Below, piece after piece: positions 1 to 64,000 of a stretch of 64,000 bases of DNA. Source of the stretch: Singulisphaera sp. (GTDB lineage Bacteria; Planctomycetota; Planctomycetia; Isosphaerales; Isosphaeraceae); assembly GCA_027451445.1 (NCBI GenBank), contig DAIDJG010000093.1, positions 1 through 64,000 on the forward strand, written 5' to 3'. The number at the start of each line of letters is the position of its first letter. The first letter of the stretch is position 1. The translations under genes and the position numbers were made by a program. A model generated the notes under the pieces. The model was given only the letters and a program-made list of their open reading frames with translations, was not told the DNA's origin and did not search any database.

Positions 1-408
1 ATGGCGACCTGGAACTCGCGGCTGGGCCGGGCGGTGGGCCTCACGGTCGCACTCTATGTCTTCGGGACAGTGGGTTGGTTGTTTCTGGTAGTCGCTCTGT
101 TTAACAATAACGATGTGCTTGGTCCCGGTATCGCAATGGGGAGTCCGTTTTACGGGATTGCGTTCGGGATCTTGGCGATTCACGAGTCTGGAGTGGGATG
201 GCGCGAGGCGCCGAGACTGATGGAATGGGAAAGCACCTGGGTGGTGTTCCAAGCTGTCGCTGCGGCGATTCTGTTCGCCGCGACTCTGGCAACCTTCGAT
301 CAACGCCTGGGCCGCATGGGCAAGCGTGTGCGCAAGCCTTCGAACATTGCCTCACGATCGCGGGCGTCTCGGAAGCCCAACGAACTGAGCGAAATCTCGG
401 TGGCCTGA
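1..408 (+). CDS. C-terminal part of a membrane protein (possibly ABC permease-associated), truncated by the window edge
   Basis: ORF open at the window start with several hydrophobic segments. Confidence 0.45.
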   Translation: MATWNSRLGRAVGLTVALYVFGTVGWLFLVVALFNNNDVLGPGIAMGSPFYGIAFGILAIHESGVGWREAPRLMEWESTWVVFQAVAAAILFAATLATFDQRLGRMGKRVRKPSNIASRSRASRKPNELSEISVA

Positions 409-410
409 CG

Positions 411-1475
411 TCAAAGACTCGGGTTCGAGAACTCTTGCAAAGGGAGCGCCACGGGGTGTTGATGCCGGGAACTCCGAGCCACGGCCTCGGTGAATTGCAT
501 GTAGCGCACTCCCGTGGCGAAGTTCGTGTAAGACACCGGCCGCTCGCCACGCACGGCGGCGACGAAGTCGGCTTCAACCTGCCAGCCGCCTCGCAATCCA
601 TCAGGGATCGGCATTACCTCTAATGGTGCGCCGCGCTTGCCCCCGCGGATCTCGTCGCGCTTCAAGTCGTAGATCAAGGTCCCATCGCTCCCGTAAAGCC
701 CAATCTCCATACGGGTATCGTGCCAGATCACGCCACTGAGCCGATACGTCCCGCACGCTCCCCCTTCATGGGTCGTCAAGACCTGGACGCTATCCGGTGT
801 ACCCACGCGTGCGGGCTTCCCGGCTTCGGCATCGATCCGCACCGGCACCATTTTGGAGGCGTAGGCGAAGACGCGGTTGACCGGCGGCGTCCAGCGCAGG
901 GCCGACTCGTGCAGGATCCCCAGCGTCAACATGTTAAAGCCGGAATACTTGGTCATCTGACGCCAACCGAGAGGGGCCTTGGGGTCGGCGAGGTCGCTCG
1001 TCATCCCGTGCACGTGAACTTCGCGCAACGTGCCGAGAAACCCGCTCTCGATCAGAGAGCGGACGTACGGATCACCCGTCAGACCATAGGGACTCGGAAC
1101 GATCATCGCGGCGAGATGTTCGCATTCCTTCGAGCGATCGTACATCCGCTGCGCCTCGCGCGCGTTCATCGCCATGCGCGCCTGAGTCAGCACGTGCTTG
1201 TCGGCGTCGAACGCAGCGAGCGTGACCGGGCAGTGCAGATAGGGCCAGGCACCGATCAGGATCGCGTTCACCTCTTTATCCTCGATCACGTGCTCCCACG
1301 TGCCGTGGATCCGAGGGATATCAAATTCTCGCGCCACCTTCGCTGCGGTTTCGCGATGCTGGTTGCAAACGCAAACGATCCGCACCCCGGGAATCGCCTT
1401 GAACCCCGGAATATGGCGCTCTCGCGTGATTTTCCCCGCACCGATGATGCCTATGCGAAGCTCGCTCGTCCGCAT
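411..1475 (-). CDS. Gfo/Idh/MocA family oxidoreductase
   Basis: N-terminal Rossmann motif IGIIGAGKITRERHIPGF and family-like architecture. Confidence 0.85.
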   Translation of the reverse strand: MRTSELRIGIIGAGKITRERHIPGFKAIPGVRIVCVCNQHRETAAKVAREFDIPRIHGTWEHVIEDKEVNAILIGAWPYLHCPVTLAAFDADKHVLTQARMAMNAREAQRMYDRSKECEHLAAMIVPSPYGLTGDPYVRSLIESGFLGTLREVHVHGMTSDLADPKAPLGWRQMTKYSGFNMLTLGILHESALRWTPPVNRVFAYASKMVPVRIDAEAGKPARVGTPDSVQVLTTHEGGACGTYRLSGVIWHDTRMEIGLYGSDGTLIYDLKRDEIRGGKRGAPLEVMPIPDGLRGGWQVEADFVAAVRGERPVSYTNFATGVRYMQFTEAVARSSRHQHPVALPLQEFSNPSL

Positions 1476-1682
1476 CGCCCGGAGAGCCCTCTCGTCCCTT
1501 CGGTCGGGACCGGTGGTGAGAACCCACGATTCGTCCCCACGACCTCATCCTATGCCGACCCTGGAATTGTAGTCGGAGACCCCCGGCCGCGTCCAAAGCG
1601 GTCTGCGAAAAAAACGAAGGTGTTCCATCGAACCCGTCGTCTTTGATGCGGGTCTCGACCTCGCGATTCCGAGGGAAGTCGC

Positions 1683-1952
1683 TCAATTGGGCACTTCGAT
1701 GACTGGCTCCGTAACCCGACCCGAACCAAGCGGCGGATAGGAATTCCCCGCGTAGCCCGACAGGTAAAACGACTTGGGACGCATGAAGTTGGAGATGATC
1801 GGGCGGTAGACGATGTTCCGAGAGCCCTCCGGCTGGACGATCTGGGGAGTCGGCTGGCGTGTTGCCGTCCCCGCGCACCCGGGAACGAGTGCAAGCCCCA
1901 TCGCGACCATCAACGCGCCGAGTAGCCCACTTCGCGAGACGCTCTGCGACAT
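1683..1952 (-). CDS. Small secreted lipoprotein-like protein
   Basis: MSQSVSRSGLLGALMVAMGLALVPGCAG lipobox-like signal. Confidence 0.6.
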   Translation of the reverse strand: MSQSVSRSGLLGALMVAMGLALVPGCAGTATRQPTPQIVQPEGSRNIVYRPIISNFMRPKSFYLSGYAGNSYPPLGSGRVTEPVIEVPN

Positions 1953-2143
1953 CGAGAAATCCTCCGTACGCAACCAACCGAGCGCCGCTTTGGCCCGCAA
2001 TCCTGTCACAGGCCGTATTCTCTGTGTTCGACCGCCCAGGGCTGCCGCGCTCAATGAGTCGAAAGGTGGTGGACCTGCGGGCTTCCGGATACGATGCCTT
2101 TAACGAGTGTGCGGTCGGCGATGACAAACACGGAGATTGGACG

Positions 2144-2638
2144 ATGAAACGACTGGTCGCTGTGATCCTTATCGGCATCGGTTGCGGCAGCAATTCGGCC
2201 AGGGCGGAACATGCGAGGATCAATCTCGACGTGGCCGGCCCCAGGGAGGAAAAGACCGCACACGTCGATCAGACTCCGCCCGTCTGGGGCAAGAACCCCC
2301 GGCCCGTGGTGCGCGCGAAAGCGAACGAGACGATCAAGATCCAATGGATGTTTACGAACGTCTATCCCAACAAGACGCTCGAAAACGTTGTGATCCATTT
2401 TTTTATCGTGCGCCAGGAAAAAATCGGCGCGAAGGCAGAGCCCGACCTTTCCGGCGACGTGGTCCAGGAGTCCGCGCTCGAACTGGACTTCAAACCCGGC
2501 GCAAAGACCGGCCAGCGGAACACGCTGAAGATCCGTGAGCCCGGCGTTTACCTCGTGCGTGTTGAGAGTCGTCAGACGAACAGCGACCACGAACACTTTG
2601 CCGCGGTCGATCTGGTGATCGAACCGGAGAAGCCTTGA
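2144..2638 (+). CDS. Secreted hypothetical protein
   Basis: Signal-peptide-like N-terminus MKRLVAVILIGIGCGSNSARA; ATG at 2144. Confidence 0.65.
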   Translation: MKRLVAVILIGIGCGSNSARAEHARINLDVAGPREEKTAHVDQTPPVWGKNPRPVVRAKANETIKIQWMFTNVYPNKTLENVVIHFFIVRQEKIGAKAEPDLSGDVVQESALELDFKPGAKTGQRNTLKIREPGVYLVRVESRQTNSDHEHFAAVDLVIEPEKP

Positions 2639-2645
2639 GGTTCCA

Positions 2646-4979
2646 TCACTCAGCCTTCTTCGGGCTCTCTTCCTTGCCGGCGTCTTGCCGGTAGACGAGC
2701 ACGCGGTCGTGGACGATGAGGACCAGGTCCTCCCGGCCATCTCCGTCCACGTCCGCGATCGCGAGGTCTCTGGGCTCAATCGAGTCGCGCCCACCGCGGT
2801 ATGACTTGCGCTCGAAGACCTTGAAGGCCAAACCCCGCTCCAGGTTGGAAGGCGCGGCAAAGGTTACGAACTCAACGAAGTGTTCGGCGATGTCGGTCAG
2901 CACGAGGTCAGGACGGCCGTCGGCATTGAGGTCGCCCGCCGCCAGGTCGCCCAGTCGCGCCTCGGTGCGGTCCGACTCATACGAGGCCAAGGACTTCAAA
3001 CGCTGGCCTTTACGGCCCGTGAGGACGATCCCAAAACGGTCGGTGCCCGCGAGGAGCAGGTCGTCCTTTCCGTCTCCATCGAAGTCGGCCACGTGCATTC
3101 CTTGAAAGTCGATGGAGCCCACGGCGAGCTTGCCGATCGTTCGGTAGACGCCCTCTTTCTGTTGGAGCAGGATCAGCGACTTGGAGTTCTTGTCCAGGAG
3201 GACGACTTCCTTGACGCCATCTCCGTTTGTGTCGAGGGCGGATGCACCGATGACATGGGCGGAGCCCGTTTCGGTGTTGTATTGATCCTTCACCTGCCAG
3301 TGCCCCTCTTTATCGAGCAGAAGGTTGCGGGCAAAGGAATTCTGGGCAACAAAGATGGCGGGCCCGTTCATGTCGACCAGGCTCAATCCCGCCGGAGTTA
3401 CGCCCCCGAGCGGGCCGAGACTCCCCGCAGCGGGCGCAGGGGGCTCACCGGCGCGGCCGAGAAGGAGCAGGGGAGGGCCGAATGCGTTGAAGACAAGGAT
3501 GTCCACTTGACCGTCGCGATTGACATCCAGCACTTTCAGCGCGGCTGGCACCCCCTCAACGCTCTTCAACGCGACGTCATCGTCCGGGCCCCAGCGGAAT
3601 GGTACGAATGTACCCGAGGCCTCGCGCTTGAGTGCACGGAGTGCAAATACGTCGGTGTCCTTGGACCGGGTTCGCGACACGTAGAGGACTTCGGCCACCT
3701 TGTCCCCGTCGAGGTCGGCCACGTCGAGGGCTACGGGCTCTCCGCTGATGGGAAGTGGCGACGGGAATGTCAGACGCTCGCCGTCCAGTACGCTCCGGCC
3801 GATCTGTTTTTCTTGCTCGGAAAGCACGTAGACTTCATCCTTGTGGTCACCGTCAAGATCGGCCAGCTTGACCGTCTTGCCGCCGACGAGGCCCGGAAAG
3901 GTCTGGCTTGTCCCGAGTCCGGTCTTCGCACTCTGCCGGTAGACCAAAAACTGGGCATTGCCCGCGTCGGTCACCACGACGTCCACTTTGCCGTCGCCAT
4001 TGATGTCGCCCACGGCCAAGGACCGTCCGCGCTCGTTTCCATGCGGGAGCGGATAGAAAATCAGACGACCGTACTTGTTCGCATCATCGTCGTCGGAATC
4101 GGAAAGCGTGAGGACCTTGGCGCGGCCGGACTGGTTCTCAACAAGCAGCAGTTCCGAACCCTTTCGGTCGTCTATGTCCCCAAATGCGATGGCCCTGGGC
4201 GTCTCCACCTGGAATCGCTGTTCGGGGCCGAGCTTGCCCCCCGGTTCGGCGAACCGGATAAGGATCGGATCCTCGTCATTCCCGTTCAGCATGACGAGGT
4301 CGTCGCTGCCGTCGCCATCCATGTCGGCCGCGCGCAGCATTCGAGGGGCACTGGCGGTATGGGGCAAGCGTTCGGGATCGCCGAGTTTCCCTTTCGGCGT
4401 CTGCAGCATGACGATCAACTCATTCGCCGCCAGCAGCGCGAGGTCGTCGCGCCCGTCGCGGTTCAGGTCGCCCACCGCGAGCGCAGTTCCGCTCTCAACG
4501 GCCTCGCCCGAGTTGATCTTCTGCGTTGATCCGAAGCGGCCCCCACCTTCATTGAAGAGCACGATCACTTCCGCGGGGGTGCCGTAGTAGGCCAGGTCGA
4601 ACTTGCCGTCGCCATTGAAGTCGCCGGCTTGCAGGCTAACGACTTCCTTATTGACGGGCAGGCTGACCAGTCGCATGCGACGATCGCTGGCGACCTCGTT
4701 GATCTCGGGTTTCGACGCGCCCGCGGTATCGGACTTCTTGGTGGTTAGCAACAGATCGATGCGGGAGCGACCATTATTGACCACGGCGATGTCGTTGGCC
4801 TTGTCGCCGTCGAGATCCTTGAGGACCACTCCCCCGATGCGGGAGTCGAGCTTGTAAATCTCGAGGGGAAGGAACCCGAAATACTCCGCCAGTCTCGGCT
4901 CCTCCGCCCGAGTCGTAGCGGCCATCGCCAAGAGAAGCCCGAGTCCCAGCAGCCGTTGGACCATTCCGCGCATCGCCAT
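2646..4979 (-). CDS. FG-GAP/VCBS repeat protein
   Basis: Many DxDGDGxxDL repeats (DFNGDGKFDLAYY, DLNRDGRDDLAL, DMDGDGSDDLVML) after a signal peptide. Confidence 0.9.
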   Translation of the reverse strand: MAMRGMVQRLLGLGLLLAMAATTRAEEPRLAEYFGFLPLEIYKLDSRIGGVVLKDLDGDKANDIAVVNNGRSRIDLLLTTKKSDTAGASKPEINEVASDRRMRLVSLPVNKEVVSLQAGDFNGDGKFDLAYYGTPAEVIVLFNEGGGRFGSTQKINSGEAVESGTALAVGDLNRDGRDDLALLAANELIVMLQTPKGKLGDPERLPHTASAPRMLRAADMDGDGSDDLVMLNGNDEDPILIRFAEPGGKLGPEQRFQVETPRAIAFGDIDDRKGSELLLVENQSGRAKVLTLSDSDDDDANKYGRLIFYPLPHGNERGRSLAVGDINGDGKVDVVVTDAGNAQFLVYRQSAKTGLGTSQTFPGLVGGKTVKLADLDGDHKDEVYVLSEQEKQIGRSVLDGERLTFPSPLPISGEPVALDVADLDGDKVAEVLYVSRTRSKDTDVFALRALKREASGTFVPFRWGPDDDVALKSVEGVPAALKVLDVNRDGQVDILVFNAFGPPLLLLGRAGEPPAPAAGSLGPLGGVTPAGLSLVDMNGPAIFVAQNSFARNLLLDKEGHWQVKDQYNTETGSAHVIGASALDTNGDGVKEVVLLDKNSKSLILLQQKEGVYRTIGKLAVGSIDFQGMHVADFDGDGKDDLLLAGTDRFGIVLTGRKGQRLKSLASYESDRTEARLGDLAAGDLNADGRPDLVLTDIAEHFVEFVTFAAPSNLERGLAFKVFERKSYRGGRDSIEPRDLAIADVDGDGREDLVLIVHDRVLVYRQDAGKEESPKKAE

Positions 4980-5180
4980 TGCCTCTGATAAGCCGATCCG
5001 TCTGATTTCCGCCGGCTTCGCCGGTCAATCCCGACCAGAGTAAGCCGCGGCGCCACGGAGGGCAATACGAGAGGAATGGAATGTCGCTCGAGCCACGGAT
5101 GAAACACGGATGAAACGCGGATAAGAGATTTTTTAATCCTTAAATCCATGTTTCATCCATGGCCAAACGCTCTTCCCGGC

Positions 5181-6194
5181 TTAGCCTCTCAGGGCGGCCT
5201 GGAGTGCGTCAATCAATGTAAACGGCTGGACCGTCGACTTCAGTGTCTCGCCGCGCTGTTCGATATGCCGCTCCGCGATCGGTCCGAGCCGACCGGAGGC
5301 GGCGGCAAGGTATGAGATCCGCCAGGGATCGATGCCCATAAGGCGAGCTCCCGTGGCGTCGACCGCGGGGGCGTTGGTTCCCATGATGAGCAGTCCGGCC
5401 GCCTTCGGTGTGCCCATAATCGGCCCGTCGCCTTCCATGCCGACAATCCCGTCAATGATCGCCAGGTGAGGACGCACCGCCGCGTTAATGTCCAGAATCG
5501 ACTCGGCAATGCCCGCGTGGTGAAGCACATTCTTCGGCCAGCCGTAGTAAACGCCCGGCATCACGCCGAACAGATTCTTCATCGATAACGTCACGCCCGC
5601 CCAGTGGTGAGTCTTGAGCTTCGGCATCGAGACAATCACGTCGGCACGGCGAAGTGCTTCAGGTAGGGCAAGTTGGCGAAGCTTGGTAAATCGCATCGAA
5701 TTCGGGACGATGACCACGTCTTCATGGTTCAGATCGACGAAATCGAGTTTGGAGTCTTGAAGCGCAGGGCCGAGGCCCGACTGGTCGAGAACCCAGTCCG
5801 TGTCGCGGCAATGGCCTTGCCCTTCCGCGACAAGGACTTCCCTGGCGTCCCATTTCCGGAACACTTCGGCCGCCGCGAGTACCACGGCGGGGTGTGTGTT
5901 CACCTGAGGGGCTTCGCGGGTGGGTTCGACAAGATTGGGTTTCAGAAGCACGGACTTGCCGGCGACCCAGGTCCGGCCGAGTCCGAGTTCTTTCAAGCCG
6001 CGCTCGATGATGTCGGTGAGGTTCTCGGTATAGGACTGCGCACGTGCCACGAAGACTTGCGAGCGGAGTGAACGCTCGTCTCTGTCGTTCAGGAGTTTGG
6101 CCCCGAGACCTCCCGCGACCACGGCGCCGGCTCCCACGAGGAATGATCTGCGTTTGACGTCGGAAGATCGACGAGTTGCCAGTTGCTCATCCAT
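5181..6194 (-). CDS. DUF362 domain protein with Tat-like leader
   Basis: MDEQLATRRSSDVKRRSFLVGAGAVVAGG leader; KPNLVEP and MPKLKTHHWAGVTLSMKNLFG DUF362 motifs. Confidence 0.8.
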   Translation of the reverse strand: MDEQLATRRSSDVKRRSFLVGAGAVVAGGLGAKLLNDRDERSLRSQVFVARAQSYTENLTDIIERGLKELGLGRTWVAGKSVLLKPNLVEPTREAPQVNTHPAVVLAAAEVFRKWDAREVLVAEGQGHCRDTDWVLDQSGLGPALQDSKLDFVDLNHEDVVIVPNSMRFTKLRQLALPEALRRADVIVSMPKLKTHHWAGVTLSMKNLFGVMPGVYYGWPKNVLHHAGIAESILDINAAVRPHLAIIDGIVGMEGDGPIMGTPKAAGLLIMGTNAPAVDATGARLMGIDPWRISYLAAASGRLGPIAERHIEQRGETLKSTVQPFTLIDALQAALRG

Positions 6195-7203
6195 TGAAGA
6201 ACTCCAACGATTGCGCGTCCGCGGCCAGCAGCAAGAGGGCGAGCCGAGGTGCCGCGTCAGAGCGACCCGCGACCTGCGTGAAGGATTCGAACAACCAGCG
6301 GTTGGCCTCTTCGGGCCACTCGCCCCAGGCCCGGAGACCGAGCAGACCCCATCCCAGCGACTCAGCCGCCCGGACGTCGGGGAGATGGCTGCGGAGGTAA
6401 CTAATAGCCCTGTCAACAAGTTCGGTGCGATCCCGGTCTGCTGCAAGGCTCAATAATGCCAATCCCGTGGGCCCCGGTTGCGGGCGGAGAGCGCGGCCGT
6501 ACACGGCCTTGTTGCCGCAATTCCAACCGCCAGTGACGATTGCTCGGTCGCGGATGACGCGGAGACCTTCGACCACCCTCGCGTGACGCGCCATCCCTTC
6601 GCGTCGCAGCGCGAGAATGGCGAGCGCTGTGGGTTCGATCCAGGAGTGGGTCTCGGCGACCCATGGCCAGCCCACGAGCGTGGTATCGTGTCCGACGACG
6701 CGCTCAGGGTCTGCGCTCAGTGGGGTCGTTTCGCCTTTCAGCTCGAGGAGCCAGGTCGAGGCGCGGCGTTGTTCCGCAACAAATCCGCCGAGGGCCTTCC
6801 AAAGAAGGAGTGCGTACGGTGTTCCCCATCCCGGTGTCCGAAGGCGCTGAGAGACACCGACGGAACCGTCGGTCTGCTGAATGGCGGTGAGCCAATCGGC
6901 GGCCTGGCGGACGGCCGTCCCGGCGGGGTCCGACGCGTGGTGTTCCCCGGTCCGGAGTGCCAGCGAAGCCAGCACCGTGGGCTCGACGCACGGCGCCGCG
7001 CCTGTTCGATAACCCCATCCTGTGGAGGGAGTTCGGTGACGGAGCAGGATGCTTCGCGCGTCCGCTGTCCACTCGGCATCCCCTCGGTCGTCTCGAACGC
7101 TCGCCATACCGAATCCCTGCTGTTGATCCCAACGGAGCGCGTTCTTTTCGACCGTACGAGGTAACGCACGCGCGGGGCTTATCCTGCCGCAAACATAGAA
7201 CAC
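6187..7203 (-). CDS. Prenyltransferase/squalene-oxidase-type alpha-alpha toroid protein
   Basis: Repeats such as WIEPTALAILALRREG and PTGLALLSLA. Confidence 0.65.
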   Translation of the reverse strand: MFYVCGRISPARALPRTVEKNALRWDQQQGFGMASVRDDRGDAEWTADARSILLRHRTPSTGWGYRTGAAPCVEPTVLASLALRTGEHHASDPAGTAVRQAADWLTAIQQTDGSVGVSQRLRTPGWGTPYALLLWKALGGFVAEQRRASTWLLELKGETTPLSADPERVVGHDTTLVGWPWVAETHSWIEPTALAILALRREGMARHARVVEGLRVIRDRAIVTGGWNCGNKAVYGRALRPQPGPTGLALLSLAADRDRTELVDRAISYLRSHLPDVRAAESLGWGLLGLRAWGEWPEEANRWLFESFTQVAGRSDAAPRLALLLLAADAQSLEFFNG

Positions 7204-7522
7204 GGTCCGGAGCCATTGCGATTAGGGAATCAAGCACACGCTCGGCCTCCCGAAGTGTGCCTATACGCGGCCGCCGCCCTTTCAGTGACATGTTGTCACA
7301 AACAAACGAACGCGCAGCCGAACCCCGGCGGTTTTATTGGACAGCGCCGTTGGGTTGACCTAGGGTTCCGGTGTTCCTGACGCTGGTGTCAGGAGGATCG
7401 GTGGAAACGAACGAGAGCACGTTTGGGACCGCCGAGCCCGTTCTGAGGCATGTGGCTCTAGACTCGCTGAGTGGTCTTCTCCATTCGCAAAGGCGAGTCT
7501 CAAGCAAGAGAGAGGGACTCCG

Positions 7523-7696
7523 ATGAAGGCATTCGCGTCGCAGGTTCGCCGCTTCATGGTCAGCGAAGACGGCCCGACGGCGGTTGAGTACGCGGTCATG
7601 CTCGCCCTGATCCTCGTGGCTTGCATCACCATCGTCACCACGCTCGGCACGAGCGTCAGCAGCACGTTCAGCAAAGTCAACAACTCGATGAGCTGA
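7523..7696 (+). CDS. flp: Flp/Fap-type pilin (57 aa; absent from the supplied ORF track)
   Basis: MKAFASQVRRFMVSEDGPTAVEYAVMLALILVACITIVTTLGTSVSSTFSKVNNSMS; E-G/TAVEYA pilin signature; upstream AGAGAGGG; precedes the tad genes. Confidence 0.9.
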   Translation: MKAFASQVRRFMVSEDGPTAVEYAVMLALILVACITIVTTLGTSVSSTFSKVNNSMS

Positions 7697-8119
7697 GCAC
7701 TGGCTCCGAGTGGGACTCGCTGCCCCCGCATGCGAGGAGAGCAGCGAGCCGCATGAAATACCGTCCAGAATCACCGGGTGTGGAGGCGCTTGTTCGCGCC
7801 GCCACGCCCGGATCTTGCGTTTCAGGTCTCGTCGACTCAAGCGTCTCGCCTTTCCTGGGGCATTCTCGCCCCGTATCGAGTGCGCTTTGCCTCTCGGACA
7901 CGTCAGCTAGCCGCAGCCCGACCGGGCTGAGTCCGCACCACCGAGGCTGCCCATGAATCAGCCGCGAAGAAAGGATGAAACCGCTTCTCACCAAATGAGA
8001 AGTCAGCGGACCGCTCCATTTGACATCAAGCTCAATACGACCCAAGTTTCCGTTAGATAGTCAGGCACGCGCCCAGGATGGAGAGTTTACGACACATCAA
8101 TAGTGGAGGCAGGGGTTTC

Positions 8120-8662
8120 ATGACTCACGTTTCTCAGGGAGTGATCTGGTTCGTTTCAATTGTGCTGGTGGAAGCCGCGATCATCGACGGGATGAAGTTG
8201 CGCGTTCCGAACTGGCTGACGTTTCACATGGTGATCGGCGGGCTTGCGTTCGCGGCCTGGACCGGCGGCTCCTCGTTGTTCCTGTGGGCCCTCGCCGGTG
8301 CGGCGACGGGCTTGGTGTTGCTCCTACCGCTCTATGCGATCGGCGGTATGGGTGCGGGTGATGTCAAGCTGCTGGCCGGTGTGGGTGCCTGGGTGGGCCC
8401 CGCGTTGACGCTCTGGGCGTTCGCGGTTTCGGCCGTTGTCGGCGGAATCATGGCGCTCGCCATGGTGGCCTGGTCGGGCGAGTACATCCGTCACTGGGCC
8501 CAGATTCAGGTGATCGGGCACGAGATCCTCACGATCCGGGACCCTTCCAAGCTCTCAGCGATCGCGGCCGAACGGAAGCCTCGGATGCGCCTGCTGCCCT
8601 ACGGTATCCCCATCGCGGTTGGGACGATCGCGTACTTCGCCTGGATGGGACTCCTGTTCTGA
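8120..8662 (+). CDS. cpaA: Prepilin peptidase (TadV/CpaA type)
   Basis: DGMKLRVPNWLT and GGMGAGDVKLLAGVGAWVGP motifs. Confidence 0.85.
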   Translation: MTHVSQGVIWFVSIVLVEAAIIDGMKLRVPNWLTFHMVIGGLAFAAWTGGSSLFLWALAGAATGLVLLLPLYAIGGMGAGDVKLLAGVGAWVGPALTLWAFAVSAVVGGIMALAMVAWSGEYIRHWAQIQVIGHEILTIRDPSKLSAIAAERKPRMRLLPYGIPIAVGTIAYFAWMGLLF

Positions 8663-8723
8663 CGTGTTCAAAGACTGCGGCCCGGGGCCCGATTCGCTCC
8701 GGATTTGAAGAGAGGAGCCGGAT

Positions 8724-9623
8724 ATGAGCGGCAAGTCCCTGGTCTTGTTGTTACTGGCGGTTGCAAGTGGCCTCGGGGCCATGTTTGGAACCAGCAAGCT
8801 GTTGTCGTCCAAGGCGAAGAACAAAGCGGCGGTCGAGTTGCAGGACGTCATCGTCGCCGCTCGCGACCTCAAGGTCGAAGAGACGCTCAAGCCTGACCTG
8901 GTTAAAATCGTGCAGATGACGAAGAGCGACGTTCCGGCGGGTGCGTTCTCCTCGTTCAAGGACGTCGAGGAGCGCTGGGTGATGATCAAAACCCTGGTCG
9001 ACGAGCCGATCCTCGACAAGAAGCTGGCTCCCAAAGGGACCCCGGCCGGTATCGTGCCTCGCATTCCCAAGGGGATGCGGGCCTTTACCCTGGCCGTGGA
9101 CGAATCGACGGGCGTGTCTGGGTTCGTTCTCCCCGATCACCGGGTTGACGTGGTGGTGAACAAGACCAAGACCGGGTCGGGTGAAATCGAGGGCGAGACG
9201 ATTCTTCAGGACATACTGGTGCTCGCCTCGGGAACCGTGTTCAATCGACCTGAGGATCGGAATGTTCAGTCCCGCGGTGTGACCCTCGCGGTGACACCGG
9301 AACAGGCGGAAATCATCGTGGCTGCTCGTGAAAAAGGGAAGCTGGCGCTGTCGTTGCGAGGATTGAACGATCGCGAGCAGATGGTGAAGGAGGAGAAACC
9401 GGCACCTGCCAAAGTCGAGTTGCCCCCGCCTCCGGTCGTGGCCGTCAAGGCAGTTGAACCGACTCCTCCTCCGCCTCCGCCGGCGGTTGTGCCCGCTCCC
9501 CCCATGTCGCACATCGTTCATATTTACCGGGGTGTTAACAAGATGGAGCGCGTTCGCATCGGTACCGGTGCCGACAGCGAAGACGAGGAAATGATCGGTT
9601 TCGGCCGCAACAGTTTGGAGTAG
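8724..9623 (+). CDS. cpaB: Flp pilus assembly protein CpaB (SAF domain)
   Basis: DVIVAARDLKVEETL and AFTLAVDESTGVSGFVLPDHRVDVVV. Confidence 0.88.
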   Translation: MSGKSLVLLLLAVASGLGAMFGTSKLLSSKAKNKAAVELQDVIVAARDLKVEETLKPDLVKIVQMTKSDVPAGAFSSFKDVEERWVMIKTLVDEPILDKKLAPKGTPAGIVPRIPKGMRAFTLAVDESTGVSGFVLPDHRVDVVVNKTKTGSGEIEGETILQDILVLASGTVFNRPEDRNVQSRGVTLAVTPEQAEIIVAAREKGKLALSLRGLNDREQMVKEEKPAPAKVELPPPPVVAVKAVEPTPPPPPPAVVPAPPMSHIVHIYRGVNKMERVRIGTGADSEDEEMIGFGRNSLE

Positions 9624-9905
9624 ACCCTGAAGCCAAACGCGAAGAACGCAGGGTGGCCAAGCGGGGCCTTCTCATACCATGGCGAAGGCCTCAGCAACAC
9701 TCGTGGACGACGAATGTGAATAGGCGGGAACGGACGGTCAAAACGCGAGCCTTTGAGGCCTCCGAGCAATCGGGGCCTCAGGGCCTGCCAACAGGATAAA
9801 GAAACCAAAGTCCAGCCTCCACGAAACCATCCGTCGAGCTGGACTTCCTGCCATGGAAAACACAAGAACATTGCTTAATGTACTGCCCTGTGGGAAAGAA
9901 AGACG

Positions 9906-11090
9906 ATGAAGGACGCTATTCGAGTCTTGCTGGTCGATCCAACTGACGACACGCGATCTTCGCTTCAGCGCATACTGAGCGGGATGAGCACGGTGTGGCT
10001 CGCTGAGTCGTGCAACGCGTACAACGGAATGGCCAAACGGGTGGCCGAGTTGTCACCCGACCTCGTCATCGTGTCAATCGACCACGACCCCGAACAAGCG
10101 GTCTTCCTCATCCAGGCGATCGTCCAGAGCCGGCCGGGTGTCGTCGTTCTCCCGGCGAGCAAGGCACCGGACAGCTCGGTCCTGCTGCGGGTCATTCGGG
10201 CGGGGGCTCGTGAGTTTCTGACTCTCCCCACCGACGTCGGTGAAGTGACCGAGACACTGAATCGGCTGTTCAACCGCCGGGACGACGTCGTCGCGAGCTC
10301 TTCCCGGGATCCCCAGGTGATCGCCGTCACGGGCGCTGCGGGAGGCGTCGGGTGCACGACGCTCGCCGTTAACCTGGCGACCTCGTTCGCCAAGACGGGC
10401 GGCACCGAGGTGGTACTGGCTGACCTCGACCTGCTGCTTGGCTGTGTCGATGCCTGCCTCGACATCGTGACCAACAACACGCTGCAAGGGATCGTTCAGA
10501 ACATCGATCGCCTCGACCTCACTCTTCTCAAACGCTCATTGACGCTTCACTCGTCAGGATTGTTCGTCCTCCCGCACCCGAACGCGATGGAAGACGCGGC
10601 CAAGATCGATCCGGACGTGCTCCGGCGGGTGCTGATGCTGCTCAAGGCATCGTTCCCGGCGGTCGTCCTCGACACGAGCAAGGGGCTACAAACCTCCGAT
10701 TTTCTCGCGTTTGAGTTGGCGGACGTGATCCTTATGGTCATTCAGCTTGACCTCACGTGCCTTCGAAACACGGCCCGGCTCCTCCATCTGTTCCACCAGT
10801 TCGAGGGACTGTCGGATAAGGTCCGCCTGGTCGTCAACCGGACGGGGTCGAACGACACCGAGATCAGTGCCAAGAAGGCTGAAGAGACGCTCAAGATGCC
10901 CATTGAATGGAGCATCCCGAACGTCTCCAAGGTCTTCCGGACCGCACGCGCCAAGGGTGTGACGATCGACGAGGTCGCGCCGGGGAGCCGTCCGCATCAA
11001 GCCTTCCTGTCCATCGCCAAATCGCTGCGTCCCAACGACGCCGTTGTGGAAGGAAAGCCCAAGAAGGGCATCTTCGCTGCCCTGTTTTGA
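9906..11090 (+). CDS. cpaE: CpaE/TadZ-type ATPase with receiver-like N-terminus
   Basis: Deviant Walker A VTGAAGGVGCTTLAVNLA; tad locus context. Confidence 0.88.
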   Translation: MKDAIRVLLVDPTDDTRSSLQRILSGMSTVWLAESCNAYNGMAKRVAELSPDLVIVSIDHDPEQAVFLIQAIVQSRPGVVVLPASKAPDSSVLLRVIRAGAREFLTLPTDVGEVTETLNRLFNRRDDVVASSSRDPQVIAVTGAAGGVGCTTLAVNLATSFAKTGGTEVVLADLDLLLGCVDACLDIVTNNTLQGIVQNIDRLDLTLLKRSLTLHSSGLFVLPHPNAMEDAAKIDPDVLRRVLMLLKASFPAVVLDTSKGLQTSDFLAFELADVILMVIQLDLTCLRNTARLLHLFHQFEGLSDKVRLVVNRTGSNDTEISAKKAEETLKMPIEWSIPNVSKVFRTARAKGVTIDEVAPGSRPHQAFLSIAKSLRPNDAVVEGKPKKGIFAALF

Positions 11091-11233
11091 TTGTCTCCCC
11101 GCCCTTCCCCGCCCCTCAGAATCTTGTCCTAAGCTTTCTCTAGAGTTGAGAGTTGTGACGACGGTGCGGTCGCAACTCTCGTCGCCAATCGAACCCCGGT
11201 CTCGGGGGTCGTGAGAGGAACGCACCGTGATCG

Positions 11234-12706
11234 TTGCTGGAGGTTCTGTTAATGCTTAAAGGATTTGGGCGCGCTCCCTTCGGCTCCCGGCCGACCGCCG
11301 CCACGGCTGCAAACGAAGCGCCTCCCGTTCCCGAGATCCCCTCGGCGGCGGCGATGGCCATGCCAAGCCCGCCCCCGCCTCCCGCCGCACCCAAGCCTCG
11401 CGAGACGCCCAAGGAGCCGGATCCGGCAGAGGAAGCGTACGAGACGCTCAAACGGCACATTCACATGCGCCTCGTTGACCGTCTTGATATGAACCGGGTC
11501 AGTGAGATGGACCCGAACACGCTCCGGAGCGAAATCCGAGGCGTCGTCGAGCATCTTTGCGATACCGAAAACCCGCTGCTCAACCGCAACGAGCGCCAGC
11601 GGCTCGTTAACGAAATCCTCGACGAGACGTTCGGCTTCGGGCCGCTCGAGCTGTTGCTCAAGGACGAGAAGATCGCCGATATCATGATCAACGGCCCGAA
11701 GAAAATCTTCGTCGAGCGCGAAGGCCGCATCCAGCGCTCGGAGGTCGTCTTCCGTGATAACGACCATCTCCTTCAGATTATCGACCGAATCGTGTCGCGC
11801 GTCGGCCGGCGCGTGGATGAAACCTCGCCGATGGTCGACGCCCGTCTGCCGAACGGTTCCCGTTTCAACGCGATCATCCCGCCGCTCGCACTCGACGGTG
11901 CGATCGTGACCATTCGTATGTTCGGCTCCCGGCCGATCGGTAAGGACGACCTCCTTCGCTTCAAGGCGTTCACACCGGAAATGCTCGCGCTCATGGAAGG
12001 AGCGATGAAGGCCCGCCTTAACGTCGTGATCTCGGGCGGTACCGGTTCTGGTAAAACCACGCTGCTCAACACGCTGTCCAGCTTTATTCAGCACGATCAC
12101 CGTGTGATCACGATTGAAGACGCGGCGGAATTACAGCTCCAGCAAGATCACGTGGTCCGTCTCGAAACGCGTCCCGCCAACATCGAAGGGCGAGGGGCCG
12201 TCAGTGCCACCGACCTGGTCAAGAACGCCCTGCGTATGCGGCCTGACCGGATCATCATCGGCGAGTGCCGTGGAGCGGAAACGCTCGACATGATCCAGGC
12301 CATGAACACAGGTCACGAAGGCTCGATGACCACCGTGCACGCCAATAGCCCTCGTGACGCCTTAAGCCGTCTCGAAACCATGATCAGTATGGCCGGTCTC
12401 GAACTCCCCATCCGCGCATTGCGAGCCCAGTTCGCGTCGGCCATCGACCTGATCATTCAGGCGAGCCGTCTCCAGGGCGGCCCCCGTAAGGTGACCAGCA
12501 TTTCCGAGGTGGTCGGCATGGAAGGCGACACGATCATCATGCAGGAGATCTTCGCCTTCCGTCAGCTCGGCGTCGACGCCAACGGCCGCGCCTACGGCGA
12601 GTTCATCGCCACCGGCATTCGGCCCACGTTCATGGACCGGCTCGAGTACGCAGGCTACCAGCTCACGCCGGACGTCTTCCGGCAACGCGTTTTGCTCAAG
12701 GACTGA
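11234..12706 (+). CDS. cpaF: CpaF/TadA secretion ATPase
   Basis: [20 protein letters not shown] Walker [32 protein letters not shown]. Confidence 0.95.
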
Positions 12707-12734
12707 TCGTTAACCCCTTACCGCCAAGGCACCA

Positions 12735-13703
12735 ATGGACGACCCACAGATTATTGCCATCGTCGTTGGGATTGCGGTCATCACGCTCATTTCCGGGCTC
12801 AGCCTCGTGTTCGCGAGGTCAACGGAAACTCAGGCGGAACAACGGCTGCAAGACCTGACCGGCAAGCCCAAGAGCAAGATTGACGCGGCGAGCGGAATGC
12901 TCCTGCGTCCCCCCGCCATCGATCTGTCCAATTCGGATTTCTGGTCCCGCTGGCTCCCCAACCTCGAGAACCTTAGCCGTCTTTATGAGCAGGCGGACGT
13001 GAGTTTCCCGTTCAGGCGTTTCATGTTCATCGTGGCCGGGCTCACTCTCCTGGGCGCCGCGCTGGGAATCGTCTTCAAGATTCCGATCGTCCTGGTGCCT
13101 GTGGGAGCTGCATTCCTCGGCGTGCTTCCCTTCATGTGGCTGCTGCAACGCAAGCGGAAACGGATCAAAAAGTTCCTCGACTCCATGCCTCAGGCCGTCG
13201 AGTTGATCGGCAGGGCCCTTCGGGCGGGCCACGGACTCGCCTCGGGCATGCACCTCGTGGCGGAAGAAATGAAAGGTCCCATCGCCGACGAATTCGGCCG
13301 TGTGTTCGAAGAACAGAACCTCGGCGTCCCGATCGAAATGGCGCTCCGGGGAATGGCCGACCGTATCCCCACCATGGACGTGCGTTTCTTCGTGATCGCC
13401 GTGATCATCCAACGCGCGACGGGCGGCGATCTTGCCGAGGTTCTCGACAAGATCGGCAAACTGATCCGGCAACGGTTCGAGCTTCAAGGTCACGTGCGGG
13501 CCCTCACGGCCGAAGGCCGCCTCTCGGGCGTCGTCCTTCTCGCACTGCCGCCCGGCCTGCTGATGTTCCTGACGTTCTCGAACTATAATTATATCAGCGT
13601 GCTCTTCAATACACCGGTCGGCACCAAGATGCTGATGATCACCGCAGGGTTGCAACTTTTGGGGGCGCTGTCGATCAAAAAGATCGTGGCGATCAAGGTA
13701 TGA
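12735..13703 (+). CDS. tadB: TadB type II secretion F-family protein
   Basis: Position in the locus; PQAVELIGRALRAGHGLASGMHLVAEEMKGPIADEFG; TM segments. Confidence 0.88.
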   Translation: MDDPQIIAIVVGIAVITLISGLSLVFARSTETQAEQRLQDLTGKPKSKIDAASGMLLRPPAIDLSNSDFWSRWLPNLENLSRLYEQADVSFPFRRFMFIVAGLTLLGAALGIVFKIPIVLVPVGAAFLGVLPFMWLLQRKRKRIKKFLDSMPQAVELIGRALRAGHGLASGMHLVAEEMKGPIADEFGRVFEEQNLGVPIEMALRGMADRIPTMDVRFFVIAVIIQRATGGDLAEVLDKIGKLIRQRFELQGHVRALTAEGRLSGVVLLALPPGLLMFLTFSNYNYISVLFNTPVGTKMLMITAGLQLLGALSIKKIVAIKV

Positions 13704-14653
13704 TCGAACTATTCCAGGTGCAAAATCTGATTGCACTGTCCGTGTTCCTGGCGATCACGCTCGGTGCCTGGGGTGTGCTCTCGGCGATCGCCGATCGGCC
13801 TTCGACTGCGGAGGAACGGCTGAAGCGGGTGTTGAACCCGAACGCGCGCCGACCTACCGCGGCGTCGATGGAGCGGCAACAGGATCGGATTCAGCAGAAG
13901 GTTAAGGAAGCGGCATCGAAGCTCGGCAAGTCATTCCGGCCCGTCGATGAAGTTGAGCTGGGCAAGATACGAATGACGTTGCTCAACGCTGGGTTTCGGA
14001 GCGAACAGGCCGTGGCCATTTATTACGGCATGAAAGCGTTCTTCCTGCTGGTCGGGCTGGCCATCGCCGTTCCCCTCGTGATTTCGAAGTTCGGGATGAC
14101 GCAAACGGGCATCACGTACATTGTGATCGCCGCGGCGGTTGGGTACTACGCGCCGGATTTTATGGTCAATCGCATCAAGGGCAAGCGCATCGAGTCAATT
14201 TTCCTCGGACTCCCTGACGCCCTCGACCTGATGGTGGTCTGCGTCGAGGCGGGTCTCGGGCTGGACACGGCGATGCGTCGAGTCACCAGCGAGCTGGCGC
14301 AGTCGTGCCCGGTGCTCTGCGAGGAGTTTGCGATTGCAAACTTCCAGGTTCAGATGGGACGAGCACGGAAGGACGTGCTACGTGACCTCGGCATTCGGAC
14401 GGGCGTGGAAGACATGCGGGCACTCGCGGCGGTCATCATTCAGGCCGAGAAGTTTGGCTCGAGCATCGGTGCCGCGCTCCGCGTTCAGTCCGATTCGATG
14501 CGGTTGAAGCGGAGGCAGCTCGCCGAGGAACGAGCCGCCAAGACGGCCGTGAAGATCATGATCCCGCTGATCTTGTTCATCTTCCCCGGCGTCTTCGTCG
14601 TGCTGGTGGGACCTGCCGGCATCCAGATTGCCAAGACGATGATTAACAACTGA
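13700..14653 (+). CDS. tadC: TadC type II secretion F-family protein
   Basis: LPDALDLMVVCVEAGLGLDTAMRRVTSELA; overlaps the tadB stop. Confidence 0.88.
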   Translation: MIELFQVQNLIALSVFLAITLGAWGVLSAIADRPSTAEERLKRVLNPNARRPTAASMERQQDRIQQKVKEAASKLGKSFRPVDEVELGKIRMTLLNAGFRSEQAVAIYYGMKAFFLLVGLAIAVPLVISKFGMTQTGITYIVIAAAVGYYAPDFMVNRIKGKRIESIFLGLPDALDLMVVCVEAGLGLDTAMRRVTSELAQSCPVLCEEFAIANFQVQMGRARKDVLRDLGIRTGVEDMRALAAVIIQAEKFGSSIGAALRVQSDSMRLKRRQLAEERAAKTAVKIMIPLILFIFPGVFVVLVGPAGIQIAKTMINN

Positions 14654-14668
14654 GAGGCGGGTCTGGCC

Positions 14669-15007
14669 ATGCGGAAGATTGCACCGGAGCCCCTTGAGGG
14701 ATCATCGCATCGTAGGCGTTGGAAGTATTCCTACATGCTTACGATCACGCTGGGAGTCCTCGTGACTCCGCTCGTCTACGAAGTGAGTCTGCTCTCCGCT
14801 GCGCAATGGCAAGCGATGTCTGGATCGGTGCCTCAGGTCAAAACTCCGGTGCTCGACTCGATCGCCAAGGGTTGGGCCTGGGCCCTGGATGACATTCGGG
14901 AGTTCCAGAGAACGAGGATTCGCACGTTCGTGTGGAAGCAGGTGTACATGTTCCCGTTCATCATCGTTTGGACGGGGATCGCGGTCGCCCTCCTTCGGAA
15001 GTGTTGA
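14669..15007 (+). CDS. Small membrane protein
   Basis: Two hydrophobic segments; follows tadC. Confidence 0.5.
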   Translation: MRKIAPEPLEGSSHRRRWKYSYMLTITLGVLVTPLVYEVSLLSAAQWQAMSGSVPQVKTPVLDSIAKGWAWALDDIREFQRTRIRTFVWKQVYMFPFIIVWTGIAVALLRKC

Positions 15008-15031
15008 ACTGATGCGAGGGTACGCTGCGGG

Positions 15032-15062
15032 AAGGGGCCGGCTCGATTCGAGCCGGCCCCTT
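15032..15062 (+). terminator. Rho-independent terminator-like hairpin closing the tad locus
   Basis: AAGGGGCCGGCTCGATTCGAGCCGGCCCCTTTT. Confidence 0.85.
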
Positions 15063-15197
15063 TTCGTTGACGCGCAGAGTCCCCCGGATGGAGCGGAGCC
15101 AGGCGTGTGGCGTGCCCGCCGCTTTCAATGCGACTCATGACACGGTGTCGCAGTACGCGACGCCCTCGCGGCCCGTCGATCCGCTCGTCGGCACGCG

Positions 15198-15494
15198 TTA
15201 GGCGGCTTCTGCGGTCTCGTCCCCGGTGTACTGAAGGACGTGCAGCCCGAACCGGTGGAACTCTTCCTGCGTGACCTCGAATGGCGCGCCGTTGAGATCC
15301 CAGATCTCCTCGATCAGCTCGTCCACTTCCTCGTCCGGTTCCTCCCAGGTCACGATGAAGTTGGACTCATCGCTCACCAGGACGTCGAGTCCCCGGTCTT
15401 TGAGGTGCGTTTCGATCTCGGCGCGGTGCTCGGCATTGATCGTGAAGGTCCAACGGATCAGGTCGAGCGAGGGCGTGGTCTCTTCTTGACTCAT
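15198..15494 (-). CDS. Acidic hypothetical protein
   Basis: MSQEETTPSLDLIRWTFTINAEHRAEIETHL...; RBS-like AAGGAGGAG upstream. Confidence 0.65.
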   Translation of the reverse strand: MSQEETTPSLDLIRWTFTINAEHRAEIETHLKDRGLDVLVSDESNFIVTWEEPDEEVDELIEEIWDLNGAPFEVTQEEFHRFGLHVLQYTGDETAEAA

Positions 15495-15782
15495 CGGTCT
15501 TACTCCTCCTTGCGGATCAACGAGTGTCGTAGCGCAACTCGCGGCTGGCATCGACAGGAGATCGGGAGGGACCGGTCTGGACTTCAGGCGAACCGAGCGA
15601 TCCGATCAAACGATCTTCCCGATTCAATCGGCTGTAGCAACTGATCCTCCTGTTTCGCGCGCGAGATATCCCGTCGCGACCTAACATGAGATTCGCGACG
15701 CGCGCCAGGCCTCACCGCTCGTCGGAGTCGGCGGTCTGGACAAAGTCACCCCCGCGGTCCGCGATCATCCGCCTTCCCGCGA

Positions 15783-16184
15783 TCAAGGGGTGCGGATGGC
15801 GTCGATGACCGATTTGACGTCGTCGCTTTCCACGGTCTGTCCGGCGAGAGTCTTCATCGCCAGCCCCATGGCCATACCGTCCTTGGGCGCGGCCTTGATT
15901 TGATCGGCGACGGGCGCCAGTGCTTCCGCGATTTGTTCGCGCGTTATCGATTCCGGCACCCATTGCTGGATGATCGCGAGCTCCTCGGGGGTAAACGACG
16001 TTCGGCCGGACTTCGCCTCCTTGAGAACGCCTCGCATCTTCTTGATTGCCTCCGAATCCGGCATCTCTCCCCCATTCGGCAGCGTAAGCTGAGCGATCCA
16101 GTAGCGGAGGCACTGTGTCTGGACCGTGTCTCTCGCCTTCATACTCTCCGTCAACTTCGCCCGCATGCGCTGAACGATGGTCAT
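15783..16184 (-). CDS. GatB/YqeY domain protein
   Basis: LRYWIAQLTLPNGG, FTPEELAIIQQWVPESITREQI, DGMAMGLAMKTLAGQ. Confidence 0.8.
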   Translation of the reverse strand: MTIVQRMRAKLTESMKARDTVQTQCLRYWIAQLTLPNGGEMPDSEAIKKMRGVLKEAKSGRTSFTPEELAIIQQWVPESITREQIAEALAPVADQIKAAPKDGMAMGLAMKTLAGQTVESDDVKSVIDAIRTP

Positions 16185-16808
16185 ACCGGATTCCTTTACG
16201 ACGAACACTCCAGGCGCAAAATCCAAGCCCGTTTGCGCGAGGCCTTCGTGCAATGTCACGACGACTCAGTAGATAACAGTTACGTTGATTGCGCGTCAAC
16301 TCAATGTGGAAGCGCGCTGATAAACGACACAGCGCCTCTCTTCGGGGTTCGATGCCGCGCGTATCCTCAAGCGGCAGAATCTTTATAATGATATTGAAAT
16401 ATGGTTGCTATTTATTCAAGCTTGTCCTCGGGGTGATCGAACTCCAGGGACTCGAACGCGGTCGATGTATCACGCTCGAGTTCGGGACGACGGATCGAAC
16501 TCGATCGGAAACCTGCTCCTGTGAGCGAGCAAGTCGCAGCATCAGGAAAAAAAATGATTCTGCCAGAAAAAGAGTTGTCCCGCGTCGACTTCATGATAAA
16601 TTAACGGCTCACAGGACCATACCTCTTTGTCATTGTTGGGCTCCCTCGTCAAAATGAGTTGCCTCTTGCTTGCGATCGATCGCTTAAAGACGAGGTTTTC
16701 CCCGGGTGCGCCCGGTTCAGAGATGACGCTCTAATCACTACTGCCCGCTCTACGGACCCCGTGGTTCGATCGCGTTTCCCCCATTGCCCAAACTTGGAGA
16801 CTGTTCTG

Positions 16809-17156
16809 ATGGCGACGGCAACAAACACCGGGACGAAAGCAACGACCAGCAAGTCGAGCAAAGCCGCGAAGGATTCCGCGCTGCGCTTCAAGCAAGCTCA
16901 GCGGGCGTCAATGCTGCTGAAGCATCTGAGCGATCCGACTCGGCTTCAGGTGGTCTTGATGCTTTCCGACGGTGAGAAACATGTGGGCGCCTTGTGTGAA
17001 GATTTGAGCCAGAGCCAGCCTGCGGTGAGCCACCATCTGGCGCTGCTCCGGCACGGTGGGATCATCGCTCCCCGGCGCCAGGGAAAGAACAATTTCTATG
17101 CGCTCACTGAAGTCGGCGAAGAACTCTCCAAGGTCGTCAAGGGTGTGATGGGCTGA
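16809..17156 (+). CDS. ArsR-type HTH regulator
   Basis: LKHLSDPTRLQVVLMLSDGEKHVGALCEDLSQSQPAVSHHLALLRHGGII. Confidence 0.9.
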   Translation: MATATNTGTKATTSKSSKAAKDSALRFKQAQRASMLLKHLSDPTRLQVVLMLSDGEKHVGALCEDLSQSQPAVSHHLALLRHGGIIAPRRQGKNNFYALTEVGEELSKVVKGVMG

Positions 17157-17421
17157 GGCATTCGGAGAGTCATGCCGAGCTTTACGAAGTCGACGCGCCA
17201 CCACGGGAGAACGGGTCCGGTCCCTCGCTGGTGGCTCTTCTGTTTCCACCGAATGGGATTCTCTCAGGAATCTCGACGTCGGCAAGGCTCTGCGGACATC
17301 ATGGTGGCCTGAAGGCGCGTTCGATGGCCGACCCCGCTTCGGCGGAGCAGATTTGTCGGTTCAAACGCGCAGGGAGGCATCGGTTGCGTCACGGATGGAC
17401 CTTTTTTCACAGAGGGGTTGC

Positions 17422-18228
17422 ATGGGACATCCGAAACCGCGTTCCGCGAGCATTCTCAGCCCGGCAATGTGTGGCTGGCTTTTCCGCCGCTCGCTGATCT
17501 CTCTCGGTATACTGGTCGGACTGGTGCTCACGAACGTTCGCGGGGCTGAGCCTGATCCGTACCAACCGACGAATCGGTATGAGACCCGTCAGGTTGAGGG
17601 CTGGACCGTCTTGGTTCACAAGAGGTTGCTCGACGATCACCCGCGACTCGCCGGGGACACGCTCACTCTGTTGCGTCAGCAGTTGTTCCAGGTCGTTCGC
17701 CAGGTTCCTGACCAGGCCACGGCAAAACTGCGCGCGATCCGGATCTGGGTGGAAGAAAACGAGGAACACCATCCGTGTATGGTTTATCATCCCGACGCAG
17801 AATGGCTGCGGGCGCACGGGATGAATCCCGAGAAGGCGAAGTGCGTTGAGATTTCCAACGCCCGCCGTTTCCTGAATTGGACCAAAGAGCAACCCTGGAT
17901 GGTGCTCCATGAATTGGCCCATGGATATCATCATCAGTTTCTCAAGGGCGGGTTCGAGAACGACGAGGTTCGCGCCTTGTTTCAGCGGGCGGTTGACGGG
18001 AAATCGTACGAATCGGTTTTGAGGATCGACGGCAGTTCCCACTCGGCGTATGCCTTGACGAATCCGATGGAGTATTTCGCCGAGGGGAGCGAAGCGCTGT
18101 TCGGGACGAATGATTTCTATCCCTTCGTTCGCGCTGAATTGAAGCGCCACGATCCTGAGCTGCACGGAGTGCTTCGGCGACTCTGGGGGCTCGATGCCGG
18201 TCGACGCCTGTCACCGTCGCGTGAGTAG
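17422..18228 (+). CDS. Secreted protein with metallopeptidase-like HExxH motif
   Basis: VLHELAHGYHH; hydrophobic N-terminus. Confidence 0.65.
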   Translation: MGHPKPRSASILSPAMCGWLFRRSLISLGILVGLVLTNVRGAEPDPYQPTNRYETRQVEGWTVLVHKRLLDDHPRLAGDTLTLLRQQLFQVVRQVPDQATAKLRAIRIWVEENEEHHPCMVYHPDAEWLRAHGMNPEKAKCVEISNARRFLNWTKEQPWMVLHELAHGYHHQFLKGGFENDEVRALFQRAVDGKSYESVLRIDGSSHSAYALTNPMEYFAEGSEALFGTNDFYPFVRAELKRHDPELHGVLRRLWGLDAGRRLSPSRE

Positions 18229-18268
18229 TCGAACGACCATGTCGAACGGCGAGCCGACCAAGAAAAAA

Positions 18269-18308
18269 AGCGGATTCGAAGCCTTTTGATAAGGGCTTCG
18301 AATCCGCT
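18269..18308. terminator. Strong hairpin terminator
   Basis: AGCGGATTCGAAGCC-ttttgataag-GGCTTCGAATCCGCT; A-tract on the 5' side. Confidence 0.8.
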
Positions 18309-18883
18309 CAGACTGACAAGATAATAGCCAAACGCGGGCCGTGGTGCCTCGGCCTCCATGACAAGGCGCGCACAGCCCGAGTGGCCGCGTCGAGCGAGCG
18401 AATACTCGGCGCAAGCCGGCAATCGCCCTCTCGGGATAAGGTTGAACCCAAGGAGCGCATCCGTGCCCCGGGAATCGAACCTCTCTTTTTTCAAAGGATA
18501 CCGACGTCTCACCCCTCTTCGTGGTGAACGTGACGGCCTAGAACATCGGTGGGAAAGGTATCAAACTGTGTCGAATGACTCGAATTAATGACTCATCGCG
18601 AGTGGATGTCCTGTCGTGGTCAAGACGGTCGCCAACATACGAAGAGCCTCTCGATTCGTCAACCCTCTCATGATGAGTTTTTTTCAATCGCGCTCCATTT
18701 GGGGAGCAAACATCAGTTGGGCCTGTAGTTGCGTCTTTTCAAAACTGCTGTGTCGGGGTGATTTTCGGGCTGTTGAGTGATCCGGTCTCACGCAAAGTCG
18801 CTCGGCTCTTGTGGCACGGGCCATGCGATGCGATCGTGGTTTCAGTGAAGTCCAGGGGATCGCACGAGATCGAGGGTCGGAGT

Positions 18884-19894
18884 ATGCCGCCGCTTCGTAT
18901 TGGATTCGATCATTACACGATCGCGCACCGGCATTTGTCGGCGGATGAGACCCTGACGTTTGCGCAGTCGCACGGGTTTGCAGGTGTCCAGTTTCTCGAA
19001 CCGTCGTCGATCGACCCCAATTTGGACGCGGAGCGCCTGGCGTCGTTTGCGCAGCGTGCGGCGGGCATGGGGCTTTACCTGGAAGTTGGACTCCCATCAC
19101 CCAACCCGATTCGACGGTCGCGCGAGGAAGACCGTACGATTACGGCGGCGGAACATGCGAGGGAACTCCAATCTCATGTGGACGCCGTAGGCGTATTGGG
19201 GTGTCGGCATGCGCGGGTCTATTTCGGCAACCGCCACGATCGCTTCCGTACCGACGTACGTTGGACGACTCAATGTGAAGCGTCGGAGCAGGTCTTACGA
19301 CTGTTGGCGCCCCAGCTTCGCGCTCTCGGTCTGCGCGTCGCGATCGAAACGCACGCGGATTTGACGACGAACGAACTCCTCGCCACGCTCGGGCGAGTGG
19401 GGCTTGATACTACGGGCGTCACACTTGACACCGGCAACCTCCTGATGCGGCTCGACGAGCCCGTGCGGGCCGTGGAACGACTGGCTCCGTTCGTCCTGGC
19501 CACGCACATCAAGGATGCCGTACTGGCCTTTACGTCTCGAGGGCTCTGCTGGCAAGCGCGGCCGGTTGGGTCGGGTGCGCTGCCGATGCCCGATCTGCTC
19601 GCGACGTTGCTGCGTGCAAACCCGAAGCTCAATCTCTCGATCGAGTTGCACCCGAGGACTTACGACCTGCCGATCTACGATCCCACCTGGCTTGTGTTCT
19701 TTCCCGAATTGACGTCGGCTGCACTCGAGGATGTGGTGAGTCTGGCCAGAGCGTGCGAAGCCAAGTATTCCAGTGGACTCTTGGACCGTCCCGAGGTCAT
19801 CGAGGCGATACCATGGGCAGACCGCGACCTGGACTGGCTCGCCAGCTCGCTCGGCTTTCTCCAGCCCGTGGTCACGCTGCTTGCGCGACTCTGA
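18884..19894 (+). CDS. Sugar phosphate isomerase/epimerase (xylose isomerase-like TIM barrel)
   Basis: MPPLRIGFDHYTIAHRH; IETHADLTTNELL; LDTGNLL; ATHIKDAVL; SIELHPR. Confidence 0.75.
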   Translation: MPPLRIGFDHYTIAHRHLSADETLTFAQSHGFAGVQFLEPSSIDPNLDAERLASFAQRAAGMGLYLEVGLPSPNPIRRSREEDRTITAAEHARELQSHVDAVGVLGCRHARVYFGNRHDRFRTDVRWTTQCEASEQVLRLLAPQLRALGLRVAIETHADLTTNELLATLGRVGLDTTGVTLDTGNLLMRLDEPVRAVERLAPFVLATHIKDAVLAFTSRGLCWQARPVGSGALPMPDLLATLLRANPKLNLSIELHPRTYDLPIYDPTWLVFFPELTSAALEDVVSLARACEAKYSSGLLDRPEVIEAIPWADRDLDWLASSLGFLQPVVTLLARL

Positions 19895-19897
19895 CCC

Positions 19898-20323
19898 TTA
19901 CTGCGTGATCATCATCGAGACCGTCACGCACAGCAGGTAACCGATGCCCATCAGGTAGAGGACGGAGAAGGGAACGGAATAGAGCACCCTCATCGTGCAG
20001 TCTTTGCGCGGGCCGCTACGGATGAAAAGCAAGGTCAAACCTTTGATCGCAGGAAGCCACGCAAAGGTCGCGACATAGAACAACACCGCAGAGGCCGCCG
20101 AAGGGCCGTGCACGCAGGTCATGACAGGTACGATCCTGCGCAGCAGGGGTGCGAGCACCACGAGCGTCAAGAACAACTCGACTCCAACGTTCGACCACCC
20201 TCGCGTCCCGCGCTCCTGCTGCTGCGGGATCACGAAGCGCGTGACCAAAAAGAATCCATGGTAGGCTGCCATGCTGACCACATAACCCAAGGCCAGGAAC
20301 GAAAACAAGACAGTGGTCGGCAT
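19898..20323 (-). CDS. Membrane protein
   Basis: Multiple hydrophobic segments. Confidence 0.5.
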   Translation of the reverse strand: MPTTVLFSFLALGYVVSMAAYHGFFLVTRFVIPQQQERGTRGWSNVGVELFLTLVVLAPLLRRIVPVMTCVHGPSAASAVLFYVATFAWLPAIKGLTLLFIRSGPRKDCTMRVLYSVPFSVLYLMGIGYLLCVTVSMMITQ

Positions 20324-21121
20324 GCCGAGATCACCTCGTGTGAGAGGACGGACGAGTCCGCCCTTTCCTTGATGTCCTTGTGGCCCAGCGCCGCCGGTCG
20401 GACCATTCATTGAGCCAACACCGGCGGGCATCCACCACAAGACCCAGCCGAATGTCTGAACCCCCGAAGCGGCAGATGACGTGTCACATCGCTCCGAAAA
20501 CGCTCATCTCTGAACTATCGTCTCGATCCTGACTCAACGTGATCCCAGGCGGCATCGCGCGTTCCTGTTACGCGATCGCGCGCCGTCACAATGCGCACAA
20601 CTTGTGCAACCCGGATTCCTCGAGTTCTCCGCAAAAGCCCACCTATCGGCATACTTGCCGAATTCCGACGTTTTTGATTTTCGAGCCAACTTACTCCTTT
20701 CGCTGGATTTGTTACTCCGTGTATAATCTGCATTTCCCCAAAACGTCCTAAACCTCCAAAACCCTTTAAGTTATCAGGGAGTCGGTCCGATACTGGATTA
20801 AGACCGTGAGATGCGGGTTAGATTGCATGGTTTGGGGGTGCTGGGCAAGCCTTCTGTCCTTGCGTAGTTTCCTCACCGGCCTGTCTTCCGCGGATTGCAG
20901 TCACGGCCTTGAGGGCGTGGTTGCGGGAAGGGGAGACGTGGACGCTTCGACTCGATTGGGAACGGTCATTTAGGACGCTTGTCCCAGAGCATGCTTCCGG
21001 ACGGAGGCTGCGGACTGGGGTCGCGGAGGCGAATGCGTGAAGCAGTTGCGAGCCGGTCTTCGGACCATTTTTCCAGACCCAAAGTGCGGACCCTGTCACG
21101 ACCGACACGACGAGGATCTTC

Positions 21122-21958
21122 ATGGCCCGTATTCGCCGACACCGCCGAGACACGGTACAGAGCCCCTTGGAGACGTATCTCCGAGAGATCAACGAGATGG
21201 CGCTCTTGACCGCGGACGAAGAGAAGATGTTAGCGCGACGGATCGCCGAAGGTGACGAGTCGGCTCGCGACCGCATGGTCCGCGCCAATCTTCGCCTCGT
21301 GGTGAATATTGCGCGTGGATATGTAGGGAAGGGATTGTCCCTTCAGGATCTAATCGAGGAAGGAAACCTCGGACTGCTCCGCGCCGTGGAGGGGTTCGAT
21401 CCGGGGGTCGGCACTCGCTTCAGCACGTACGCCAGCTACTGGATCAAGCAGTCGATCAAGCGAGCGCTCGTGAACACGGCGAAGCCGATCCGGATCCCGG
21501 CGTACATGGTCGAGCTCCTCTTCAAATGGCGGCGCGCCGCGGCCGACTTGCAAGATGCGCTGGGCCGGCCGGCTACCGTCGAGGAGATCGCCCGCGCTCT
21601 CGAACTGCCGAAGAAGAAGCTGGCGATCGTGAAGAAGGCGATCAAGGTCTACAATCTCGTCCCGCAAACGGATCAGCCCGAAAACGGCTGGAGCCTCGGT
21701 GAAATGCTCATGGATGAGCGGACCCGGGCACCAGACGTCGAGATGGTTGAGGCCGATAATCTCAAACTCGTCATGGTCCGACTCGACGAGATGGATAAGC
21801 GCGAGGCGACTGTCCTCCGCATGCGGTTCGGTCTGAACGACGCGCCTCCGAAGACGCTCAAGGAAATCGGCGAATCGCTCGGGTTGACCCGCGAGCGAGT
21901 GCGTCAAATCGAGAACGAGGCGCTTGGCAAGCTCTCCGCGACGTTCCTCGCCGACTGA
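21122..21958 (+). CDS. RNA polymerase sigma-70 factor, RpoD/RpoS-like
   Basis: Region 2 IEEGNLGLLRAVEGFDPGVGTRFSTYASYWIKQSI; region 4 TLKEIGESLGLTRERVRQIENEALGKL. Confidence 0.95.
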   Translation: MARIRRHRRDTVQSPLETYLREINEMALLTADEEKMLARRIAEGDESARDRMVRANLRLVVNIARGYVGKGLSLQDLIEEGNLGLLRAVEGFDPGVGTRFSTYASYWIKQSIKRALVNTAKPIRIPAYMVELLFKWRRAAADLQDALGRPATVEEIARALELPKKKLAIVKKAIKVYNLVPQTDQPENGWSLGEMLMDERTRAPDVEMVEADNLKLVMVRLDEMDKREATVLRMRFGLNDAPPKTLKEIGESLGLTRERVRQIENEALGKLSATFLAD

Positions 21959-21980
21959 GTCGTAATGCGCAATTGAAACG

Positions 21981-22017
21981 GCCGGGACGGCCTCGGGTTA
22001 ACCGAGGCCGTCCCGGC
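21981..22017 (+). terminator. Terminator after the sigma gene
   Basis: GCCGGGACGGCCTCGGGTTAACCGAGGCCGTCCCGGC then TTTCG. Confidence 0.85.
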
Positions 22018-22096
22018 TTTCGCTCGCTGACAGCCGAGAATTGACGTGCGATGGAGCGGGGGAGTACAGTCAGGAAAGTCCGTTTGAGGGCCTCTC

Positions 22097-22756
22097 ATGA
22101 GTACTCAATCTCCGCCGCTCGCTCCCGACGAAGTCGAATACCCCGATTGCAACGGGGAACCCATGTCGGATAACACACTCCAATTCCAATGGATCACCAC
22201 GATTGTCGGCAACCTCGAGGCCCTCTACCGGAACGAACCTAGTGTGTTCGTGGCGGGAGACCTGCTGTGGTATCCGATCTATCGGGATAACCAGACCCGG
22301 ACCGCCCCCGACGCGATGGTCGTCTTCGGCCGACCGAAGGGATATCGCGGATCATACAAGCAGTGGGAAGAAGGCGGAATCGGGCCGCAGGTCGTGTTTG
22401 AGATCCTATCGCCGGGCAACCGCGCCAGTGATCTGGCTGCGAAGTTTGCTTTCTACCAGCGATTTGAAGTTGAAGAATACTACCAGTACGACCCCGATCG
22501 TAACGTGTTGAAAGGTTGGGTCAGAGATGGTGTCGGCTTGAAGCCCATTGCCTCGATGGAGAGTTGGGTCAGCCCGCGGTTGGGGATCCGCTTCGTCAAG
22601 ACTTTAACCGAGCTCACAATCTTGGGGCCGAATGCGCGTCCCTTTCTCACATTTGCGGAACTTGCTGCGGAAGCGGAGCAAGCCCGCGAAGCGATCGCCC
22701 GCGCTGAGCGTTTGGCCGCACAACTGCGTGCCCTCGGAATCGAACCCGAGGCCTGA
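22097..22756 (+). CDS. Uma2 family (DUF820) putative endonuclease
   Basis: PDAMVVFGRPKGYRGSYKQWEEGGIGPQVVFEILSPGNRASDLAAKFAFYQRFEVEEYYQYDPD. Confidence 0.85.
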   Translation: MSTQSPPLAPDEVEYPDCNGEPMSDNTLQFQWITTIVGNLEALYRNEPSVFVAGDLLWYPIYRDNQTRTAPDAMVVFGRPKGYRGSYKQWEEGGIGPQVVFEILSPGNRASDLAAKFAFYQRFEVEEYYQYDPDRNVLKGWVRDGVGLKPIASMESWVSPRLGIRFVKTLTELTILGPNARPFLTFAELAAEAEQAREAIARAERLAAQLRALGIEPEA

Positions 22757-22877
22757 TCGTCCTGTAGGATGTTCGCGTCGGCTACACCCACCTCGTGCAA
22801 TTCACGACGCGGCGGAGTATCCTGTCACGCGCTGACTGGAACCGTTTTCTCTGCCCACACCGCGAGCCGACTTGATC

Positions 22878-24305
22878 ATGGGATACCTTGACTCCACCAC
22901 ACTGGAACAGATCCGGGACGACTTCGACGCGCGCGAGGTGATCCTCCGTCGCGTGATCACCGACCGGCTGGCCGAAACCCCGGCGCCGAACGTCCCCGAC
23001 CACATCGTGGCGACCTACTATTTCACCTTCCGAACCCTCACGCTCGAAAAGGCCGTCGAAGAGATCAGCTACCACGCGACGAGCGGGATCAAACACCCGC
23101 CGAAGGGGTCGCTCCTGGAAGCGTGCTCCGCGCGGCAGGCGGGAGTCGATCCGTTTGACGCTTCGGGCCGCGTGGGGCTCCTCCACGTCGCGTTTCCGCT
23201 CAAGATGATGCGCCAGCCGGACGGCCACCTGACGTCGTGCGACATCCTGCACACGGTGGCTGGGGCCGTGATCTTCGACATGTACGAGAACCAGGATGCG
23301 CGGCTGGTCTCGCTCCAGATTCCCGAGGACGTTTTGCGCACCTTCCCCGGCCCCGCCTATGGTCCGCTGGGGATCCGCAAGCAGACCGGTTTCGCCGCCG
23401 ATCAGCCCGCTTTCGGAACGATCCTGAAGCCAACCGCCGGCATTACCGCCGATGATGTGGAGCGACTCGTCGAAGAAGTCGCAGGCCATCCTCTGTTGAT
23501 GTTCATCAAGGAGGACGAGGACCTTTATCCCAATCTCGACTACTCGCCCGTGGCGGAACGTACGCGCCGGGCTCTCAAGGCGATCGAACGCGTTCGTTCT
23601 CAGCGCGGTGGGCTGGGATTGGTCTACGCGCCGCATGTGACGGGGGCACCGAACGAGATTGTGGAGACGGTCCATGCTGCGATTGAGGCGGGCGCTTCCG
23701 GAGTCATGTTCAGCCAGACCTATGCGGGAGGCACCGTCCGCATGGTCCGGGAGGCGACCAAACATCTGCCCAAACCGCCGGCGATTTATGGTCATAATGC
23801 GGGGATCGGCGTCTACACGCGGTCGATCGGCCGTGAGGTGATCGATTTCCTCGCGCGTCTCGATGGGATCGATTTCCGGCAGACGGGTCCGGTTCGGCCC
23901 GGCGCTCCGTTCATCCGGCCCTACGGCCAGGAGTGGGAGGCGTCCGAGCACGCGTTGACGAAGCCGGTTCCAGGAATCAACCCGACGATGATCACCCGCG
24001 CGGGGGCGCTCGATCAGGGGAACCTGATTCTGAACCTCCAGGACATCGAAGCACGGGGCATCGCTCAGAACGTCCTCTTCCTGGCGGGTTCTGCGATCAA
24101 TACGATCAAAGACGCCCAGGGGAAAGCCGACCCTCGGATCGGGCTGGAAGCCATGCTCCAGACGATCGACATTCACCGCTCGGGCGAACTCCGCGACACG
24201 CCCATCGAGGAACACCTCGCCGCGCTCGTCGCGCTGGCCCAACGGAAGAAGTACGGAGCCCTCACCGAGGCTCTGAAACAACGGTATCCCGGCAAGGTGT
24301 CTTGA
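22878..24305 (+). CDS. RuBisCO large-chain superfamily protein (RuBisCO-like protein)
   Basis: FGTILKPTAGIT, LMFIKEDEDLYP, YGHNAGIGVYTRS, ALDQGNLILNLQDIEARGIAQNVLFLAGSAIN. Confidence 0.82.
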   Translation: MGYLDSTTLEQIRDDFDAREVILRRVITDRLAETPAPNVPDHIVATYYFTFRTLTLEKAVEEISYHATSGIKHPPKGSLLEACSARQAGVDPFDASGRVGLLHVAFPLKMMRQPDGHLTSCDILHTVAGAVIFDMYENQDARLVSLQIPEDVLRTFPGPAYGPLGIRKQTGFAADQPAFGTILKPTAGITADDVERLVEEVAGHPLLMFIKEDEDLYPNLDYSPVAERTRRALKAIERVRSQRGGLGLVYAPHVTGAPNEIVETVHAAIEAGASGVMFSQTYAGGTVRMVREATKHLPKPPAIYGHNAGIGVYTRSIGREVIDFLARLDGIDFRQTGPVRPGAPFIRPYGQEWEASEHALTKPVPGINPTMITRAGALDQGNLILNLQDIEARGIAQNVLFLAGSAINTIKDAQGKADPRIGLEAMLQTIDIHRSGELRDTPIEEHLAALVALAQRKKYGALTEALKQRYPGKVS

Positions 24306-24363
24306 GACGCCGCGTATTTGCCCGTTCGCGAATTTGCGGCACCGCATTCTCGGGTTCAGCGCC

Positions 24364-25026
24364 ATGGTGAAGTGCTCCACCTCGCTCTGGTCGGCCGACC
24401 TCTCGCACCTCGCGGCCGAGGTCGTCCGCGTCGATCCCTACTCCGAGCGTTTCCATCTGGACGTTGCCGACGGGCATTACGTACCGAACCTCCTCTTTTT
24501 CCCCGACCTCGTCCGCGCGATTCGACCCCATACGAAACGGCCGTTCGAGGTCCATCTTATGACGACGGATCCGGTCGCCTGGATCGAGCCCTTCAGCGCG
24601 GCAGGCGCAGACGGATTTGTCTTTTGCCTCGACACGCTCGCCGACCCCTCGCTCGCCATCGACGCGGCCCGGTCGCTTGGTAAGTTTGTCGGTATTTCAC
24701 TTGCACTTTCCGAATCCGTGGCGAGTCTCGACCCGTTCTGGGATCAACTCGACCAGGTCACGCTCCTCGGCACGGCGCTCGGCATCAAGGGCGTCGCGAT
24801 GGACCCGGCGCTTCCGGTCAAAGTCCTTCAGGCCAGAGAGCACATTCACAAGCACAATGCGCGTGTTGAAGTCGAGGTCGACGGGGGGATTCGCCGCACG
24901 ACGGTGCCAACGCTGGTCGAGGCCGGTGCGGACTGGATCGTTCCCGGCTCGCTGATGTTTGGAGAAGACCCGTACGCACTTCGCGTGTGGCTCGATGGGC
25001 TCGATCACGCTCTTCGTAAGGAGTAG
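24364..25026 (+). CDS. Ribulose-phosphate 3-epimerase family protein
   Basis: SADLSHLAAEV, HLDVADGHYVPNLLF, EVHLMTTDP, VEVDGGIRRTTVPTLVEAGADWIVPGSLMF. Confidence 0.85.
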   Translation: MVKCSTSLWSADLSHLAAEVVRVDPYSERFHLDVADGHYVPNLLFFPDLVRAIRPHTKRPFEVHLMTTDPVAWIEPFSAAGADGFVFCLDTLADPSLAIDAARSLGKFVGISLALSESVASLDPFWDQLDQVTLLGTALGIKGVAMDPALPVKVLQAREHIHKHNARVEVEVDGGIRRTTVPTLVEAGADWIVPGSLMFGEDPYALRVWLDGLDHALRKE

Positions 25027-25031
25027 TCTCC

Positions 25032-26762
25032 ATGGAAACCAGTCGCATCGCGCAAGTGTTGGACGAGATGGGGACTCTCCTCGAGGTGCGCGGAGAGAAC
25101 CCGTTCCGATGCCGGGCGTATCACAACGCCGCCCAGTCGCTTGGGTCGCTGCCGTCCGACCTCTCCGAAATGATCGCCAACGGCAGCCTGGCCGAAGTCC
25201 CAGGAATCGGCGAAACGATGCTCGCCAAGATTGTGCAGCTCGCCACGACCGGTCACTTGCCGGCCTTCGATGAACTGAAGCATTCCACGCCTCCCGGACT
25301 TGTGGCCCTGTTGCGGGTTCCGGGCCTTGGGCCGAAGAAGATCAAGACGCTGCACGATGATCTCAAAATCGAAAGCCTTGCCGACCTTCGTGCAGCAGGG
25401 GAGGCGGGCAAAATCGCGGCGCTGAAAGGCTTCGGTGCAAAGACGCAGACGAAGATTCTCGAAGGGATCACGTTCATCGAAAAGGTAGGCGACCGTATCC
25501 TGCAGAGCCGAGCGCTCCGGTTGGTGGCACCGATCATCGCCGCGGTGCGAGAGCACCCGGCCGTGATCCGCGCCGAGGTTTGCGGCAGCCTGCGACGGAG
25601 AAAAGAGACCATCGGCGATCTCGACATCGTTTTCAGCGCGGAGGAGCCAGCGCCGGTCCTCGATCGGTTCGTTGCGCTGCCGGAAGTCGCCCAGGTTCTG
25701 GCCCATGGGCCGACGAAGGCAAGCGTGCGGTTGGCGGAGGGTGTTCAGTGCGACTTGCGAGGCGTTGCCGACGACCAGTACGCGTTCGCGCTTCATTACT
25801 TTACGGGCTCGAAAGAACACAACATCGCGATGCGCCGCCGTGCGATTGCGCGGGGCTATACGCTAAACGAGTACAGCCTGAGCAGCCCGTCGGCCTCAGT
25901 TGCCTGTCAGACAGAAACGGATCTCTACGCGGCACTCGGCCTGGCGTACATACCCCCAGAGTTGCGCGAGGACGTCGGCGAGATCGAACTGGCGGAACGC
26001 GGACCGATTCCGCCCCTGGTGGAACGATCGGACCTGACCGGAACGTTTCACTGCCACACGGACTGGAGCGACGGTGGCGCCACGCTCAAGGAGATGGCGG
26101 AGGCCGCACGCGAGCGCGGCCTGAAGTACCTCGGGATCGCCGATCACTCGCGGTCGGCGGCGTACGCGGGAGGCCTTTCCGTGGAGCGAGTCCGTGCTCA
26201 GTGGAAAGAAATCGACCGGCTGAACGAGGAATTCGGGTCGAGTTTTCATCTCTACAAGGGGACCGAGAGCGACATTCTGGCGGACGGCTCCCTGGATTTT
26301 CCGGACGAGCTGCTCGATGGCTTTGACTACGTCGTCGCCAGCGTTCACTCGCAGTTTGGCATGCCCCGTGCGGAGATGACAGAGCGGATCGTTCGTGCGG
26401 TCTCGAACCCAAGAGTTACGATGCTCGGTCACCCATCGGGCCGGCTCTTGCTGGCGCGTGACGCGTACGACGTGGATCTGGATGCGGTGATCGACGCTGC
26501 GGCGCGGGCGGGTACCATGATCGAAATCAATGCCAACCCGCACCGTTTGGATCTCGACGCAGCCCATTGCCGACGGGCTCGGGAACGCGGGGTCGTCCTG
26601 GTGATCAACCCCGACGCCCATTCGACGAGCGGGCTCGATGACCTCGAATACGGCGTGGGCGTCGCGCGCCGAGCGGGTCTGGGGCCCGATCATGTGTTCA
26701 ATGCGTCTGCGCCTGGAATCGTGGCTCGCCTGCTGGCGAAACGCCGGAAGGACCGGTGTTGA
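25032..26762 (+). CDS. polX: DNA polymerase/3'-5' exonuclease PolX with PHP domain
   Basis: HhH N-terminus; VCGSLRRRKETIGDLDIVFS; PHP motif HCHTDWSDG and INANPHRLDLDAAHCRRARERG. Confidence 0.93.
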   Translation: METSRIAQVLDEMGTLLEVRGENPFRCRAYHNAAQSLGSLPSDLSEMIANGSLAEVPGIGETMLAKIVQLATTGHLPAFDELKHSTPPGLVALLRVPGLGPKKIKTLHDDLKIESLADLRAAGEAGKIAALKGFGAKTQTKILEGITFIEKVGDRILQSRALRLVAPIIAAVREHPAVIRAEVCGSLRRRKETIGDLDIVFSAEEPAPVLDRFVALPEVAQVLAHGPTKASVRLAEGVQCDLRGVADDQYAFALHYFTGSKEHNIAMRRRAIARGYTLNEYSLSSPSASVACQTETDLYAALGLAYIPPELREDVGEIELAERGPIPPLVERSDLTGTFHCHTDWSDGGATLKEMAEAARERGLKYLGIADHSRSAAYAGGLSVERVRAQWKEIDRLNEEFGSSFHLYKGTESDILADGSLDFPDELLDGFDYVVASVHSQFGMPRAEMTERIVRAVSNPRVTMLGHPSGRLLLARDAYDVDLDAVIDAAARAGTMIEINANPHRLDLDAAHCRRARERGVVLVINPDAHSTSGLDDLEYGVGVARRAGLGPDHVFNASAPGIVARLLAKRRKDRC

Positions 26763-27021
26763 ACAAGAAACGCGAAGTTGGACGTTCGCACGCCCTTGCG
26801 GGGGGTCGTAGGGGTCCTATAATTTGGAGGACGGGTGGGACGCGTGTTTGGATCGCCCGAGCGATTCGGACGACTCGCCGCTCCTCAGGGGACCCAAGAC
26901 GGCTCTCGCTCGTGCACCACAGGAGACGGGTCACTTGACGCTCGCCGGGTCACGGCAGTTCCGTTGCGGAGTAATCGTTCCAGCGAGTGAACGCACTCAT
27001 CGAGAATAAAGGTAAATCATC

Positions 27022-27480
27022 ATGGCCCCTCCCAAACCGCCCGAAGTGAAGCGGAAGTACTACACGGTGGAGGAGGCGAACAAGACCCTCCCCCTCGTCC
27101 GGGCGATCGTTGGCGACATCGTCCGCCAATTCCACACCGTCAACGAGCTGCGCACGCGGCTCTCGGCCGTCATGAACGACCGTCGAAAACCGTCGTCGGA
27201 CCCTTATTCCGAGGAGCTCGCTCAGAGCCAGGCCGAACTGGAGTCGGAAGAGGAGAAACTCGCCGCCTTCATCGACGAACTGGCCAAGCTGGGCGTCGAG
27301 CTGAAAGGGCCCGAAGGGCTTTGCGACTTCTACAGCATCATGGACGGCCGTGAGGTCTACCTTTGCTGGCGTCTGGGCGAGCCCCAGGTCATGCACTGGC
27401 ACGAATTAAACGCCGGCGTCGCTGGCCGGAAGCCACTCGCTGGTCACTCCACGGCGCGGCCGGCACCGCGTCCGGTTTAG
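27022..27480 (+). CDS. DUF2203 family protein
   Basis: KYYTVEEANKTLPLVRAIVGDIV; KGPEGLCDFYSIMDGREVYLCWRLGEPQVMHWHELNAG. Confidence 0.85.
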   Translation: MAPPKPPEVKRKYYTVEEANKTLPLVRAIVGDIVRQFHTVNELRTRLSAVMNDRRKPSSDPYSEELAQSQAELESEEEKLAAFIDELAKLGVELKGPEGLCDFYSIMDGREVYLCWRLGEPQVMHWHELNAGVAGRKPLAGHSTARPAPRPV

Positions 27481-27656
27481 CACGCTCGGCCGTCGTTTTG
27501 CAGATTGGCGCAGTTGCAATCGGGAACGATCTTTACGATCCTTCTGTCAGCGCACAATCAGCGGCCCAGCCTCCCGTTGAACGTTGGATTCGGGCGGCTG
27601 GGTCGTGGCACGTACGGTCGCAAAGAATGAACAAGGGCTCGAGGGTTTCCGGACGA

Positions 27657-28316
27657 ATGCGGGTGGTAACCATCGACGGGCCCGCCGGTGCGGGAAAGAG
27701 CACCGTTGCGAGGATGCTCGCGAAGCGGCTCTCGTGGCGGCTCCTTGACACCGGCGCAATGTACCGGGCCGTAACACTCGCGGCACTACGTGCGGAGGTG
27801 AATCTCGAGAGCGACGCCGAGCTCGGTGCGCTCGCCGCCGGACTTCACGTCGAGTTGCCGCCGGGCAGTGTAAAGTTAAACGGCGAGGAGGTTTCCGGCT
27901 TGATCCGCGGCGTGGAATTGACCCGAGCCTTGCGCTTCGTGGCCGATAGTCCCAGTGTGCGCCACTGCCTCGTCGGCTGGCAGCGTGCCTTTGCGCGGGA
28001 CCATAACGTTGTCACCGAGGGACGTGACCAGGGAACCATCGTGTTTCCTGATGCCTTCCGCAAATACTATCTGACAGCGAGTCTGGAAGAACGTGCTCGA
28101 CGACGCCACGCGGAGTATCAGGGAGCACGCGAACGGATCTCTCTGGAAGCGCTGCTGGCGGACTTGCGAGAGCGCGACGAGCGCGACGCCGCGCGCGCGA
28201 TCGCCCCGATGAAACCTGCGCAGGACGCGTGCGTCCTCGATACGACCGGACTGTCACTGGACGAGGTTGTCGGTCGGATGGAGCACGATATTCGCGAGCG
28301 GTTGGAAACGGCCTGA
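27657..28316 (+). CDS. cmk: Cytidylate kinase
   Basis: MRVVTIDGPAGAGKSTVARMLAKRL; LLDTGAMYRAVTLAAL; GRDQGTIVFPDA. Confidence 0.92.
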   Translation: MRVVTIDGPAGAGKSTVARMLAKRLSWRLLDTGAMYRAVTLAALRAEVNLESDAELGALAAGLHVELPPGSVKLNGEEVSGLIRGVELTRALRFVADSPSVRHCLVGWQRAFARDHNVVTEGRDQGTIVFPDAFRKYYLTASLEERARRRHAEYQGARERISLEALLADLRERDERDAARAIAPMKPAQDACVLDTTGLSLDEVVGRMEHDIRERLETA

Positions 28317-28391
28317 AGTGTCGTGGGCGGAAGGAACTTCTTGGATCTTGGTACCGGCAAGCGCACCTGAACGGTCGAGAGGAATGTGCGG

Positions 28392-29114
28392 ATGACGCTG
28401 GAAACCCCGCCGCAAGAATCCGAGCCGGTGAGCAGGTCGCGGGCGTCCGCCGGCCGCTCGGCTCGGCGCGACCGGTCCTGGCTCGGCGTTTTGTGGTACT
28501 ACTATGTCCGTTACATGGTGACGACCCTGCTTGCCTCGACGGGCGCCCTGCGTGCCAGTGGACTTCGGAACGTGCCGAGGACGGGTGGCGCGTTGCTCGT
28601 CAGCAATCACATGAGCCATCTCGACGTCTTCGTTCTCGGACTCGCGCTCCCGCGAACGCTCAACTATGTCGCCCGGTCGACGCTTTTCGTGCCCGTTCTG
28701 GGCGCGTTGATCCGTTCCGTCGGCGGGTTTCCGATCCAGCGCGAGGGGAAGGGCACCTCCGGAATCAAAGAAACCCTGCGCCGCTTACGCGAGGGCAGGG
28801 TTGTCACCTTCTTCCCGGAAGGTACGCGCAGTCTTGACGGCGAACTCGGTCCGCTGAAACCTGGTATTGCCGCGCTGGCGGAGCGGTCGCACCTCCCGAT
28901 TGTGCCCGCTGCCATTGCCGGAACCTTCGAGGGATGGCCGCGCCACCGGACTCTGCCTCGCGCCCACCCCATCTGGGTGCACTTTGGATCGCCGATTCAG
29001 CCTGAAGAACTCGCCGATGGAACGCCCGAGGCGATCACGGAGCTGATTCGCGTCCGAATCCTCGAGTGCCAGCGAGAGGCCAGGCGGGGCCTGGCGTCAC
29101 TCAACGGAAACTGA
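28392..29114 (+). CDS. Lysophospholipid/1-acylglycerol-3-phosphate acyltransferase (PlsC-like)
   Basis: NHMSHLDVFVL acyltransferase motif; FFPEGTRSLDGEL. Confidence 0.9.
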   Translation: MTLETPPQESEPVSRSRASAGRSARRDRSWLGVLWYYYVRYMVTTLLASTGALRASGLRNVPRTGGALLVSNHMSHLDVFVLGLALPRTLNYVARSTLFVPVLGALIRSVGGFPIQREGKGTSGIKETLRRLREGRVVTFFPEGTRSLDGELGPLKPGIAALAERSHLPIVPAAIAGTFEGWPRHRTLPRAHPIWVHFGSPIQPEELADGTPEAITELIRVRILECQREARRGLASLNGN

Positions 29115-29406
29115 GCATCGTCACGAGCATGCTCAACCCCAGTCCGAACGCCGCCATCCAGCGCATCTTCTCGGTCCGCTCATCGAACGAGACCAGTCCC
29201 AGGACGCTGAAGACGATGCCGAGAATGGGCATGACGCCCAGTGCCTGGATCACGCAGGAGATGAGCCCGAAGCTCACGCCCGCGAGCGCCAGCGTGTTGA
29301 ACTTCTTGGCATCCTCCGAAGCCGGCGTCTCGGTCGGGATCGGGGGTTGTGCCGGATGGAACTTCGTCGATGGAGCTGCTTCTTGATGGCAAACTTGAGT
29401 CGACAT
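29101..29406 (-). CDS. Small membrane protein (DUF4190-like)
   Basis: LALAGVSFGLISCVIQALGVMPILGIVFSVLGLVSFDERTEKMRWMAAFGLGLS. Confidence 0.6.
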   Translation of the reverse strand: MSTQVCHQEAAPSTKFHPAQPPIPTETPASEDAKKFNTLALAGVSFGLISCVIQALGVMPILGIVFSVLGLVSFDERTEKMRWMAAFGLGLSMLVTMLSFR

Positions 29407-29744
29407 GTTCGAGTCCTCGGTACGCGGCATTCGGGTGGTTGCGCTGGGAAGGGGCAGACAGAGGAAACCTAGGCCACCCTGCGCCGGGTGTCAAAACGAT
29501 CGAACTCTTGCGGCAACACTCGGTTGCCAACACGAAAAATTGCAATTGGAGAAAAATGCGATTTCGACTAAAGTTCCGCCGCCACGAAGGTGCGGGCCCC
29601 ATTCGGCCGCTGGCCATTCTCGCTTCCGATCCACATCAGCACCGCGCTCGGATACGCTCAAAACCCGCAGTTTCTCCCGTTGAGGCCTGGGTTTCCGTCC
29701 ACGGATGGACGCTGAATTCCCGGTCGCGACAAAGGAGTATTGGC

Positions 29745-30092
29745 ATGCGACGACCCCGCGTCTTGCGTTGGTGCCTGCCGGGCTTCATGCTTGGCTGCAT
29801 CGGATTGGCAGGCTGCACGCATAACTACTACTACGGTGCACTTCCTCCTTGCGGACCCCAGGGAACCGTGCAGTACGGGTCGGTCTGCGAGGTCCCATCA
29901 GGAACCACCGGCGGGACCTCCGTCGTGCAAACGCCCGTGCGTTCCTCGGCCGTTGGCAGCAAGCCGCCGAGCGTGGTCGTGAGCGAGCCGAACGGCTCGC
30001 GCCTCTCTGCCTGGCGCAGACCTGATCCGGACAGCGGGCTGGCGACCACGCGCGTCGAAGGCGCCATCGATTCCTCGACGACGACTCGTTAA
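29745..30092 (+). CDS. Lipoprotein-like hypothetical protein
   Basis: LGCIGLAGCTHNYYYG lipobox. Confidence 0.6.
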   Translation: MRRPRVLRWCLPGFMLGCIGLAGCTHNYYYGALPPCGPQGTVQYGSVCEVPSGTTGGTSVVQTPVRSSAVGSKPPSVVVSEPNGSRLSAWRRPDPDSGLATTRVEGAIDSSTTTR

Positions 30093-30195
30093 CGCCGCGA
30101 TTTCTCCCGATCCGCATCGACTTCATTTCGACGAGCGAGAGTTGCACCAGGTTGCACACGCTGAGTCCACGCGCTACAATGGGCCGATTAACGCC

Positions 30196-30268
30196 GGGCG
30201 ATTAGCTCAGTTGGTAGAGCGCCTGCTTTACACGCAGGATGTCGGCGGTTCGAGTCCGTCATCGCCCA
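30196..30268 (+). tRNA. tRNA-Val(UAC); attachment site of the integrated element
   Basis: GGGCGAT/ATCGCCC acceptor stem, anticodon arm CCTGC-TTTACAC-GCAGG (anticodon TAC), GGTTCGAGTCC T-loop. Confidence 0.95.
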
Positions 30269-30416
30269 TTCGCGTAAGTCCGATAATGGCAGCACTTTGA
30301 AGTTCAATCCGAAGGTCGGATAAGAATCCCGGAAGGCCCAATAATTGTAGTACCGGTACTACCGGTGCGAACTCGTTGGGTAAATTCTCTTGTGGAGTCA
30401 CAAGGGAGTTTCCGAG

Positions 30417-31763
30417 ATGCCAAGACGTTCCGCGACCCGCCAGAAACCCGGCCCGAAACCCGCCAAGCAGCCGCCCTCCTATCGGCATTACAAGCCCAAG
30501 GATCTCGGCGTTGTGCGCATCAGGGGGCGCGACCGCTACCTCGGGAAGTTCGGCTCGCCTGAATCCTGGGAGAAGTATTACCGGTTGCTCGCGGAGGACG
30601 CCGCGCATGGCGGCGTGAATCCGGCGACCGCAACGAACGCGGCGACGTCAGGCCTGACGGTGAAAGAGGTGACGCTCAGGTACGACGACTTCGCCACCGG
30701 GTACTACGTCAAGAACGGAAAGCCCACGACCGAGGCGGGGCTGATTCGGCTCTCCCTGAAGGCCCTGAACAGGATCTACGGCAACACGCTCGCGAGCGAG
30801 TTCGGACCCAAGGCGCTCAAGACCCTCCGGCAGGCACACATCGACGCGGGCCTGGCCCGTACCGAGGTGAACCGACGCACTGGCCACATCGTCCGTTGCT
30901 TCAAATGGGCAACCGAGGAGGAACTTGTCCCGTCGTCGGTCTATCACGGACTCTCGGCCGTCAGCACTCTCCGCAGGGGTCACTCAACGGTACGGGAGAG
31001 CCCTCCAGTCTTGCCGGTCGCCGACGATCTGGTGGACGCCATCGAGCCGCACGTCTCCCCCCAGGTGTGGGCGATGATCCAGATCCAACGGCGCACCGGT
31101 GCGCGTCCCGGCGAGGTGTGCCAGATGCGGACCTGCGACCTGGACGTGACCGGCGAAGTGTGGCTCTATCGGCCTGAGTCTCACAAGACGCAGCACAAGG
31201 GCAAGGGCCGCGTGATTCCCATCGGCCCCCGCGCACAAGCCGTTCTTCGACCGTGGCTGAAGACCGAGCTTCAGGCCTACATCTTCTCGCCGAAGGAGTC
31301 GGAGCAGGACAGGGCGGTGCGATGTCGAGAAGCTCGCAAGACCAGGGTCCAGCCATCCCAGCGGCACCGAAAAAAGAAGGGCCGTGATCGGAAACTCGGC
31401 GACCGCTGGAGCGTCATGGCGTACTACCACGCCATCGTTCGTGCCTGCGACCGCGTGTTCCCGCACCCCGAGGTAGCCGCGTTCAAGGAAAAGGCCAAGG
31501 GCCTAAAGCGCGCGGAGCGCCGGCAGCTTCGAGAGGAACTCAAATCCTGGAAGGCGCAGAACGCCAAGGAGTTCAAGGCCTGGCGCAAGGAACACCGCTG
31601 GCACCCGAACCAGCTTCGGCACAACGCCGCAACTGCGATCCGGCGCGAGGAGGGACTGGACGCGGCGCGTGCTGTCCTCGGCCACTCGGACGCTGCGACC
31701 ACAACGATCTACGCAGAGCGCGACCTGAATCGCGCGGTCGCGGTGGCGCAGAAACTCGGTTGA
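30417..31763 (+). CDS. int: Tyrosine recombinase/integrase
   Basis: RRTGARPGEVCQMRTCDL...; HPNQLRHNAATAIRREEGLDAARAVLGHSDAATTTIYAE (R..HxLR..LGH..Y); abuts the tRNA. Confidence 0.95.
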   Translation: MPRRSATRQKPGPKPAKQPPSYRHYKPKDLGVVRIRGRDRYLGKFGSPESWEKYYRLLAEDAAHGGVNPATATNAATSGLTVKEVTLRYDDFATGYYVKNGKPTTEAGLIRLSLKALNRIYGNTLASEFGPKALKTLRQAHIDAGLARTEVNRRTGHIVRCFKWATEEELVPSSVYHGLSAVSTLRRGHSTVRESPPVLPVADDLVDAIEPHVSPQVWAMIQIQRRTGARPGEVCQMRTCDLDVTGEVWLYRPESHKTQHKGKGRVIPIGPRAQAVLRPWLKTELQAYIFSPKESEQDRAVRCREARKTRVQPSQRHRKKKGRDRKLGDRWSVMAYYHAIVRACDRVFPHPEVAAFKEKAKGLKRAERRQLREELKSWKAQNAKEFKAWRKEHRWHPNQLRHNAATAIRREEGLDAARAVLGHSDAATTTIYAERDLNRAVAVAQKLG

Positions 31764-31848
31764 AGATGTACACGAGCGGCTAATAATGATTTCAGAGGGA
31801 TAGTCCGTCTAGCTAACGGATGACTCGTCCGCGTCGGGAACGTCTGGT

Positions 31849-32766
31849 GTGCCTGCCAGGCAACTCGGCGCGGACGCTCCCCACTACAGGCACAACACCA
31901 TGCTCGACGACTCCCGCCAGGCTGCGCCCGCCGATACGCAAATCGACCAGCATCACAAGCATCAGCCGACTGCGGGACGATTCCGGGTCATGAACGAGAG
32001 CGAGAGCCGGGGGGCTTTCGAGGCGAGACGACCACGGCGGCCTGCGGGGCCAGCGCCCGAGTTCGATATCGAAACCGATGTCGTCGACGTGATCAGCGGG
32101 AAGGGCGACGAGGAGTTCGACAAGATCGTCTACGGACTGACTGACGGGTGTTGGGTTCTCGACTTAATGCTCGACATCGAGACCCCCGAGTTGTCGTTGG
32201 ACGAGACGAACCCGCCCCCTCGGCCGATCCTGGTCACGCCGGACTGGGTCTCGCGATTCTGCGCCCGGAACGACCAACACCTGCCCGAGAGCCTACGCGC
32301 GATCCCGGCAACGGAAGACTGCGATCCTACGGTGGACCCGCTCACTGAGCGTTTCTATCGGCAGTGCCGCGTATGGAAACTCGAACGCGCCGGCCTGCAA
32401 GCGACGTCAGAGGCTGCTGTGTCGCCGCCAGTGGCGAGCACAATCCGACCGCCGGCGGTCGGATCTGATCATGATACGCCCGAGTGGAATCCGAACACAC
32501 GCGAACTGTCGTTCCGGGGCAAGGTGCTATTGAAACTCAAGGCCAACGCCAAGCGCCAAATCGAATTGCTCGGACACTTCAGTCGGTACGGCTGGCGGCA
32601 GTCACTGACGTTCAAGAAGGGCGACTACAGGGAGATGTCTCAGGCCGCAAATGATCTAAACAAGCGCCTGCGCGAACAACACGGCGAACTAGCCCCAATT
32701 CGCTTCAACCGCGAGTCCGACCAAATCACCTGGACGATCACGAACGCGGACCGCGCCGGGAACTGA
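31849..32766 (+). CDS. Element hypothetical protein
   Basis: Long ORF; charged C-terminus ELSFRGKVLLKLKANAKRQIELLGHF; start uncertain. Confidence 0.55.
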   Translation: MPARQLGADAPHYRHNTMLDDSRQAAPADTQIDQHHKHQPTAGRFRVMNESESRGAFEARRPRRPAGPAPEFDIETDVVDVISGKGDEEFDKIVYGLTDGCWVLDLMLDIETPELSLDETNPPPRPILVTPDWVSRFCARNDQHLPESLRAIPATEDCDPTVDPLTERFYRQCRVWKLERAGLQATSEAAVSPPVASTIRPPAVGSDHDTPEWNPNTRELSFRGKVLLKLKANAKRQIELLGHFSRYGWRQSLTFKKGDYREMSQAANDLNKRLREQHGELAPIRFNRESDQITWTITNADRAGN

Positions 32767-32929
32767 TTCCCGCTTCTCCCCAACTCGGGGCGGTTTTCTC
32801 CCCGTTCTCCCCGTACTCCCCAGCAGATTTTTACCCCCTATCGCGGTTTCGCGCTTCCGGCGTTGGGTACCCTTATATAGGTGCAGAGCGTTGCATGAGT
32901 AACGTTGCATCCAATCAGGGGAATGCCTC

Positions 32930-33283
32930 ATGAGTTCGTGTGCTGTCGAGATTGGATTCGACTATGACGCCGAAGTGGAGCGTCTCCTCGACAACGAAGA
33001 GCCGATTGAGCCGGCGCACGCCCTGTGCAAGTTCGCGGGGGTGGATCGGGTGACCGGCTGGCGGTGGATGGAGCATGGGAGACGCGGCGTCCGCTGGCCC
33101 TACATCATGCGAGGCGGCCGGCGCTTCTCGTCCAAGGGCGCGTTGAAGCGGTTCTTCGCTGAGATTACGCGTCGGTGCAACGGCGGGTCCGTCCGGGAGC
33201 CCGAGACGGTGACGCTATCGAAACAGCGAGTCAGAGAACTCGAACGCGTCGACCAGCAGTTGGTCGCACGTGGATTGATGTGA
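32930..33283 (+). CDS. DUF1580-like small DNA-binding protein (excisionase/AlpA-like role possible)
   Basis: GVDRVTGWRWMEHGRRGVRWPYIMRGGRRFSSKGALKRFFAEIT. Confidence 0.7.
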   Translation: MSSCAVEIGFDYDAEVERLLDNEEPIEPAHALCKFAGVDRVTGWRWMEHGRRGVRWPYIMRGGRRFSSKGALKRFFAEITRRCNGGSVREPETVTLSKQRVRELERVDQQLVARGLM

Positions 33284-33484
33284 GTGCGCACGAACACGCG
33301 GCCGGATCTTAGCTTGGGGGCAGGATCGGCCGCGTCTCGCGTGTTTAACAGTGTCAGAGCGGTCGACCAAACCGCGTCCAACATTTGGAGTGTCCAATGT
33401 TATTATACCCCACCCACTCCCGTTATCCACGGAAAAAAATCCGAAATGAAGACGTAGCCAGCAGTTCGATGCGAGGAGGCCACC

Positions 33485-35479
33485 ATGACGCCCATCACCG
33501 GGACGCCAACATGGAACCCCTCTGAGTCGACTGCGAGTGTCTTCGAGGCCCCGCCTGCATTTTCCGGATTCGCGCCGGGCGCAGGGTTGTTCCAGACCTC
33601 GGCGGAGGTCGAGGAAAATTCCTTCAGGCTGAAGGAATTTCCGGCGCAGGACACCTCCCCCGTCGAGCCCGAACTACAGGTCGCCGGAGAGGCCAGTCAG
33701 ACGGGCGTGGCCGAACATCACGAGGGGGACATTGAGTCCACCAAGACGCGGATCGTAGACGCGCTACGCGTACTGATTCGCCCTGGGCAGACGGCCGAGC
33801 TTCGTGCGTGCAAGGTTTCTATACCCGGCAACAAGCCGGACCGCAGGCGACTCGTTACTCGCATCTTCACTTACGACCAGATTCCAGTGGTTGCCGCGCT
33901 CGCGACGTGGCTCACCCTGGAGGGTTCCGAGGCGGTGTACCTCACGCTCAACGAGGTGCATCCCGATCTGCTTGAGGAACAGCGGGCCGCGAGCGACCGC
34001 GACATCGTGCGGCGACGGTTTCTCCTGTTTGACTGCGACCCAGATCGACCGAGCAAAACCTCGTCCACGGTCGAGGAAAAGGTGCTCGCGTGGTCGACGG
34101 CGCAAGCATTGAAAGCCTACCTCGACAGTGCGGGATGGCCAGAGCCAATCGTCGCGGATAGCGGCAACGGGTATCACCTGCTCTACCGCGTGGACTTGCC
34201 GGGCGACGACGGCGGACTGATTGAGAGAGTTCTCCGGTCCGTGTCGGAGCGATTCACGACTGACGGCTGCTATGTCGATACCGGCGTCTTCAACGCGTCA
34301 CGCATCTGCAAGCTGTACGGGACGATTGCAAGGAAGGGTAGCGAAACTCCGGAGCGCCCGCACCGACGCTCTCGGATGCTCTCCGCGCCGGCCAACCCTG
34401 AGATCGTCCCTCTGGCGTTGCTGACGCAACAAGCTGACCTGGCGAGCAAGGTCGAGGAGCCGAAGGCGACCGGGACCAGACGAGAGCCCAAGGAGCCAAA
34501 GCCGGAGCGAGAACGCGTTGCCAAGGAGCCAAAGCCAGCCAAGCCGCCACGTGTCCGCAAGGCCCAACGGGATAAGCCGCTGCTTGGCACTCGAACGGGC
34601 GATGTGGAACGGCTGTTCAAATCTACCCAAAAGCGATGGCCCATCCTTCGACGGCACACCCGGAATCCGCTGATGTGTAAGGTTGTCTCGTACCTGATCG
34701 GCCGGCGTTACGACGACGAGACCACCGTGGCCGTGGCAATGCGGTGGCACTCCGTAGCCTACGATCCCGACCGCGACTCAAAAGACCCGACCGGATCGGC
34801 GACCAGTCCCGCCGAACACGAGTCGGAGGTGCGGGAGTACATCCGCCGAAAGCGCCTTGACCCAGACTTCCAGTTCGCAAGCGATTGGTACGACGACGCA
34901 CACCGGCGCGCCACCATCTCGCCGGAACTATCCGCTCTGCTGAAGTCCAGGACCCGACCGGGTCTACCGGGGGATCAGGACCCTATCGGATTGGGTCAGG
35001 AATCGAGTCCGGATTCGGAAGCCGGCGCAAGTAAAGAGGCGGCAAAGATCACGTCCCCACTATGCTATGGTTCACCTGGAATCGAAGAATTCCCATTTCT
35101 CCAACTTAGGAAACCCCTCTGTAGGGATCGGAACGAGGAACTCTATGTTGGTTCCAAGGCCGTACTTGTGGCTCGAAGCTTGGCACGCGGCGAGGAGAAT
35201 GTCTGGCTCACGGACGAGCAAGTCGCAGGAGTCTGCGAAAAATGGTCCGGCTGCCGGCTGACCCCACGCCAAGTCGCGGGCCACAAGCCGAAGTACGTCA
35301 CCCGCAAGAGCACGGCTAACTCACCCGCAGACCGCCCGGCGACCCACTGTGAGTTGCTTGTCGAAGTCCGCAAGGGCAAGCCAGGCGTTCCGTCCGAGTA
35401 TCGACCGACCGCCCTCATGATCAAGCTCGCAAAGGGCGTGTCGTTTGACCGTACTGCATCAACTGGAGACGCATCATGA
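33485..35479 (+). CDS. AEP-type primase-like replication protein
   Basis: LLFDCDPDRP, VADSGNGYHLLYRVDLP (sGxGxH-like), DTGVFNASRICKLYGTIARKG motifs in order. Confidence 0.7.
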   Translation: MTPITGTPTWNPSESTASVFEAPPAFSGFAPGAGLFQTSAEVEENSFRLKEFPAQDTSPVEPELQVAGEASQTGVAEHHEGDIESTKTRIVDALRVLIRPGQTAELRACKVSIPGNKPDRRRLVTRIFTYDQIPVVAALATWLTLEGSEAVYLTLNEVHPDLLEEQRAASDRDIVRRRFLLFDCDPDRPSKTSSTVEEKVLAWSTAQALKAYLDSAGWPEPIVADSGNGYHLLYRVDLPGDDGGLIERVLRSVSERFTTDGCYVDTGVFNASRICKLYGTIARKGSETPERPHRRSRMLSAPANPEIVPLALLTQQADLASKVEEPKATGTRREPKEPKPERERVAKEPKPAKPPRVRKAQRDKPLLGTRTGDVERLFKSTQKRWPILRRHTRNPLMCKVVSYLIGRRYDDETTVAVAMRWHSVAYDPDRDSKDPTGSATSPAEHESEVREYIRRKRLDPDFQFASDWYDDAHRRATISPELSALLKSRTRPGLPGDQDPIGLGQESSPDSEAGASKEAAKITSPLCYGSPGIEEFPFLQLRKPLCRDRNEELYVGSKAVLVARSLARGEENVWLTDEQVAGVCEKWSGCRLTPRQVAGHKPKYVTRKSTANSPADRPATHCELLVEVRKGKPGVPSEYRPTALMIKLAKGVSFDRTASTGDAS

Positions 35480-36093
35480 ACTACAAAGCCCTCGCACGCG
35501 CGGCGCTTGGCGTCGTCGACTTCCCAGGGTTCCTCGAAGCCGCTCTTGGGCCACCAGACCGACACGGACGATGGAAGTGCGTCTTCTGCCCAAGGCCAAC
35601 GGATCATCCGACGATGTACCTGACCCCGGATCGCCGTGAACTCCGCTGCGACAAGTGCCGGGGCCACATGAACGCCCTGGACTTCGCGCAGCGGCATCTC
35701 AAGCTCGAATTCCTCGACGCCGTACGCGTGATCGCACCGTCGCTCAGCGTTCCCAACAACGACAAACGCCAAAAGCGTGGTGCTGGCCACCGACATCGAG
35801 ACGGCGGCTTGTGGACGAAGCGGCCGGAGCGCCGGCATCGGCGGGATTGGCAGCACACCGCGACCCACCGGGCCGTACCGAGCATCTGGGACACCCGGCG
35901 AGACAAAATGGTCGCGGTCATGGTTGATCAGGTCGGCCTGCCCACGGAGATTGCGAGAGCCGAGGCGGATGGCGTGATCCGCAACTGCTTGGCGGCGCGG
36001 GATGCCTTCAGCGCGTGGGCCACGTATCTCGCGTCGGACCGGATGATGGCGGACGAGTTCTCGGATGAAGTCGTCCCAGAGGCGCCATGGTGA
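35476..36093 (+). CDS. CHC2/DnaG-type zinc-finger protein
   Basis: WKCVFCPRPTDHPTMYLTPDRRELRCDKCRGHMNALDFAQRH; 4-nt start/stop overlap with the primase ORF. Confidence 0.7.
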   Translation: MNYKALARAALGVVDFPGFLEAALGPPDRHGRWKCVFCPRPTDHPTMYLTPDRRELRCDKCRGHMNALDFAQRHLKLEFLDAVRVIAPSLSVPNNDKRQKRGAGHRHRDGGLWTKRPERRHRRDWQHTATHRAVPSIWDTRRDKMVAVMVDQVGLPTEIARAEADGVIRNCLAARDAFSAWATYLASDRMMADEFSDEVVPEAPW

Positions 36094-36184
36094 CTCGGCG
36101 GCCTAATACGATGGTTTTCGGGCCGACTCGGATGACCCGTTTATAGAAGGGGGCTAACCCATGGCCGGTTAAGGGGTTAAGTAT

Positions 36185-36205
36185 TTGTAACCAAATTGGT
36201 TACAA
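36185..36205. promoter_or_regulatory. 21-bp palindrome (possible operator or centromere-like site)
   Basis: TTGTAACCAAATTGGTTACAA, 10-bp arms with 1-nt centre, upstream of the ParB-like gene. Confidence 0.5.
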
Positions 36206-36576
36206 TTGGCCAGTTACGTACCCCTGCTGTACTTGGGCAAGGCGCCGTGGAGATCCGGAGTTCTCCTGACCTTTTAGTCGTTCCCTTGCTTCTCCATCGA
36301 GACGTAAAGAACTACCAATAGCGGCCTAGTAGATCACTATCAGCCATCGCTTATCAGTTTTACGGCACAATGGGTGATTTACTATCGACGCAGAAAACTG
36401 GGATGGGATTGAGCTTACTTTCGGGCGAATGTCCTATCTCGCGAGTCGCCTCGCGCCGTCCGTCTCATGGTTTTCCGGGGAGCTTCTCGTGCATCTTGTC
36501 TCGCTTCGCCAGTTTGGACCTTGGGGCTCCAGCCAAACGCCCGTCCGGCTCCAACCAGCAACGCGCGCCTCAGGCG

Positions 36577-36599
36577 AAATACTTCAGTCTGAAGTATTT
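36577..36599. repeat. 23-nt palindrome
   Basis: AAATACTTCAG-T-CTGAAGTATTT followed by T-tract. Confidence 0.7.
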
Positions 36600-36694
36600 T
36601 TTGTTGACCGTTCACCGTTGGCACTGTAGAGTTCACTGTTGGCACTGTGTACGTGCGAACAGAATTGTCTCAGGGATCGCAGAGGAGAGGCACC

Positions 36695-37837
36695 GTGGAA
36701 CCGACGATTACGACCATCAAGATCGGAGACATCGAGATCCCGAAAGCACGCGCGTTTCCCAAAGGCAAGGTGAAAGACCCCAAGCGGTTGGAACGCGAGG
36801 CGGAGCGGGAGTCTGAGGCCCAAGAATTGGCTCAGTCAATTCGGTTCCAGGGTCTCCTGCACCCGATCGGGGTCCGGAAGACCGGTCGATTCAAATACGA
36901 CCTTATCTACGGGAGACGACGTGTCAAAGCTGTCAAGTCTCTTGGGCACGACGAGATCAAGGCGACGGTCTACAGCGACATCACGGACGAATACGCGAAT
37001 GTGTTGAAGGCCACGGAGAATATCCACCGCCAGAAACTCACCGAGAAGCAAAAGGATGCCGCTCGGCGAGTCTGGTTGAAGCTCTTTGAGGAAAAACTGA
37101 AAGCGGAGCGGAACGCCTTCGACGGAGGCGACACGAATGTGTCCAGGAACGACGGCGAGCACGCCGATTCCGAGACTACCCCCAAGCGGACGGCTTATGG
37201 GGCTATCAAGGCGTATCAAGAACTGACTGGCACAAGCCGGCCGGACGCTGAACGCGACATGCGCATCACGACGAAGCTGACCGAGGAAGAGGTTGGCACG
37301 CTGACCGACAACGGCGCAGGCAAGACGGACCTCGATTCCGTCGCTCGGATCGCCGACCCGCAAGCCCGATCCAAGGTGGTTGAGCGGGTTGGCTCGGGCG
37401 AGAAGGTCAACGACGCGATCGCCCAGGAAACCTCGGCACCAGATGGCAAGGTCAAGCGCGCAGACGGAAGCATCGTCGAGACTGAGCGCAGCAAAGCTAT
37501 CCAGAAGATGAACGACCAGGAGTGGGTCGAGAGAGAGTGTTCTACAATCCGGTCCAAGTTGCGGAACCCGGAAGCGTTCGACGCGGCAGCGATTGATTAC
37601 CGGAAGATGAAGGACCATCTCCACGAGCTTAAGAAGATTCGCATCGCCTCCAACTCGGCACGTCTCAAGAACGGCCTTTCTTCGACCGCCATGGCCCGCA
37701 AAGTCTATGGGGTAACCTCCATCTCGCACCCCCAGGCGTGGCTTCTCTGTGGCGAGTGCGACTCGACGGGCCAATCCGACCAGGGCGGCCCCTGCGCCAA
37801 CTGCAACGGCGATGGCTTCAAGATCAAGACGGAGTAG
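36695..37837 (+). CDS. ParB/RepB nuclease-domain-like protein with C-terminal zinc-knuckle-like motif (GTG start likely)
   Basis: AQSIRFQGLLHPIGVRKTGRFKYDLIYGRRRVKAVKSLGHDEIKATVY; ATENIHRQKLTEKQK; C-terminus CGECDSTGQSDQGGPCANCNGDGF. Confidence 0.8.
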   Translation: MEPTITTIKIGDIEIPKARAFPKGKVKDPKRLEREAERESEAQELAQSIRFQGLLHPIGVRKTGRFKYDLIYGRRRVKAVKSLGHDEIKATVYSDITDEYANVLKATENIHRQKLTEKQKDAARRVWLKLFEEKLKAERNAFDGGDTNVSRNDGEHADSETTPKRTAYGAIKAYQELTGTSRPDAERDMRITTKLTEEEVGTLTDNGAGKTDLDSVARIADPQARSKVVERVGSGEKVNDAIAQETSAPDGKVKRADGSIVETERSKAIQKMNDQEWVERECSTIRSKLRNPEAFDAAAIDYRKMKDHLHELKKIRIASNSARLKNGLSSTAMARKVYGVTSISHPQAWLLCGECDSTGQSDQGGPCANCNGDGFKIKTE

Positions 37838-38049
37838 CAACGCAGGCCGCCAGCCGAGCCGAATCCCCGATCCGCTCCTGGAGTATCCTTCCCCGCCCGA
37901 TTTCGGCGGGTCGCCGCCGCTACGTTGTCACGGCGCACAGCGACGGAAAGTACCGTCTATGTCGGACCCTGCCCTCTAAACCCAACCCGAGGAGCTGCGC
38001 GTAGTCGCCGCCGAGTTGATCGGTGGCGGCCCGCGTCGCTATCAACATC

Positions 38050-38547
38050 ATGAGCAACAACAAGCGGAAACTGCCTCAGATCACAAGTCGGTGGGTCAGG
38101 ATGGCTGGCGGCCGAGTGAGGGATCTGGAGAAAGACGAGGCCGAGGAGAAGCTGCCCGATCAAGTTTGGCTGGAGACCGTGTGCGGTGATGTCCGCAGCC
38201 GTATCGCCGAAGCGAGGCGACCATTGTTCGACCAGGAGGCACTCGCGTTCCGGCGGAATCGGCACAGGCGGATTGAGTATGTCAGCGGAAGCGAGTCCCT
38301 CCTGCTGAAGGCCAGCGAGCAGCTAGGCAGGTACGGGCCTTACACGTATGCGATCTACTTTCTCTACTCGGCCGCGCACCCGAAGTTTTGGAGGGCCTGC
38401 CGGGAGTGCCAAGGGGCCGGCGCGATCGACAGGGACAAGCTACCGGGCATCCCGCCGTGGGTGTGCAGGAAGTGCCGGGGAGCCGGGTTCCGGGTCACTC
38501 GAAGGAGCGAACGCCACACCGAGAGCGCGCGGAAGCCGACAGGTTAG
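38050..38547 (+). CDS. Hypothetical protein with C-terminal CxxCxGxG-type motifs
   Basis: CRECQGAGAIDRDKLPGIPPWVCRKCRGAGFR. Confidence 0.6.
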   Translation: MSNNKRKLPQITSRWVRMAGGRVRDLEKDEAEEKLPDQVWLETVCGDVRSRIAEARRPLFDQEALAFRRNRHRRIEYVSGSESLLLKASEQLGRYGPYTYAIYFLYSAAHPKFWRACRECQGAGAIDRDKLPGIPPWVCRKCRGAGFRVTRRSERHTESARKPTG

Positions 38548-39038
38548 GCCCAGTGATTGACGGTTGGCATCGCGCGGCTTCGGAAGTAGACGGAAGCCGC
38601 GCGGAAGGGCATAACTCGAATCGTCGGAAGGTGTTGACGGGTTGGCATCTCGTCAAGCCGTCCGCGCGTCCCTCGCCCTATCTGCCCAAGAGGTGCGAGC
38701 GCCTAACTCGAATCCGAGGCGATCAAGGGGCCGTGCTGATCCGAGGGGGTTGGCGCGGTCCATTTGCTTTGGAAGCGACGACCGAGAGGGCCTGGGGTCA
38801 CGAAGACGAAGTGAACCCGCCAGGCAACATCTACTACGTACAAGGCGAGGCAGCGACGGAGGATCGCCCACTATCCCGTTGTGCGTGCCAGAAAAAAGGT
38901 TTGACTTAATGGAAACCAGAGACGATAATCTCTGTCGTAGCACTCACGGGCGGGTGCCGTCAAAGCGGCTAATAACTTGCCATTGACCCGTCCCGAACAG
39001 GGCGCGGCTATGCCGAGCTTTGTGCGACCGAATTCATG

Positions 39039-39069
39039 CAGGGCTAGCGGTTGCCAACCGCTGGCCCTG
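39039..39069. terminator. 31-nt hairpin (possible terminator or structured RNA)
   Basis: CAGGGCTAGCGGTTG-C-CAACCGCTGGCCCTG then TTTCGGTTT. Confidence 0.6.
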
Positions 39070-39076
39070 TTTCGGT

Positions 39077-39688
39077 TTATAGCAAGTGCCGATCTGCTAT
39101 TCGATCGTACCACCTTCGATCATCCTCGTCTCCTACGGCCCCACACACCATATCGGCGAGCTGAAGCATCTCGTCTGATTTAGAATTTCGGAACATTACC
39201 TTCCCGACCAACGGTAGGCCCTTGCGTAGGCCGCCGAATTGCTGCTTCAAGATGGCAAGATACTCGGAGTCCGAGTTGTCGTCTACGACTACTTGCTCCT
39301 TGAAATGGCGTCCACGCGTTTCCTCGGCCTGGCAATACACCGGGCGAAGAAGGGCCGCGACTTCGACTGCGCACCCCCAGTGTATCGCGGATCCTGTGGC
39401 ACAGCACCATGATTTATCCGTTTTATCTACAACCCCGATTGCGAATCGGAATTCTTGACTCATTGCTGCCGCGAAAAACGCATCACGATAACTCGATTGA
39501 CATGTATTTGCATACCTAAATTCATACGTGGATTTCAGAGTCAACTGGGGCCGAATCGTCCTGATCTTCTTCCGAAAACCATCGGCGTCATCGAGTGTAG
39601 GGACCCAAACCGCCGCGAGCCGAAAATAGGGCTTGCCCCCACTCGCTACGCTACCAGTATCTCCAGATTCATCTATAAACGTCGGCAT
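39077..39688 (-). CDS. DUF3800 domain protein
   Basis: MPTFIDESGDTGS N-terminus; DEMLQLADMVCGAVGDED C-terminal motif. Confidence 0.85.
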   Translation of the reverse strand: MPTFIDESGDTGSVASGGKPYFRLAAVWVPTLDDADGFRKKIRTIRPQLTLKSTYEFRYANTCQSSYRDAFFAAAMSQEFRFAIGVVDKTDKSWCCATGSAIHWGCAVEVAALLRPVYCQAEETRGRHFKEQVVVDDNSDSEYLAILKQQFGGLRKGLPLVGKVMFRNSKSDEMLQLADMVCGAVGDEDDRRWYDRIADRHLL

Positions 39689-39760
39689 ACTAACACCAGT
39701 AATTACAAGCGACCCGCGAGGGTGCCGGGCCTCTGATTTGGAAGCGCGGGCTAACAAGAT

Positions 39761-40309
39761 CTAAGGTGACTGGTTGCCCGTCGACTCGGCCTGGACATTA
39801 TCGGAGGTTGACAGAGGAGACGGTATTGTCGCACCGATCTCGCTGGCTCGGCTTGCGAAAGCCACCCACCACTCCTCGGGGACCCTTCCTTCCGCGTGCA
39901 GGCGAGAGCAAACCGCGAGTGGGTTTACGAGTAGGACATGCCCGATTTCACGGTTACCCTCCCGCTTAACGCGGATGAAACCAAGGTCCGCCAGCTTCCC
40001 AACGTGCTCCCGCCAAGTCCGAAGAGCGCGAGTGCCCGTGTAGCCAGCTGCATACGCGCACTGCTCCTCATCGACTATCGACACGATCCCCTCGTCGTGG
40101 CTCCGACACCACAAGTCGAGGTATACCGAGGTCGGATCGCCTTTTTCGGTAAGACGTCGGATTAGATGCAGGACGAGCGGAAGCAACCTTGGGACGGTGG
40201 TGAAGCCAAGGTTCGTTGATCGTTGCCAGATCAGCGACCCAGAACCGGGCCAAAGCGTCTCTCTGAGTCGCTCGCGACGTCGAGCGGGAACGGCCTTGTC
40301 AACTGGCAT
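39761..40309 (-). CDS. RepA-like/wHTH protein (possible replication initiator)
   Basis: TVPRLLPLVLHLIRRLTEKGDPTSVYLDLWCRSHDEGIVSI...LRTWREHVGKLADLGFIRVKR. Confidence 0.6.
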   Translation of the reverse strand: MPVDKAVPARRRERLRETLWPGSGSLIWQRSTNLGFTTVPRLLPLVLHLIRRLTEKGDPTSVYLDLWCRSHDEGIVSIVDEEQCAYAAGYTGTRALRTWREHVGKLADLGFIRVKREGNREIGHVLLVNPLAVCSRLHAEGRVPEEWWVAFASRASEIGATIPSPLSTSDNVQAESTGNQSP

Positions 40310-40490
40310 GCATGCACTCCAAATCAATGCGGCGCTCTAGCGTCAGTGAATGGTAATCTTGCAAGAGTTGTTGACGCAAGAGTGGAGTGCCGCTTTATTC
40401 GGGTTATCCGCTACTACGACTTGACTTCGGGCTTTCCAGAGTGTGACATGGGCGTCCGATGCCTGACGCTGCCGTGACGCTTCAATACGT

Positions 40491-40635
40491 CGATTTGGCG
40501 ATTTATCGCGATTCCAACTGAATGAAACGCGATTTCACGCCCATGAAACGCTTGGAATCGAGTTCGTAATCGTTCTGTCCTGTACTCCGTGTACTCTACG
40601 TTATCGCGTTATCGAGGGTTATCGAGTACTCGGGC
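40491..40635. repeat. Iteron-like repeat cluster
   Basis: CGATTTATCGCGATT, ATGAAACGCGATTTC, ATGAAACGC, TTATCGCGTTATCGAGGGTTATCGAG. Confidence 0.4.
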
Positions 40636-41246
40636 TCAAGCGCCAGCCGAAAAGCACGACGCAAGGCGCAGACTCAGGTTCCAGAAACCCACTGAATCAA
40701 CTTGAACCATAGAGCCGGGCTGAAGACTGAGGGAGGCGACAGCCACCGACCAATCTGGCAAGCCACCAATGCCTCGGGGCTTGCGTCAACCCGACGAGGA
40801 AAAGTTTGTGAGTCCACGACGAAGATTGCAGATTGTAAGCCTGACTGGACTGCGGAACGATCTCGTGCTGGGAGTTCTGGGATGCGGACATCACGCGAGG
40901 CATTTCAGGTCTGTCCGCCCACATTCATGCCCGCATGAATGCATCGTGGGTAGACTTAGAATGAGGCGCCGGGCGGCCGCGCGGGTAGGCCCGAGAAACG
41001 TTGATTTGCCGCCGAGCACCGAACAAGGGGCCGTGCTGATCCGAGAGGGTTGGTGCGGCCCCACTGGTTTCGACTTCCATCGTTCCGATGATGGACAACG
41101 CGCGGTCGACGAAAAAAGTTGCCTAAAACCCTGGCGTGTGATAGGGTGACCAGCAATGGCCCCACGTTCACGGACGGTGCATGGGTTCAGCGAATGGCAG
41201 TCGTTGCCACTGTCTCGCGGTCCCGCCGTACAAATCAAAGCGCCAA

Positions 41247-42035
41247 ATGGATCAAGAGCCGACACCGACAGCCGATCCACTCGTCACAGGAGCACCCCCA
41301 GCTGAGACGCCTCAACAGGTCTCACCTGAAGCGCTCTCGCTCGCGGAACTCGCTTTCAAGGCCCACGACTACTACTTTCGTGAACGCGAAGCGCTGATCC
41401 TCGGCGAGGGTGAGGCGGTCAAGAGCTTCGATACGCACCTGATCACGCTATCGACGGCCGCACTTGGACTATCGGTCCTTTTTATCGAAAAACTGGCGAG
41501 TCATCCTGAGCCATCGACGTTGACATGGCTGGTTATTGCATGGTTCCTATTTGGAATTACGCTCTGTCTCATGTTGATTTCTTTCCTTATGAGCCAGTCA
41601 TCTTGGAGTAGGCAACGCGAGATTCTTGATCACAATCACAAAATAAGGCAAGAGCACCTACCAGAAGGAACGCCACTGCCAAAGTCCTCTTTCGGGTTCC
41701 TGCCGGAGGATTCTCCCTGGACGATTTCGTTTAGGAAATTAGAAGCGAAACATGAAAACGCGTGGGGCGAATTGACGCGTCAAATCAACCGTTGGGCTCT
41801 CGGTTTCTTTATGACCGGCGTGTTCTCGCTCTTGCTATTCTGTGCCCTCAACATCGGAGACCGCATGACGAACAGAGAAACTCGCGCCACAACTCCAGGT
41901 GAGCAACGCGGCGCATCCGCAACCCCTTCGGCAGTCCCACCACCGTTGCCTACTTCGGGGCCTGGGCAAGCAAGCCAATCGTCCTCAACGCCAAACAGCG
42001 CGACGACAGGAGGTTCCGGTAATTCCTCGAAGTAG
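41247..42035 (+). CDS. Membrane protein with ~3 TM helices and a low-complexity tail
   Basis: LITLSTAALGLSVLFI, WLVIAWFLFGITLCLMLISFLM, WALGFFMTGVFSLLLFCALNI. Confidence 0.7.
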   Translation: MDQEPTPTADPLVTGAPPAETPQQVSPEALSLAELAFKAHDYYFREREALILGEGEAVKSFDTHLITLSTAALGLSVLFIEKLASHPEPSTLTWLVIAWFLFGITLCLMLISFLMSQSSWSRQREILDHNHKIRQEHLPEGTPLPKSSFGFLPEDSPWTISFRKLEAKHENAWGELTRQINRWALGFFMTGVFSLLLFCALNIGDRMTNRETRATTPGEQRGASATPSAVPPPLPTSGPGQASQSSSTPNSATTGGSGNSSK

Positions 42036-42088
42036 ACTCGACGCCCTCGCTGAATCTTCGGTGTTTCGCAGTAACAAAGGAGACCATC

Positions 42089-42292
42089 GTGGAGAATAAA
42101 CGGTTGGGCTCAGACGGGCTCGATCAAAAAGGCTCATCAGCCCCCGGATCAGCGGTTCCAGCGCCCACGCTGCCGATTCAGATCCATACGGTGCAAGTGG
42201 TCGATTTCCAGCATGGCTCCACCCCTGCGCCGGCCGCTGTTCCGCCTCCATTGCCCATCATTACTCCGTCAGGTCAAGGCAAGAAGGACTGA
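42089..42292 (+). CDS. Small Pro-rich protein (GTG start)
   Basis: Short ORF 53 bp after the membrane protein gene with GGAG upstream. Confidence 0.45.
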   Translation: MENKRLGSDGLDQKGSSAPGSAVPAPTLPIQIHTVQVVDFQHGSTPAPAAVPPPLPIITPSGQGKKD

Positions 42293-42552
42293 TCAACTTA
42301 CCACCTAGAATTGGGTGATAACCGAACTCACTGACCGCGATAGCGCGAACGCCGATCGAGACGGCAGGGGTGGTCCTAAATGGGACTGTCTCTGCCGTTC
42401 TATGTTTGTGGGCGTTGACGTCCTGGAATCCGCTTTTTCCGGCAACCCTATTCCCAGGATAGATCCGTAGTGGTAATCTCATGCCATCCAACTCAATTCT
42501 CCCGACAAAACGTATACCGCGAGGACGAGTTGGGTTACGAGGAGAATGCTCA

Positions 42553-43620
42553 ATGTTTGGGTATAAACATTATGTCCCAATCCTGAAGGGCAAGAAGGGC
42601 GATTTCTGGTCGCTCCAACACGCCAAATCGTTAACCGGGGACGTGGTGACTCCGCTTATCGAGGTTGTCCCGCCAACGGCAAAGTCGACTGAAGCCAAAC
42701 ATTTGACACAGACGGCCCAAATGTTGGCGGGCTCGCGTCAGCACCGCCGATCTTTCGTCGACCTGAAATGGAGAGATAACGCCCCATTTGTGTCTCCGGG
42801 GTCTCATGTGGTCGACCACTTCTTCGCCGAAACGCGATCGCGTAGCACTCCAGCAATCCCAGTGACGTCCTTGCTCAGAAGCCCCGCCTTCCAGACCGCA
42901 GTTCAGCGCGTCGTTGCCATAGATCAGCGTGGAATGGCTCTACGACTCGAACTGGATCGGATGGAACTCGGCGCCAGTGAGTTAAGTGCGATTGATAGGC
43001 TGTTGACGTTTATGCATATCGTTCCGACGGATGCCGACTTGATTCTTGATTTCGGGTCGGTCTTCACCACGCCGTCAGCGTTGCTTGCTCAGAACGCCAG
43101 ATCGGCGATGCTATTGCTGCCACACCTAACTGCATGGCGCACTCTCACTGTCGCCGCTGGCTCCTTTCCGGAATCCGTAACGGTCCTACCACAGGCGACG
43201 TGGTCAAAGCTACCGCGTAAAGAGTGGACAGCGTGGCTGTCAGTCGTTACCGGCGGCACGCGTCCGCCGCGACTTCCAACCTACAGTGATTACGCGATTG
43301 GTCATCCAAACCTGCCGTTCACCGGACAGGCCAACATCTCAGTTAATCTGCGATACTCGTTCGACGACCAATTCTTCGTCTGGCGCGGTTTTGCGACAAC
43401 GTCTCACCCGCTCGGCCACGGTCAGATCATCGACATCTGCAAAGATCTCGTGGCCCGGTCGGAATTTGCCGGCCCTAACTTCAGCCAGGGTGATCAGGAG
43501 ATTCAAGCGAGAGCAACCACTCCAGGTTCGACTGGGGGTCCGCAGCAGTGGCGGCAGTGGGCAACGAACCATTACCTCGAACTCGTCGCTTCGCAGCTTG
43601 CCACTGTCCCCTCGCCTTAA
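42553..43620 (+). CDS. Beta-protein family (phage T4 Beta-like)
   Basis: YVPILKGKKGDFWSLQ...VTPLIEVVPP; SFVDLKW; WRQWATNHYLELVASQL C-terminus. Confidence 0.75.
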   Translation: MFGYKHYVPILKGKKGDFWSLQHAKSLTGDVVTPLIEVVPPTAKSTEAKHLTQTAQMLAGSRQHRRSFVDLKWRDNAPFVSPGSHVVDHFFAETRSRSTPAIPVTSLLRSPAFQTAVQRVVAIDQRGMALRLELDRMELGASELSAIDRLLTFMHIVPTDADLILDFGSVFTTPSALLAQNARSAMLLLPHLTAWRTLTVAAGSFPESVTVLPQATWSKLPRKEWTAWLSVVTGGTRPPRLPTYSDYAIGHPNLPFTGQANISVNLRYSFDDQFFVWRGFATTSHPLGHGQIIDICKDLVARSEFAGPNFSQGDQEIQARATTPGSTGGPQQWRQWATNHYLELVASQLATVPSP

Positions 43621-44155
43621 GGGCCTCGCGGACGATCTTACGTAACTGATCAGCCGAGGTATTGGAGACGAGGAGAGCCCACAAGGTGCGCCGCGGCTGA
43701 TTTCGGTTTCCCTCAGCGCACCCGATCTTTCGCAGGGCGCTCAGCGTTTCGTCCTTCCAAAGAAGCTGAACCACAGACTCGGGGCGGACGTTTCGATTGC
43801 GTTTCGGACTTCGGACAACGCGCAACTCCACCTTTGAATCAACTTGAGTGGCGACAAGGATTCCCCATCTGCTCGGGATCAGCGAGCGCGACTTCGACAG
43901 GTGGCGGTTTCCAACCACCAGCGTTACCGCGTCAAAGCATTGCTCGTAGACATCTCGCTGATGCGGGAGACGATCCAGCGTGTCTCGCTCGCTCTTGATC
44001 TCGTAGCCCGCAATCGAACCGTTGATAACGGCGAGGTCTGCCCGCGCTTCACCTTCGCGCAGTCCGAGCTCTTCTACGATGAGGGTGTCCGGTTCTCCAG
44101 CATGCTCAAGCTGGAGCCTCTCTCGTAGAGCCAGACGTATGTCGTAATCACGCAT
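43481..44155 (-). CDS. sce7726-like protein with PD-(D/E)XK-type nuclease motif
   Basis: MRDYDIRLALRERLQ N-terminus; EGEARADLAVINGSIAGYEIKSERDTLDRL (D...ExK). Confidence 0.75.
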   Translation of the reverse strand: MRDYDIRLALRERLQLEHAGEPDTLIVEELGLREGEARADLAVINGSIAGYEIKSERDTLDRLPHQRDVYEQCFDAVTLVVGNRHLSKSRSLIPSRWGILVATQVDSKVELRVVRSPKRNRNVRPESVVQLLWKDETLSALRKIGCAEGNRNQPRRTLWALLVSNTSADQLRKIVREALKARGQWQAAKRRVRGNGSLPTAATAADPQSNLEWLLSLESPDHPG

Positions 44156-44358
44156 CTCTCGTCCCACCGCACCGGGCTGGCAATCAGGATCATCTGAACA
44201 CGCTAATAGCATATTCAGATAGACTACGGACGAGGGCGGCGCACTCAGCGTTGATCGCGCGGAGTAAAAAGTCAAGGGCTTGCGGACCGTAACTCTTGGG
44301 AGAGGCCGCATTGTCAACGATTGACGAAAAACTGCAACCCCGAATTCAGTATACCTAA

Positions 44359-44426
44359 GAGCCTATCTCAGTAGGGCGAAAAACGACTTGTTTTCAAGAC
44401 CGGAACCCGCCTACTGAGATAGGCTC
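44359..44426. repeat. 68-bp MITE-like element with 17-bp perfect terminal inverted repeats and TAA target duplication
   Basis: GAGCCTATCTCAGTAGG ... CCTACTGAGATAGGCTC flanked by TAA at 44356-44358 and 44427-44429. Confidence 0.65.
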
Positions 44427-44549
44427 TAAGTCCATCGTCGTCCGAGAGGCGAATAAGCAGTCGAGATGCACACCAGGGGTCGACGATCGCACCCACGCCG
44501 GATAGATTCGAGGGACGGCGAAAGTTGCCGCACCTGGAGGGCCTGGGCC

Positions 44550-44888
44550 ATGCGCCTACCGCGATTCCGCATCCGAACGCTAATGATTGCTGTGGGTGTG
44601 ATCGCAACGCTCTGTGCTGCTTGGGCAGCGATCGAGACGCGATGTGAGCGAAGCCGGTGGGCCACGGTGCGGGTGATCAATCACCGCTCCGCCCCGTTGT
44701 CTCGGGTGCGCGTAGTCTTTCCCGAGGGGCAACGGGAACTCCCTCGCTTACCACCGGGGCAAGAGGCGGATTTCCCTGTCCGCATCAAGGACGAAGCCAG
44801 GATTAGCGTCGAAATTGATGGGCACTGTTACGCCGAGTGGTTTTCTGTTCGGGGCGGTAGTAAGCCGGCGCTCACGGTGAGCGAGTGA
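44550..44888 (+). CDS. Small membrane-anchored protein
   Basis: MRLPRFRIRTLMIAVGVIATLCAAWAAIETR leader of a type common in planctomycetes. Confidence 0.65.
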   Translation: MRLPRFRIRTLMIAVGVIATLCAAWAAIETRCERSRWATVRVINHRSAPLSRVRVVFPEGQRELPRLPPGQEADFPVRIKDEARISVEIDGHCYAEWFSVRGGSKPALTVSE

Positions 44889-44892
44889 AACC

Positions 44893-45303
44893 ATGCCCCT
44901 CCCCCGAATGACAACCCGGCGGTGGATGATCGCGGTGGCTGTGGCGGCCGCTGCTCTCGGCGTAGAGCGTCGGTGGGCTTGCTGCCGGGAACGCGCGGAT
45001 TACCATCGCGCTCGCGAACACTTCTATTCGGTCTTGCTGCTCATGTCAGAGCGTCGGTGTGGGTACGGAGATGACGATCTGATAACGCCGGTTCGGAGGC
45101 CAGACGGCTCCTGGGATCTCCGTCCGGCGTCTCCGGAGGCTGAGTTAACGCTCAAGGCTCGTGCCGCGCACAATTTGGTTCGGAAGGATGCCTACAGGAA
45201 GCTGGAAGCATTCCACGGTCGACGGGCGCTTGAATACGCGTACGCCTCGACTCGTCCGTGGGTGATAGTGCGCCAGGCAACTGCTCCCCCGAAACCCAGG
45301 TAA
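44893..45303 (+). CDS. Small membrane-anchored protein, same leader type
   Basis: MPLPRMTTRRWMIAVAVAAAALGVERRW; 4 bp after the previous stop. Confidence 0.6.
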   Translation: MPLPRMTTRRWMIAVAVAAAALGVERRWACCRERADYHRAREHFYSVLLLMSERRCGYGDDDLITPVRRPDGSWDLRPASPEAELTLKARAAHNLVRKDAYRKLEAFHGRRALEYAYASTRPWVIVRQATAPPKPR

Positions 45304-45309
45304 CCCTCC

Positions 45310-45633
45310 TCACTGTCTCGGGCGCTCCGGCATGAAGTTCGCGCAGCTATGCGCCGGCGGGGGCTTTGGTGTGTCCGGATCACAGCACGCCCGAATCTCG
45401 ACATTGCCCGATAGGCCCTCGACGCCGAGGAAGTGCGTCACGTTGTCGGTGTAGATATGGCATACCGGGCTTTCCAGGCAGGCGGGCTCCGTGCGATCGG
45501 TCCACTGCATCCATGTCTTCCCGCCCTCAAGCCGATGGATCGCATGAAGGGCGAACCCCTCAAACCGTCCGACGTAGCGGGTGGTCTCGACGAGGTGGAA
45601 TCCACGCGGAGGGGGCCATCGTTTGCGCGACAT
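45310..45633 (-). CDS. Hypothetical protein
   Basis: Coding-like ORF MSRKRWPPPRGFHLVETTRYVGRFEGFALHAIHRLEGG. Confidence 0.45.
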   Translation of the reverse strand: MSRKRWPPPRGFHLVETTRYVGRFEGFALHAIHRLEGGKTWMQWTDRTEPACLESPVCHIYTDNVTHFLGVEGLSGNVEIRACCDPDTPKPPPAHSCANFMPERPRQ

Positions 45634-45849
45634 GCCACCAATGTGAACGTCTGATCCTTAAGTGTCAGGAGTTCAGGCACCACAACCGCTACGGGAAAGC
45701 TCACCGATTCCGGCTGCCCGCATGCTCGGCTCGCTTGCTCGGCGAGGCGCATTAGCCCCGCGTGTGGCGCGGGTTGCGCCGCTGACTGGGTCAGGCTGTC
45801 GCAAGTTTAATCGGATTTCGGTAAACTTGCATGTGGAGGCCGACTAACT

Positions 45850-46113
45850 ATGAATGTTTTACGCGCAATCTATTACTCTCGTTTCGGACCCACGGACGGT
45901 CCAATGCTCATGGACTACGCTTGGACAAACGTCGCGGTGTTCGTCGATTCCGATGTCTCTCCCGTCGGGGTTGCCGAGGGCCGGGGCTGGACTCAGTATC
46001 GCGGCGAAAAGGCGATGTTGTTCCGCCTCGTGGTTGGGGGAGTCGAACTGCCAGGACTATGGGTATGCGACGGCCGGCAGTTCTTCGACTTGAGTGATAC
46101 CGCACACGAATGA
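45850..46113 (+). CDS. Hypothetical protein, paralogue of the ORF at 47000-47284
   Basis: YSRFGPTDGPM ... GWTQYRGEKAMLFRLVVGGVELPGLWVCDGRQFFDLS. Confidence 0.7.
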   Translation: MNVLRAIYYSRFGPTDGPMLMDYAWTNVAVFVDSDVSPVGVAEGRGWTQYRGEKAMLFRLVVGGVELPGLWVCDGRQFFDLSDTAHE

Positions 46114-46752
46114 TCTGGTCTGAACCCAGCCCTCGTCGTCAGCTTCAACGCCGAGGTTGGAACCGGGCGCTGGAGCAGGCGCGTTCCCAGCAGCACGAGC
46201 GTCGGGTTCTCCAAGACCATTCGGTCGCAGCGTCCGCGTCGCTCCTGGCTCGCGCCGGGAGAGAACTGGAAGAATCGGCTGGTATCGAGAGAATCCCAAC
46301 ACCAGACCTCGGGGCTCACGGCGCGTAAGAAACCCGCCGAGGTAGGGCTTCCCCGGCGGGTTCAACTCGGAACGAATGAGGCAAACTCTTTATCGGCAGA
46401 ACCGGCACGATCGCTTCAACCAGTCTCGTTGTTTATCCTCTTTGATGGCCGAGCGTCCAGGTAATCGAGCAGGCGCCAGTCCCTCTCATCGCGGAAGTCA
46501 CAGGAGATAGAGATTTCGCGGAAGCGTGAATCAGAGCACTCGAACAGGCGTGTGAGTGCGCGATCTTCAAACTCTGCTGACGTTACGACAACAATCTTGC
46601 GAACACGTGAGCCGCATCGCTACAGTCGAGACCGCCCAGGCAGATGACGATGGGCCGAGCGGCGAGGCGTCTGGTCCTGAACTCCAGGCGCCTCGCCGCT
46701 CGTTTCGACTGACCGCAGGAGCAAAGCTTACGGCCGTTTAGGAGAGGCACCA

Positions 46753-47031
46753 ATGGCGGTCAAAGGGGAAATCGCCATCCTGGTCTCCAAGTGCGTGCGG
46801 TGCATGGCCTACTATCACGACTACCGTTCGTACCCGAACGCCGATGCGGTCATGTCGGCAGAGATTCGGTTCGCACGCTTCCAGGCTTCGGCCCTTGGTC
46901 TCGCAGAAGATCACATCGAGAGACTCGTAGCTCATCCAGTCGAGCGGAACCTGGTCGCACGGTACGGTAACGAATTGGGACACTCGCTGTTCGATGCCTT
47001 CAAGAAGGAGTTTGAATCGGCCGGCGACTGA
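46753..47031 (+). CDS. Hypothetical protein
   Basis: MAVKGEIAILVSKCVRCMAYYHDYRSYPNADAVM; GGAGAGG upstream. Confidence 0.55.
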   Translation: MAVKGEIAILVSKCVRCMAYYHDYRSYPNADAVMSAEIRFARFQASALGLAEDHIERLVAHPVERNLVARYGNELGHSLFDAFKKEFESAGD

Positions 47032-47284
47032 CACCGGCTAGGTCTCGAAACCTGCGCTCGTCGCACACCCACAGTCCAGGCACTTCCGTTCCTCGAATTT
47101 CCATGCGGAACAGGGTCGCGAGAGCGCCGCGGTACACCGTCCATCCAATCGGCCACGCCGCGCCGACGGACACAGGGCCAGATTCGCCGTACACGGATAC
47201 GGTCTGCAAACTGGGGTCAAACGACATCGGCCCATCGGGAGGCCCGATTCGTGAGACATAATCTGCGCGCAAAGAATCAGTCAT
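47000..47284 (-). CDS. Hypothetical protein, paralogue of the ORF at 45850-46113
   Basis: VSRIGPPDGPM ... GWTVYRGALATLFRMEIRGTEVPGLWVCDERRFRDLA. Confidence 0.7.
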   Translation of the reverse strand: MTDSLRADYVSRIGPPDGPMSFDPSLQTVSVYGESGPVSVGAAWPIGWTVYRGALATLFRMEIRGTEVPGLWVCDERRFRDLAGVSRRPIQTPS

Positions 47285-47533
47285 GGCCCACCTTGGAAGT
47301 TGAGCCTATGGAACCGAACCGAGAACGCCGGTAAAGATGGGCAGAAACGACCTCGACCTGCGCAGCGGCAGGCTACCACCGAGACCCAATACCCGCCAGT
47401 CATGAGCGGGCATGCTGTAAAAGTAGATTTTGTGAAGGCAAAATACAAGGGCCTATTCCCAATTTAATTGGAGAATGGCCCAAACAGGTTGACAATCGAA
47501 AACGCCGCCTATGATAGCGGCGTATTTCCGGCC

Positions 47534-47959
47534 TCAAGGAACAGTGCTTTCCGTTCGTCTGCACCCCTCGAATCCACTGAACGGCTCACCGTCCGGCGTG
47601 TAGAGAAACTTCATCCCCCGCGAGCGCAGCCCATCCCCACCAACCCAACCCTTGGAGCGCAAGGCGCGGACATGGGTCATCAGGCCGTTTGGGGATGAGA
47701 ATCCGAAGTTCCGGTAGACCTCGCGGACGCTAGGCTGGTAGCCGTTCTTGCGAGTCTGATCGAAGATGAAACGGTATATCTCAGCCTGACGCTCGGTCAG
47801 CGGTCTGGGCGCGATCTCGGTCGGCGGCGTCGGCGAACCTCGGGGGCAATAACGTCCGTTAAGGCGCTGAGTTATCGGTCTCAGGCGGATGCCGAAGCTC
47901 CACGAACATGACGCTGGTGTCCGGTATCCAAACCGACGTGACGGTTTGCGTCTTGACAT
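47534..47959 (-). CDS. LexA-type N-terminal wHTH protein without a peptidase domain (true start probably internal)
   Basis: PRPLTERQAEIYRFIFDQTRKNGYQPSVREVYRNFGFSSPNGLMTHVRALRSKGWV. Confidence 0.75.
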   Translation of the reverse strand: MSRRKPSRRFGYRTPASCSWSFGIRLRPITQRLNGRYCPRGSPTPPTEIAPRPLTERQAEIYRFIFDQTRKNGYQPSVREVYRNFGFSSPNGLMTHVRALRSKGWVGGDGLRSRGMKFLYTPDGEPFSGFEGCRRTESTVP

Positions 47960-48283
47960 CCAGCGTGCTCAGGTACAGGTGATCGTGAGTCTTGCGGTCG
48001 TAGAAGCCAGAGATCGGCGGTTGAGCCGGATCTTTGAAATGGACGGTCGCACGCACACCGCCCTTCATCTGCATCATGCCGAAGAACCAACGGGTATCCG
48101 TCTTCCTGGCGATGACTCTCCACGAAATCTCGTCGTAAATATCCCGGTAGCAGTTGATGAGCCACTGGTTTGTCGAGACCGCCTCCGTGACGCTGATACC
48201 GACGAAGGTTGCGAGCGAGAGAGCCAGCAAGGCTATAGACTTCCAACTGAACGCCACGTCCAGAAACTTATTCATGGTTGTCA
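47859..48283 (-). CDS. Small membrane protein
   Basis: MTTMNKFLDVAFSWKSIALLALSLATFVGI; start overlaps the preceding gene's 3' end. Confidence 0.55.
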
Positions 48284-48714
48284 TCTCCTTCCAGGCGATC
48301 CTTGAGCTTTGACAGATCAAAGGAAGACGGACGGCGCTTCTCCCGGCGGCGAGGTTGCCGAGGGGCAGGGGCCGGCTTGGGAGGCCTTGCCGTAGCTTTC
48401 GGGGCCGGCGGCGGGACCGGCTTCGGGCGTTCAACCGGCGGCACATCGGGGGGCTTCACGATCGGAATTGGCGGCGGCGGGGCGACGGGAGCCGGAGCAA
48501 CGGCTTTCTTCTTCACGCCACCCTCGAAATGCTCTACATCCTCGATGCGGAACCTGACGAGACTGCCAATCCGCGTCGCGCGGAGTTGATGGGACTTCAC
48601 GAGGCGGTGGACAGTGCCTCGGGAGACAGACCACCGCTTCATCAGATCATGGAACGTGAGCAGGACGGTGCCGCCGGGTGGCTGTGGCGGCGGAGGTGCG
48701 GACGATGGCTCCAT
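48268..48714 (-). CDS. HTH_17/excisionase-type DNA-binding protein with Pro-rich tail
   Basis: LLTFHDLMKRWSVSRGTVHRLVKSHQLRATRIGSLVRFRIEDVEHFE. Confidence 0.75.
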   Translation of the reverse strand: MEPSSAPPPPQPPGGTVLLTFHDLMKRWSVSRGTVHRLVKSHQLRATRIGSLVRFRIEDVEHFEGGVKKKAVAPAPVAPPPPIPIVKPPDVPPVERPKPVPPPAPKATARPPKPAPAPRQPRRREKRRPSSFDLSKLKDRLEGDDNHE

Positions 48715-49000
48715 GGTGTGCCTCGGCGTACGTACACTGTGGTTTCCCGTACAGAGAGTACACGGAGGTATAGGCTGACGTGACAGGACAGCTTAGATTC
48801 GCGACGAAGACGGCAGGGTCTGGGCCTGTGGTCCGCTGGGCCTGCGAATGTCTCGGCTTGGACTTCGCGGGCGAGTTCACGAAGCTTCAAGAAGCTCACT
48901 GGGCAACCGTTGCCATGAGGGCAACGGTTGACCCAAATAGAAGAATGCGTGGGGATAGTATCGACGCACGACGCAACTGGAAGGCCGAGGCCGCCAAGCC

Positions 49001-49348
49001 CTACGCCGGCAGTGGCTCCCGGTTCGCGCCGCTCCATACCGGTATTTTGCCGGATGCCAAGATGCCATCGAGCGTCACCAGGGTTCGCTCCAACCTCGCG
49101 ATCCAGGCGTCGAGCCTCTTGCGCTCGCGTCGGTCGGCTGCGGTGTCTCCGAGGAGTTCAAGACGCTGCTTAAGGGCCATGGTTTTCAGCTTCGCACGTA
49201 ATCGCGCCTTACCGATCGACTCCGACCGCCCGAGGGCCACGACGAGCACCTGACGTGTCTTGCCGGCGACCGATACAGTGCGCACCACCTGATAGTACGT
49301 GTGACCCCTGACGGTCTTCTTCCTGATGAACATCGGCCGTTCCTCCAC
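49001..49348 (-). CDS. Stand-alone protein resembling the N-terminal domain of IS1634-type transposases
   Basis: MFIRKKTVRGHTYYQVVRTVSVAGKTRQVLVVALGRSESIGKARLRAKL. Confidence 0.5.
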   Translation of the reverse strand: MEERPMFIRKKTVRGHTYYQVVRTVSVAGKTRQVLVVALGRSESIGKARLRAKLKTMALKQRLELLGDTAADRRERKRLDAWIARLERTLVTLDGILASGKIPVWSGANREPLPA

Positions 49349-49371
49349 CCCAATGACAACCGCACAACCCC

Positions 49372-49701
49372 TTACGCGGAACGCCGTTCGATGCCTGCGC
49401 GGACCTGCAAAGAACCGGCCCGTCGAGAGTCAGCGGAAGCCGTTGGCACTATCTCGAATCGCGTACCTAAGCTCCGGATGACCGGGAACCGCCGGGCCAG
49501 CGCGAGCAGAGATTCGTCCGACGATAGTAGGGCAGCCCATACCGCTTCAGGGTCGACCGCGCCGCGGCATCGGTCGATCACGGTTTGGGCGTCTACCTGG
49601 CCCCGTCCAGCGTTCCGGAGCGCGAGAGCGACCACGAAACGTCTCAGCGGCCAGGGGCTCCACGCGCTCAATTCTAGGGAGTCACGGTGCGAGCGGTTCA
49701 T
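49372..49701 (-). CDS. Hypothetical protein
   Basis: MNRSHRDSLELSAWSPWPLRRFVVALALRNAGRGQVDAQTVIDRCRG. Confidence 0.45.
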   Translation of the reverse strand: MNRSHRDSLELSAWSPWPLRRFVVALALRNAGRGQVDAQTVIDRCRGAVDPEAVWAALLSSDESLLALARRFPVIRSLGTRFEIVPTASADSRRAGSLQVRAGIERRSA

Positions 49702-49791
49702 AGGGTGGCTTCCGTCTGAATCAACTTGCCAGGGGGCCAGCATCCCTGCCGGTCCGCACCTGGCCACTCTCGTCAGGAGCGTCCACGTGGC

Positions 49792-51870
49792 TCACTGGGG
49801 AATTGTCCCGAACATGATGGCCCTGAGCAGATCCAGGTTCCCGCGCTGCTTCGCCAGATCTTGTTCGGGAGACGTGAAGAAGTACCCGGACAACGCACTG
49901 TCGAGCAGGCGCGAACGGTCCTTCTTTCGTGCCTCGACCTTGTTAGCGAGGGTCTCCCGGTCGCGCCATGTCGCGTCGGGGTCGTAGGTGAGTTCCTTCA
50001 CCAACTTCTGGTAGTCCTGCATCATCGCGGGATCGCGTTCGAGGATGTTGCCGATAGCTTGGGCAAGCGGGGATTTGGCCGCCTCCAGCGGGTTTGCGAA
50101 CTGCGGGAGCGACGTCCGGAATCGCTGGAGCACGTCCGAGAGGTTGTTGTACGGCTTACCCGTCAGAGGATTGGTGAAGAAGTCCTTATGGCCCGCATCG
50201 CCGAGCACGTACCACGGATCGACCGGCGGGGGAATCCGCCGCTCCTCGGCAGACTCGAACGCGGGAGGTGCAGACTTCGGTTTCGGCGGAGCCGCCGGGT
50301 TCGGCTGCACCGGGTTGGCGACCGGTTGTCCAACGGGTTGCACGACCGGCTGTGCCGAAGGTGGGGGCGGTACGACGGCAACCTGTTGAGGCTCCGGTTG
50401 ACCCTGAGCCCCAGCCCTTGGGGGAAGCATCCCTGCACCGGCAGCCGCACCGAGGGTACTCATGGCATCGCGGTGGTCGCGGCCGGCGGCGATCATTGCC
50501 CAGTACGCCTTGCGATCCTCCGGGGTGAGATTGGCCACCTCTGCGCGGTTCTTCTCCGTCTCGGAGTTCATGTGGGCCACCTGAGCCGGGGTCAGTTGCG
50601 CGAGGTTCGTGGCCTGAGCGTTTAGGTGCCCTGCCAGCGCCTGCTTGTACGCCACCTCGGCCGCGTGATTCTCGGCTTGCTCTCGCCTGGCCTGCTGGAA
50701 GTCTGCCGGCAATAGCCCCATGGCGGCCGGCGAGAACGCATTTCCTGGGACCGCCCCACCGTGGATCGCGGCCAGCAACTCGCCGCCAGGTCGCGCTGCC
50801 TGCTGGGGCCGCATCACCGTCCGGTTGCCGTAGGCGATGACCCCGCCACCGTCCGACGATGGAATCCGAGCCGCGTGCGCCGGGTTTAACGCGACACCAT
50901 GCGCCCCCTTGGACGGGATGTTGGTGTAGTCGGGCTGACGATCGAAGATGTCCTGACCAGGATCTTGGAATTCCGAACGGTAGAACGCCCTGGGAGCCAC
51001 CGAAACACTGGGCGGTGGCACAGGAGCAGGTATGAGTCCCCTCTCGCGCAGCGCCGTTGCGACGTCCGGCCTGCCCGCCCCCTCACGCACATTGTCAGGC
51101 GGAACCGAGCGAAAACCGGCCGCGTTCACCAAAGGGGAATCCCCGAGACGCAGGATGCCCTCATCGCTGAATCCGCCCTCTCGGCCGGTGGGCTGGATCG
51201 GGCTGCCGAAAATCCCGTTGCCGTCGCGGCCAATCTGGACCTGCGCCTGGAACTCGCCGAGGTTGCGGGCTGGGCCGATGTCGCCGTGTAGCTGCTCACC
51301 CGACATCAACCGGGCGTATAGACTGTTCGCGTTGGCGGCGTTCGGGCCTGGGCCACCCTGAGTCCGATTCCAGTACGCCGCCACACCTTGATCGTGCACC
51401 GACTGAGCCCTCTGCTGTGCCGGCGACGGTGGACCGACGAACCCGCCAGCGCCACGCTCCTGCTGCGCAATCTTCTGCCAGCCACCGGGAGCCGCCTCGG
51501 TGCGGTTGAACGCCTGGGCTTGTGCGCGGAGATCGGCCTGCGGCAAGAGCGGACGTTGCATCAGGGAGCCGAGATGGGCATCCATCGCAGCCTGAGAGAC
51601 CGGCTGGCCCATCTGGGCTCGCTGCGTCACCGTCGTCTGTGGGGTTGCCGGAGTACCCCTGAAGCTGCCGTACGGGTCGTATTCCCCTGATGCGACCCGC
51701 GCCTGGGCACGCGCGAACATCGGCTGTTGGGCCGTGGCACGTCGGCCGAGCGGAGTGTCGGCGAATCCCGCCATGCTGAACGTTGAGCGTGGAAGCGTCG
51801 GGCGGGGGGCGGGGCGAGAAGGCTGAAACTGAGTCGCAACGTTGCCGGGCTGGAAGACATCACCGTTCAT
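49792..51870 (-). CDS. Large Pro/Ala/Gln-rich hypothetical protein
   Basis: Longest element ORF; likely start MNGDVFQPGN; low-complexity linkers; YDPDATWRDRETLANKVEARKKDR near the C-terminus. Confidence 0.65.
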   Translation of the reverse strand: MNGDVFQPGNVATQFQPSRPAPRPTLPRSTFSMAGFADTPLGRRATAQQPMFARAQARVASGEYDPYGSFRGTPATPQTTVTQRAQMGQPVSQAAMDAHLGSLMQRPLLPQADLRAQAQAFNRTEAAPGGWQKIAQQERGAGGFVGPPSPAQQRAQSVHDQGVAAYWNRTQGGPGPNAANANSLYARLMSGEQLHGDIGPARNLGEFQAQVQIGRDGNGIFGSPIQPTGREGGFSDEGILRLGDSPLVNAAGFRSVPPDNVREGAGRPDVATALRERGLIPAPVPPPSVSVAPRAFYRSEFQDPGQDIFDRQPDYTNIPSKGAHGVALNPAHAARIPSSDGGGVIAYGNRTVMRPQQAARPGGELLAAIHGGAVPGNAFSPAAMGLLPADFQQARREQAENHAAEVAYKQALAGHLNAQATNLAQLTPAQVAHMNSETEKNRAEVANLTPEDRKAYWAMIAAGRDHRDAMSTLGAAAGAGMLPPRAGAQGQPEPQQVAVVPPPPSAQPVVQPVGQPVANPVQPNPAAPPKPKSAPPAFESAEERRIPPPVDPWYVLGDAGHKDFFTNPLTGKPYNNLSDVLQRFRTSLPQFANPLEAAKSPLAQAIGNILERDPAMMQDYQKLVKELTYDPDATWRDRETLANKVEARKKDRSRLLDSALSGYFFTSPEQDLAKQRGNLDLLRAIMFGTIPQ

Positions 51871-52361
51871 CTGACTTGCTCCAACTGACGAGAGAGAAAC
51901 TGCCTTTGGACATCCGTCCACTATAAGGTAGACGCCGACCGTTGGCACTTTGTTCGGAAGATTCCGGAAAAAATTTCAAGAATTCTGGAATCCAATTAAC
52001 TGTTAAGCATGGGTGAACGACAGGCATTGGGCGGAAGGGGCGATTTACTGGGAGCAATAAAAACTTCTAGAGGAATATCAATGATGCGCCCGCACGATTG
52101 GGGGGCTCCCCGCGCCCGTACGCGCCCACGCGCGACCCTGACCGCCTCGCCGATGCCGGACCAGACTGACCTACCCGCCGCACCCGCGCGCACGCATGCC
52201 CACAGCCGCACGCCCGGCTTCACACTACGCGTGCACGAGTGACGATCTCTACAGGATTTTTTTATGCTGGTCTGTCACGATTCCGGAATCCGTCCGTCTG
52301 GATGGCAGAGTCGGTTTTTGTTTTGAGCCCGACCTTGCCACCAAACTCAGGAACACCACCC

Positions 52362-52532
52362 ATGCCCGAACTCGACTTCAGAGCTATCGCAGCGCGACAT
52401 CGCGAACTCGCGAATCCGCGCCTCGTCGAACCGCGAGACATCGTGCTCCATCGGCCAGCGAACAGCCCGGTGGTGTTCGTCGAACGGTCGGAGGGAACGC
52501 GGTTGTGGGTCCGCTCAGTCAACGCTCGATAG
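52362..52532 (+). CDS. Small hypothetical protein (56 aa)
   Basis: MPELDFRAIAARHRELANPRLVEPRDIVLHRPANSPVVFVERSEGTRLWVRSVNAR. Confidence 0.45.
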   Translation: MPELDFRAIAARHRELANPRLVEPRDIVLHRPANSPVVFVERSEGTRLWVRSVNAR

Positions 52533-52747
52533 GCATCGCCTAGGCCGTCAGGCGCAAGCCTGGAGCAAGTAGGGTCCGATCCTACCGGCCTAGATCCCGG
52601 CATGGTCTGTACGGCCAGCTAGGACGCATTCCAAGAGGCTTGGAGCCATCGCGCGTCCAAGCCCGGTTCCGGCTACTCGTCAGTCCCCCACGCAACGCGG
52701 GGATACGCGGGCAAGTGGACGGTACGCGCGGAGTGCGGTTTGCAGTG

Positions 52748-52765
52748 CCAACATCATGATGTTGG
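52748..52765. promoter_or_regulatory. 18-bp perfect palindrome
   Basis: CCAACATCATGATGTTGG ~145 bp upstream of the SWIM-like ORF. Confidence 0.45.
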
Positions 52766-52910
52766 TTCGACAGATGCCGTTGTGTTGACGGCTATAGCCG
52801 GTCTCGACGTTTCCCGGTCGAACCGCGCCGAAATGAAAACGGGGGTCGCGCCGATTGGTACTCAGCGCGGTCCCCCTCGGGAAGCCCCTGAATGCACAGG
52901 AGCATGCCGT

Positions 52911-53396
52911 ATGTCCATTCTACAGCGTCGGTCCGCGCACACCAAACCCCGAGTGTTCGGTGAGGGCCTACTCGAACCGGATGACGCTCCCGCCCGTCTG
53001 GAGCCGACGAACGCCAGCAAGCCGGGGCAGACCTGCCGACTGACCCTGACGATCAACTCGGCCGACTACCGGCTGCGCGTCATCCCCTGCGATCCGAGCG
53101 CCGCGTTGCTCTGCATCGAACTCCGCAAGCAAACCCAGGACAAGCCGGTCTATCACGTCAGCCTCCATCCGCATGGCGCAGAGTGCACCTGCGCTGACTT
53201 TGTTCTGGTCCGTGACGGGCGCGACCCCCTCGGGTGCAAGCATTGTCGAGCCTTGCGTGCCATCGGCATTCTCCCGCCGGTTCAGCCTCCGACCGCCAAG
53301 CCAGTCTCCCGCCCGCCGTCGCCAATCTTCTCGCGCGACACTGCCCGCCGTATCGCAGGCACGCGCATCGGATGCCACCACGACTCCGACGACTGA
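52911..53396 (+). CDS. SWIM-zinc-finger-like protein
   Basis: ECTCADFVLVRDGRDPLGCKHCRAL (CxCx(n)CxH). Confidence 0.55.
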   Translation: MSILQRRSAHTKPRVFGEGLLEPDDAPARLEPTNASKPGQTCRLTLTINSADYRLRVIPCDPSAALLCIELRKQTQDKPVYHVSLHPHGAECTCADFVLVRDGRDPLGCKHCRALRAIGILPPVQPPTAKPVSRPPSPIFSRDTARRIAGTRIGCHHDSDD

Positions 53397-53482
53397 CACG
53401 CCACATCCCACCGGGGGCTTGCCGCGCGTCGCGGTAGGCCCCTTCCCGCCCACACATCCGACCTGATAGGGAGGCTGATTCC

Positions 53483-54298
53483 ATGTCCCGCATCAATCGC
53501 AACGAATTCGAGCGCATCGGCAGAGTCGAGCGCGACGAGAACCTGACCCACGCTGAACTGGAAACGCTACTGACCGATGCCAAGGGCGGTTCCCTGGAAG
53601 CCCGCCAGCGCATCGTGACGAACTTTGTGCCGACAGTGATCAACATCGTGGCGCGCCACTACTCGGATTACACGTACGCTCGCCGTGTCGTCTCGGCCGA
53701 TGACTTGATCCAAGTCGGCACAATCGCCGTCTTCAAGGCGATCGACAACTGGAAGCCAGGTTGGCTCCCGTTCCCCTACCTCGTGAAGTGCTGGATTCAC
53801 CGCGAGATCCGGTACGAGTTGATCCAGATCGGTGGCGCGGTCCGCCTGCCGATGGACTCGTACGGTGTGTGGCGCAAGTGGGTGAAGGTGCGCGATCAAC
53901 TGACGGACGAGTTCCTGAGAGTCCCCTCGCGGGACGAGATCATGGCGCGCGGCGAGTTCACCGAACGTGACGCGTTTCTCGCCGAACTACTCGACCGACG
54001 TCGCTCCAAGATTCGCAGCAAGCCGTCGCGGTTCCGCAGGGCGGGAATGTCGCGGTCAAGCGAAGCGGTCGAACCCCGCAACGATCAGGAAAAGGCGGAT
54101 CTGCGAATCGACGTTGCCGAGGGAATGTCTCGGCTGCCAGCGCCGGAAGCTGAGACCATCCGTGCGCGGTTCGGCATCGACGGTCGAACACCGCTCAAGC
54201 TGCGAGAGGTTGCCGAACAGGAAGGGATCAACCTCTCAGCCGCGTTCACCCGCGAGAAACGGGCGCTGGAGAAACTGGCCTACCTCGTGGCGGTTTGA
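53483..54298 (+). CDS. Element-borne sigma-70 family factor 1
   Basis: VVSADDLIQVGTIAVFKAIDNWKPGWLPFPYLVKCWIHREIRYEL; region 4 LKLREVAEQEGINLSAAFTREKRALEKL. Confidence 0.85.
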   Translation: MSRINRNEFERIGRVERDENLTHAELETLLTDAKGGSLEARQRIVTNFVPTVINIVARHYSDYTYARRVVSADDLIQVGTIAVFKAIDNWKPGWLPFPYLVKCWIHREIRYELIQIGGAVRLPMDSYGVWRKWVKVRDQLTDEFLRVPSRDEIMARGEFTERDAFLAELLDRRRSKIRSKPSRFRRAGMSRSSEAVEPRNDQEKADLRIDVAEGMSRLPAPEAETIRARFGIDGRTPLKLREVAEQEGINLSAAFTREKRALEKLAYLVAV

Positions 54299-54326
54299 GA
54301 GACCGGCCGACAAGCCCGAGACACAC

Positions 54327-54356
54327 AACCCCGGTTCAATACCGGGGTTTTTTATT
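54327..54356 (+). terminator. Rho-independent terminator
   Basis: AACCCCGG-TTCAATA-CCGGGGTTTTTT. Confidence 0.9.
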
Positions 54357-54365
54357 GCGCCGAGG

Positions 54366-54629
54366 TCAACGCTCTGGAGGGGCTTCATCGAAACCCTGCT
54401 CTTTCACGTATTTCGCTACAGCGATGTCTACGAGAGCCGATGCGTCTACACGACAATGTTTTGCCGCCCGACCCAACCACTCCCGCCATTCGGCCGAACC
54501 TTTGACGGCGATCGCGGTCGGCTTTCGCGAGGAGGCACCCTCGTCTTTTGATTTCTTTTGTTCGGCCACGGCGGTCATGACTCGCATTTGAGTGGTTGGT
54601 TCCTCTGGCTGCAAGTGTAAACGTCCCAA
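54366..54629 (-). CDS. Small RHH/CopG-like protein
   Basis: KPTAIAVKGSAEWREWLGRAAKHCRVDASALVDIAVAKYVKEQGF. Confidence 0.55.
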   Translation of the reverse strand: MGRLHLQPEEPTTQMRVMTAVAEQKKSKDEGASSRKPTAIAVKGSAEWREWLGRAAKHCRVDASALVDIAVAKYVKEQGFDEAPPER

Positions 54630-55063
54630 ACCCTTAATTCAAGTGAGCCACATGGATAGGCATGGCCTATTCTGGAGGTATACCCGAAATACCTTAAGAG
54701 TATCTCTAGGGTATTGACCACCACTCCTCTGTCCACTATTCTTTCGATTACGCCGATAACCTCGTTAAGAGTGTTGCTCTCGGCGTTGTCCGCAACGATG
54801 CGGCTTAGGAGACAAACCTACGCGAACGACCTTGCAATCGGCCTGAGACTCTGGTCGCCTTGCTCTAGGCGTCCCCTCCATCTGTACGCATGGCAACACG
54901 CTTTTGGACAGGCTAGGCCCCTAACGGCCGGCGCTCGACGTGCGCGCCTACCTAGCCACAGCCGTCCCCAGCGCACGGCCCGTTCGCCGTACGCGCCCAC
55001 GCTATCGACCTTCAGCACGATCCATCATCCATTCCACGTTCGAGCACCTGGAGCACGAGAAGC

Positions 55064-55282
55064 ATGTTGCCCGAGACCACACCGGCCGAGACGGCCCGCA
55101 TCGCTAACACGCTCACGGCAGATCAACGCAAACTCCTCGATGTATTCCGCGTCAGCGAGGCCGAGATCGAGCGAATCACGGCACTCCAACCGCCTGATGT
55201 CTGCGCAACCGCCGTGAACCTCATCGCCTGCGGGATCAACCCTCGCGAGGCGATCGAACTGGCCACTTCGCCGAAATCCTGA
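55064..55282 (+). CDS. Small hypothetical protein upstream of sigma factor 2
   Basis: LTADQRKLLDVFRVSEAEIERITALQPPDVCATAVNLIACGINPREAIELA. Confidence 0.5.
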   Translation: MLPETTPAETARIANTLTADQRKLLDVFRVSEAEIERITALQPPDVCATAVNLIACGINPREAIELATSPKS

Positions 55283-55361
55283 CCGCCGAACCTCACATCC
55301 GGGGCCGGTTCAGGCTGGCCCCACTCTGGCTCACCGACCGACACCCTGGAGCTTCAACGCG

Positions 55362-56072
55362 ATGACGACCCGCAGACGACTGACGAGGGAGGAGGAGCAG
55401 GCGCTCGTCACCAGAATGCTGGCTGGAGACATGGCCGCCCGAGATGAGCTTGTGTTGAACTACAACGGGCTGATCACGATCATCGCCCGCCGTTACGTTC
55501 GCCCAGGCACCGATACGCGCGACCTGCAACAAGAAAGCCGCCTCGCGATACTCAAGCTGGCCCCGACGTTCAAACCGGGCCGGACGCCATTTGCCGCTTT
55601 CGTCCGGTACACGATCCACTCGGCTTGCTTCCAAGCTACGGCCGTGCGCGGCGGGATCGTCGTGGTTCCCCTGCGCGTGGCTGCCATCCGTCGAAAGTGG
55701 TGTCGTGCGGCCGAGGAGCTTGCCAACCAACTTGGACGACGACCCACTAACGAGGAGATTCGAGTGGCGGTCGACTGCCCCAAGAGCATAGCCGAACACG
55801 TCATCACCGCCGGCCTCGAACGTGCCGACAAGGAGCTTGACACCATCTGCCGAGATGATCGCCCTGACGTGGATCGTACAGCGTCAGCGCGAGCAGAAAA
55901 CCTCCTCGGCCAACTGGACGAGTTTGCGGCGAACGTCCTCCGCGCCAGGTACGGAATCGCACCGTACTCGCCGCTGTCTCTGACAGCCGCCGGCAGGGCG
56001 CTGGGCTGCTCGGGGTCGCACGTCCATCGTACCGCCCAGCGAGTGATCGCGCAACTGGCATCGGGCGTGTAG
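55362..56072 (+). CDS. Element-borne sigma-70 family factor 2
   Basis: VLNYNGLITIIARRYVRPGTDTRDLQQESRLAILKLAPTFKPGRTPFAAFVRYTIHSA; C-terminal HTH LSLTAAGRALGCSGSHVHRTAQRVIAQL. Confidence 0.8.
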   Translation: MTTRRRLTREEEQALVTRMLAGDMAARDELVLNYNGLITIIARRYVRPGTDTRDLQQESRLAILKLAPTFKPGRTPFAAFVRYTIHSACFQATAVRGGIVVVPLRVAAIRRKWCRAAEELANQLGRRPTNEEIRVAVDCPKSIAEHVITAGLERADKELDTICRDDRPDVDRTASARAENLLGQLDEFAANVLRARYGIAPYSPLSLTAAGRALGCSGSHVHRTAQRVIAQLASGV

Positions 56073-56157
56073 TCACCACCCGGCCCATGCATGGGTATCT
56101 TTTATAGGAGACCGCCGACGTGATGGTCTCCCAGGCATACCGAGGAGCCAACCTACG

Positions 56158-56784
56158 ATGGCGAAGCGTCAGGCCAAGCCGCAGACAAATAGCGGGAAGA
56201 AGCCACGAAGCACGGCACGCAAGAGCAAGAAAGACGCCGCATCCCCGACCAGCCCAGAGTCGCCCAACGGTCCGGCCCTGTGGAAAGAGGCAAGCCTCTC
56301 GCGGGAGATGGACCCGGACTGGATGACCAGCGCACGGCGGGCCGCCGAGTACATCGCTGAACAGAACGCAGAAACCGGCGCATTCGCCTACCCATGGAGG
56401 GGCGACTCTATCGCGGCTCTCGGCATCAAATCGAATAGAGACGATCCGATGCTCGCGATTACCTGCACCTACGCCATGTACGCACTTCAATGCACGGCCG
56501 GGGTCGAGGTTCTCGGATTCAACGTCAGCGGAGTGGCCGCCAACGGTTCGGTGGCATTCGCCGGGGTCGTCAGAATCTCAAGCGAATGGACGTACGACGC
56601 GATCCAGCAGCGGTTCTTCAACGACTGCCGACACTTCTTCCAGATGTGGGGCAAACTCGGCGAGGCGGAACGGCTGCTGTTAGAAGGTTCCTTCCCGTCG
56701 CCCCCGCCAGTCACTGCGGAGACCGACAACGCCTCACCCGAGCAGACGGCGGCGACTTGGATGCCACCGATCACGAACACCTGA
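56158..56784 (+). CDS. Hypothetical protein with basic N-terminus
   Basis: Coding-like ORF ending just before a terminator. Confidence 0.55.
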   Translation: MAKRQAKPQTNSGKKPRSTARKSKKDAASPTSPESPNGPALWKEASLSREMDPDWMTSARRAAEYIAEQNAETGAFAYPWRGDSIAALGIKSNRDDPMLAITCTYAMYALQCTAGVEVLGFNVSGVAANGSVAFAGVVRISSEWTYDAIQQRFFNDCRHFFQMWGKLGEAERLLLEGSFPSPPPVTAETDNASPEQTAATWMPPITNT

Positions 56785-56816
56785 TCTGACCCGCCATCAA
56801 CGACGACATCCATGAG

Positions 56817-56850
56817 AGCCTTCCGGCGTCACAACCGGAGGGCCTTTCTC
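56817..56850 (+). terminator. Terminator-like hairpin
   Basis: GCCTTCCGG-cgtcacaa-CCGGAGGGCCTTTCTCTTT. Confidence 0.7.
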
Positions 56851-57056
56851 TTTGCGCTGGTGACGATCGGATAGAGCGCCTGCCGAGAACGCAGGTAGCC
56901 TCGACGCCGGGTACTACCGGTACGACATCTAGCCCCGAAATACTACAACGGCGGGTACTATTTTGCACGACATGCAACACTTGCCTTATGCGTCGGTTTG
57001 CCGTAAGATAGTTATGCACAAGAGACTTCCGGGAAGTGCACCTATAGTGGACAAAC

Positions 57057-57100
57057 GCTTTACACGCAGGATGTCACTGGTTCGAGTCCGGTATCGCCCA
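57057..57100 (+). pseudogene. tRNA-Val 3'-half (distal attachment site)
   Basis: GCTTTACACGCAGGATGTCACTGGTTCGAGTCCGGTATCGCCCA. Confidence 0.92.
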
Positions 57101-57266
57101 CTTCACTCCCGCCCAATCTCACGATTGACCCAGACAGCGCCTGATCGGCTCTGAAGCCATCTCAACGACGCGGCCTTTTGACCGCTACTGGCATCGACGC
57201 GCTGAGCGCCGCCTTCCGAGATTGGAAAATGCGAACCACCCCCCGTGCGCTCGGCGAGGGGGCTTG

Positions 57267-57691
57267 CTATTCGAGCCAATTCTCGAATCTTAACTGCGGC
57301 ACGCGCTCGAAATCCCGCCGATTGGCCGTAACAAGTAAGGCATCCTCGGCAGTGGCGATGCAGGCCGTCGTCAGATCCATGGTGCCGAGTCTTACGCCCG
57401 AATTGCGAGAGTCGTGAAAAAAGTCTACCGCCTCGGCACTCACTGAGATGATAGGGAGCTTGGCAAAAAAATCGAAGAGAACTGTAAGTTCGCGATAGCC
57501 CGTGATTTGATGCAGCAAGGTTCGCTCCCTGCGATTGCCGATAACCAACCCCGCATCGGCTCTTCTACATTTACGACAATGCTTCCGATCAATTCCGGGG
57601 CTGCGGCGAGCAATCGGCCGTGGAGCCGCACGTGTGGTTCACAATCGGTGTATTTGAGAACGGTCAAATGATCCGTGTCCAGATGGATCAC
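57267..57691 (-). pseudogene. Frameshifted VapC-type PIN-domain toxin
   Basis: N-part MIHLDTDHLTVLKYTD...NVEEPMRGWLSAI (frame of 57440-57691); C-part RERTLLHQITGYRELTVLFDFF...RLGTMDLTTACIATAEDALLVTANRRDFERVPQLRFENWL (frame of 57267-57548). Confidence 0.8.
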
Positions 57692-57885
57692 TCTCCGATC
57701 TCCTGGCGTGCCTGTTCCCGATCTGCTTCCCGGATCTTTCGGCCCTCGTCATCGACGATTTTCGAAAACTCTCGACCGGTAAACATGCCTGCCACCAAGC
57801 GCCAATCCTTGGTGCTGCCGGCTTCCTTCTCATTCAAGCGGCGCTCGACTTCCTCAAGGCGACGGGACACGCTTTCCAAGGTCAG
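57688..57885 (-). CDS. VapB-like antitoxin partner (start uncertain)
   Basis: LESVSRRLEEVERRLNEKEAGSTKDWRLVAGMFTGREFSKIVDDEGRKIREADREQARQEI; overlaps the vapC start. Confidence 0.6.
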   Translation of the reverse strand: MTLESVSRRLEEVERRLNEKEAGSTKDWRLVAGMFTGREFSKIVDDEGRKIREADREQARQEIGE

Positions 57886-58033
57886 GTTGTGCACGGTGGT
57901 TCTCCCAATTCTTGGTACAAGATATTCTACCTGGCCACGCCTTATTTCAAAGCGCCGATCGCCACGAAGCCACGAGCTTGGCGATCGAGTTGAACGCTGG
58001 TCGTCGATCAATGCCCGCGCCGATGACTTAAAC

Positions 58034-58396
58034 TCAGTGAGCTGCGCCCGCGTTCGTCAAGAGCCTGACGATCTCCTCGTGGCCCCGAGTTCGTGCAGTC
58101 TCAATCGCGGATGTGCCATCCTCCCACGTCGCGTCGGGGCTCGCACCGGCGGCCAGCAACGCTTTCACTTTGGCGAGATCACCGTGTGCCGCGGCAATGA
58201 ACAGTCTCTCATCGAGCCAATATATCTGATACAAATACCGTCCGGACAGCCCCAGAATCACCAAGCTGCCGAGCCATAAGTACAAAAGACGCCAGCGGAT
58301 GGGCGAACGGCGGACGAAAAGGGCTGTGACGAAAACGCCGCAGACCAGACAGATGCAGGCCAGGAAGCCGAATACGATAAAGCCACCGAAGTCCAT
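58034..58396 (-). CDS. Membrane-anchored ankyrin-repeat protein
   Basis: Two TM segments then DERLFIAAAHGDLAKVKALLAAGASPDATWEDGTSAIETARTRGHEEIVRLL. Confidence 0.75.
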   Translation of the reverse strand: MDFGGFIVFGFLACICLVCGVFVTALFVRRSPIRWRLLYLWLGSLVILGLSGRYLYQIYWLDERLFIAAAHGDLAKVKALLAAGASPDATWEDGTSAIETARTRGHEEIVRLLTNAGAAH

Positions 58397-58635
58397 GTCG
58401 TGGCTCCTTGAAAACCCTGGGTCCCACTCGATTCAGTGATCTCAGGATCGTTCCACCATAGACGAGTGTCGGAGCGCGTGCAAATCGAACCATCCGGGAG
58501 ATCCGACTTGCAATTCACGCACATCTGATGTTAAACTTTCCTTCAAAGCCGGTACGATAGTCATCCTGCCGCCCGCGCGACCTTCTCTTAATGAGGTCGT
58601 CTCGCCTTCCGAATCCTGCCAAAAAGGGGAATCCG

Positions 58636-59955
58636 ATGTTCCAGTTGAGCCACGGGTCGAACCGGAGCTGTGACGGAATCACGCGGCGTAACTTCCTGCG
58701 CGTCGGCTCGCTGTCGGCGCTGGGATTGAGCCTTCCCCAATTCTTGCAGGCCCGCGCTACGGCCGCCGGCACCGGAAAGGACGTCTCGTGCATTTTGTTG
58801 TGGCTCCAAGGGGGCATCAGCCACATCGATAGTTTCGATCCCAAACCCGAAGCGCCGGCCGAGATCCGGGGCGAGTTCGGCGTGATCGACACCAACGTGC
58901 CCGGGATTCAGGTTTGCGACCCCTTGCCGATGCTGGCGCAGCACCAGGACAAGTTCTCGATCCTCCGCTCGTTGAACCCCAAAAACGGTTCCCACGGCGT
59001 GGCCGACGCCTATATGCTGACGGGCCACCCGTTTAACCCGGCGCTCACGTTCCCGGCCTACGGCTCGGTCGTCGCGCGAGAAAAGGGGGACCGGGAGAGC
59101 ATGCCGCCCTACATCCAAATCGGGACGGCGATCGACCAGCGGTTCGGCGGCGGCGTGGCGGGCTACCTTGGCGACCAGTACAACCCGTTCGTTCTCCCCG
59201 GCGATGCCTCCAGTCCCAGCTTCACGGTTCGCGACGTGACGCTGCCGAGCGGCGTCGACTCGCAACGGTTCCAGCACCGGATGAAAGTTCTGGAGACGGT
59301 CGATACCTGGCAATCCAAGATCGAGTCGAGCCCGACTGCGCTCGACGCAGCCGACAGCTTCTCCAAGAAGGCGTACAGCCTGATCACCGCGCCCCGCGCC
59401 AAGAAGGCGTTCGACATAGCGACGGAAGACCCAAGGATGCGCGACCGCTACGGCCGGCACTCGCTGGGACAGGGGTGCTTGCTCGCTCGTCGCCTGATCG
59501 AATCCGGCGTTCGGTTCGTTACCGTGACCGATGGCGGCTGGGACACCCACCAGAACAACTTCAGCTCGCTCAAGACCCGGCTGCTGCCCCGACTGGACAC
59601 CGCTCTCTCGGCGTTGCTCCAGGACCTGTCGGACCGCGGCATGCTGGATTCGACGCTTGTTGTTACTCTGAGCGACTTCGGCCGCACACCCAAGGTCAAC
59701 CCCTCCGCCGGCCGCGATCACTGGTCCACGGCGGGAATTGCCCTCCTGGCTGGCGGGGGTATTCGGCCGGGAATGGCCGTGGGGCAGACGAACGCGCTTG
59801 CTGAGCATCCCACCGAGGCACCTTATTACACCGAGGATCTTGCGGCAACGCTCTACCACTGCCTCGGTGTTCCGCTCGACACGTTCCACACCACTCCGGA
59901 TGGGCGGCCGATCAAGATCAATTACGAAGGGCGGCTGATTCGGGAGCTGGTTTAA
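58636..59955 (+). CDS. DUF1501 domain protein
   Basis: CDGITRRNFLRVGSLSALGLSLPQFL leader; CILLWLQGGISHIDSFDPKPEAPAEIRGEF; SDFGRTPKVN; GRDHWSTAGIALLAGGGI. Confidence 0.93.
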   Translation: MFQLSHGSNRSCDGITRRNFLRVGSLSALGLSLPQFLQARATAAGTGKDVSCILLWLQGGISHIDSFDPKPEAPAEIRGEFGVIDTNVPGIQVCDPLPMLAQHQDKFSILRSLNPKNGSHGVADAYMLTGHPFNPALTFPAYGSVVAREKGDRESMPPYIQIGTAIDQRFGGGVAGYLGDQYNPFVLPGDASSPSFTVRDVTLPSGVDSQRFQHRMKVLETVDTWQSKIESSPTALDAADSFSKKAYSLITAPRAKKAFDIATEDPRMRDRYGRHSLGQGCLLARRLIESGVRFVTVTDGGWDTHQNNFSSLKTRLLPRLDTALSALLQDLSDRGMLDSTLVVTLSDFGRTPKVNPSAGRDHWSTAGIALLAGGGIRPGMAVGQTNALAEHPTEAPYYTEDLAATLYHCLGVPLDTFHTTPDGRPIKINYEGRLIRELV

Positions 59956-59991
59956 GCTCGCCGTCGTCTTAACCCTCGGAGGCGGCCTCCG

Positions 59992-61332
59992 ATGACGCGT
60001 GGGCTCGTCAGAACACTCGCCTGCGTTGGGACCCTCGTTCCATTTGCGGTGATCCACGGCGCTGAACCCGCCGCCCGCGAGCGCGTCGTCCGGCCTGCGG
60101 CCGCGCCTGGGCCGCTCGACAATCCGTTGAAAGGCTGGTGCCACGGGGCGGGGAACCTGATGCACCAACCCTACTCGCTCGTCTTTCAACGGGCCTCCTG
60201 GCGTGAGCTGGAACCCGTTGAGGGGGACTACCAATTCGATGAGTGGGAACGGCATTCCTGGAACCGCGCGGAAGATCGCGGCAAGCACATCGTGTTTCGC
60301 GTTCACATCGACGATCCGGGTTCGCCCCTCGGGCTTCCCGATTGGGTCAAGGCGAAGGGCGTTCGCCTGACGCCCTACCAGGACCACGGCGGCGGACTCT
60401 CACCGGATTACAACCACCCTGCAGTCGTTGCCGGTCTGGAGAAGCTCGTCGCCGCGCTCGGCCGGCGCTACGACGCCGATCCTCGGATCGCCGCCGTTCA
60501 GGTCGGCTTGCTCGGCTTCTGGGGAGAGTGGCACACCTATCCTCGGACGGAGCTCTTCGCCAATGATGAGACGCAACGGCGCGTCATCGCGGCGTACCAG
60601 GCGGCGTTTCCACACAAGATTGTTCAGGCACGATCCGGGAAGGGTGAATTGGGCAAGGCCGAAGGCCTTGGGTACCACGACGATTTATTCCCCGAAGACG
60701 TTGATGGACCCGAACCGTGGATGTTCGTGCCTAGCCTCCGTGCCGCCCACCGCGACGAGAATTGGCGCAAGGCGATGATTGGTGGAGAGCTGGCGTTCCG
60801 CTCGGAAGATCGCTGGCTCGGGCCGGAATTCACGCACACGAACGCGATGATCGAGCGCGGGCATTTCTCGTTCCTTGGGCCGTACCACCCAGCCGTCAAA
60901 GCTAACCCGGCGCCCCAGTATCGCGAACGCTGTGAACAGATGGTCCGACGCATGGGTTACGAGTTCACGTGGACTGAGATCCGACACCCGGAAGCCGTCA
61001 CTCGCGGCGGATCGCTGCCGGTCACGCTCGAAGGGAAGAATCAGGGGGTGGCCCCGTTCTATTATCCGTGGGCGGTCGAACTGGCGTTGCTCGACCGTCG
61101 CGGAACGGTCGCGGAGCGGCTTCCGCTAGCCGTAGATCTCCGAACGTGGCAACCCGGTCCGTTCCGCGTGTCGGTCTCGCCCGTATGCAAGGCGCTGGCT
61201 GGTCGTTACTCACTCGCGATCGGAATCATCGATCCTTGGTCCGGCAAGCCTTCCATCGCTTTTGCCAACGATATGAAACGCCGAGAGGGCTGGACGATCC
61301 TGTCCGAAATCGAGATCAAGCCGACGCGCTGA
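59992..61332 (+). CDS. DUF4832-like secreted protein
   Basis: NPLKGWCHGAGN; FWGEWHTYP; FVPSLRAAHRDENWRKAMIGGE; PWSGKPSIAFAN. Confidence 0.75.
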   Translation: MTRGLVRTLACVGTLVPFAVIHGAEPAARERVVRPAAAPGPLDNPLKGWCHGAGNLMHQPYSLVFQRASWRELEPVEGDYQFDEWERHSWNRAEDRGKHIVFRVHIDDPGSPLGLPDWVKAKGVRLTPYQDHGGGLSPDYNHPAVVAGLEKLVAALGRRYDADPRIAAVQVGLLGFWGEWHTYPRTELFANDETQRRVIAAYQAAFPHKIVQARSGKGELGKAEGLGYHDDLFPEDVDGPEPWMFVPSLRAAHRDENWRKAMIGGELAFRSEDRWLGPEFTHTNAMIERGHFSFLGPYHPAVKANPAPQYRERCEQMVRRMGYEFTWTEIRHPEAVTRGGSLPVTLEGKNQGVAPFYYPWAVELALLDRRGTVAERLPLAVDLRTWQPGPFRVSVSPVCKALAGRYSLAIGIIDPWSGKPSIAFANDMKRREGWTILSEIEIKPTR

Positions 61333-61414
61333 TCGAGCGGTTGCAAGAGAGCGGGACCGCAGGTCAGAATGTCTTGAGGACGCTGAAGTCGAGAATGGGG
61401 GAGGAGACTGGCTC

Positions 61415-63739
61415 ATGGCGCTCGTTTCTCGGACGACGGCTCTGCTGATCGTCATGAGCTCCTTGCTGTGTGCTGCCGTTCTGGGCGGCGAACCTGCGAT
61501 CGAATCGCAGGGTGTCGCTCCACCCGAGTCGTTTACCAAGGAACAACGCGCTCACTGGGCCTACCAGGTTCCCCAACGCCCGGGTCTTCCCGACGTCAAG
61601 GAAGCCGGGTGGGTGCGAAACCCCATCGATCGCTTCATCCTCGCGGGCCTCGAAGAGAGTGGTCTGCCTCACGCTCCCGCAGTCGACCGCGTGGCGCTGC
61701 TGCGACGAGTTACGTTTGACCTGACCGGGCTCCCGCCGAACCCCGCCGAGGCCGAGGCGTTTCTCAACGACCCAAGTCCCGACGCGTACGAACGGCTCGT
61801 CGATCGCCTGCTCACGAGCCCGGCTTATGGGGAGCGCTGGGCGCAGCACTGGCTCGACCTTGCCCACTACGCCGAGACAAACGGATTCGAGCTCGACGCG
61901 GAGCGTCCGGACGCCTGGCGCTTCCGCGACTGGGTGGTCAACGCGCTGAATGCCGACATGCCTTATGACCGCTTCGTCACGCTTCAACTCGCTGGTGACG
62001 AGGCGGAGCCAGGCGACACCAACGCGTTGATCGCCACGGGCTTCGGCCGGTGTGGGCCGCGCGAGGTCGTGGGCGGCAATGCGGATCCGGCCGTGAAGCG
62101 GCAGTCGGAGTTGACCGAGATTACCGGAACCGTCGGGTCGGTGTTTCTTGGGCTGACGGTCGCCTGTGCCCGCTGCCACGACCACAAGTTCGACGCCTTG
62201 CCGACAACCGACTACTACCGACTCCAGTCATTTTTTGCAGCCTCTCAGCTCGTCGAAAAACCGCTCGCGACTCCGGCGGAGATCGCTGCTTACGCTGCGG
62301 CTCGCAAAGCGATCGCCGAGAAGACGGCCCCGTTGCGGCAGCAGATGGCCGCACTCGAGGGCCCGTACCGGAAGGCGCTCACTGACGCGAAGCAGGCCCA
62401 GCTTACGCCTGCCGAGCGGGCCGTTCTGGCGATCCCGCCCACGGACCGCACGCCGGCTCAGAAACGGCTGGCCGAAGGCTTCGCGTCGACGCTCAAGGTC
62501 TCCTGGGAAGAGGTCGCCGAGGCGGTGGCGGCCAACCCCGCCGATCACGAAACGCGTGAACGCCTCAAACGTGCGATCCACGAGATCGAACGCACGCTTC
62601 CGCGGCCCCCGGCGCATGCGATGGCGCTGGTCGATCAGGGGAAGTCAGCGCCCGACGTCTTTGTCTATCGCCGGGGCGATCCCAAGAACCGCGGGCCCAA
62701 GGTCGCTCCTCACCCGCCAGGAATCGTGCTGGCGTCGCTCTCCACCGCGGCGTTTCCCGAGTCGATCAGCTCCACGCCCGCGACCACGGGGCGCAGGCTC
62801 GCGCTGGCGCGCTGGTTGACCCGGCCCGATAACCCTTTGACCGCGCGCGTCATTGTCAATCGGCTCTGGCAGCATCACTTCGGCCGCGGGATTGTCGCCA
62901 CCCCCAGCGACTTTGGCGTACGGGGCGAGGCGCCCACGCATCCCGAATTGCTCGACTGGCTCGCCACTGAGCTCGTCGCCCAAGAGTGGCGGCTCAAGCC
63001 GTTGCACCGTTTGATGGTCACCTCGGCAGCTTACCGTCAGTCGAGCCACGCCGACCCGAAACTCGTCGCCGATGATCCTGACAATACATTGGTCGGCCGG
63101 ATGAGTCGCCGCCGGCTGGATGCGGAGAGCGTGCGCGACGCCATGCTGGCGGTTTCCGGCGATTTCAACTCCAAGGCCGGCGGTCCGGGTGTGCTGGTTC
63201 CCATCGAGAAGGAGATCGAGGATCTGATCTTTACCGAAGCTGAAGTCGTCGACCTCTGGCCCGAAACTCCGGATCCTGCGGAGCACTTCCGGCGCTCGCT
63301 GTATCTCTACCGGAAGCGGAATGTGCGCTATCCGATGTTTGACGCCTTCGATGCACCGGACACGCAAACGGCCTGCCCCCAGCGCGGGGTGAGTACGCAT
63401 GCGCTTCAGGCCCTTGTCCTCATCAACAGCGATTTCGCTGCCGCTCGGGCCAAGGCGCTCGCTGGAAGATTTTTTCGCGAAGCGCCGGCGAACGACGCTG
63501 CCCGAATCGCGTGTGCGTATCGTCTCGTGCTCATCCGCGAGCCGAAGGCAAGCGAAGTCGAACAGACGCTCAGATTTCTGGACGCTCAAACCGACTTGCT
63601 GCGAAAGCAAGCGGACGCTGGCAAGATCCTCGCTCAGCCGGGTTTCCGACCCGAATCGGTCGACGAGGCCCGAGCGGCGGCATGGGTCGATTTCGCCCTG
63701 GCGATGCTGAACCGAAACGAGTTCATTTACGTCCCTTGA
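61415..63739 (+). CDS. DUF1549/DUF1553 domain protein (planctomycete cassette)
   Basis: RNPIDRFILAGLEE; RRVTFDLTGLPP; YGERWAQHWLDLAHYAETNG; RVIVNRLWQHHFGRGIVATPSDFG; RMSRRRLDAESVRDAMLAVSG. Confidence 0.95.
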   Translation: MALVSRTTALLIVMSSLLCAAVLGGEPAIESQGVAPPESFTKEQRAHWAYQVPQRPGLPDVKEAGWVRNPIDRFILAGLEESGLPHAPAVDRVALLRRVTFDLTGLPPNPAEAEAFLNDPSPDAYERLVDRLLTSPAYGERWAQHWLDLAHYAETNGFELDAERPDAWRFRDWVVNALNADMPYDRFVTLQLAGDEAEPGDTNALIATGFGRCGPREVVGGNADPAVKRQSELTEITGTVGSVFLGLTVACARCHDHKFDALPTTDYYRLQSFFAASQLVEKPLATPAEIAAYAAARKAIAEKTAPLRQQMAALEGPYRKALTDAKQAQLTPAERAVLAIPPTDRTPAQKRLAEGFASTLKVSWEEVAEAVAANPADHETRERLKRAIHEIERTLPRPPAHAMALVDQGKSAPDVFVYRRGDPKNRGPKVAPHPPGIVLASLSTAAFPESISSTPATTGRRLALARWLTRPDNPLTARVIVNRLWQHHFGRGIVATPSDFGVRGEAPTHPELLDWLATELVAQEWRLKPLHRLMVTSAAYRQSSHADPKLVADDPDNTLVGRMSRRRLDAESVRDAMLAVSGDFNSKAGGPGVLVPIEKEIEDLIFTEAEVVDLWPETPDPAEHFRRSLYLYRKRNVRYPMFDAFDAPDTQTACPQRGVSTHALQALVLINSDFAAARAKALAGRFFREAPANDAARIACAYRLVLIREPKASEVEQTLRFLDAQTDLLRKQADAGKILAQPGFRPESVDEARAAAWVDFALAMLNRNEFIYVP

Positions 63740-63862
63740 GGGGTTGATCCCGTGAACCGTCAGCGCTTCGGTACGACCTGTTGTCCTGGGCGTCGGGGAG
63801 CTTTACGCTCCAATCGCACACATCGAACGGCCGACCCGCCGTTCGGAATGCGGAAACATTTA

Positions 63863-63900
63863 GCTCCCCCCTTGGGAAGGGGGGGCTGGGGGGGTGGGGA
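63863..63900. repeat. Palindromic C/G-run element
   Basis: GCTCCCCCCTTGGGAAGGGGGGGCTGGGGGGGTGGGG. Confidence 0.75.
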
Positions 63901-64000
63901 GTGAGCGATCGTAGTCAGTTGGCCCGTTGCTCCGCTGCCATCGCGCACACGAGGACGTCTCATGGCTGAATTGAACACAACGGACGGCCAATCCCCACCC

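Follow-up and report, generated by a model that had tools for sequence, protein, structure and literature searches.

PICIs and cfPICIs have been described mostly from Proteobacteria and Firmicutes; the hallmark of the former is a small terminase or capsid-interference gene, and that of the latter is a set of their own HK97 capsid genes. PICMI of Vibrionaceae, for which a helper has been demonstrated, are defined by an integrase, an AlpA/HTH_17 regulator and a primase of the DUF3987/DUF5906 type; they integrate next to fis and comprise about six genes, with no sigma factor, ParB, large cargo or capsid-remodelling gene. Tycheposons and VEIMEs of marine bacteria are described as tRNA-associated tyrosine-recombinase elements with cargo (mainly nutrient-related in tycheposons) and are thought to be carried in virions. 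In the literature searched, phage satellites were not mentioned together with Planctomycetota and DUF1580 was not discussed.

In this study, a 64,000-nucleotide stretch of DNA from Singulisphaera sp. (the window) was analyzed, in which an earlier note had proposed a planctomycete integrative plasmid or phage-satellite-like island. The planctomycete host is supported, and the element is probably a satellite-like integrative island of Planctomycetota that is moved by a helper; we infer that it is transferred to other cells. Its features, in window coordinates, are as follows.

30196-30268, + strand: intact tRNA-Val(UAC), left attachment site; called as tRNA-Val(tac) by ARAGORN and Rfam
30225-30268, + strand: attL, core plus tRNA 3' half (last 44 nt of tRNA-Val); direct repeat
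30346-30370, + strand: TAGTACCGGTACTACCGGTGCGA, palindromic motif, putative integrase arm-type (or Xis) site
30417-31763, + strand: intact tyrosine integrase, 448 aa (PF00589, 1.3e-16); homologues behind tRNA genes
31849-32766, + strand: protein without family match, 305 aa frame
32930-33283, + strand: DUF1580-type HTH protein, probable AlpA/Xis-like regulator (PF07618, 1.9e-4)
33587-35479, + strand: archaeo-eukaryotic primase (AEP) with N-terminal primase domain, from motifs and predicted fold
35476-36093, + strand: CHC2-like zinc-finger protein (weak; PF01807, 1.3e-3, below cut-off), translationally coupled to the AEP
36695-37837, + strand: ParB-like protein with C-terminal zinc-binding CxxC motifs (PF02195, 6e-13); relatives known
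38023-38547, + strand: paralogue of the ParB C-terminal zinc domain
39077-39757, - strand: DUF3800 protein, cargo (PF12686, 5e-11)
39761-40327, - strand: putative small DNA-binding protein, cargo
41181-42035, + strand: membrane protein, cargo, weak 8xMP similarity (PF24838, 6e-4, below cut-off)
42481-43620, + strand: 'Beta protein' PF14350, PD-Lambda-2 component C-like, probable defence cargo (6e-61, 6e-45)
43481-44155, - strand: sce7726 family protein, probable defence cargo, 'cll' in PADLOC-DB (1e-51, 7e-31)
44466-44888 and 44893-45303, + strand: two small membrane-protein ORFs
46753-47031, + strand: small conserved protein, with a homologue in the element of Singulisphaera sp. GP187
47534-47959, - strand: putative repressor, a LexA-type DNA-binding domain lacking the peptidase domain (PF01726, 7e-17)
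48268-48714, - strand: HTH_17 excisionase/AlpA-like protein (PF12728, 3e-8; phrog_66, 3e-7)
49001-49348, - strand: small basic protein of a family-wide type (profile match)
49792-51774, - strand: 660-aa Ala/Gln/Pro-rich, mostly disordered protein
52953-53396, + strand: SWIM-type zinc-finger-like protein; homologues in related elements
53483-54298, + strand: sigma-70-like factor 1 (phrog_351, 5e-24)
54366-54629, - strand: small protein conserved in related elements
55362-56072, + strand: sigma-70-like factor 2 (HMM)
56910-56925, + strand: GGTACTACCGGTACGA, second putative arm-type site
57057-57100, + strand: attR, copy of the tRNA-Val 3' half that completes a cloverleaf with the left tRNA 5' half

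The tRNA, the integrase and the direct repeat bear out the proposed insertion of ~26.9 kb into tRNA-Val, the spacing of the repeat giving an island of 26,832 bp. The 19-bp core noted at both ends is exact, but the repeat extends to 44 nt at 89% identity. The differences between the T-arm copies of attL and attR are paired and preserve the stem (compensatory T-stem changes), and each copy therefore derives from a functional tRNA. The joined flanks, consisting of the left tRNA 5' half and attR, fold as a full tRNA cloverleaf, and excision of the island would restore the full tRNA-Val. Furthermore, the perfect 16-mer GGTACTACCGGTNCGA is found within both ends of the island. Most related elements have a site of the TAGTACCGGTACTACCGGTGCGA kind ~60-90 nt behind their tRNA, and since motifs of the GGTACTACCGGTNCGA type occupy similar positions there, the two copies are probably integrase arm sites. 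Judged from the sequence, the integrase, the two half-tRNA repeats and the matching arm motifs bound one site-specifically integrated unit. In three genomes from three other genera (G008, G025 and G026), the tRNA-Val has no insertion and the left neighbourhood, cmk-plsC-small ORF-tRNA-Val, is the same. The only genome of the same genus compared (G009) has no tRNA at that position, and the right flank is not syntenic, so that these comparisons gave no clean empty site from the same species. No second genome carrying a copy of this island was found.

The integrase beside the intact tRNA was confirmed by the HMM match and the tRNA calls. Its family is almost exclusively planctomycetal, and 62 of its 71 closest genome homologues sit 79-226 nt behind a tRNA gene, with 20 anticodons represented. 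These loci usually also carry a DUF1580 HTH gene, a core gene of the family that a profile detects in most relatives. Within the same bacterial family, the integrase lies behind a tRNA gene in 17 of 19 elements, and eight tRNA-proximal att repeats in that survey begin at tRNA position 28-33; other related elements contain further tRNA att repeats. The planctomycete family that contains the island is large and apparently undescribed.

The replication and regulatory genes that had been read from the sequence largely withstood HMM searches, which confirmed ParB (ParB_N), the LexA-type HTH and both sigma factors. The CHC2 assignment, however, gave the weak match listed above, and the wHTH/RepA proposed at 39761-40327 gave no significant family match. 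The AEP has no Pfam match, and nothing real was matched among PDB sequences; its identity was settled by fold. In fold, the AlphaFold2 model (pLDDT 89) agrees with the RepB' primase and with Prim-PolC, and the homologues conserve DxD, SGNGxH-like and D...R motifs, so that the protein, as modelled, is a true AEP. No helicase domain was recognized in it, no helicase gene was found in the island and no AEP relatives were found in IMG/VR. These genes also bear on whether the island is instead an integrative plasmid or other self-replicating element of a tycheposon-like or AICE-like kind, replicating by AEP and ParB and spreading phage-free through natural transformation, vesicles or unknown means. 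The AEP, ParB-like and zinc-finger genes are of plasmid type, the AEP fold is nearest that of the plasmid primase RepB', one homologue resides on a Methanomethylovorans plasmid and the island has no packaging gene. However, the AEP is also akin to phage primases, similarity to plasmids in PLSDB goes no further than the AEP domain, and terminase and capsid genes occur in relatives that have this integrase and regulator; such an element is rather unlikely.

The claimed absence of recognizable virion and conjugation genes holds across Pfam, PHROGs, NCBIfam and PADLOC, and HMM searches for a full virion or T4SS module turned up neither. The Pfam search of the island returned no terminase, portal, capsid, tail, relaxase, T4SS or FtsK match, and the PHROGs search no structural match. 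In the same searches, the hallmarks of PICIs, cfPICIs (HK97 capsid genes), P4-like satellites (alpha primase-helicase, Sid/Psu), ICEs and IMEs (relaxase or T4SS) and AICEs (FtsK/TraB-like translocase) gave no match in the island, and Terminase_6N (PF03237) matched two other contigs of the genome and not the island contig. That the island is a complete virus with virion genes diverged beyond detection is very improbable: in its favour, the disordered 660-aa protein and several small ORFs lack homologues, but packaging ATPases, portals and proteases are usually the most recognizable classes and none was found, and the PHROGs matches belong only to the integration, repressor, sigma, antitermination, DNA metabolism or unknown classes. 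No packaging hook (small terminase, capsid, cos/pac site or other) was found in the island; phage dependence therefore rests on analogy with its relatives.

What these relatives have in common with the island is the integrase, the DUF1580 HTH gene, the order integrase-HTH-replication and, for some of the genes, the AEP or ParB type. Gene calls in 70%-GC genomes were codon-position-filtered. They span small islands, elements with only a small terminase, HK97-capsid elements and putative proviruses. Terminase_2, Terminase_4, Phage_capsid and S78 protease genes occur among them, and no large terminase was recognized in the small-terminase-only and HK97-capsid elements; it is in these relatives, and not in the island, which has neither small terminase nor capsid set, that the likeness to PICIs and cfPICIs resides. 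A different 37.3-kb element occupies the same tRNA-Val gene in Singulisphaera acidiphila DSM 18658 (NC_019892, ~2,062,660-2,100,050). This element and that of Singulisphaera sp. GP187 (~182,450-218,320) have integrases 49-51% identical to that of the island, a tRNA site, a core starting in the anticodon loop, a similar arm motif, a DUF1580 HTH gene and, towards the far end, a SWIM protein; an AEP is present in the GP187 element as well. They differ in size (35.8-37.3 kb), in cargo, in putative large tail- or protease-like ORFs and in having a D5 helicase (GP187) or Toprim primase (S. acidiphila). Descent by decay from a prophage of the same integrase lineage, with loss of head, tail and packaging genes and gain of cargo, was also considered. 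A prophage of GP187 has sigma factors, ParB and terminase-like and portal-like genes (identified by reading), and of 20 contigs that are classified as viral and carry this integrase, 2 have a large terminase above cut-off. However, the integrase, primase, ParB, regulators, att sites and arm motifs of the island are intact, and a full virion set is likewise missing from many independent relatives, making absence the common state rather than fresh decay, so that this origin is distinctly improbable.

Among the remaining genes, those for PF14350 and sce7726 are probable defence cargo. A PD-Lambda-2 system was rejected, as only the C-like protein is present, without component A (HigB-like) or B (HigA-peptidase). 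The profile that matches the small basic protein, which is among its seeds, covers elements in four other genomes (G031, G037, G038 and G041). SWIM matches in many genomes proved to be ordinary chromosomal genes and were set aside. The 660-aa protein has no homologues in the phage records, IMG/VR or planctomycete genomes searched, and a G019 protein of like size and composition, located beside SWIM and sigma genes, has no significant similarity to it; its model is mostly disordered (pLDDT 47), which neither supports nor excludes a virion role. This low-complexity protein and several small ORFs are matchless and may hide an unrecognizable structural gene.

The satellite-like reading is drawn from several relatives that share the integrase and regulator and carry a small terminase and/or HK97 capsid; from the att repeat, arm motifs and restored cloverleaf; from the siting of the integrase family behind tRNA genes, with repeats from position 28-33; from the different element in the S. 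acidiphila tRNA-Val; and from the AEP fold, the gene order, the PICMI definition and the defence-type cargo. The island shares the integrase, AlpA/HTH_17 regulator and primase of PICMI, as well as their lack of capsid-remodelling genes, but its primase is an AEP without the PICMI domains, and it lies in tRNA-Val. With tycheposons and VEIMEs it has in common a tyrosine recombinase, a tRNA-associated position and cargo. The earlier description as an element with replication and regulation but no virion or conjugation genes stands; 'phage-satellite-like' has gained support from the relatives without a recognized large terminase, and 'integrative plasmid' is the less likely of its two labels. As a satellite-like island, it would be held silent by the LexA-like repressor until the integrase, aided by the HTH_17 or DUF1580 protein as excisionase or activator, recombined the anticodon-loop cores, freeing a circle and restoring tRNA-Val. 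The AEP, zinc-finger and ParB-like proteins would copy the circle with a helicase borrowed from the host or the helper, and late genes would be turned on by the two sigma factors. Delivery of the DNA to a new cell would fall to a helper phage or, less probably, to a conjugative element, and the PF14350, sce7726 and perhaps DUF3800 genes may repay carriage by blocking other phages.

More broadly, and tentatively, the island could belong to an undescribed, phylum-wide satellite superfamily of Planctomycetota built on an integrase and DUF1580 HTH chassis, which would jump among tRNA genes (through anticodon-loop cores and a shared CCGGTA-N-TACCGG arm site) and swap modules for replication (AEP, family-A polymerase, D5 or RepA helicase, Toprim) and packaging (none; small terminase; small terminase and capsid; or capsid, protease and a tape-measure-like gene). 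For Planctomycetota, about whose phages next to nothing is known, the chassis indicates where anti-phage genes are likely to be carried, and its sharing between putative proviruses and capsid-poor islands offers a natural series for the origins of satellites.

The element at 30225-57100 is a real, well-delimited mobile island, and the window in which it lies is part of a contig 107.6 kb long, from a draft genome of 10.9 Mb in the Isosphaeraceae, the family to which Singulisphaera belongs. Core repeats at both ends and an integrase beside an intact tRNA-Val had been described in an earlier note, and both were borne out. Two features delimit the island:

30196-30268, intact tRNA-Val(UAC) gene
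57057-57100, 44-nt second copy of the 3' part of tRNA-Val(UAC)

The genes between these repeats encode the integrase, a DUF1580 helix-turn-helix (HTH) protein, an archaeo-eukaryotic primase (AEP), a zinc-finger protein and ParB-like proteins, accompanied by a LexA-type DNA-binding domain, an HTH_17 protein, two sigma-70-like factors and several ORFs without assignment. A 72-aa ORF (55064-55282) is similar to an internal stretch of the ParB-like proteins of relatives and is possibly a ParB fragment.

The left and right copies of the tRNA-Val 3' part differ at five T-arm positions, as paired changes. On folding, a five-pair T stem forms in both versions, and a full cloverleaf is obtained from the left tRNA 5' half with either copy. 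Because the changes are paired and both versions fold, the pattern is unlike that of a decaying fragment, and each copy stems from a tRNA gene that was functional, which is what one would see had the element imported its tRNA 3' end from a different lineage. As to the host's own copy, the indications point both ways: the T stem of relatives (GGGGG/CCCTC) is nearer to the left copy, whereas the standard model takes the right copy as the original.

Integrase homologues were found in 30/45 Isosphaeraceae genomes. Among 19 surveyed, 17 lie directly behind a tRNA gene and eight have a downstream tRNA 3'-half copy starting at tRNA position 28-33. In named genomes, where nearly all homologues belong to Planctomycetota, a tRNA gene stands 79-226 nt ahead of the integrase homologue in 62 of the 71 cases that could be tested, and 20 anticodons are represented among these tRNA genes. 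A DUF1580 HTH gene follows the integrase within about 10 kb at 34/51 genome loci and 17/20 IMG/VR loci. The same tRNA-Val(UAC) gene holds a different element (37.3 kb) in S. acidiphila. Three other genera keep the order cmk, plsC, small ORF and tRNA-Val on the left side, with no integrase gene detected behind the tRNA-Val; in the single same-genus genome compared, the tRNA is missing at the corresponding place. Two partial integrase homologues elsewhere in the source genome (G000:C354:5465-5863 and G000:C442:87-665) are probably remnants of other elements.

The 16-mer GGTACTACCGGTNCGA occurs without mismatch at both ends, once 87 nt behind the tRNA and once 147 nt ahead of the right core; allowing up to three mismatches, six matches were found in the window, a number reached in 0/100 shuffles. 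Among 11 delimited elements, some of which carry other integrase homologues (39-58% identity), five have a word of 11 nt or longer in common between 50-nt windows at the two positions, compared with 0.5% of random interior window pairs, and the palindrome CCGGTAGACTACCGG or a variant lies behind the tRNA in most. Both motifs are best read as putative integrase arm sites.

A cargo block inside the element has a lower G+C content. The PF14350 protein (6e-61) matches component C of PD-Lambda-2, a component on which the protection of E. coli from lambda depends, and its gene neighbours that of an sce7726 family protein (1e-51). Although the element resembles PD-Lambda-2 in component C, it has neither A nor B; judged from sequence, a defence role is likely. 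Between the sce7726 gene and the ORF that follows it lies an inverted repeat (44355-44430; 21 nt, 34-nt spacer, 95% complementary), possibly what is left of a MITE-like sequence, and a 54-nt direct repeat (38720-38773 and 41020-41073; 83%) on both sides of a DUF3800 gene pair marks a possible sub-insertion.

AEP domain homologues are present in 22/45 Isosphaeraceae genomes, and the DxD, SGNG and D/R positions are invariant in an alignment of ten sequences. The predicted model (pLDDT 89, pTM 0.83) matches primase RepB' (E 4e-7) and Prim-PolC (E 1e-4). Relatives have their AEP next to, or in fusion with, helicases of the D5, RepA-like or DUF3987-like kind, names assigned partly by reading sequences. 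None was recognised in the window element, which would therefore depend on a helicase from the host or a helper. The closest relative of its ParB is that of a prophage-like region in Singulisphaera sp. GP187 (L102-L104, G038:C5 about 5245000-5274000), which carries a terminase- and portal-like gene pair.

The earlier claim that the element has no recognisable virion or conjugation genes held: a Pfam and PHROGs scan of all larger ORFs at permissive thresholds gave no terminase, portal, capsid, tail, protease, relaxase, coupling protein or FtsK. The Terminase_6N model has no match in the window's own contig and two elsewhere in the source genome, which therefore contains candidate helper phages. 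Among 20 contigs that carry the integrase and are classified as viral, the model exceeds the cut-off in two; the carriers may therefore include complete phages.

The elements sharing the integrase type include three with packaging or capsid genes. The first (L174:1045-14770, G031:C1; 13.7 kb, tRNA-Ala) has Terminase_2 (5e-13; small terminase), together with a family-A-polymerase-like gene and restriction-modification-like gene(s). The second (L021/L022, G028:C2 about 3391720-3408294; 16.5 kb, tRNA-Pro) has Terminase_4 (3e-28; P27-type small terminase), Phage_capsid (1e-24; HK97), a RepA-like helicase and an AEP gene that a transposase gene appears to interrupt. The third (L197:337-14897, G029:C33; 14.2 kb, tRNA-Pro) has the integrase, ParB-like and primase genes, Phage_capsid (3e-21; HK97), S78 protease (1e-39) and a tape-measure-like ORF. 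Reading through the large ORFs of the first and third and the listed genes of the second brought up neither a large terminase nor a portal that could be recognised.

By their defining tests, the window element does not qualify as PICI, cfPICI, PICMI, P4, ICE or AICE, and it is placed here in no named family, although in its working it resembles a satellite or an integrative replicon. On the basis of its own integrase-HTH-primase core and its relatives, it is most probably satellite-like.

Follow-up and report, generated by a model that had tools for sequence, protein, structure and literature searches.

A convergent, overlapping Beta-sce7726 gene pair as a candidate two-gene defense module on an integrated element of Singulisphaera sp.

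The window analyzed here, a stretch of 64,000 nucleotides from Singulisphaera sp., contains four open reading frames (ORFs) between positions 41247 and 44155, which encode a membrane protein, a small proline-rich protein, a Beta-like protein, and an sce7726-like putative nuclease. A preliminary description had read them as a single, undescribed, defense-like locus. This raises the questions of which of these genes belong together and what function they might serve. All four ORFs are present where that description had placed them; its grouping of the four into one locus was not supported.

Composition of the locus

The Beta gene (42553..43620, plus strand) encodes a protein of 355 amino acids that matches the Beta family PF14350 over residues 7 to 345 (E = 5e-61; 207.5 bits against a gathering cutoff of 27) as well as the PADLOC model PD-Lambda-2_C (E = 4.4e-45); by sequence, it belongs to the Beta family and is homologous to component C of PD-lambda-2. 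Its start at 42553 matches the conserved N terminus of the family (HYVPILK). AlphaFold2 predicted a TIM barrel for this protein (pLDDT 95.5, pTM 0.94), and the leading PDB structure matches of the model were mostly TIM barrels, none of them with an E value below 0.001, so that Beta is best regarded as a divergent TIM barrel. Residues D70, R131, D166, R222, and D246 are invariant or near-invariant and are located at or near strand ends of the predicted fold. PDB sequence searches with the Beta and sce7726 profiles yielded nothing useful.

The convergent sce7726 gene (43481..44155, minus strand) encodes a protein of 224 amino acids that matches NF033832 (E = 6.7e-52; 176.1 bits against an NCBIfam curated cutoff of 70) and the PADLOC model cll (E = 6.5e-31), and its start at 44155 (MRDYDIR) fits the N terminus of the family. 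The D...ExK motif pointed out in the preliminary description (RADLAVINGSIAGYEIKS) is a PD-(D/E)XK motif with catalytic residues that are invariant in 70 homologues, in the alignment of which E29, D40, E52, K54, and Q66 do not vary. Structure prediction, which had been suggested as a check on the putative nuclease assignment, gave a predicted fold that agrees with it: the AlphaFold2 model (pLDDT 88.1) has a helix-strand-strand-strand-helix-strand core of the PD-(D/E)XK type. The top PDB match of the model, and the sole one with an E value below 0.001, is 3dnx (E = 1.3e-5), which belongs to a PD-(D/E)XK family of the DNA-repair type; weaker matches include AF1548, YaeQ, XPF, and RecE. sce7726 is thus a predicted member of the PD-(D/E)XK superfamily. 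Its C-terminal tail (residues 179 to 224) has low model confidence and is probably mostly disordered. Since PADLOC names both Beta and sce7726, neither protein is new to defense catalogues, and the label "undescribed" is not supported for the proteins themselves and is thus only partly right.

Two known systems contain homologues of these proteins. One is gop-beta-cII of satellite P4 (presumably the system named Rst_gop_beta_cll in PADLOC), with the gene order gop> beta> <cII and with a cII product that RefSeq calls "sce7726 family protein." Defense by this system has been reported against both lambda and P1, and its gop gene is toxic when beta is missing (Rousset et al. 2022, PMC9122126). The other, PD-lambda-2, combines a HigB-like gene with one for an Xre-peptidase and with a third that is related to a P4 antitoxin (Vassallo et al. 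2022, PMC9519451); the third, Beta-type gene is needed for defense against lambda-vir and is dispensable for toxin neutralization (PMC9519451). As in P4, the Beta gene of the window converges with a cII homologue, and both are carried on a mobile element; the two proteins are 18% (Beta) and 25% (cII) identical to those of P4. In contrast to P4, a phmmer search found no gop match upstream of the window Beta, the gene that does lie upstream is 517 bp away behind a hairpin, the two convergent genes overlap instead of being separated by 27 bp that include a terminator, and the window Beta falls into a distant branch. Likewise, the window shares with PD-lambda-2 the homologue of component C and differs from it in that no HigB or ImmA/Xre-peptidase match was found near the window Beta. 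sce7726 is not a described component of PD-lambda-2; the loci combining HigB, ImmA, and Beta that were found via sce7726 carry it, whereas locus L114 lacks it.

The two upstream ORFs appear to be a different matter. The membrane gene (41247..42035, plus strand) encodes 262 amino acids with about three transmembrane segments and a proline-rich tail, and the small ORF that follows (42089..42292, plus strand; 67 amino acids), preceded by AAAGGAG, shares the motif AVPPPLP with this tail. Between the small ORF and Beta, in the 517 bp that separate the end of the membrane gene from Beta, lies a terminator-like hairpin of 18 pairs (42360..42399, plus strand) that is followed by a T-rich stretch and is far more stable than its shuffled versions (z = −4.57; 0 of 200 shuffles as stable). 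Neither ORF has a detectable homologue at about 80 other Beta-sce7726 loci, including those of the nearest relatives, L018 and L021, so that the expected co-occurrence of the transmembrane gene with the pair was not found at any of them. Apart from the genome of the window itself, 5 of 249 genomes of the class encode weak homologues of the membrane protein, and the three homologue loci examined showed no Beta or sce7726 nearby. Because of the hairpin, the absence from pair loci, and the homologues located away from Beta, we assign the membrane gene and the proline-rich ORF to a transcription unit of their own; a four-gene operon was rejected on account of the hairpin and of the absence of the upstream genes at every other locus. 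At L140 (4658-5533), a membrane protein homologue likewise has a small proline-rich ORF next to it, which points to a two-gene unit distinct from the pair. An assignment of the membrane protein to PF24838 (8xMP) was rejected because its score (20.2 bits) is below the gathering cutoff of 30, and a profile search gave no family match for the proline-rich ORF. We regard the membrane gene as real and the proline-rich ORF as plausible, possibly as the partner of the membrane gene, which itself most likely lies outside the Beta-sce7726 pair. No sigma-70 consensus promoter was found within 40800-44700, a consensus that is uninformative for this organism.

These observations bear on the idea that the membrane protein is the effector in Gop's place, restrained by Beta and helped by sce7726, and permeabilizes the membrane upon infection. 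In its favor, the sequence of P4 Gop looks like that of a membrane protein and includes a coiled coil; proteins of similar build, with one span plus a coiled coil, are encoded ahead of ImmA and Beta in L116 and ahead of Beta in L029; and the membrane gene of the window is co-directional with Beta. However, recognized partners as a rule abut Beta, whereas 517 bp and a terminator-like hairpin intervene here, and the absence of the gene from L018, L021, and all other pair loci, together with the three examined homologues away from Beta, makes this idea highly unlikely. No sequence link between the membrane protein and Gop was detected, so homology with Gop was dismissed and the functional analogy alone remains. 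Only Beta and sce7726, the homologues of P4 beta and cII, form the system, and we are highly confident of the identity of these parts and of the two-gene unit.

Dual coding in the antisense overlap

Beta and sce7726 overlap tail to tail by 140 bp (43481..43620, on both strands), a segment that encodes Beta residues 310 to 355, including the invariant G328 and W333, and sce7726 residues 179 to 224. Such an antisense overlap is present in 82 of 83 Beta-sce7726 loci (a set in which a few loci are duplicated between collections) from at least 16 named phyla, with lengths ranging from 23 to 143 bp; the exception is P4 with its gap. The overlap length equals 2 modulo 3 in 81 of the 83 loci, which corresponds to register 123:132, and the codon register is thus kept across loci. 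Convergent overlaps are a minority of prokaryotic gene overlaps, and this register accounts for 32% of the convergent ones (PMC2174442).

Selection on the overlap was assessed from the divergence at fourfold sites in 14 independent pairs. For Beta, divergence was 58% far from the overlap, 54% near it, and 29% inside it, and for sce7726 the corresponding values were 57%, 51%, and 12%. The difference between near and inside was significant for Beta (P = 2.5e-5) and had the same direction in 11 of 12 pairs. As divergence falls inside the overlap in both genes, both frames are constrained by purifying selection, and the 140-bp overlap is true dual coding; a conserved DNA or RNA signal within it could add to the low fourfold divergence. 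Mutual control of genes by convergent overlapping transcription has a precedent in the excludon (PMC7154746), and by analogy we infer a regulatory role for the overlap. For P4, the primary study in J Virol in 1990 reportedly found that a mutation in the cII terminator disturbs beta expression, a lead to which we give no weight here.

Distribution, partners, and mobile context

Of 297 genomes in the phylum, Beta exceeds the cutoff in five, and sce7726 exceeds it in exactly these five; the two genes are adjacent and convergent in each of them. When 85,462 species genomes were scanned for sce7726, 80 loci were recovered, and a convergent and overlapping Beta was found in all 77 that had room on the contig, in a sample that leans toward the window's side of the family. 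The statement in the preliminary description that the two families recur as neighbors is supported. In 279 genomes of another phylum, sce7726 was present at 4 of 7 Beta loci and missing at the other 3, and 2 of 6 sce7726 loci had no Beta. Obligate coupling of the two genes, which holds near the window in the tree and in its phylum, is therefore broken there. sce7726-like genes without a detected Beta were also observed in Myxococcus phage Mx4 and in large Lactobacillus, Bacillus, and Staphylococcus phages (H36, H42-H68). On the Acinetobacter plasmid pNDM-AP_882 (L110), Beta is truncated next to an IS30 element, and in E. coli PEC240 it is interrupted by IS1; sce7726 is kept in both.

A census of the region upstream of Beta in 75 non-redundant loci showed no recognized partner in 37 (37 of the 69 assessable loci, with 6 cut by contig ends and left out) and ImmA-, PIN-, HigB-, DUF6932-, or Gop-type partners in 30. 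Two further loci have other abutting genes, namely an FRG-like gene recognized by eye in L047 and a gene for a membrane plus coiled-coil protein in L029. The partner sets ahead of the pair appear exchangeable: HigB with an Xre/ImmA peptidase, ImmA with PIN, DUF6932, FRG-like, and Gop-like. In a tree of 68 Beta proteins, the window, L018, and L021 form a group (support, 99) whose members are all partnerless, and the label "no partner" changes 6 times on the tree compared with 22 times in shuffles. The tree is a quick one with some long branches, so its deep joins, including that of P4, are unsure. At L116 (4135-6038), genes for a one-span plus coiled-coil protein, an ImmA-type peptidase, and Beta lie in a row without sce7726, and this Beta groups with P4 Beta, both on long branches.

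The pair is carried by a mobile element in the window, as the preliminary description had surmised in speaking of an integrated island. The element spans 27 kb (30196-57105): tRNA-Val (30196-30268) is followed by a gene for a tyrosine integrase (30390-31763), and the other end, near 57057-57105, carries the 3' half of the tRNA again in diverged form (alignment score, 69, against a best score of 31 elsewhere). G+C content is about 55% over 39 to 44 kb and about 63% to the left of the element. Partnerless pairs also occur in a Rac-type prophage of E. coli (in 93 of 5,426 genomes, with both genes covered each time), in Gordonia phage Powerball, and in Rhodococcus plasmids. The pairs annotated in these prophages and plasmids and in Gordonia phages resemble that of the window in being convergent and in the same register, with overlaps of 32 to 89 bp, compared with 140 bp in the window; identities to the window are 23 to 29% for Beta and about 42 to 47% for sce7726 in the phage records.

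The neighbors of 20 partnerless pairs included Pycsar, Septu-type PtuA, and CapP families, whereas control regions contained mostly methyltransferases. Counts of PADLOC families were 92 near the pairs and 16 in the controls, which overstates the enrichment because many models match one protein; when each protein is counted once, the pairs exceed the controls only modestly, and the control set is small. Known defense genes, whose enrichment the preliminary description had proposed to look for, are thus present near partnerless pairs, and the size of the effect is limited. Three further features were observed around the pair in the window. A DUF3800 gene (PF12686) lies at 39077-40327, with a possible minus-strand regulator before it, and four Bradyrhizobium/Afipia loci of the partnerless pair (L045, L046, L049, and L077, which are near-identical copies) also have a DUF3800 gene next to it, compared with 0 of 20 control regions. 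Direct copies of 54 nt (83%) lie on either side of the DUF3800 segment, at 38720-38773 and 41020-41073. Just behind the sce7726 start, at 44355-44430, is an inverted repeat with 21-nt arms (95%) separated by 34 nt that looks like a small mobile element or what is left of one.

The occurrence on prophages, satellites, plasmids, and integrative elements, and the fact that several partner genes belong to toxin-antitoxin families, would suit a classical toxin-antitoxin or maintenance pair of a mobile element that has no direct anti-phage role. We consider this unlikely, since a strict pair would forbid both sce7726 beside a broken Beta and Beta without sce7726, and since related systems are proven anti-phage systems. 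On the same ground, that P4 gop-beta-cII and PD-lambda-2 protect against phages (PMC9122126, PMC9519451), the anti-phage or inter-element role proposed in the preliminary description can be called probable for the pair.

Proposed mechanism and implications

The reading that we prefer, and to which we give an even chance, is that Beta and sce7726 form a stand-alone two-gene module that is carried as cargo of the mobile element at tRNA-Val, with Beta as control subunit and sce7726 as nuclease effector. Beta is common to systems with different effectors, restraining the toxin in P4 and being needed for defense in PD-lambda-2, and a control or sensing subunit fits both; since the window offers no other partner, the nuclease is the only candidate effector there. 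On this reading, the pair alone would defend the cell, with Beta controlling sce7726. The TIM barrel, with its invariant polar residues at strand ends, would detect infection or restrain the effector, and the sce7726 nuclease, once released or activated, would cut phage or host nucleic acid. The dual-coding overlap would couple the two genes, such that transcribing either gene would hold back the other and the two would be passed on as one. As a specific mechanism, this combination of control subunit and nuclease is tentative. A point against it is that the toxin restrained by Beta in P4 is Gop and not cII. The persistence of sce7726 beside a broken Beta in L110 and PEC240 suggests that free sce7726 is not strongly toxic, so Beta may activate sce7726 rather than merely restrain it.

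Alternatively, sce7726 might act directly on incoming DNA as a restriction-like or DNA-processing nuclease, with Beta not a restraint but an enzyme that marks or processes nucleic acid or a nucleotide signal. The match to 3dnx, a DNA-repair-type protein, the mostly enzymatic nature of TIM barrels together with the conserved D70, R131, D166, R222, and D246 near the strand ends, and the sce7726-like genes without detected Beta in several phages all agree with such activities. Still, toxin neutralization by P4 Beta points to a binding role and the Beta model has no close enzyme match, and we assign this alternative a low probability.

A wider proposal, which goes further than the preferred reading of the window and which we consider somewhat less likely than not, is that Beta and sce7726 together are a widespread immune core in which the overlap serves as a regulatory device and to which HigB, PIN, DUF6932, FRG-like, and Gop-like effectors have been added. 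The components of such a core are already known; what is new is the partnerless pair as a unit, its conserved overlap, and the dual-coding selection. We found no description of the partnerless pair as a unit or of its conserved overlap in the open-access literature (subscription papers were mostly missing), where gop-beta-cII is scarcely named and sce7726 is mentioned in passing, never in a title or abstract. Because partnerless pairs are present in Rac-type prophages, the overlap and its role are testable in E. coli.

One conserved gene pair links two separately named anti-phage systems, and, if the proposal is true, gop-beta-cII and PD-lambda-2 would represent the same modular system equipped with different partners. 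Beta gains a predicted fold, the TIM barrel, and cII a predicted role, that of a PD-(D/E)XK nuclease. The pair also provides a rare case of an antisense overlap that is kept across phyla and selected on both strands.
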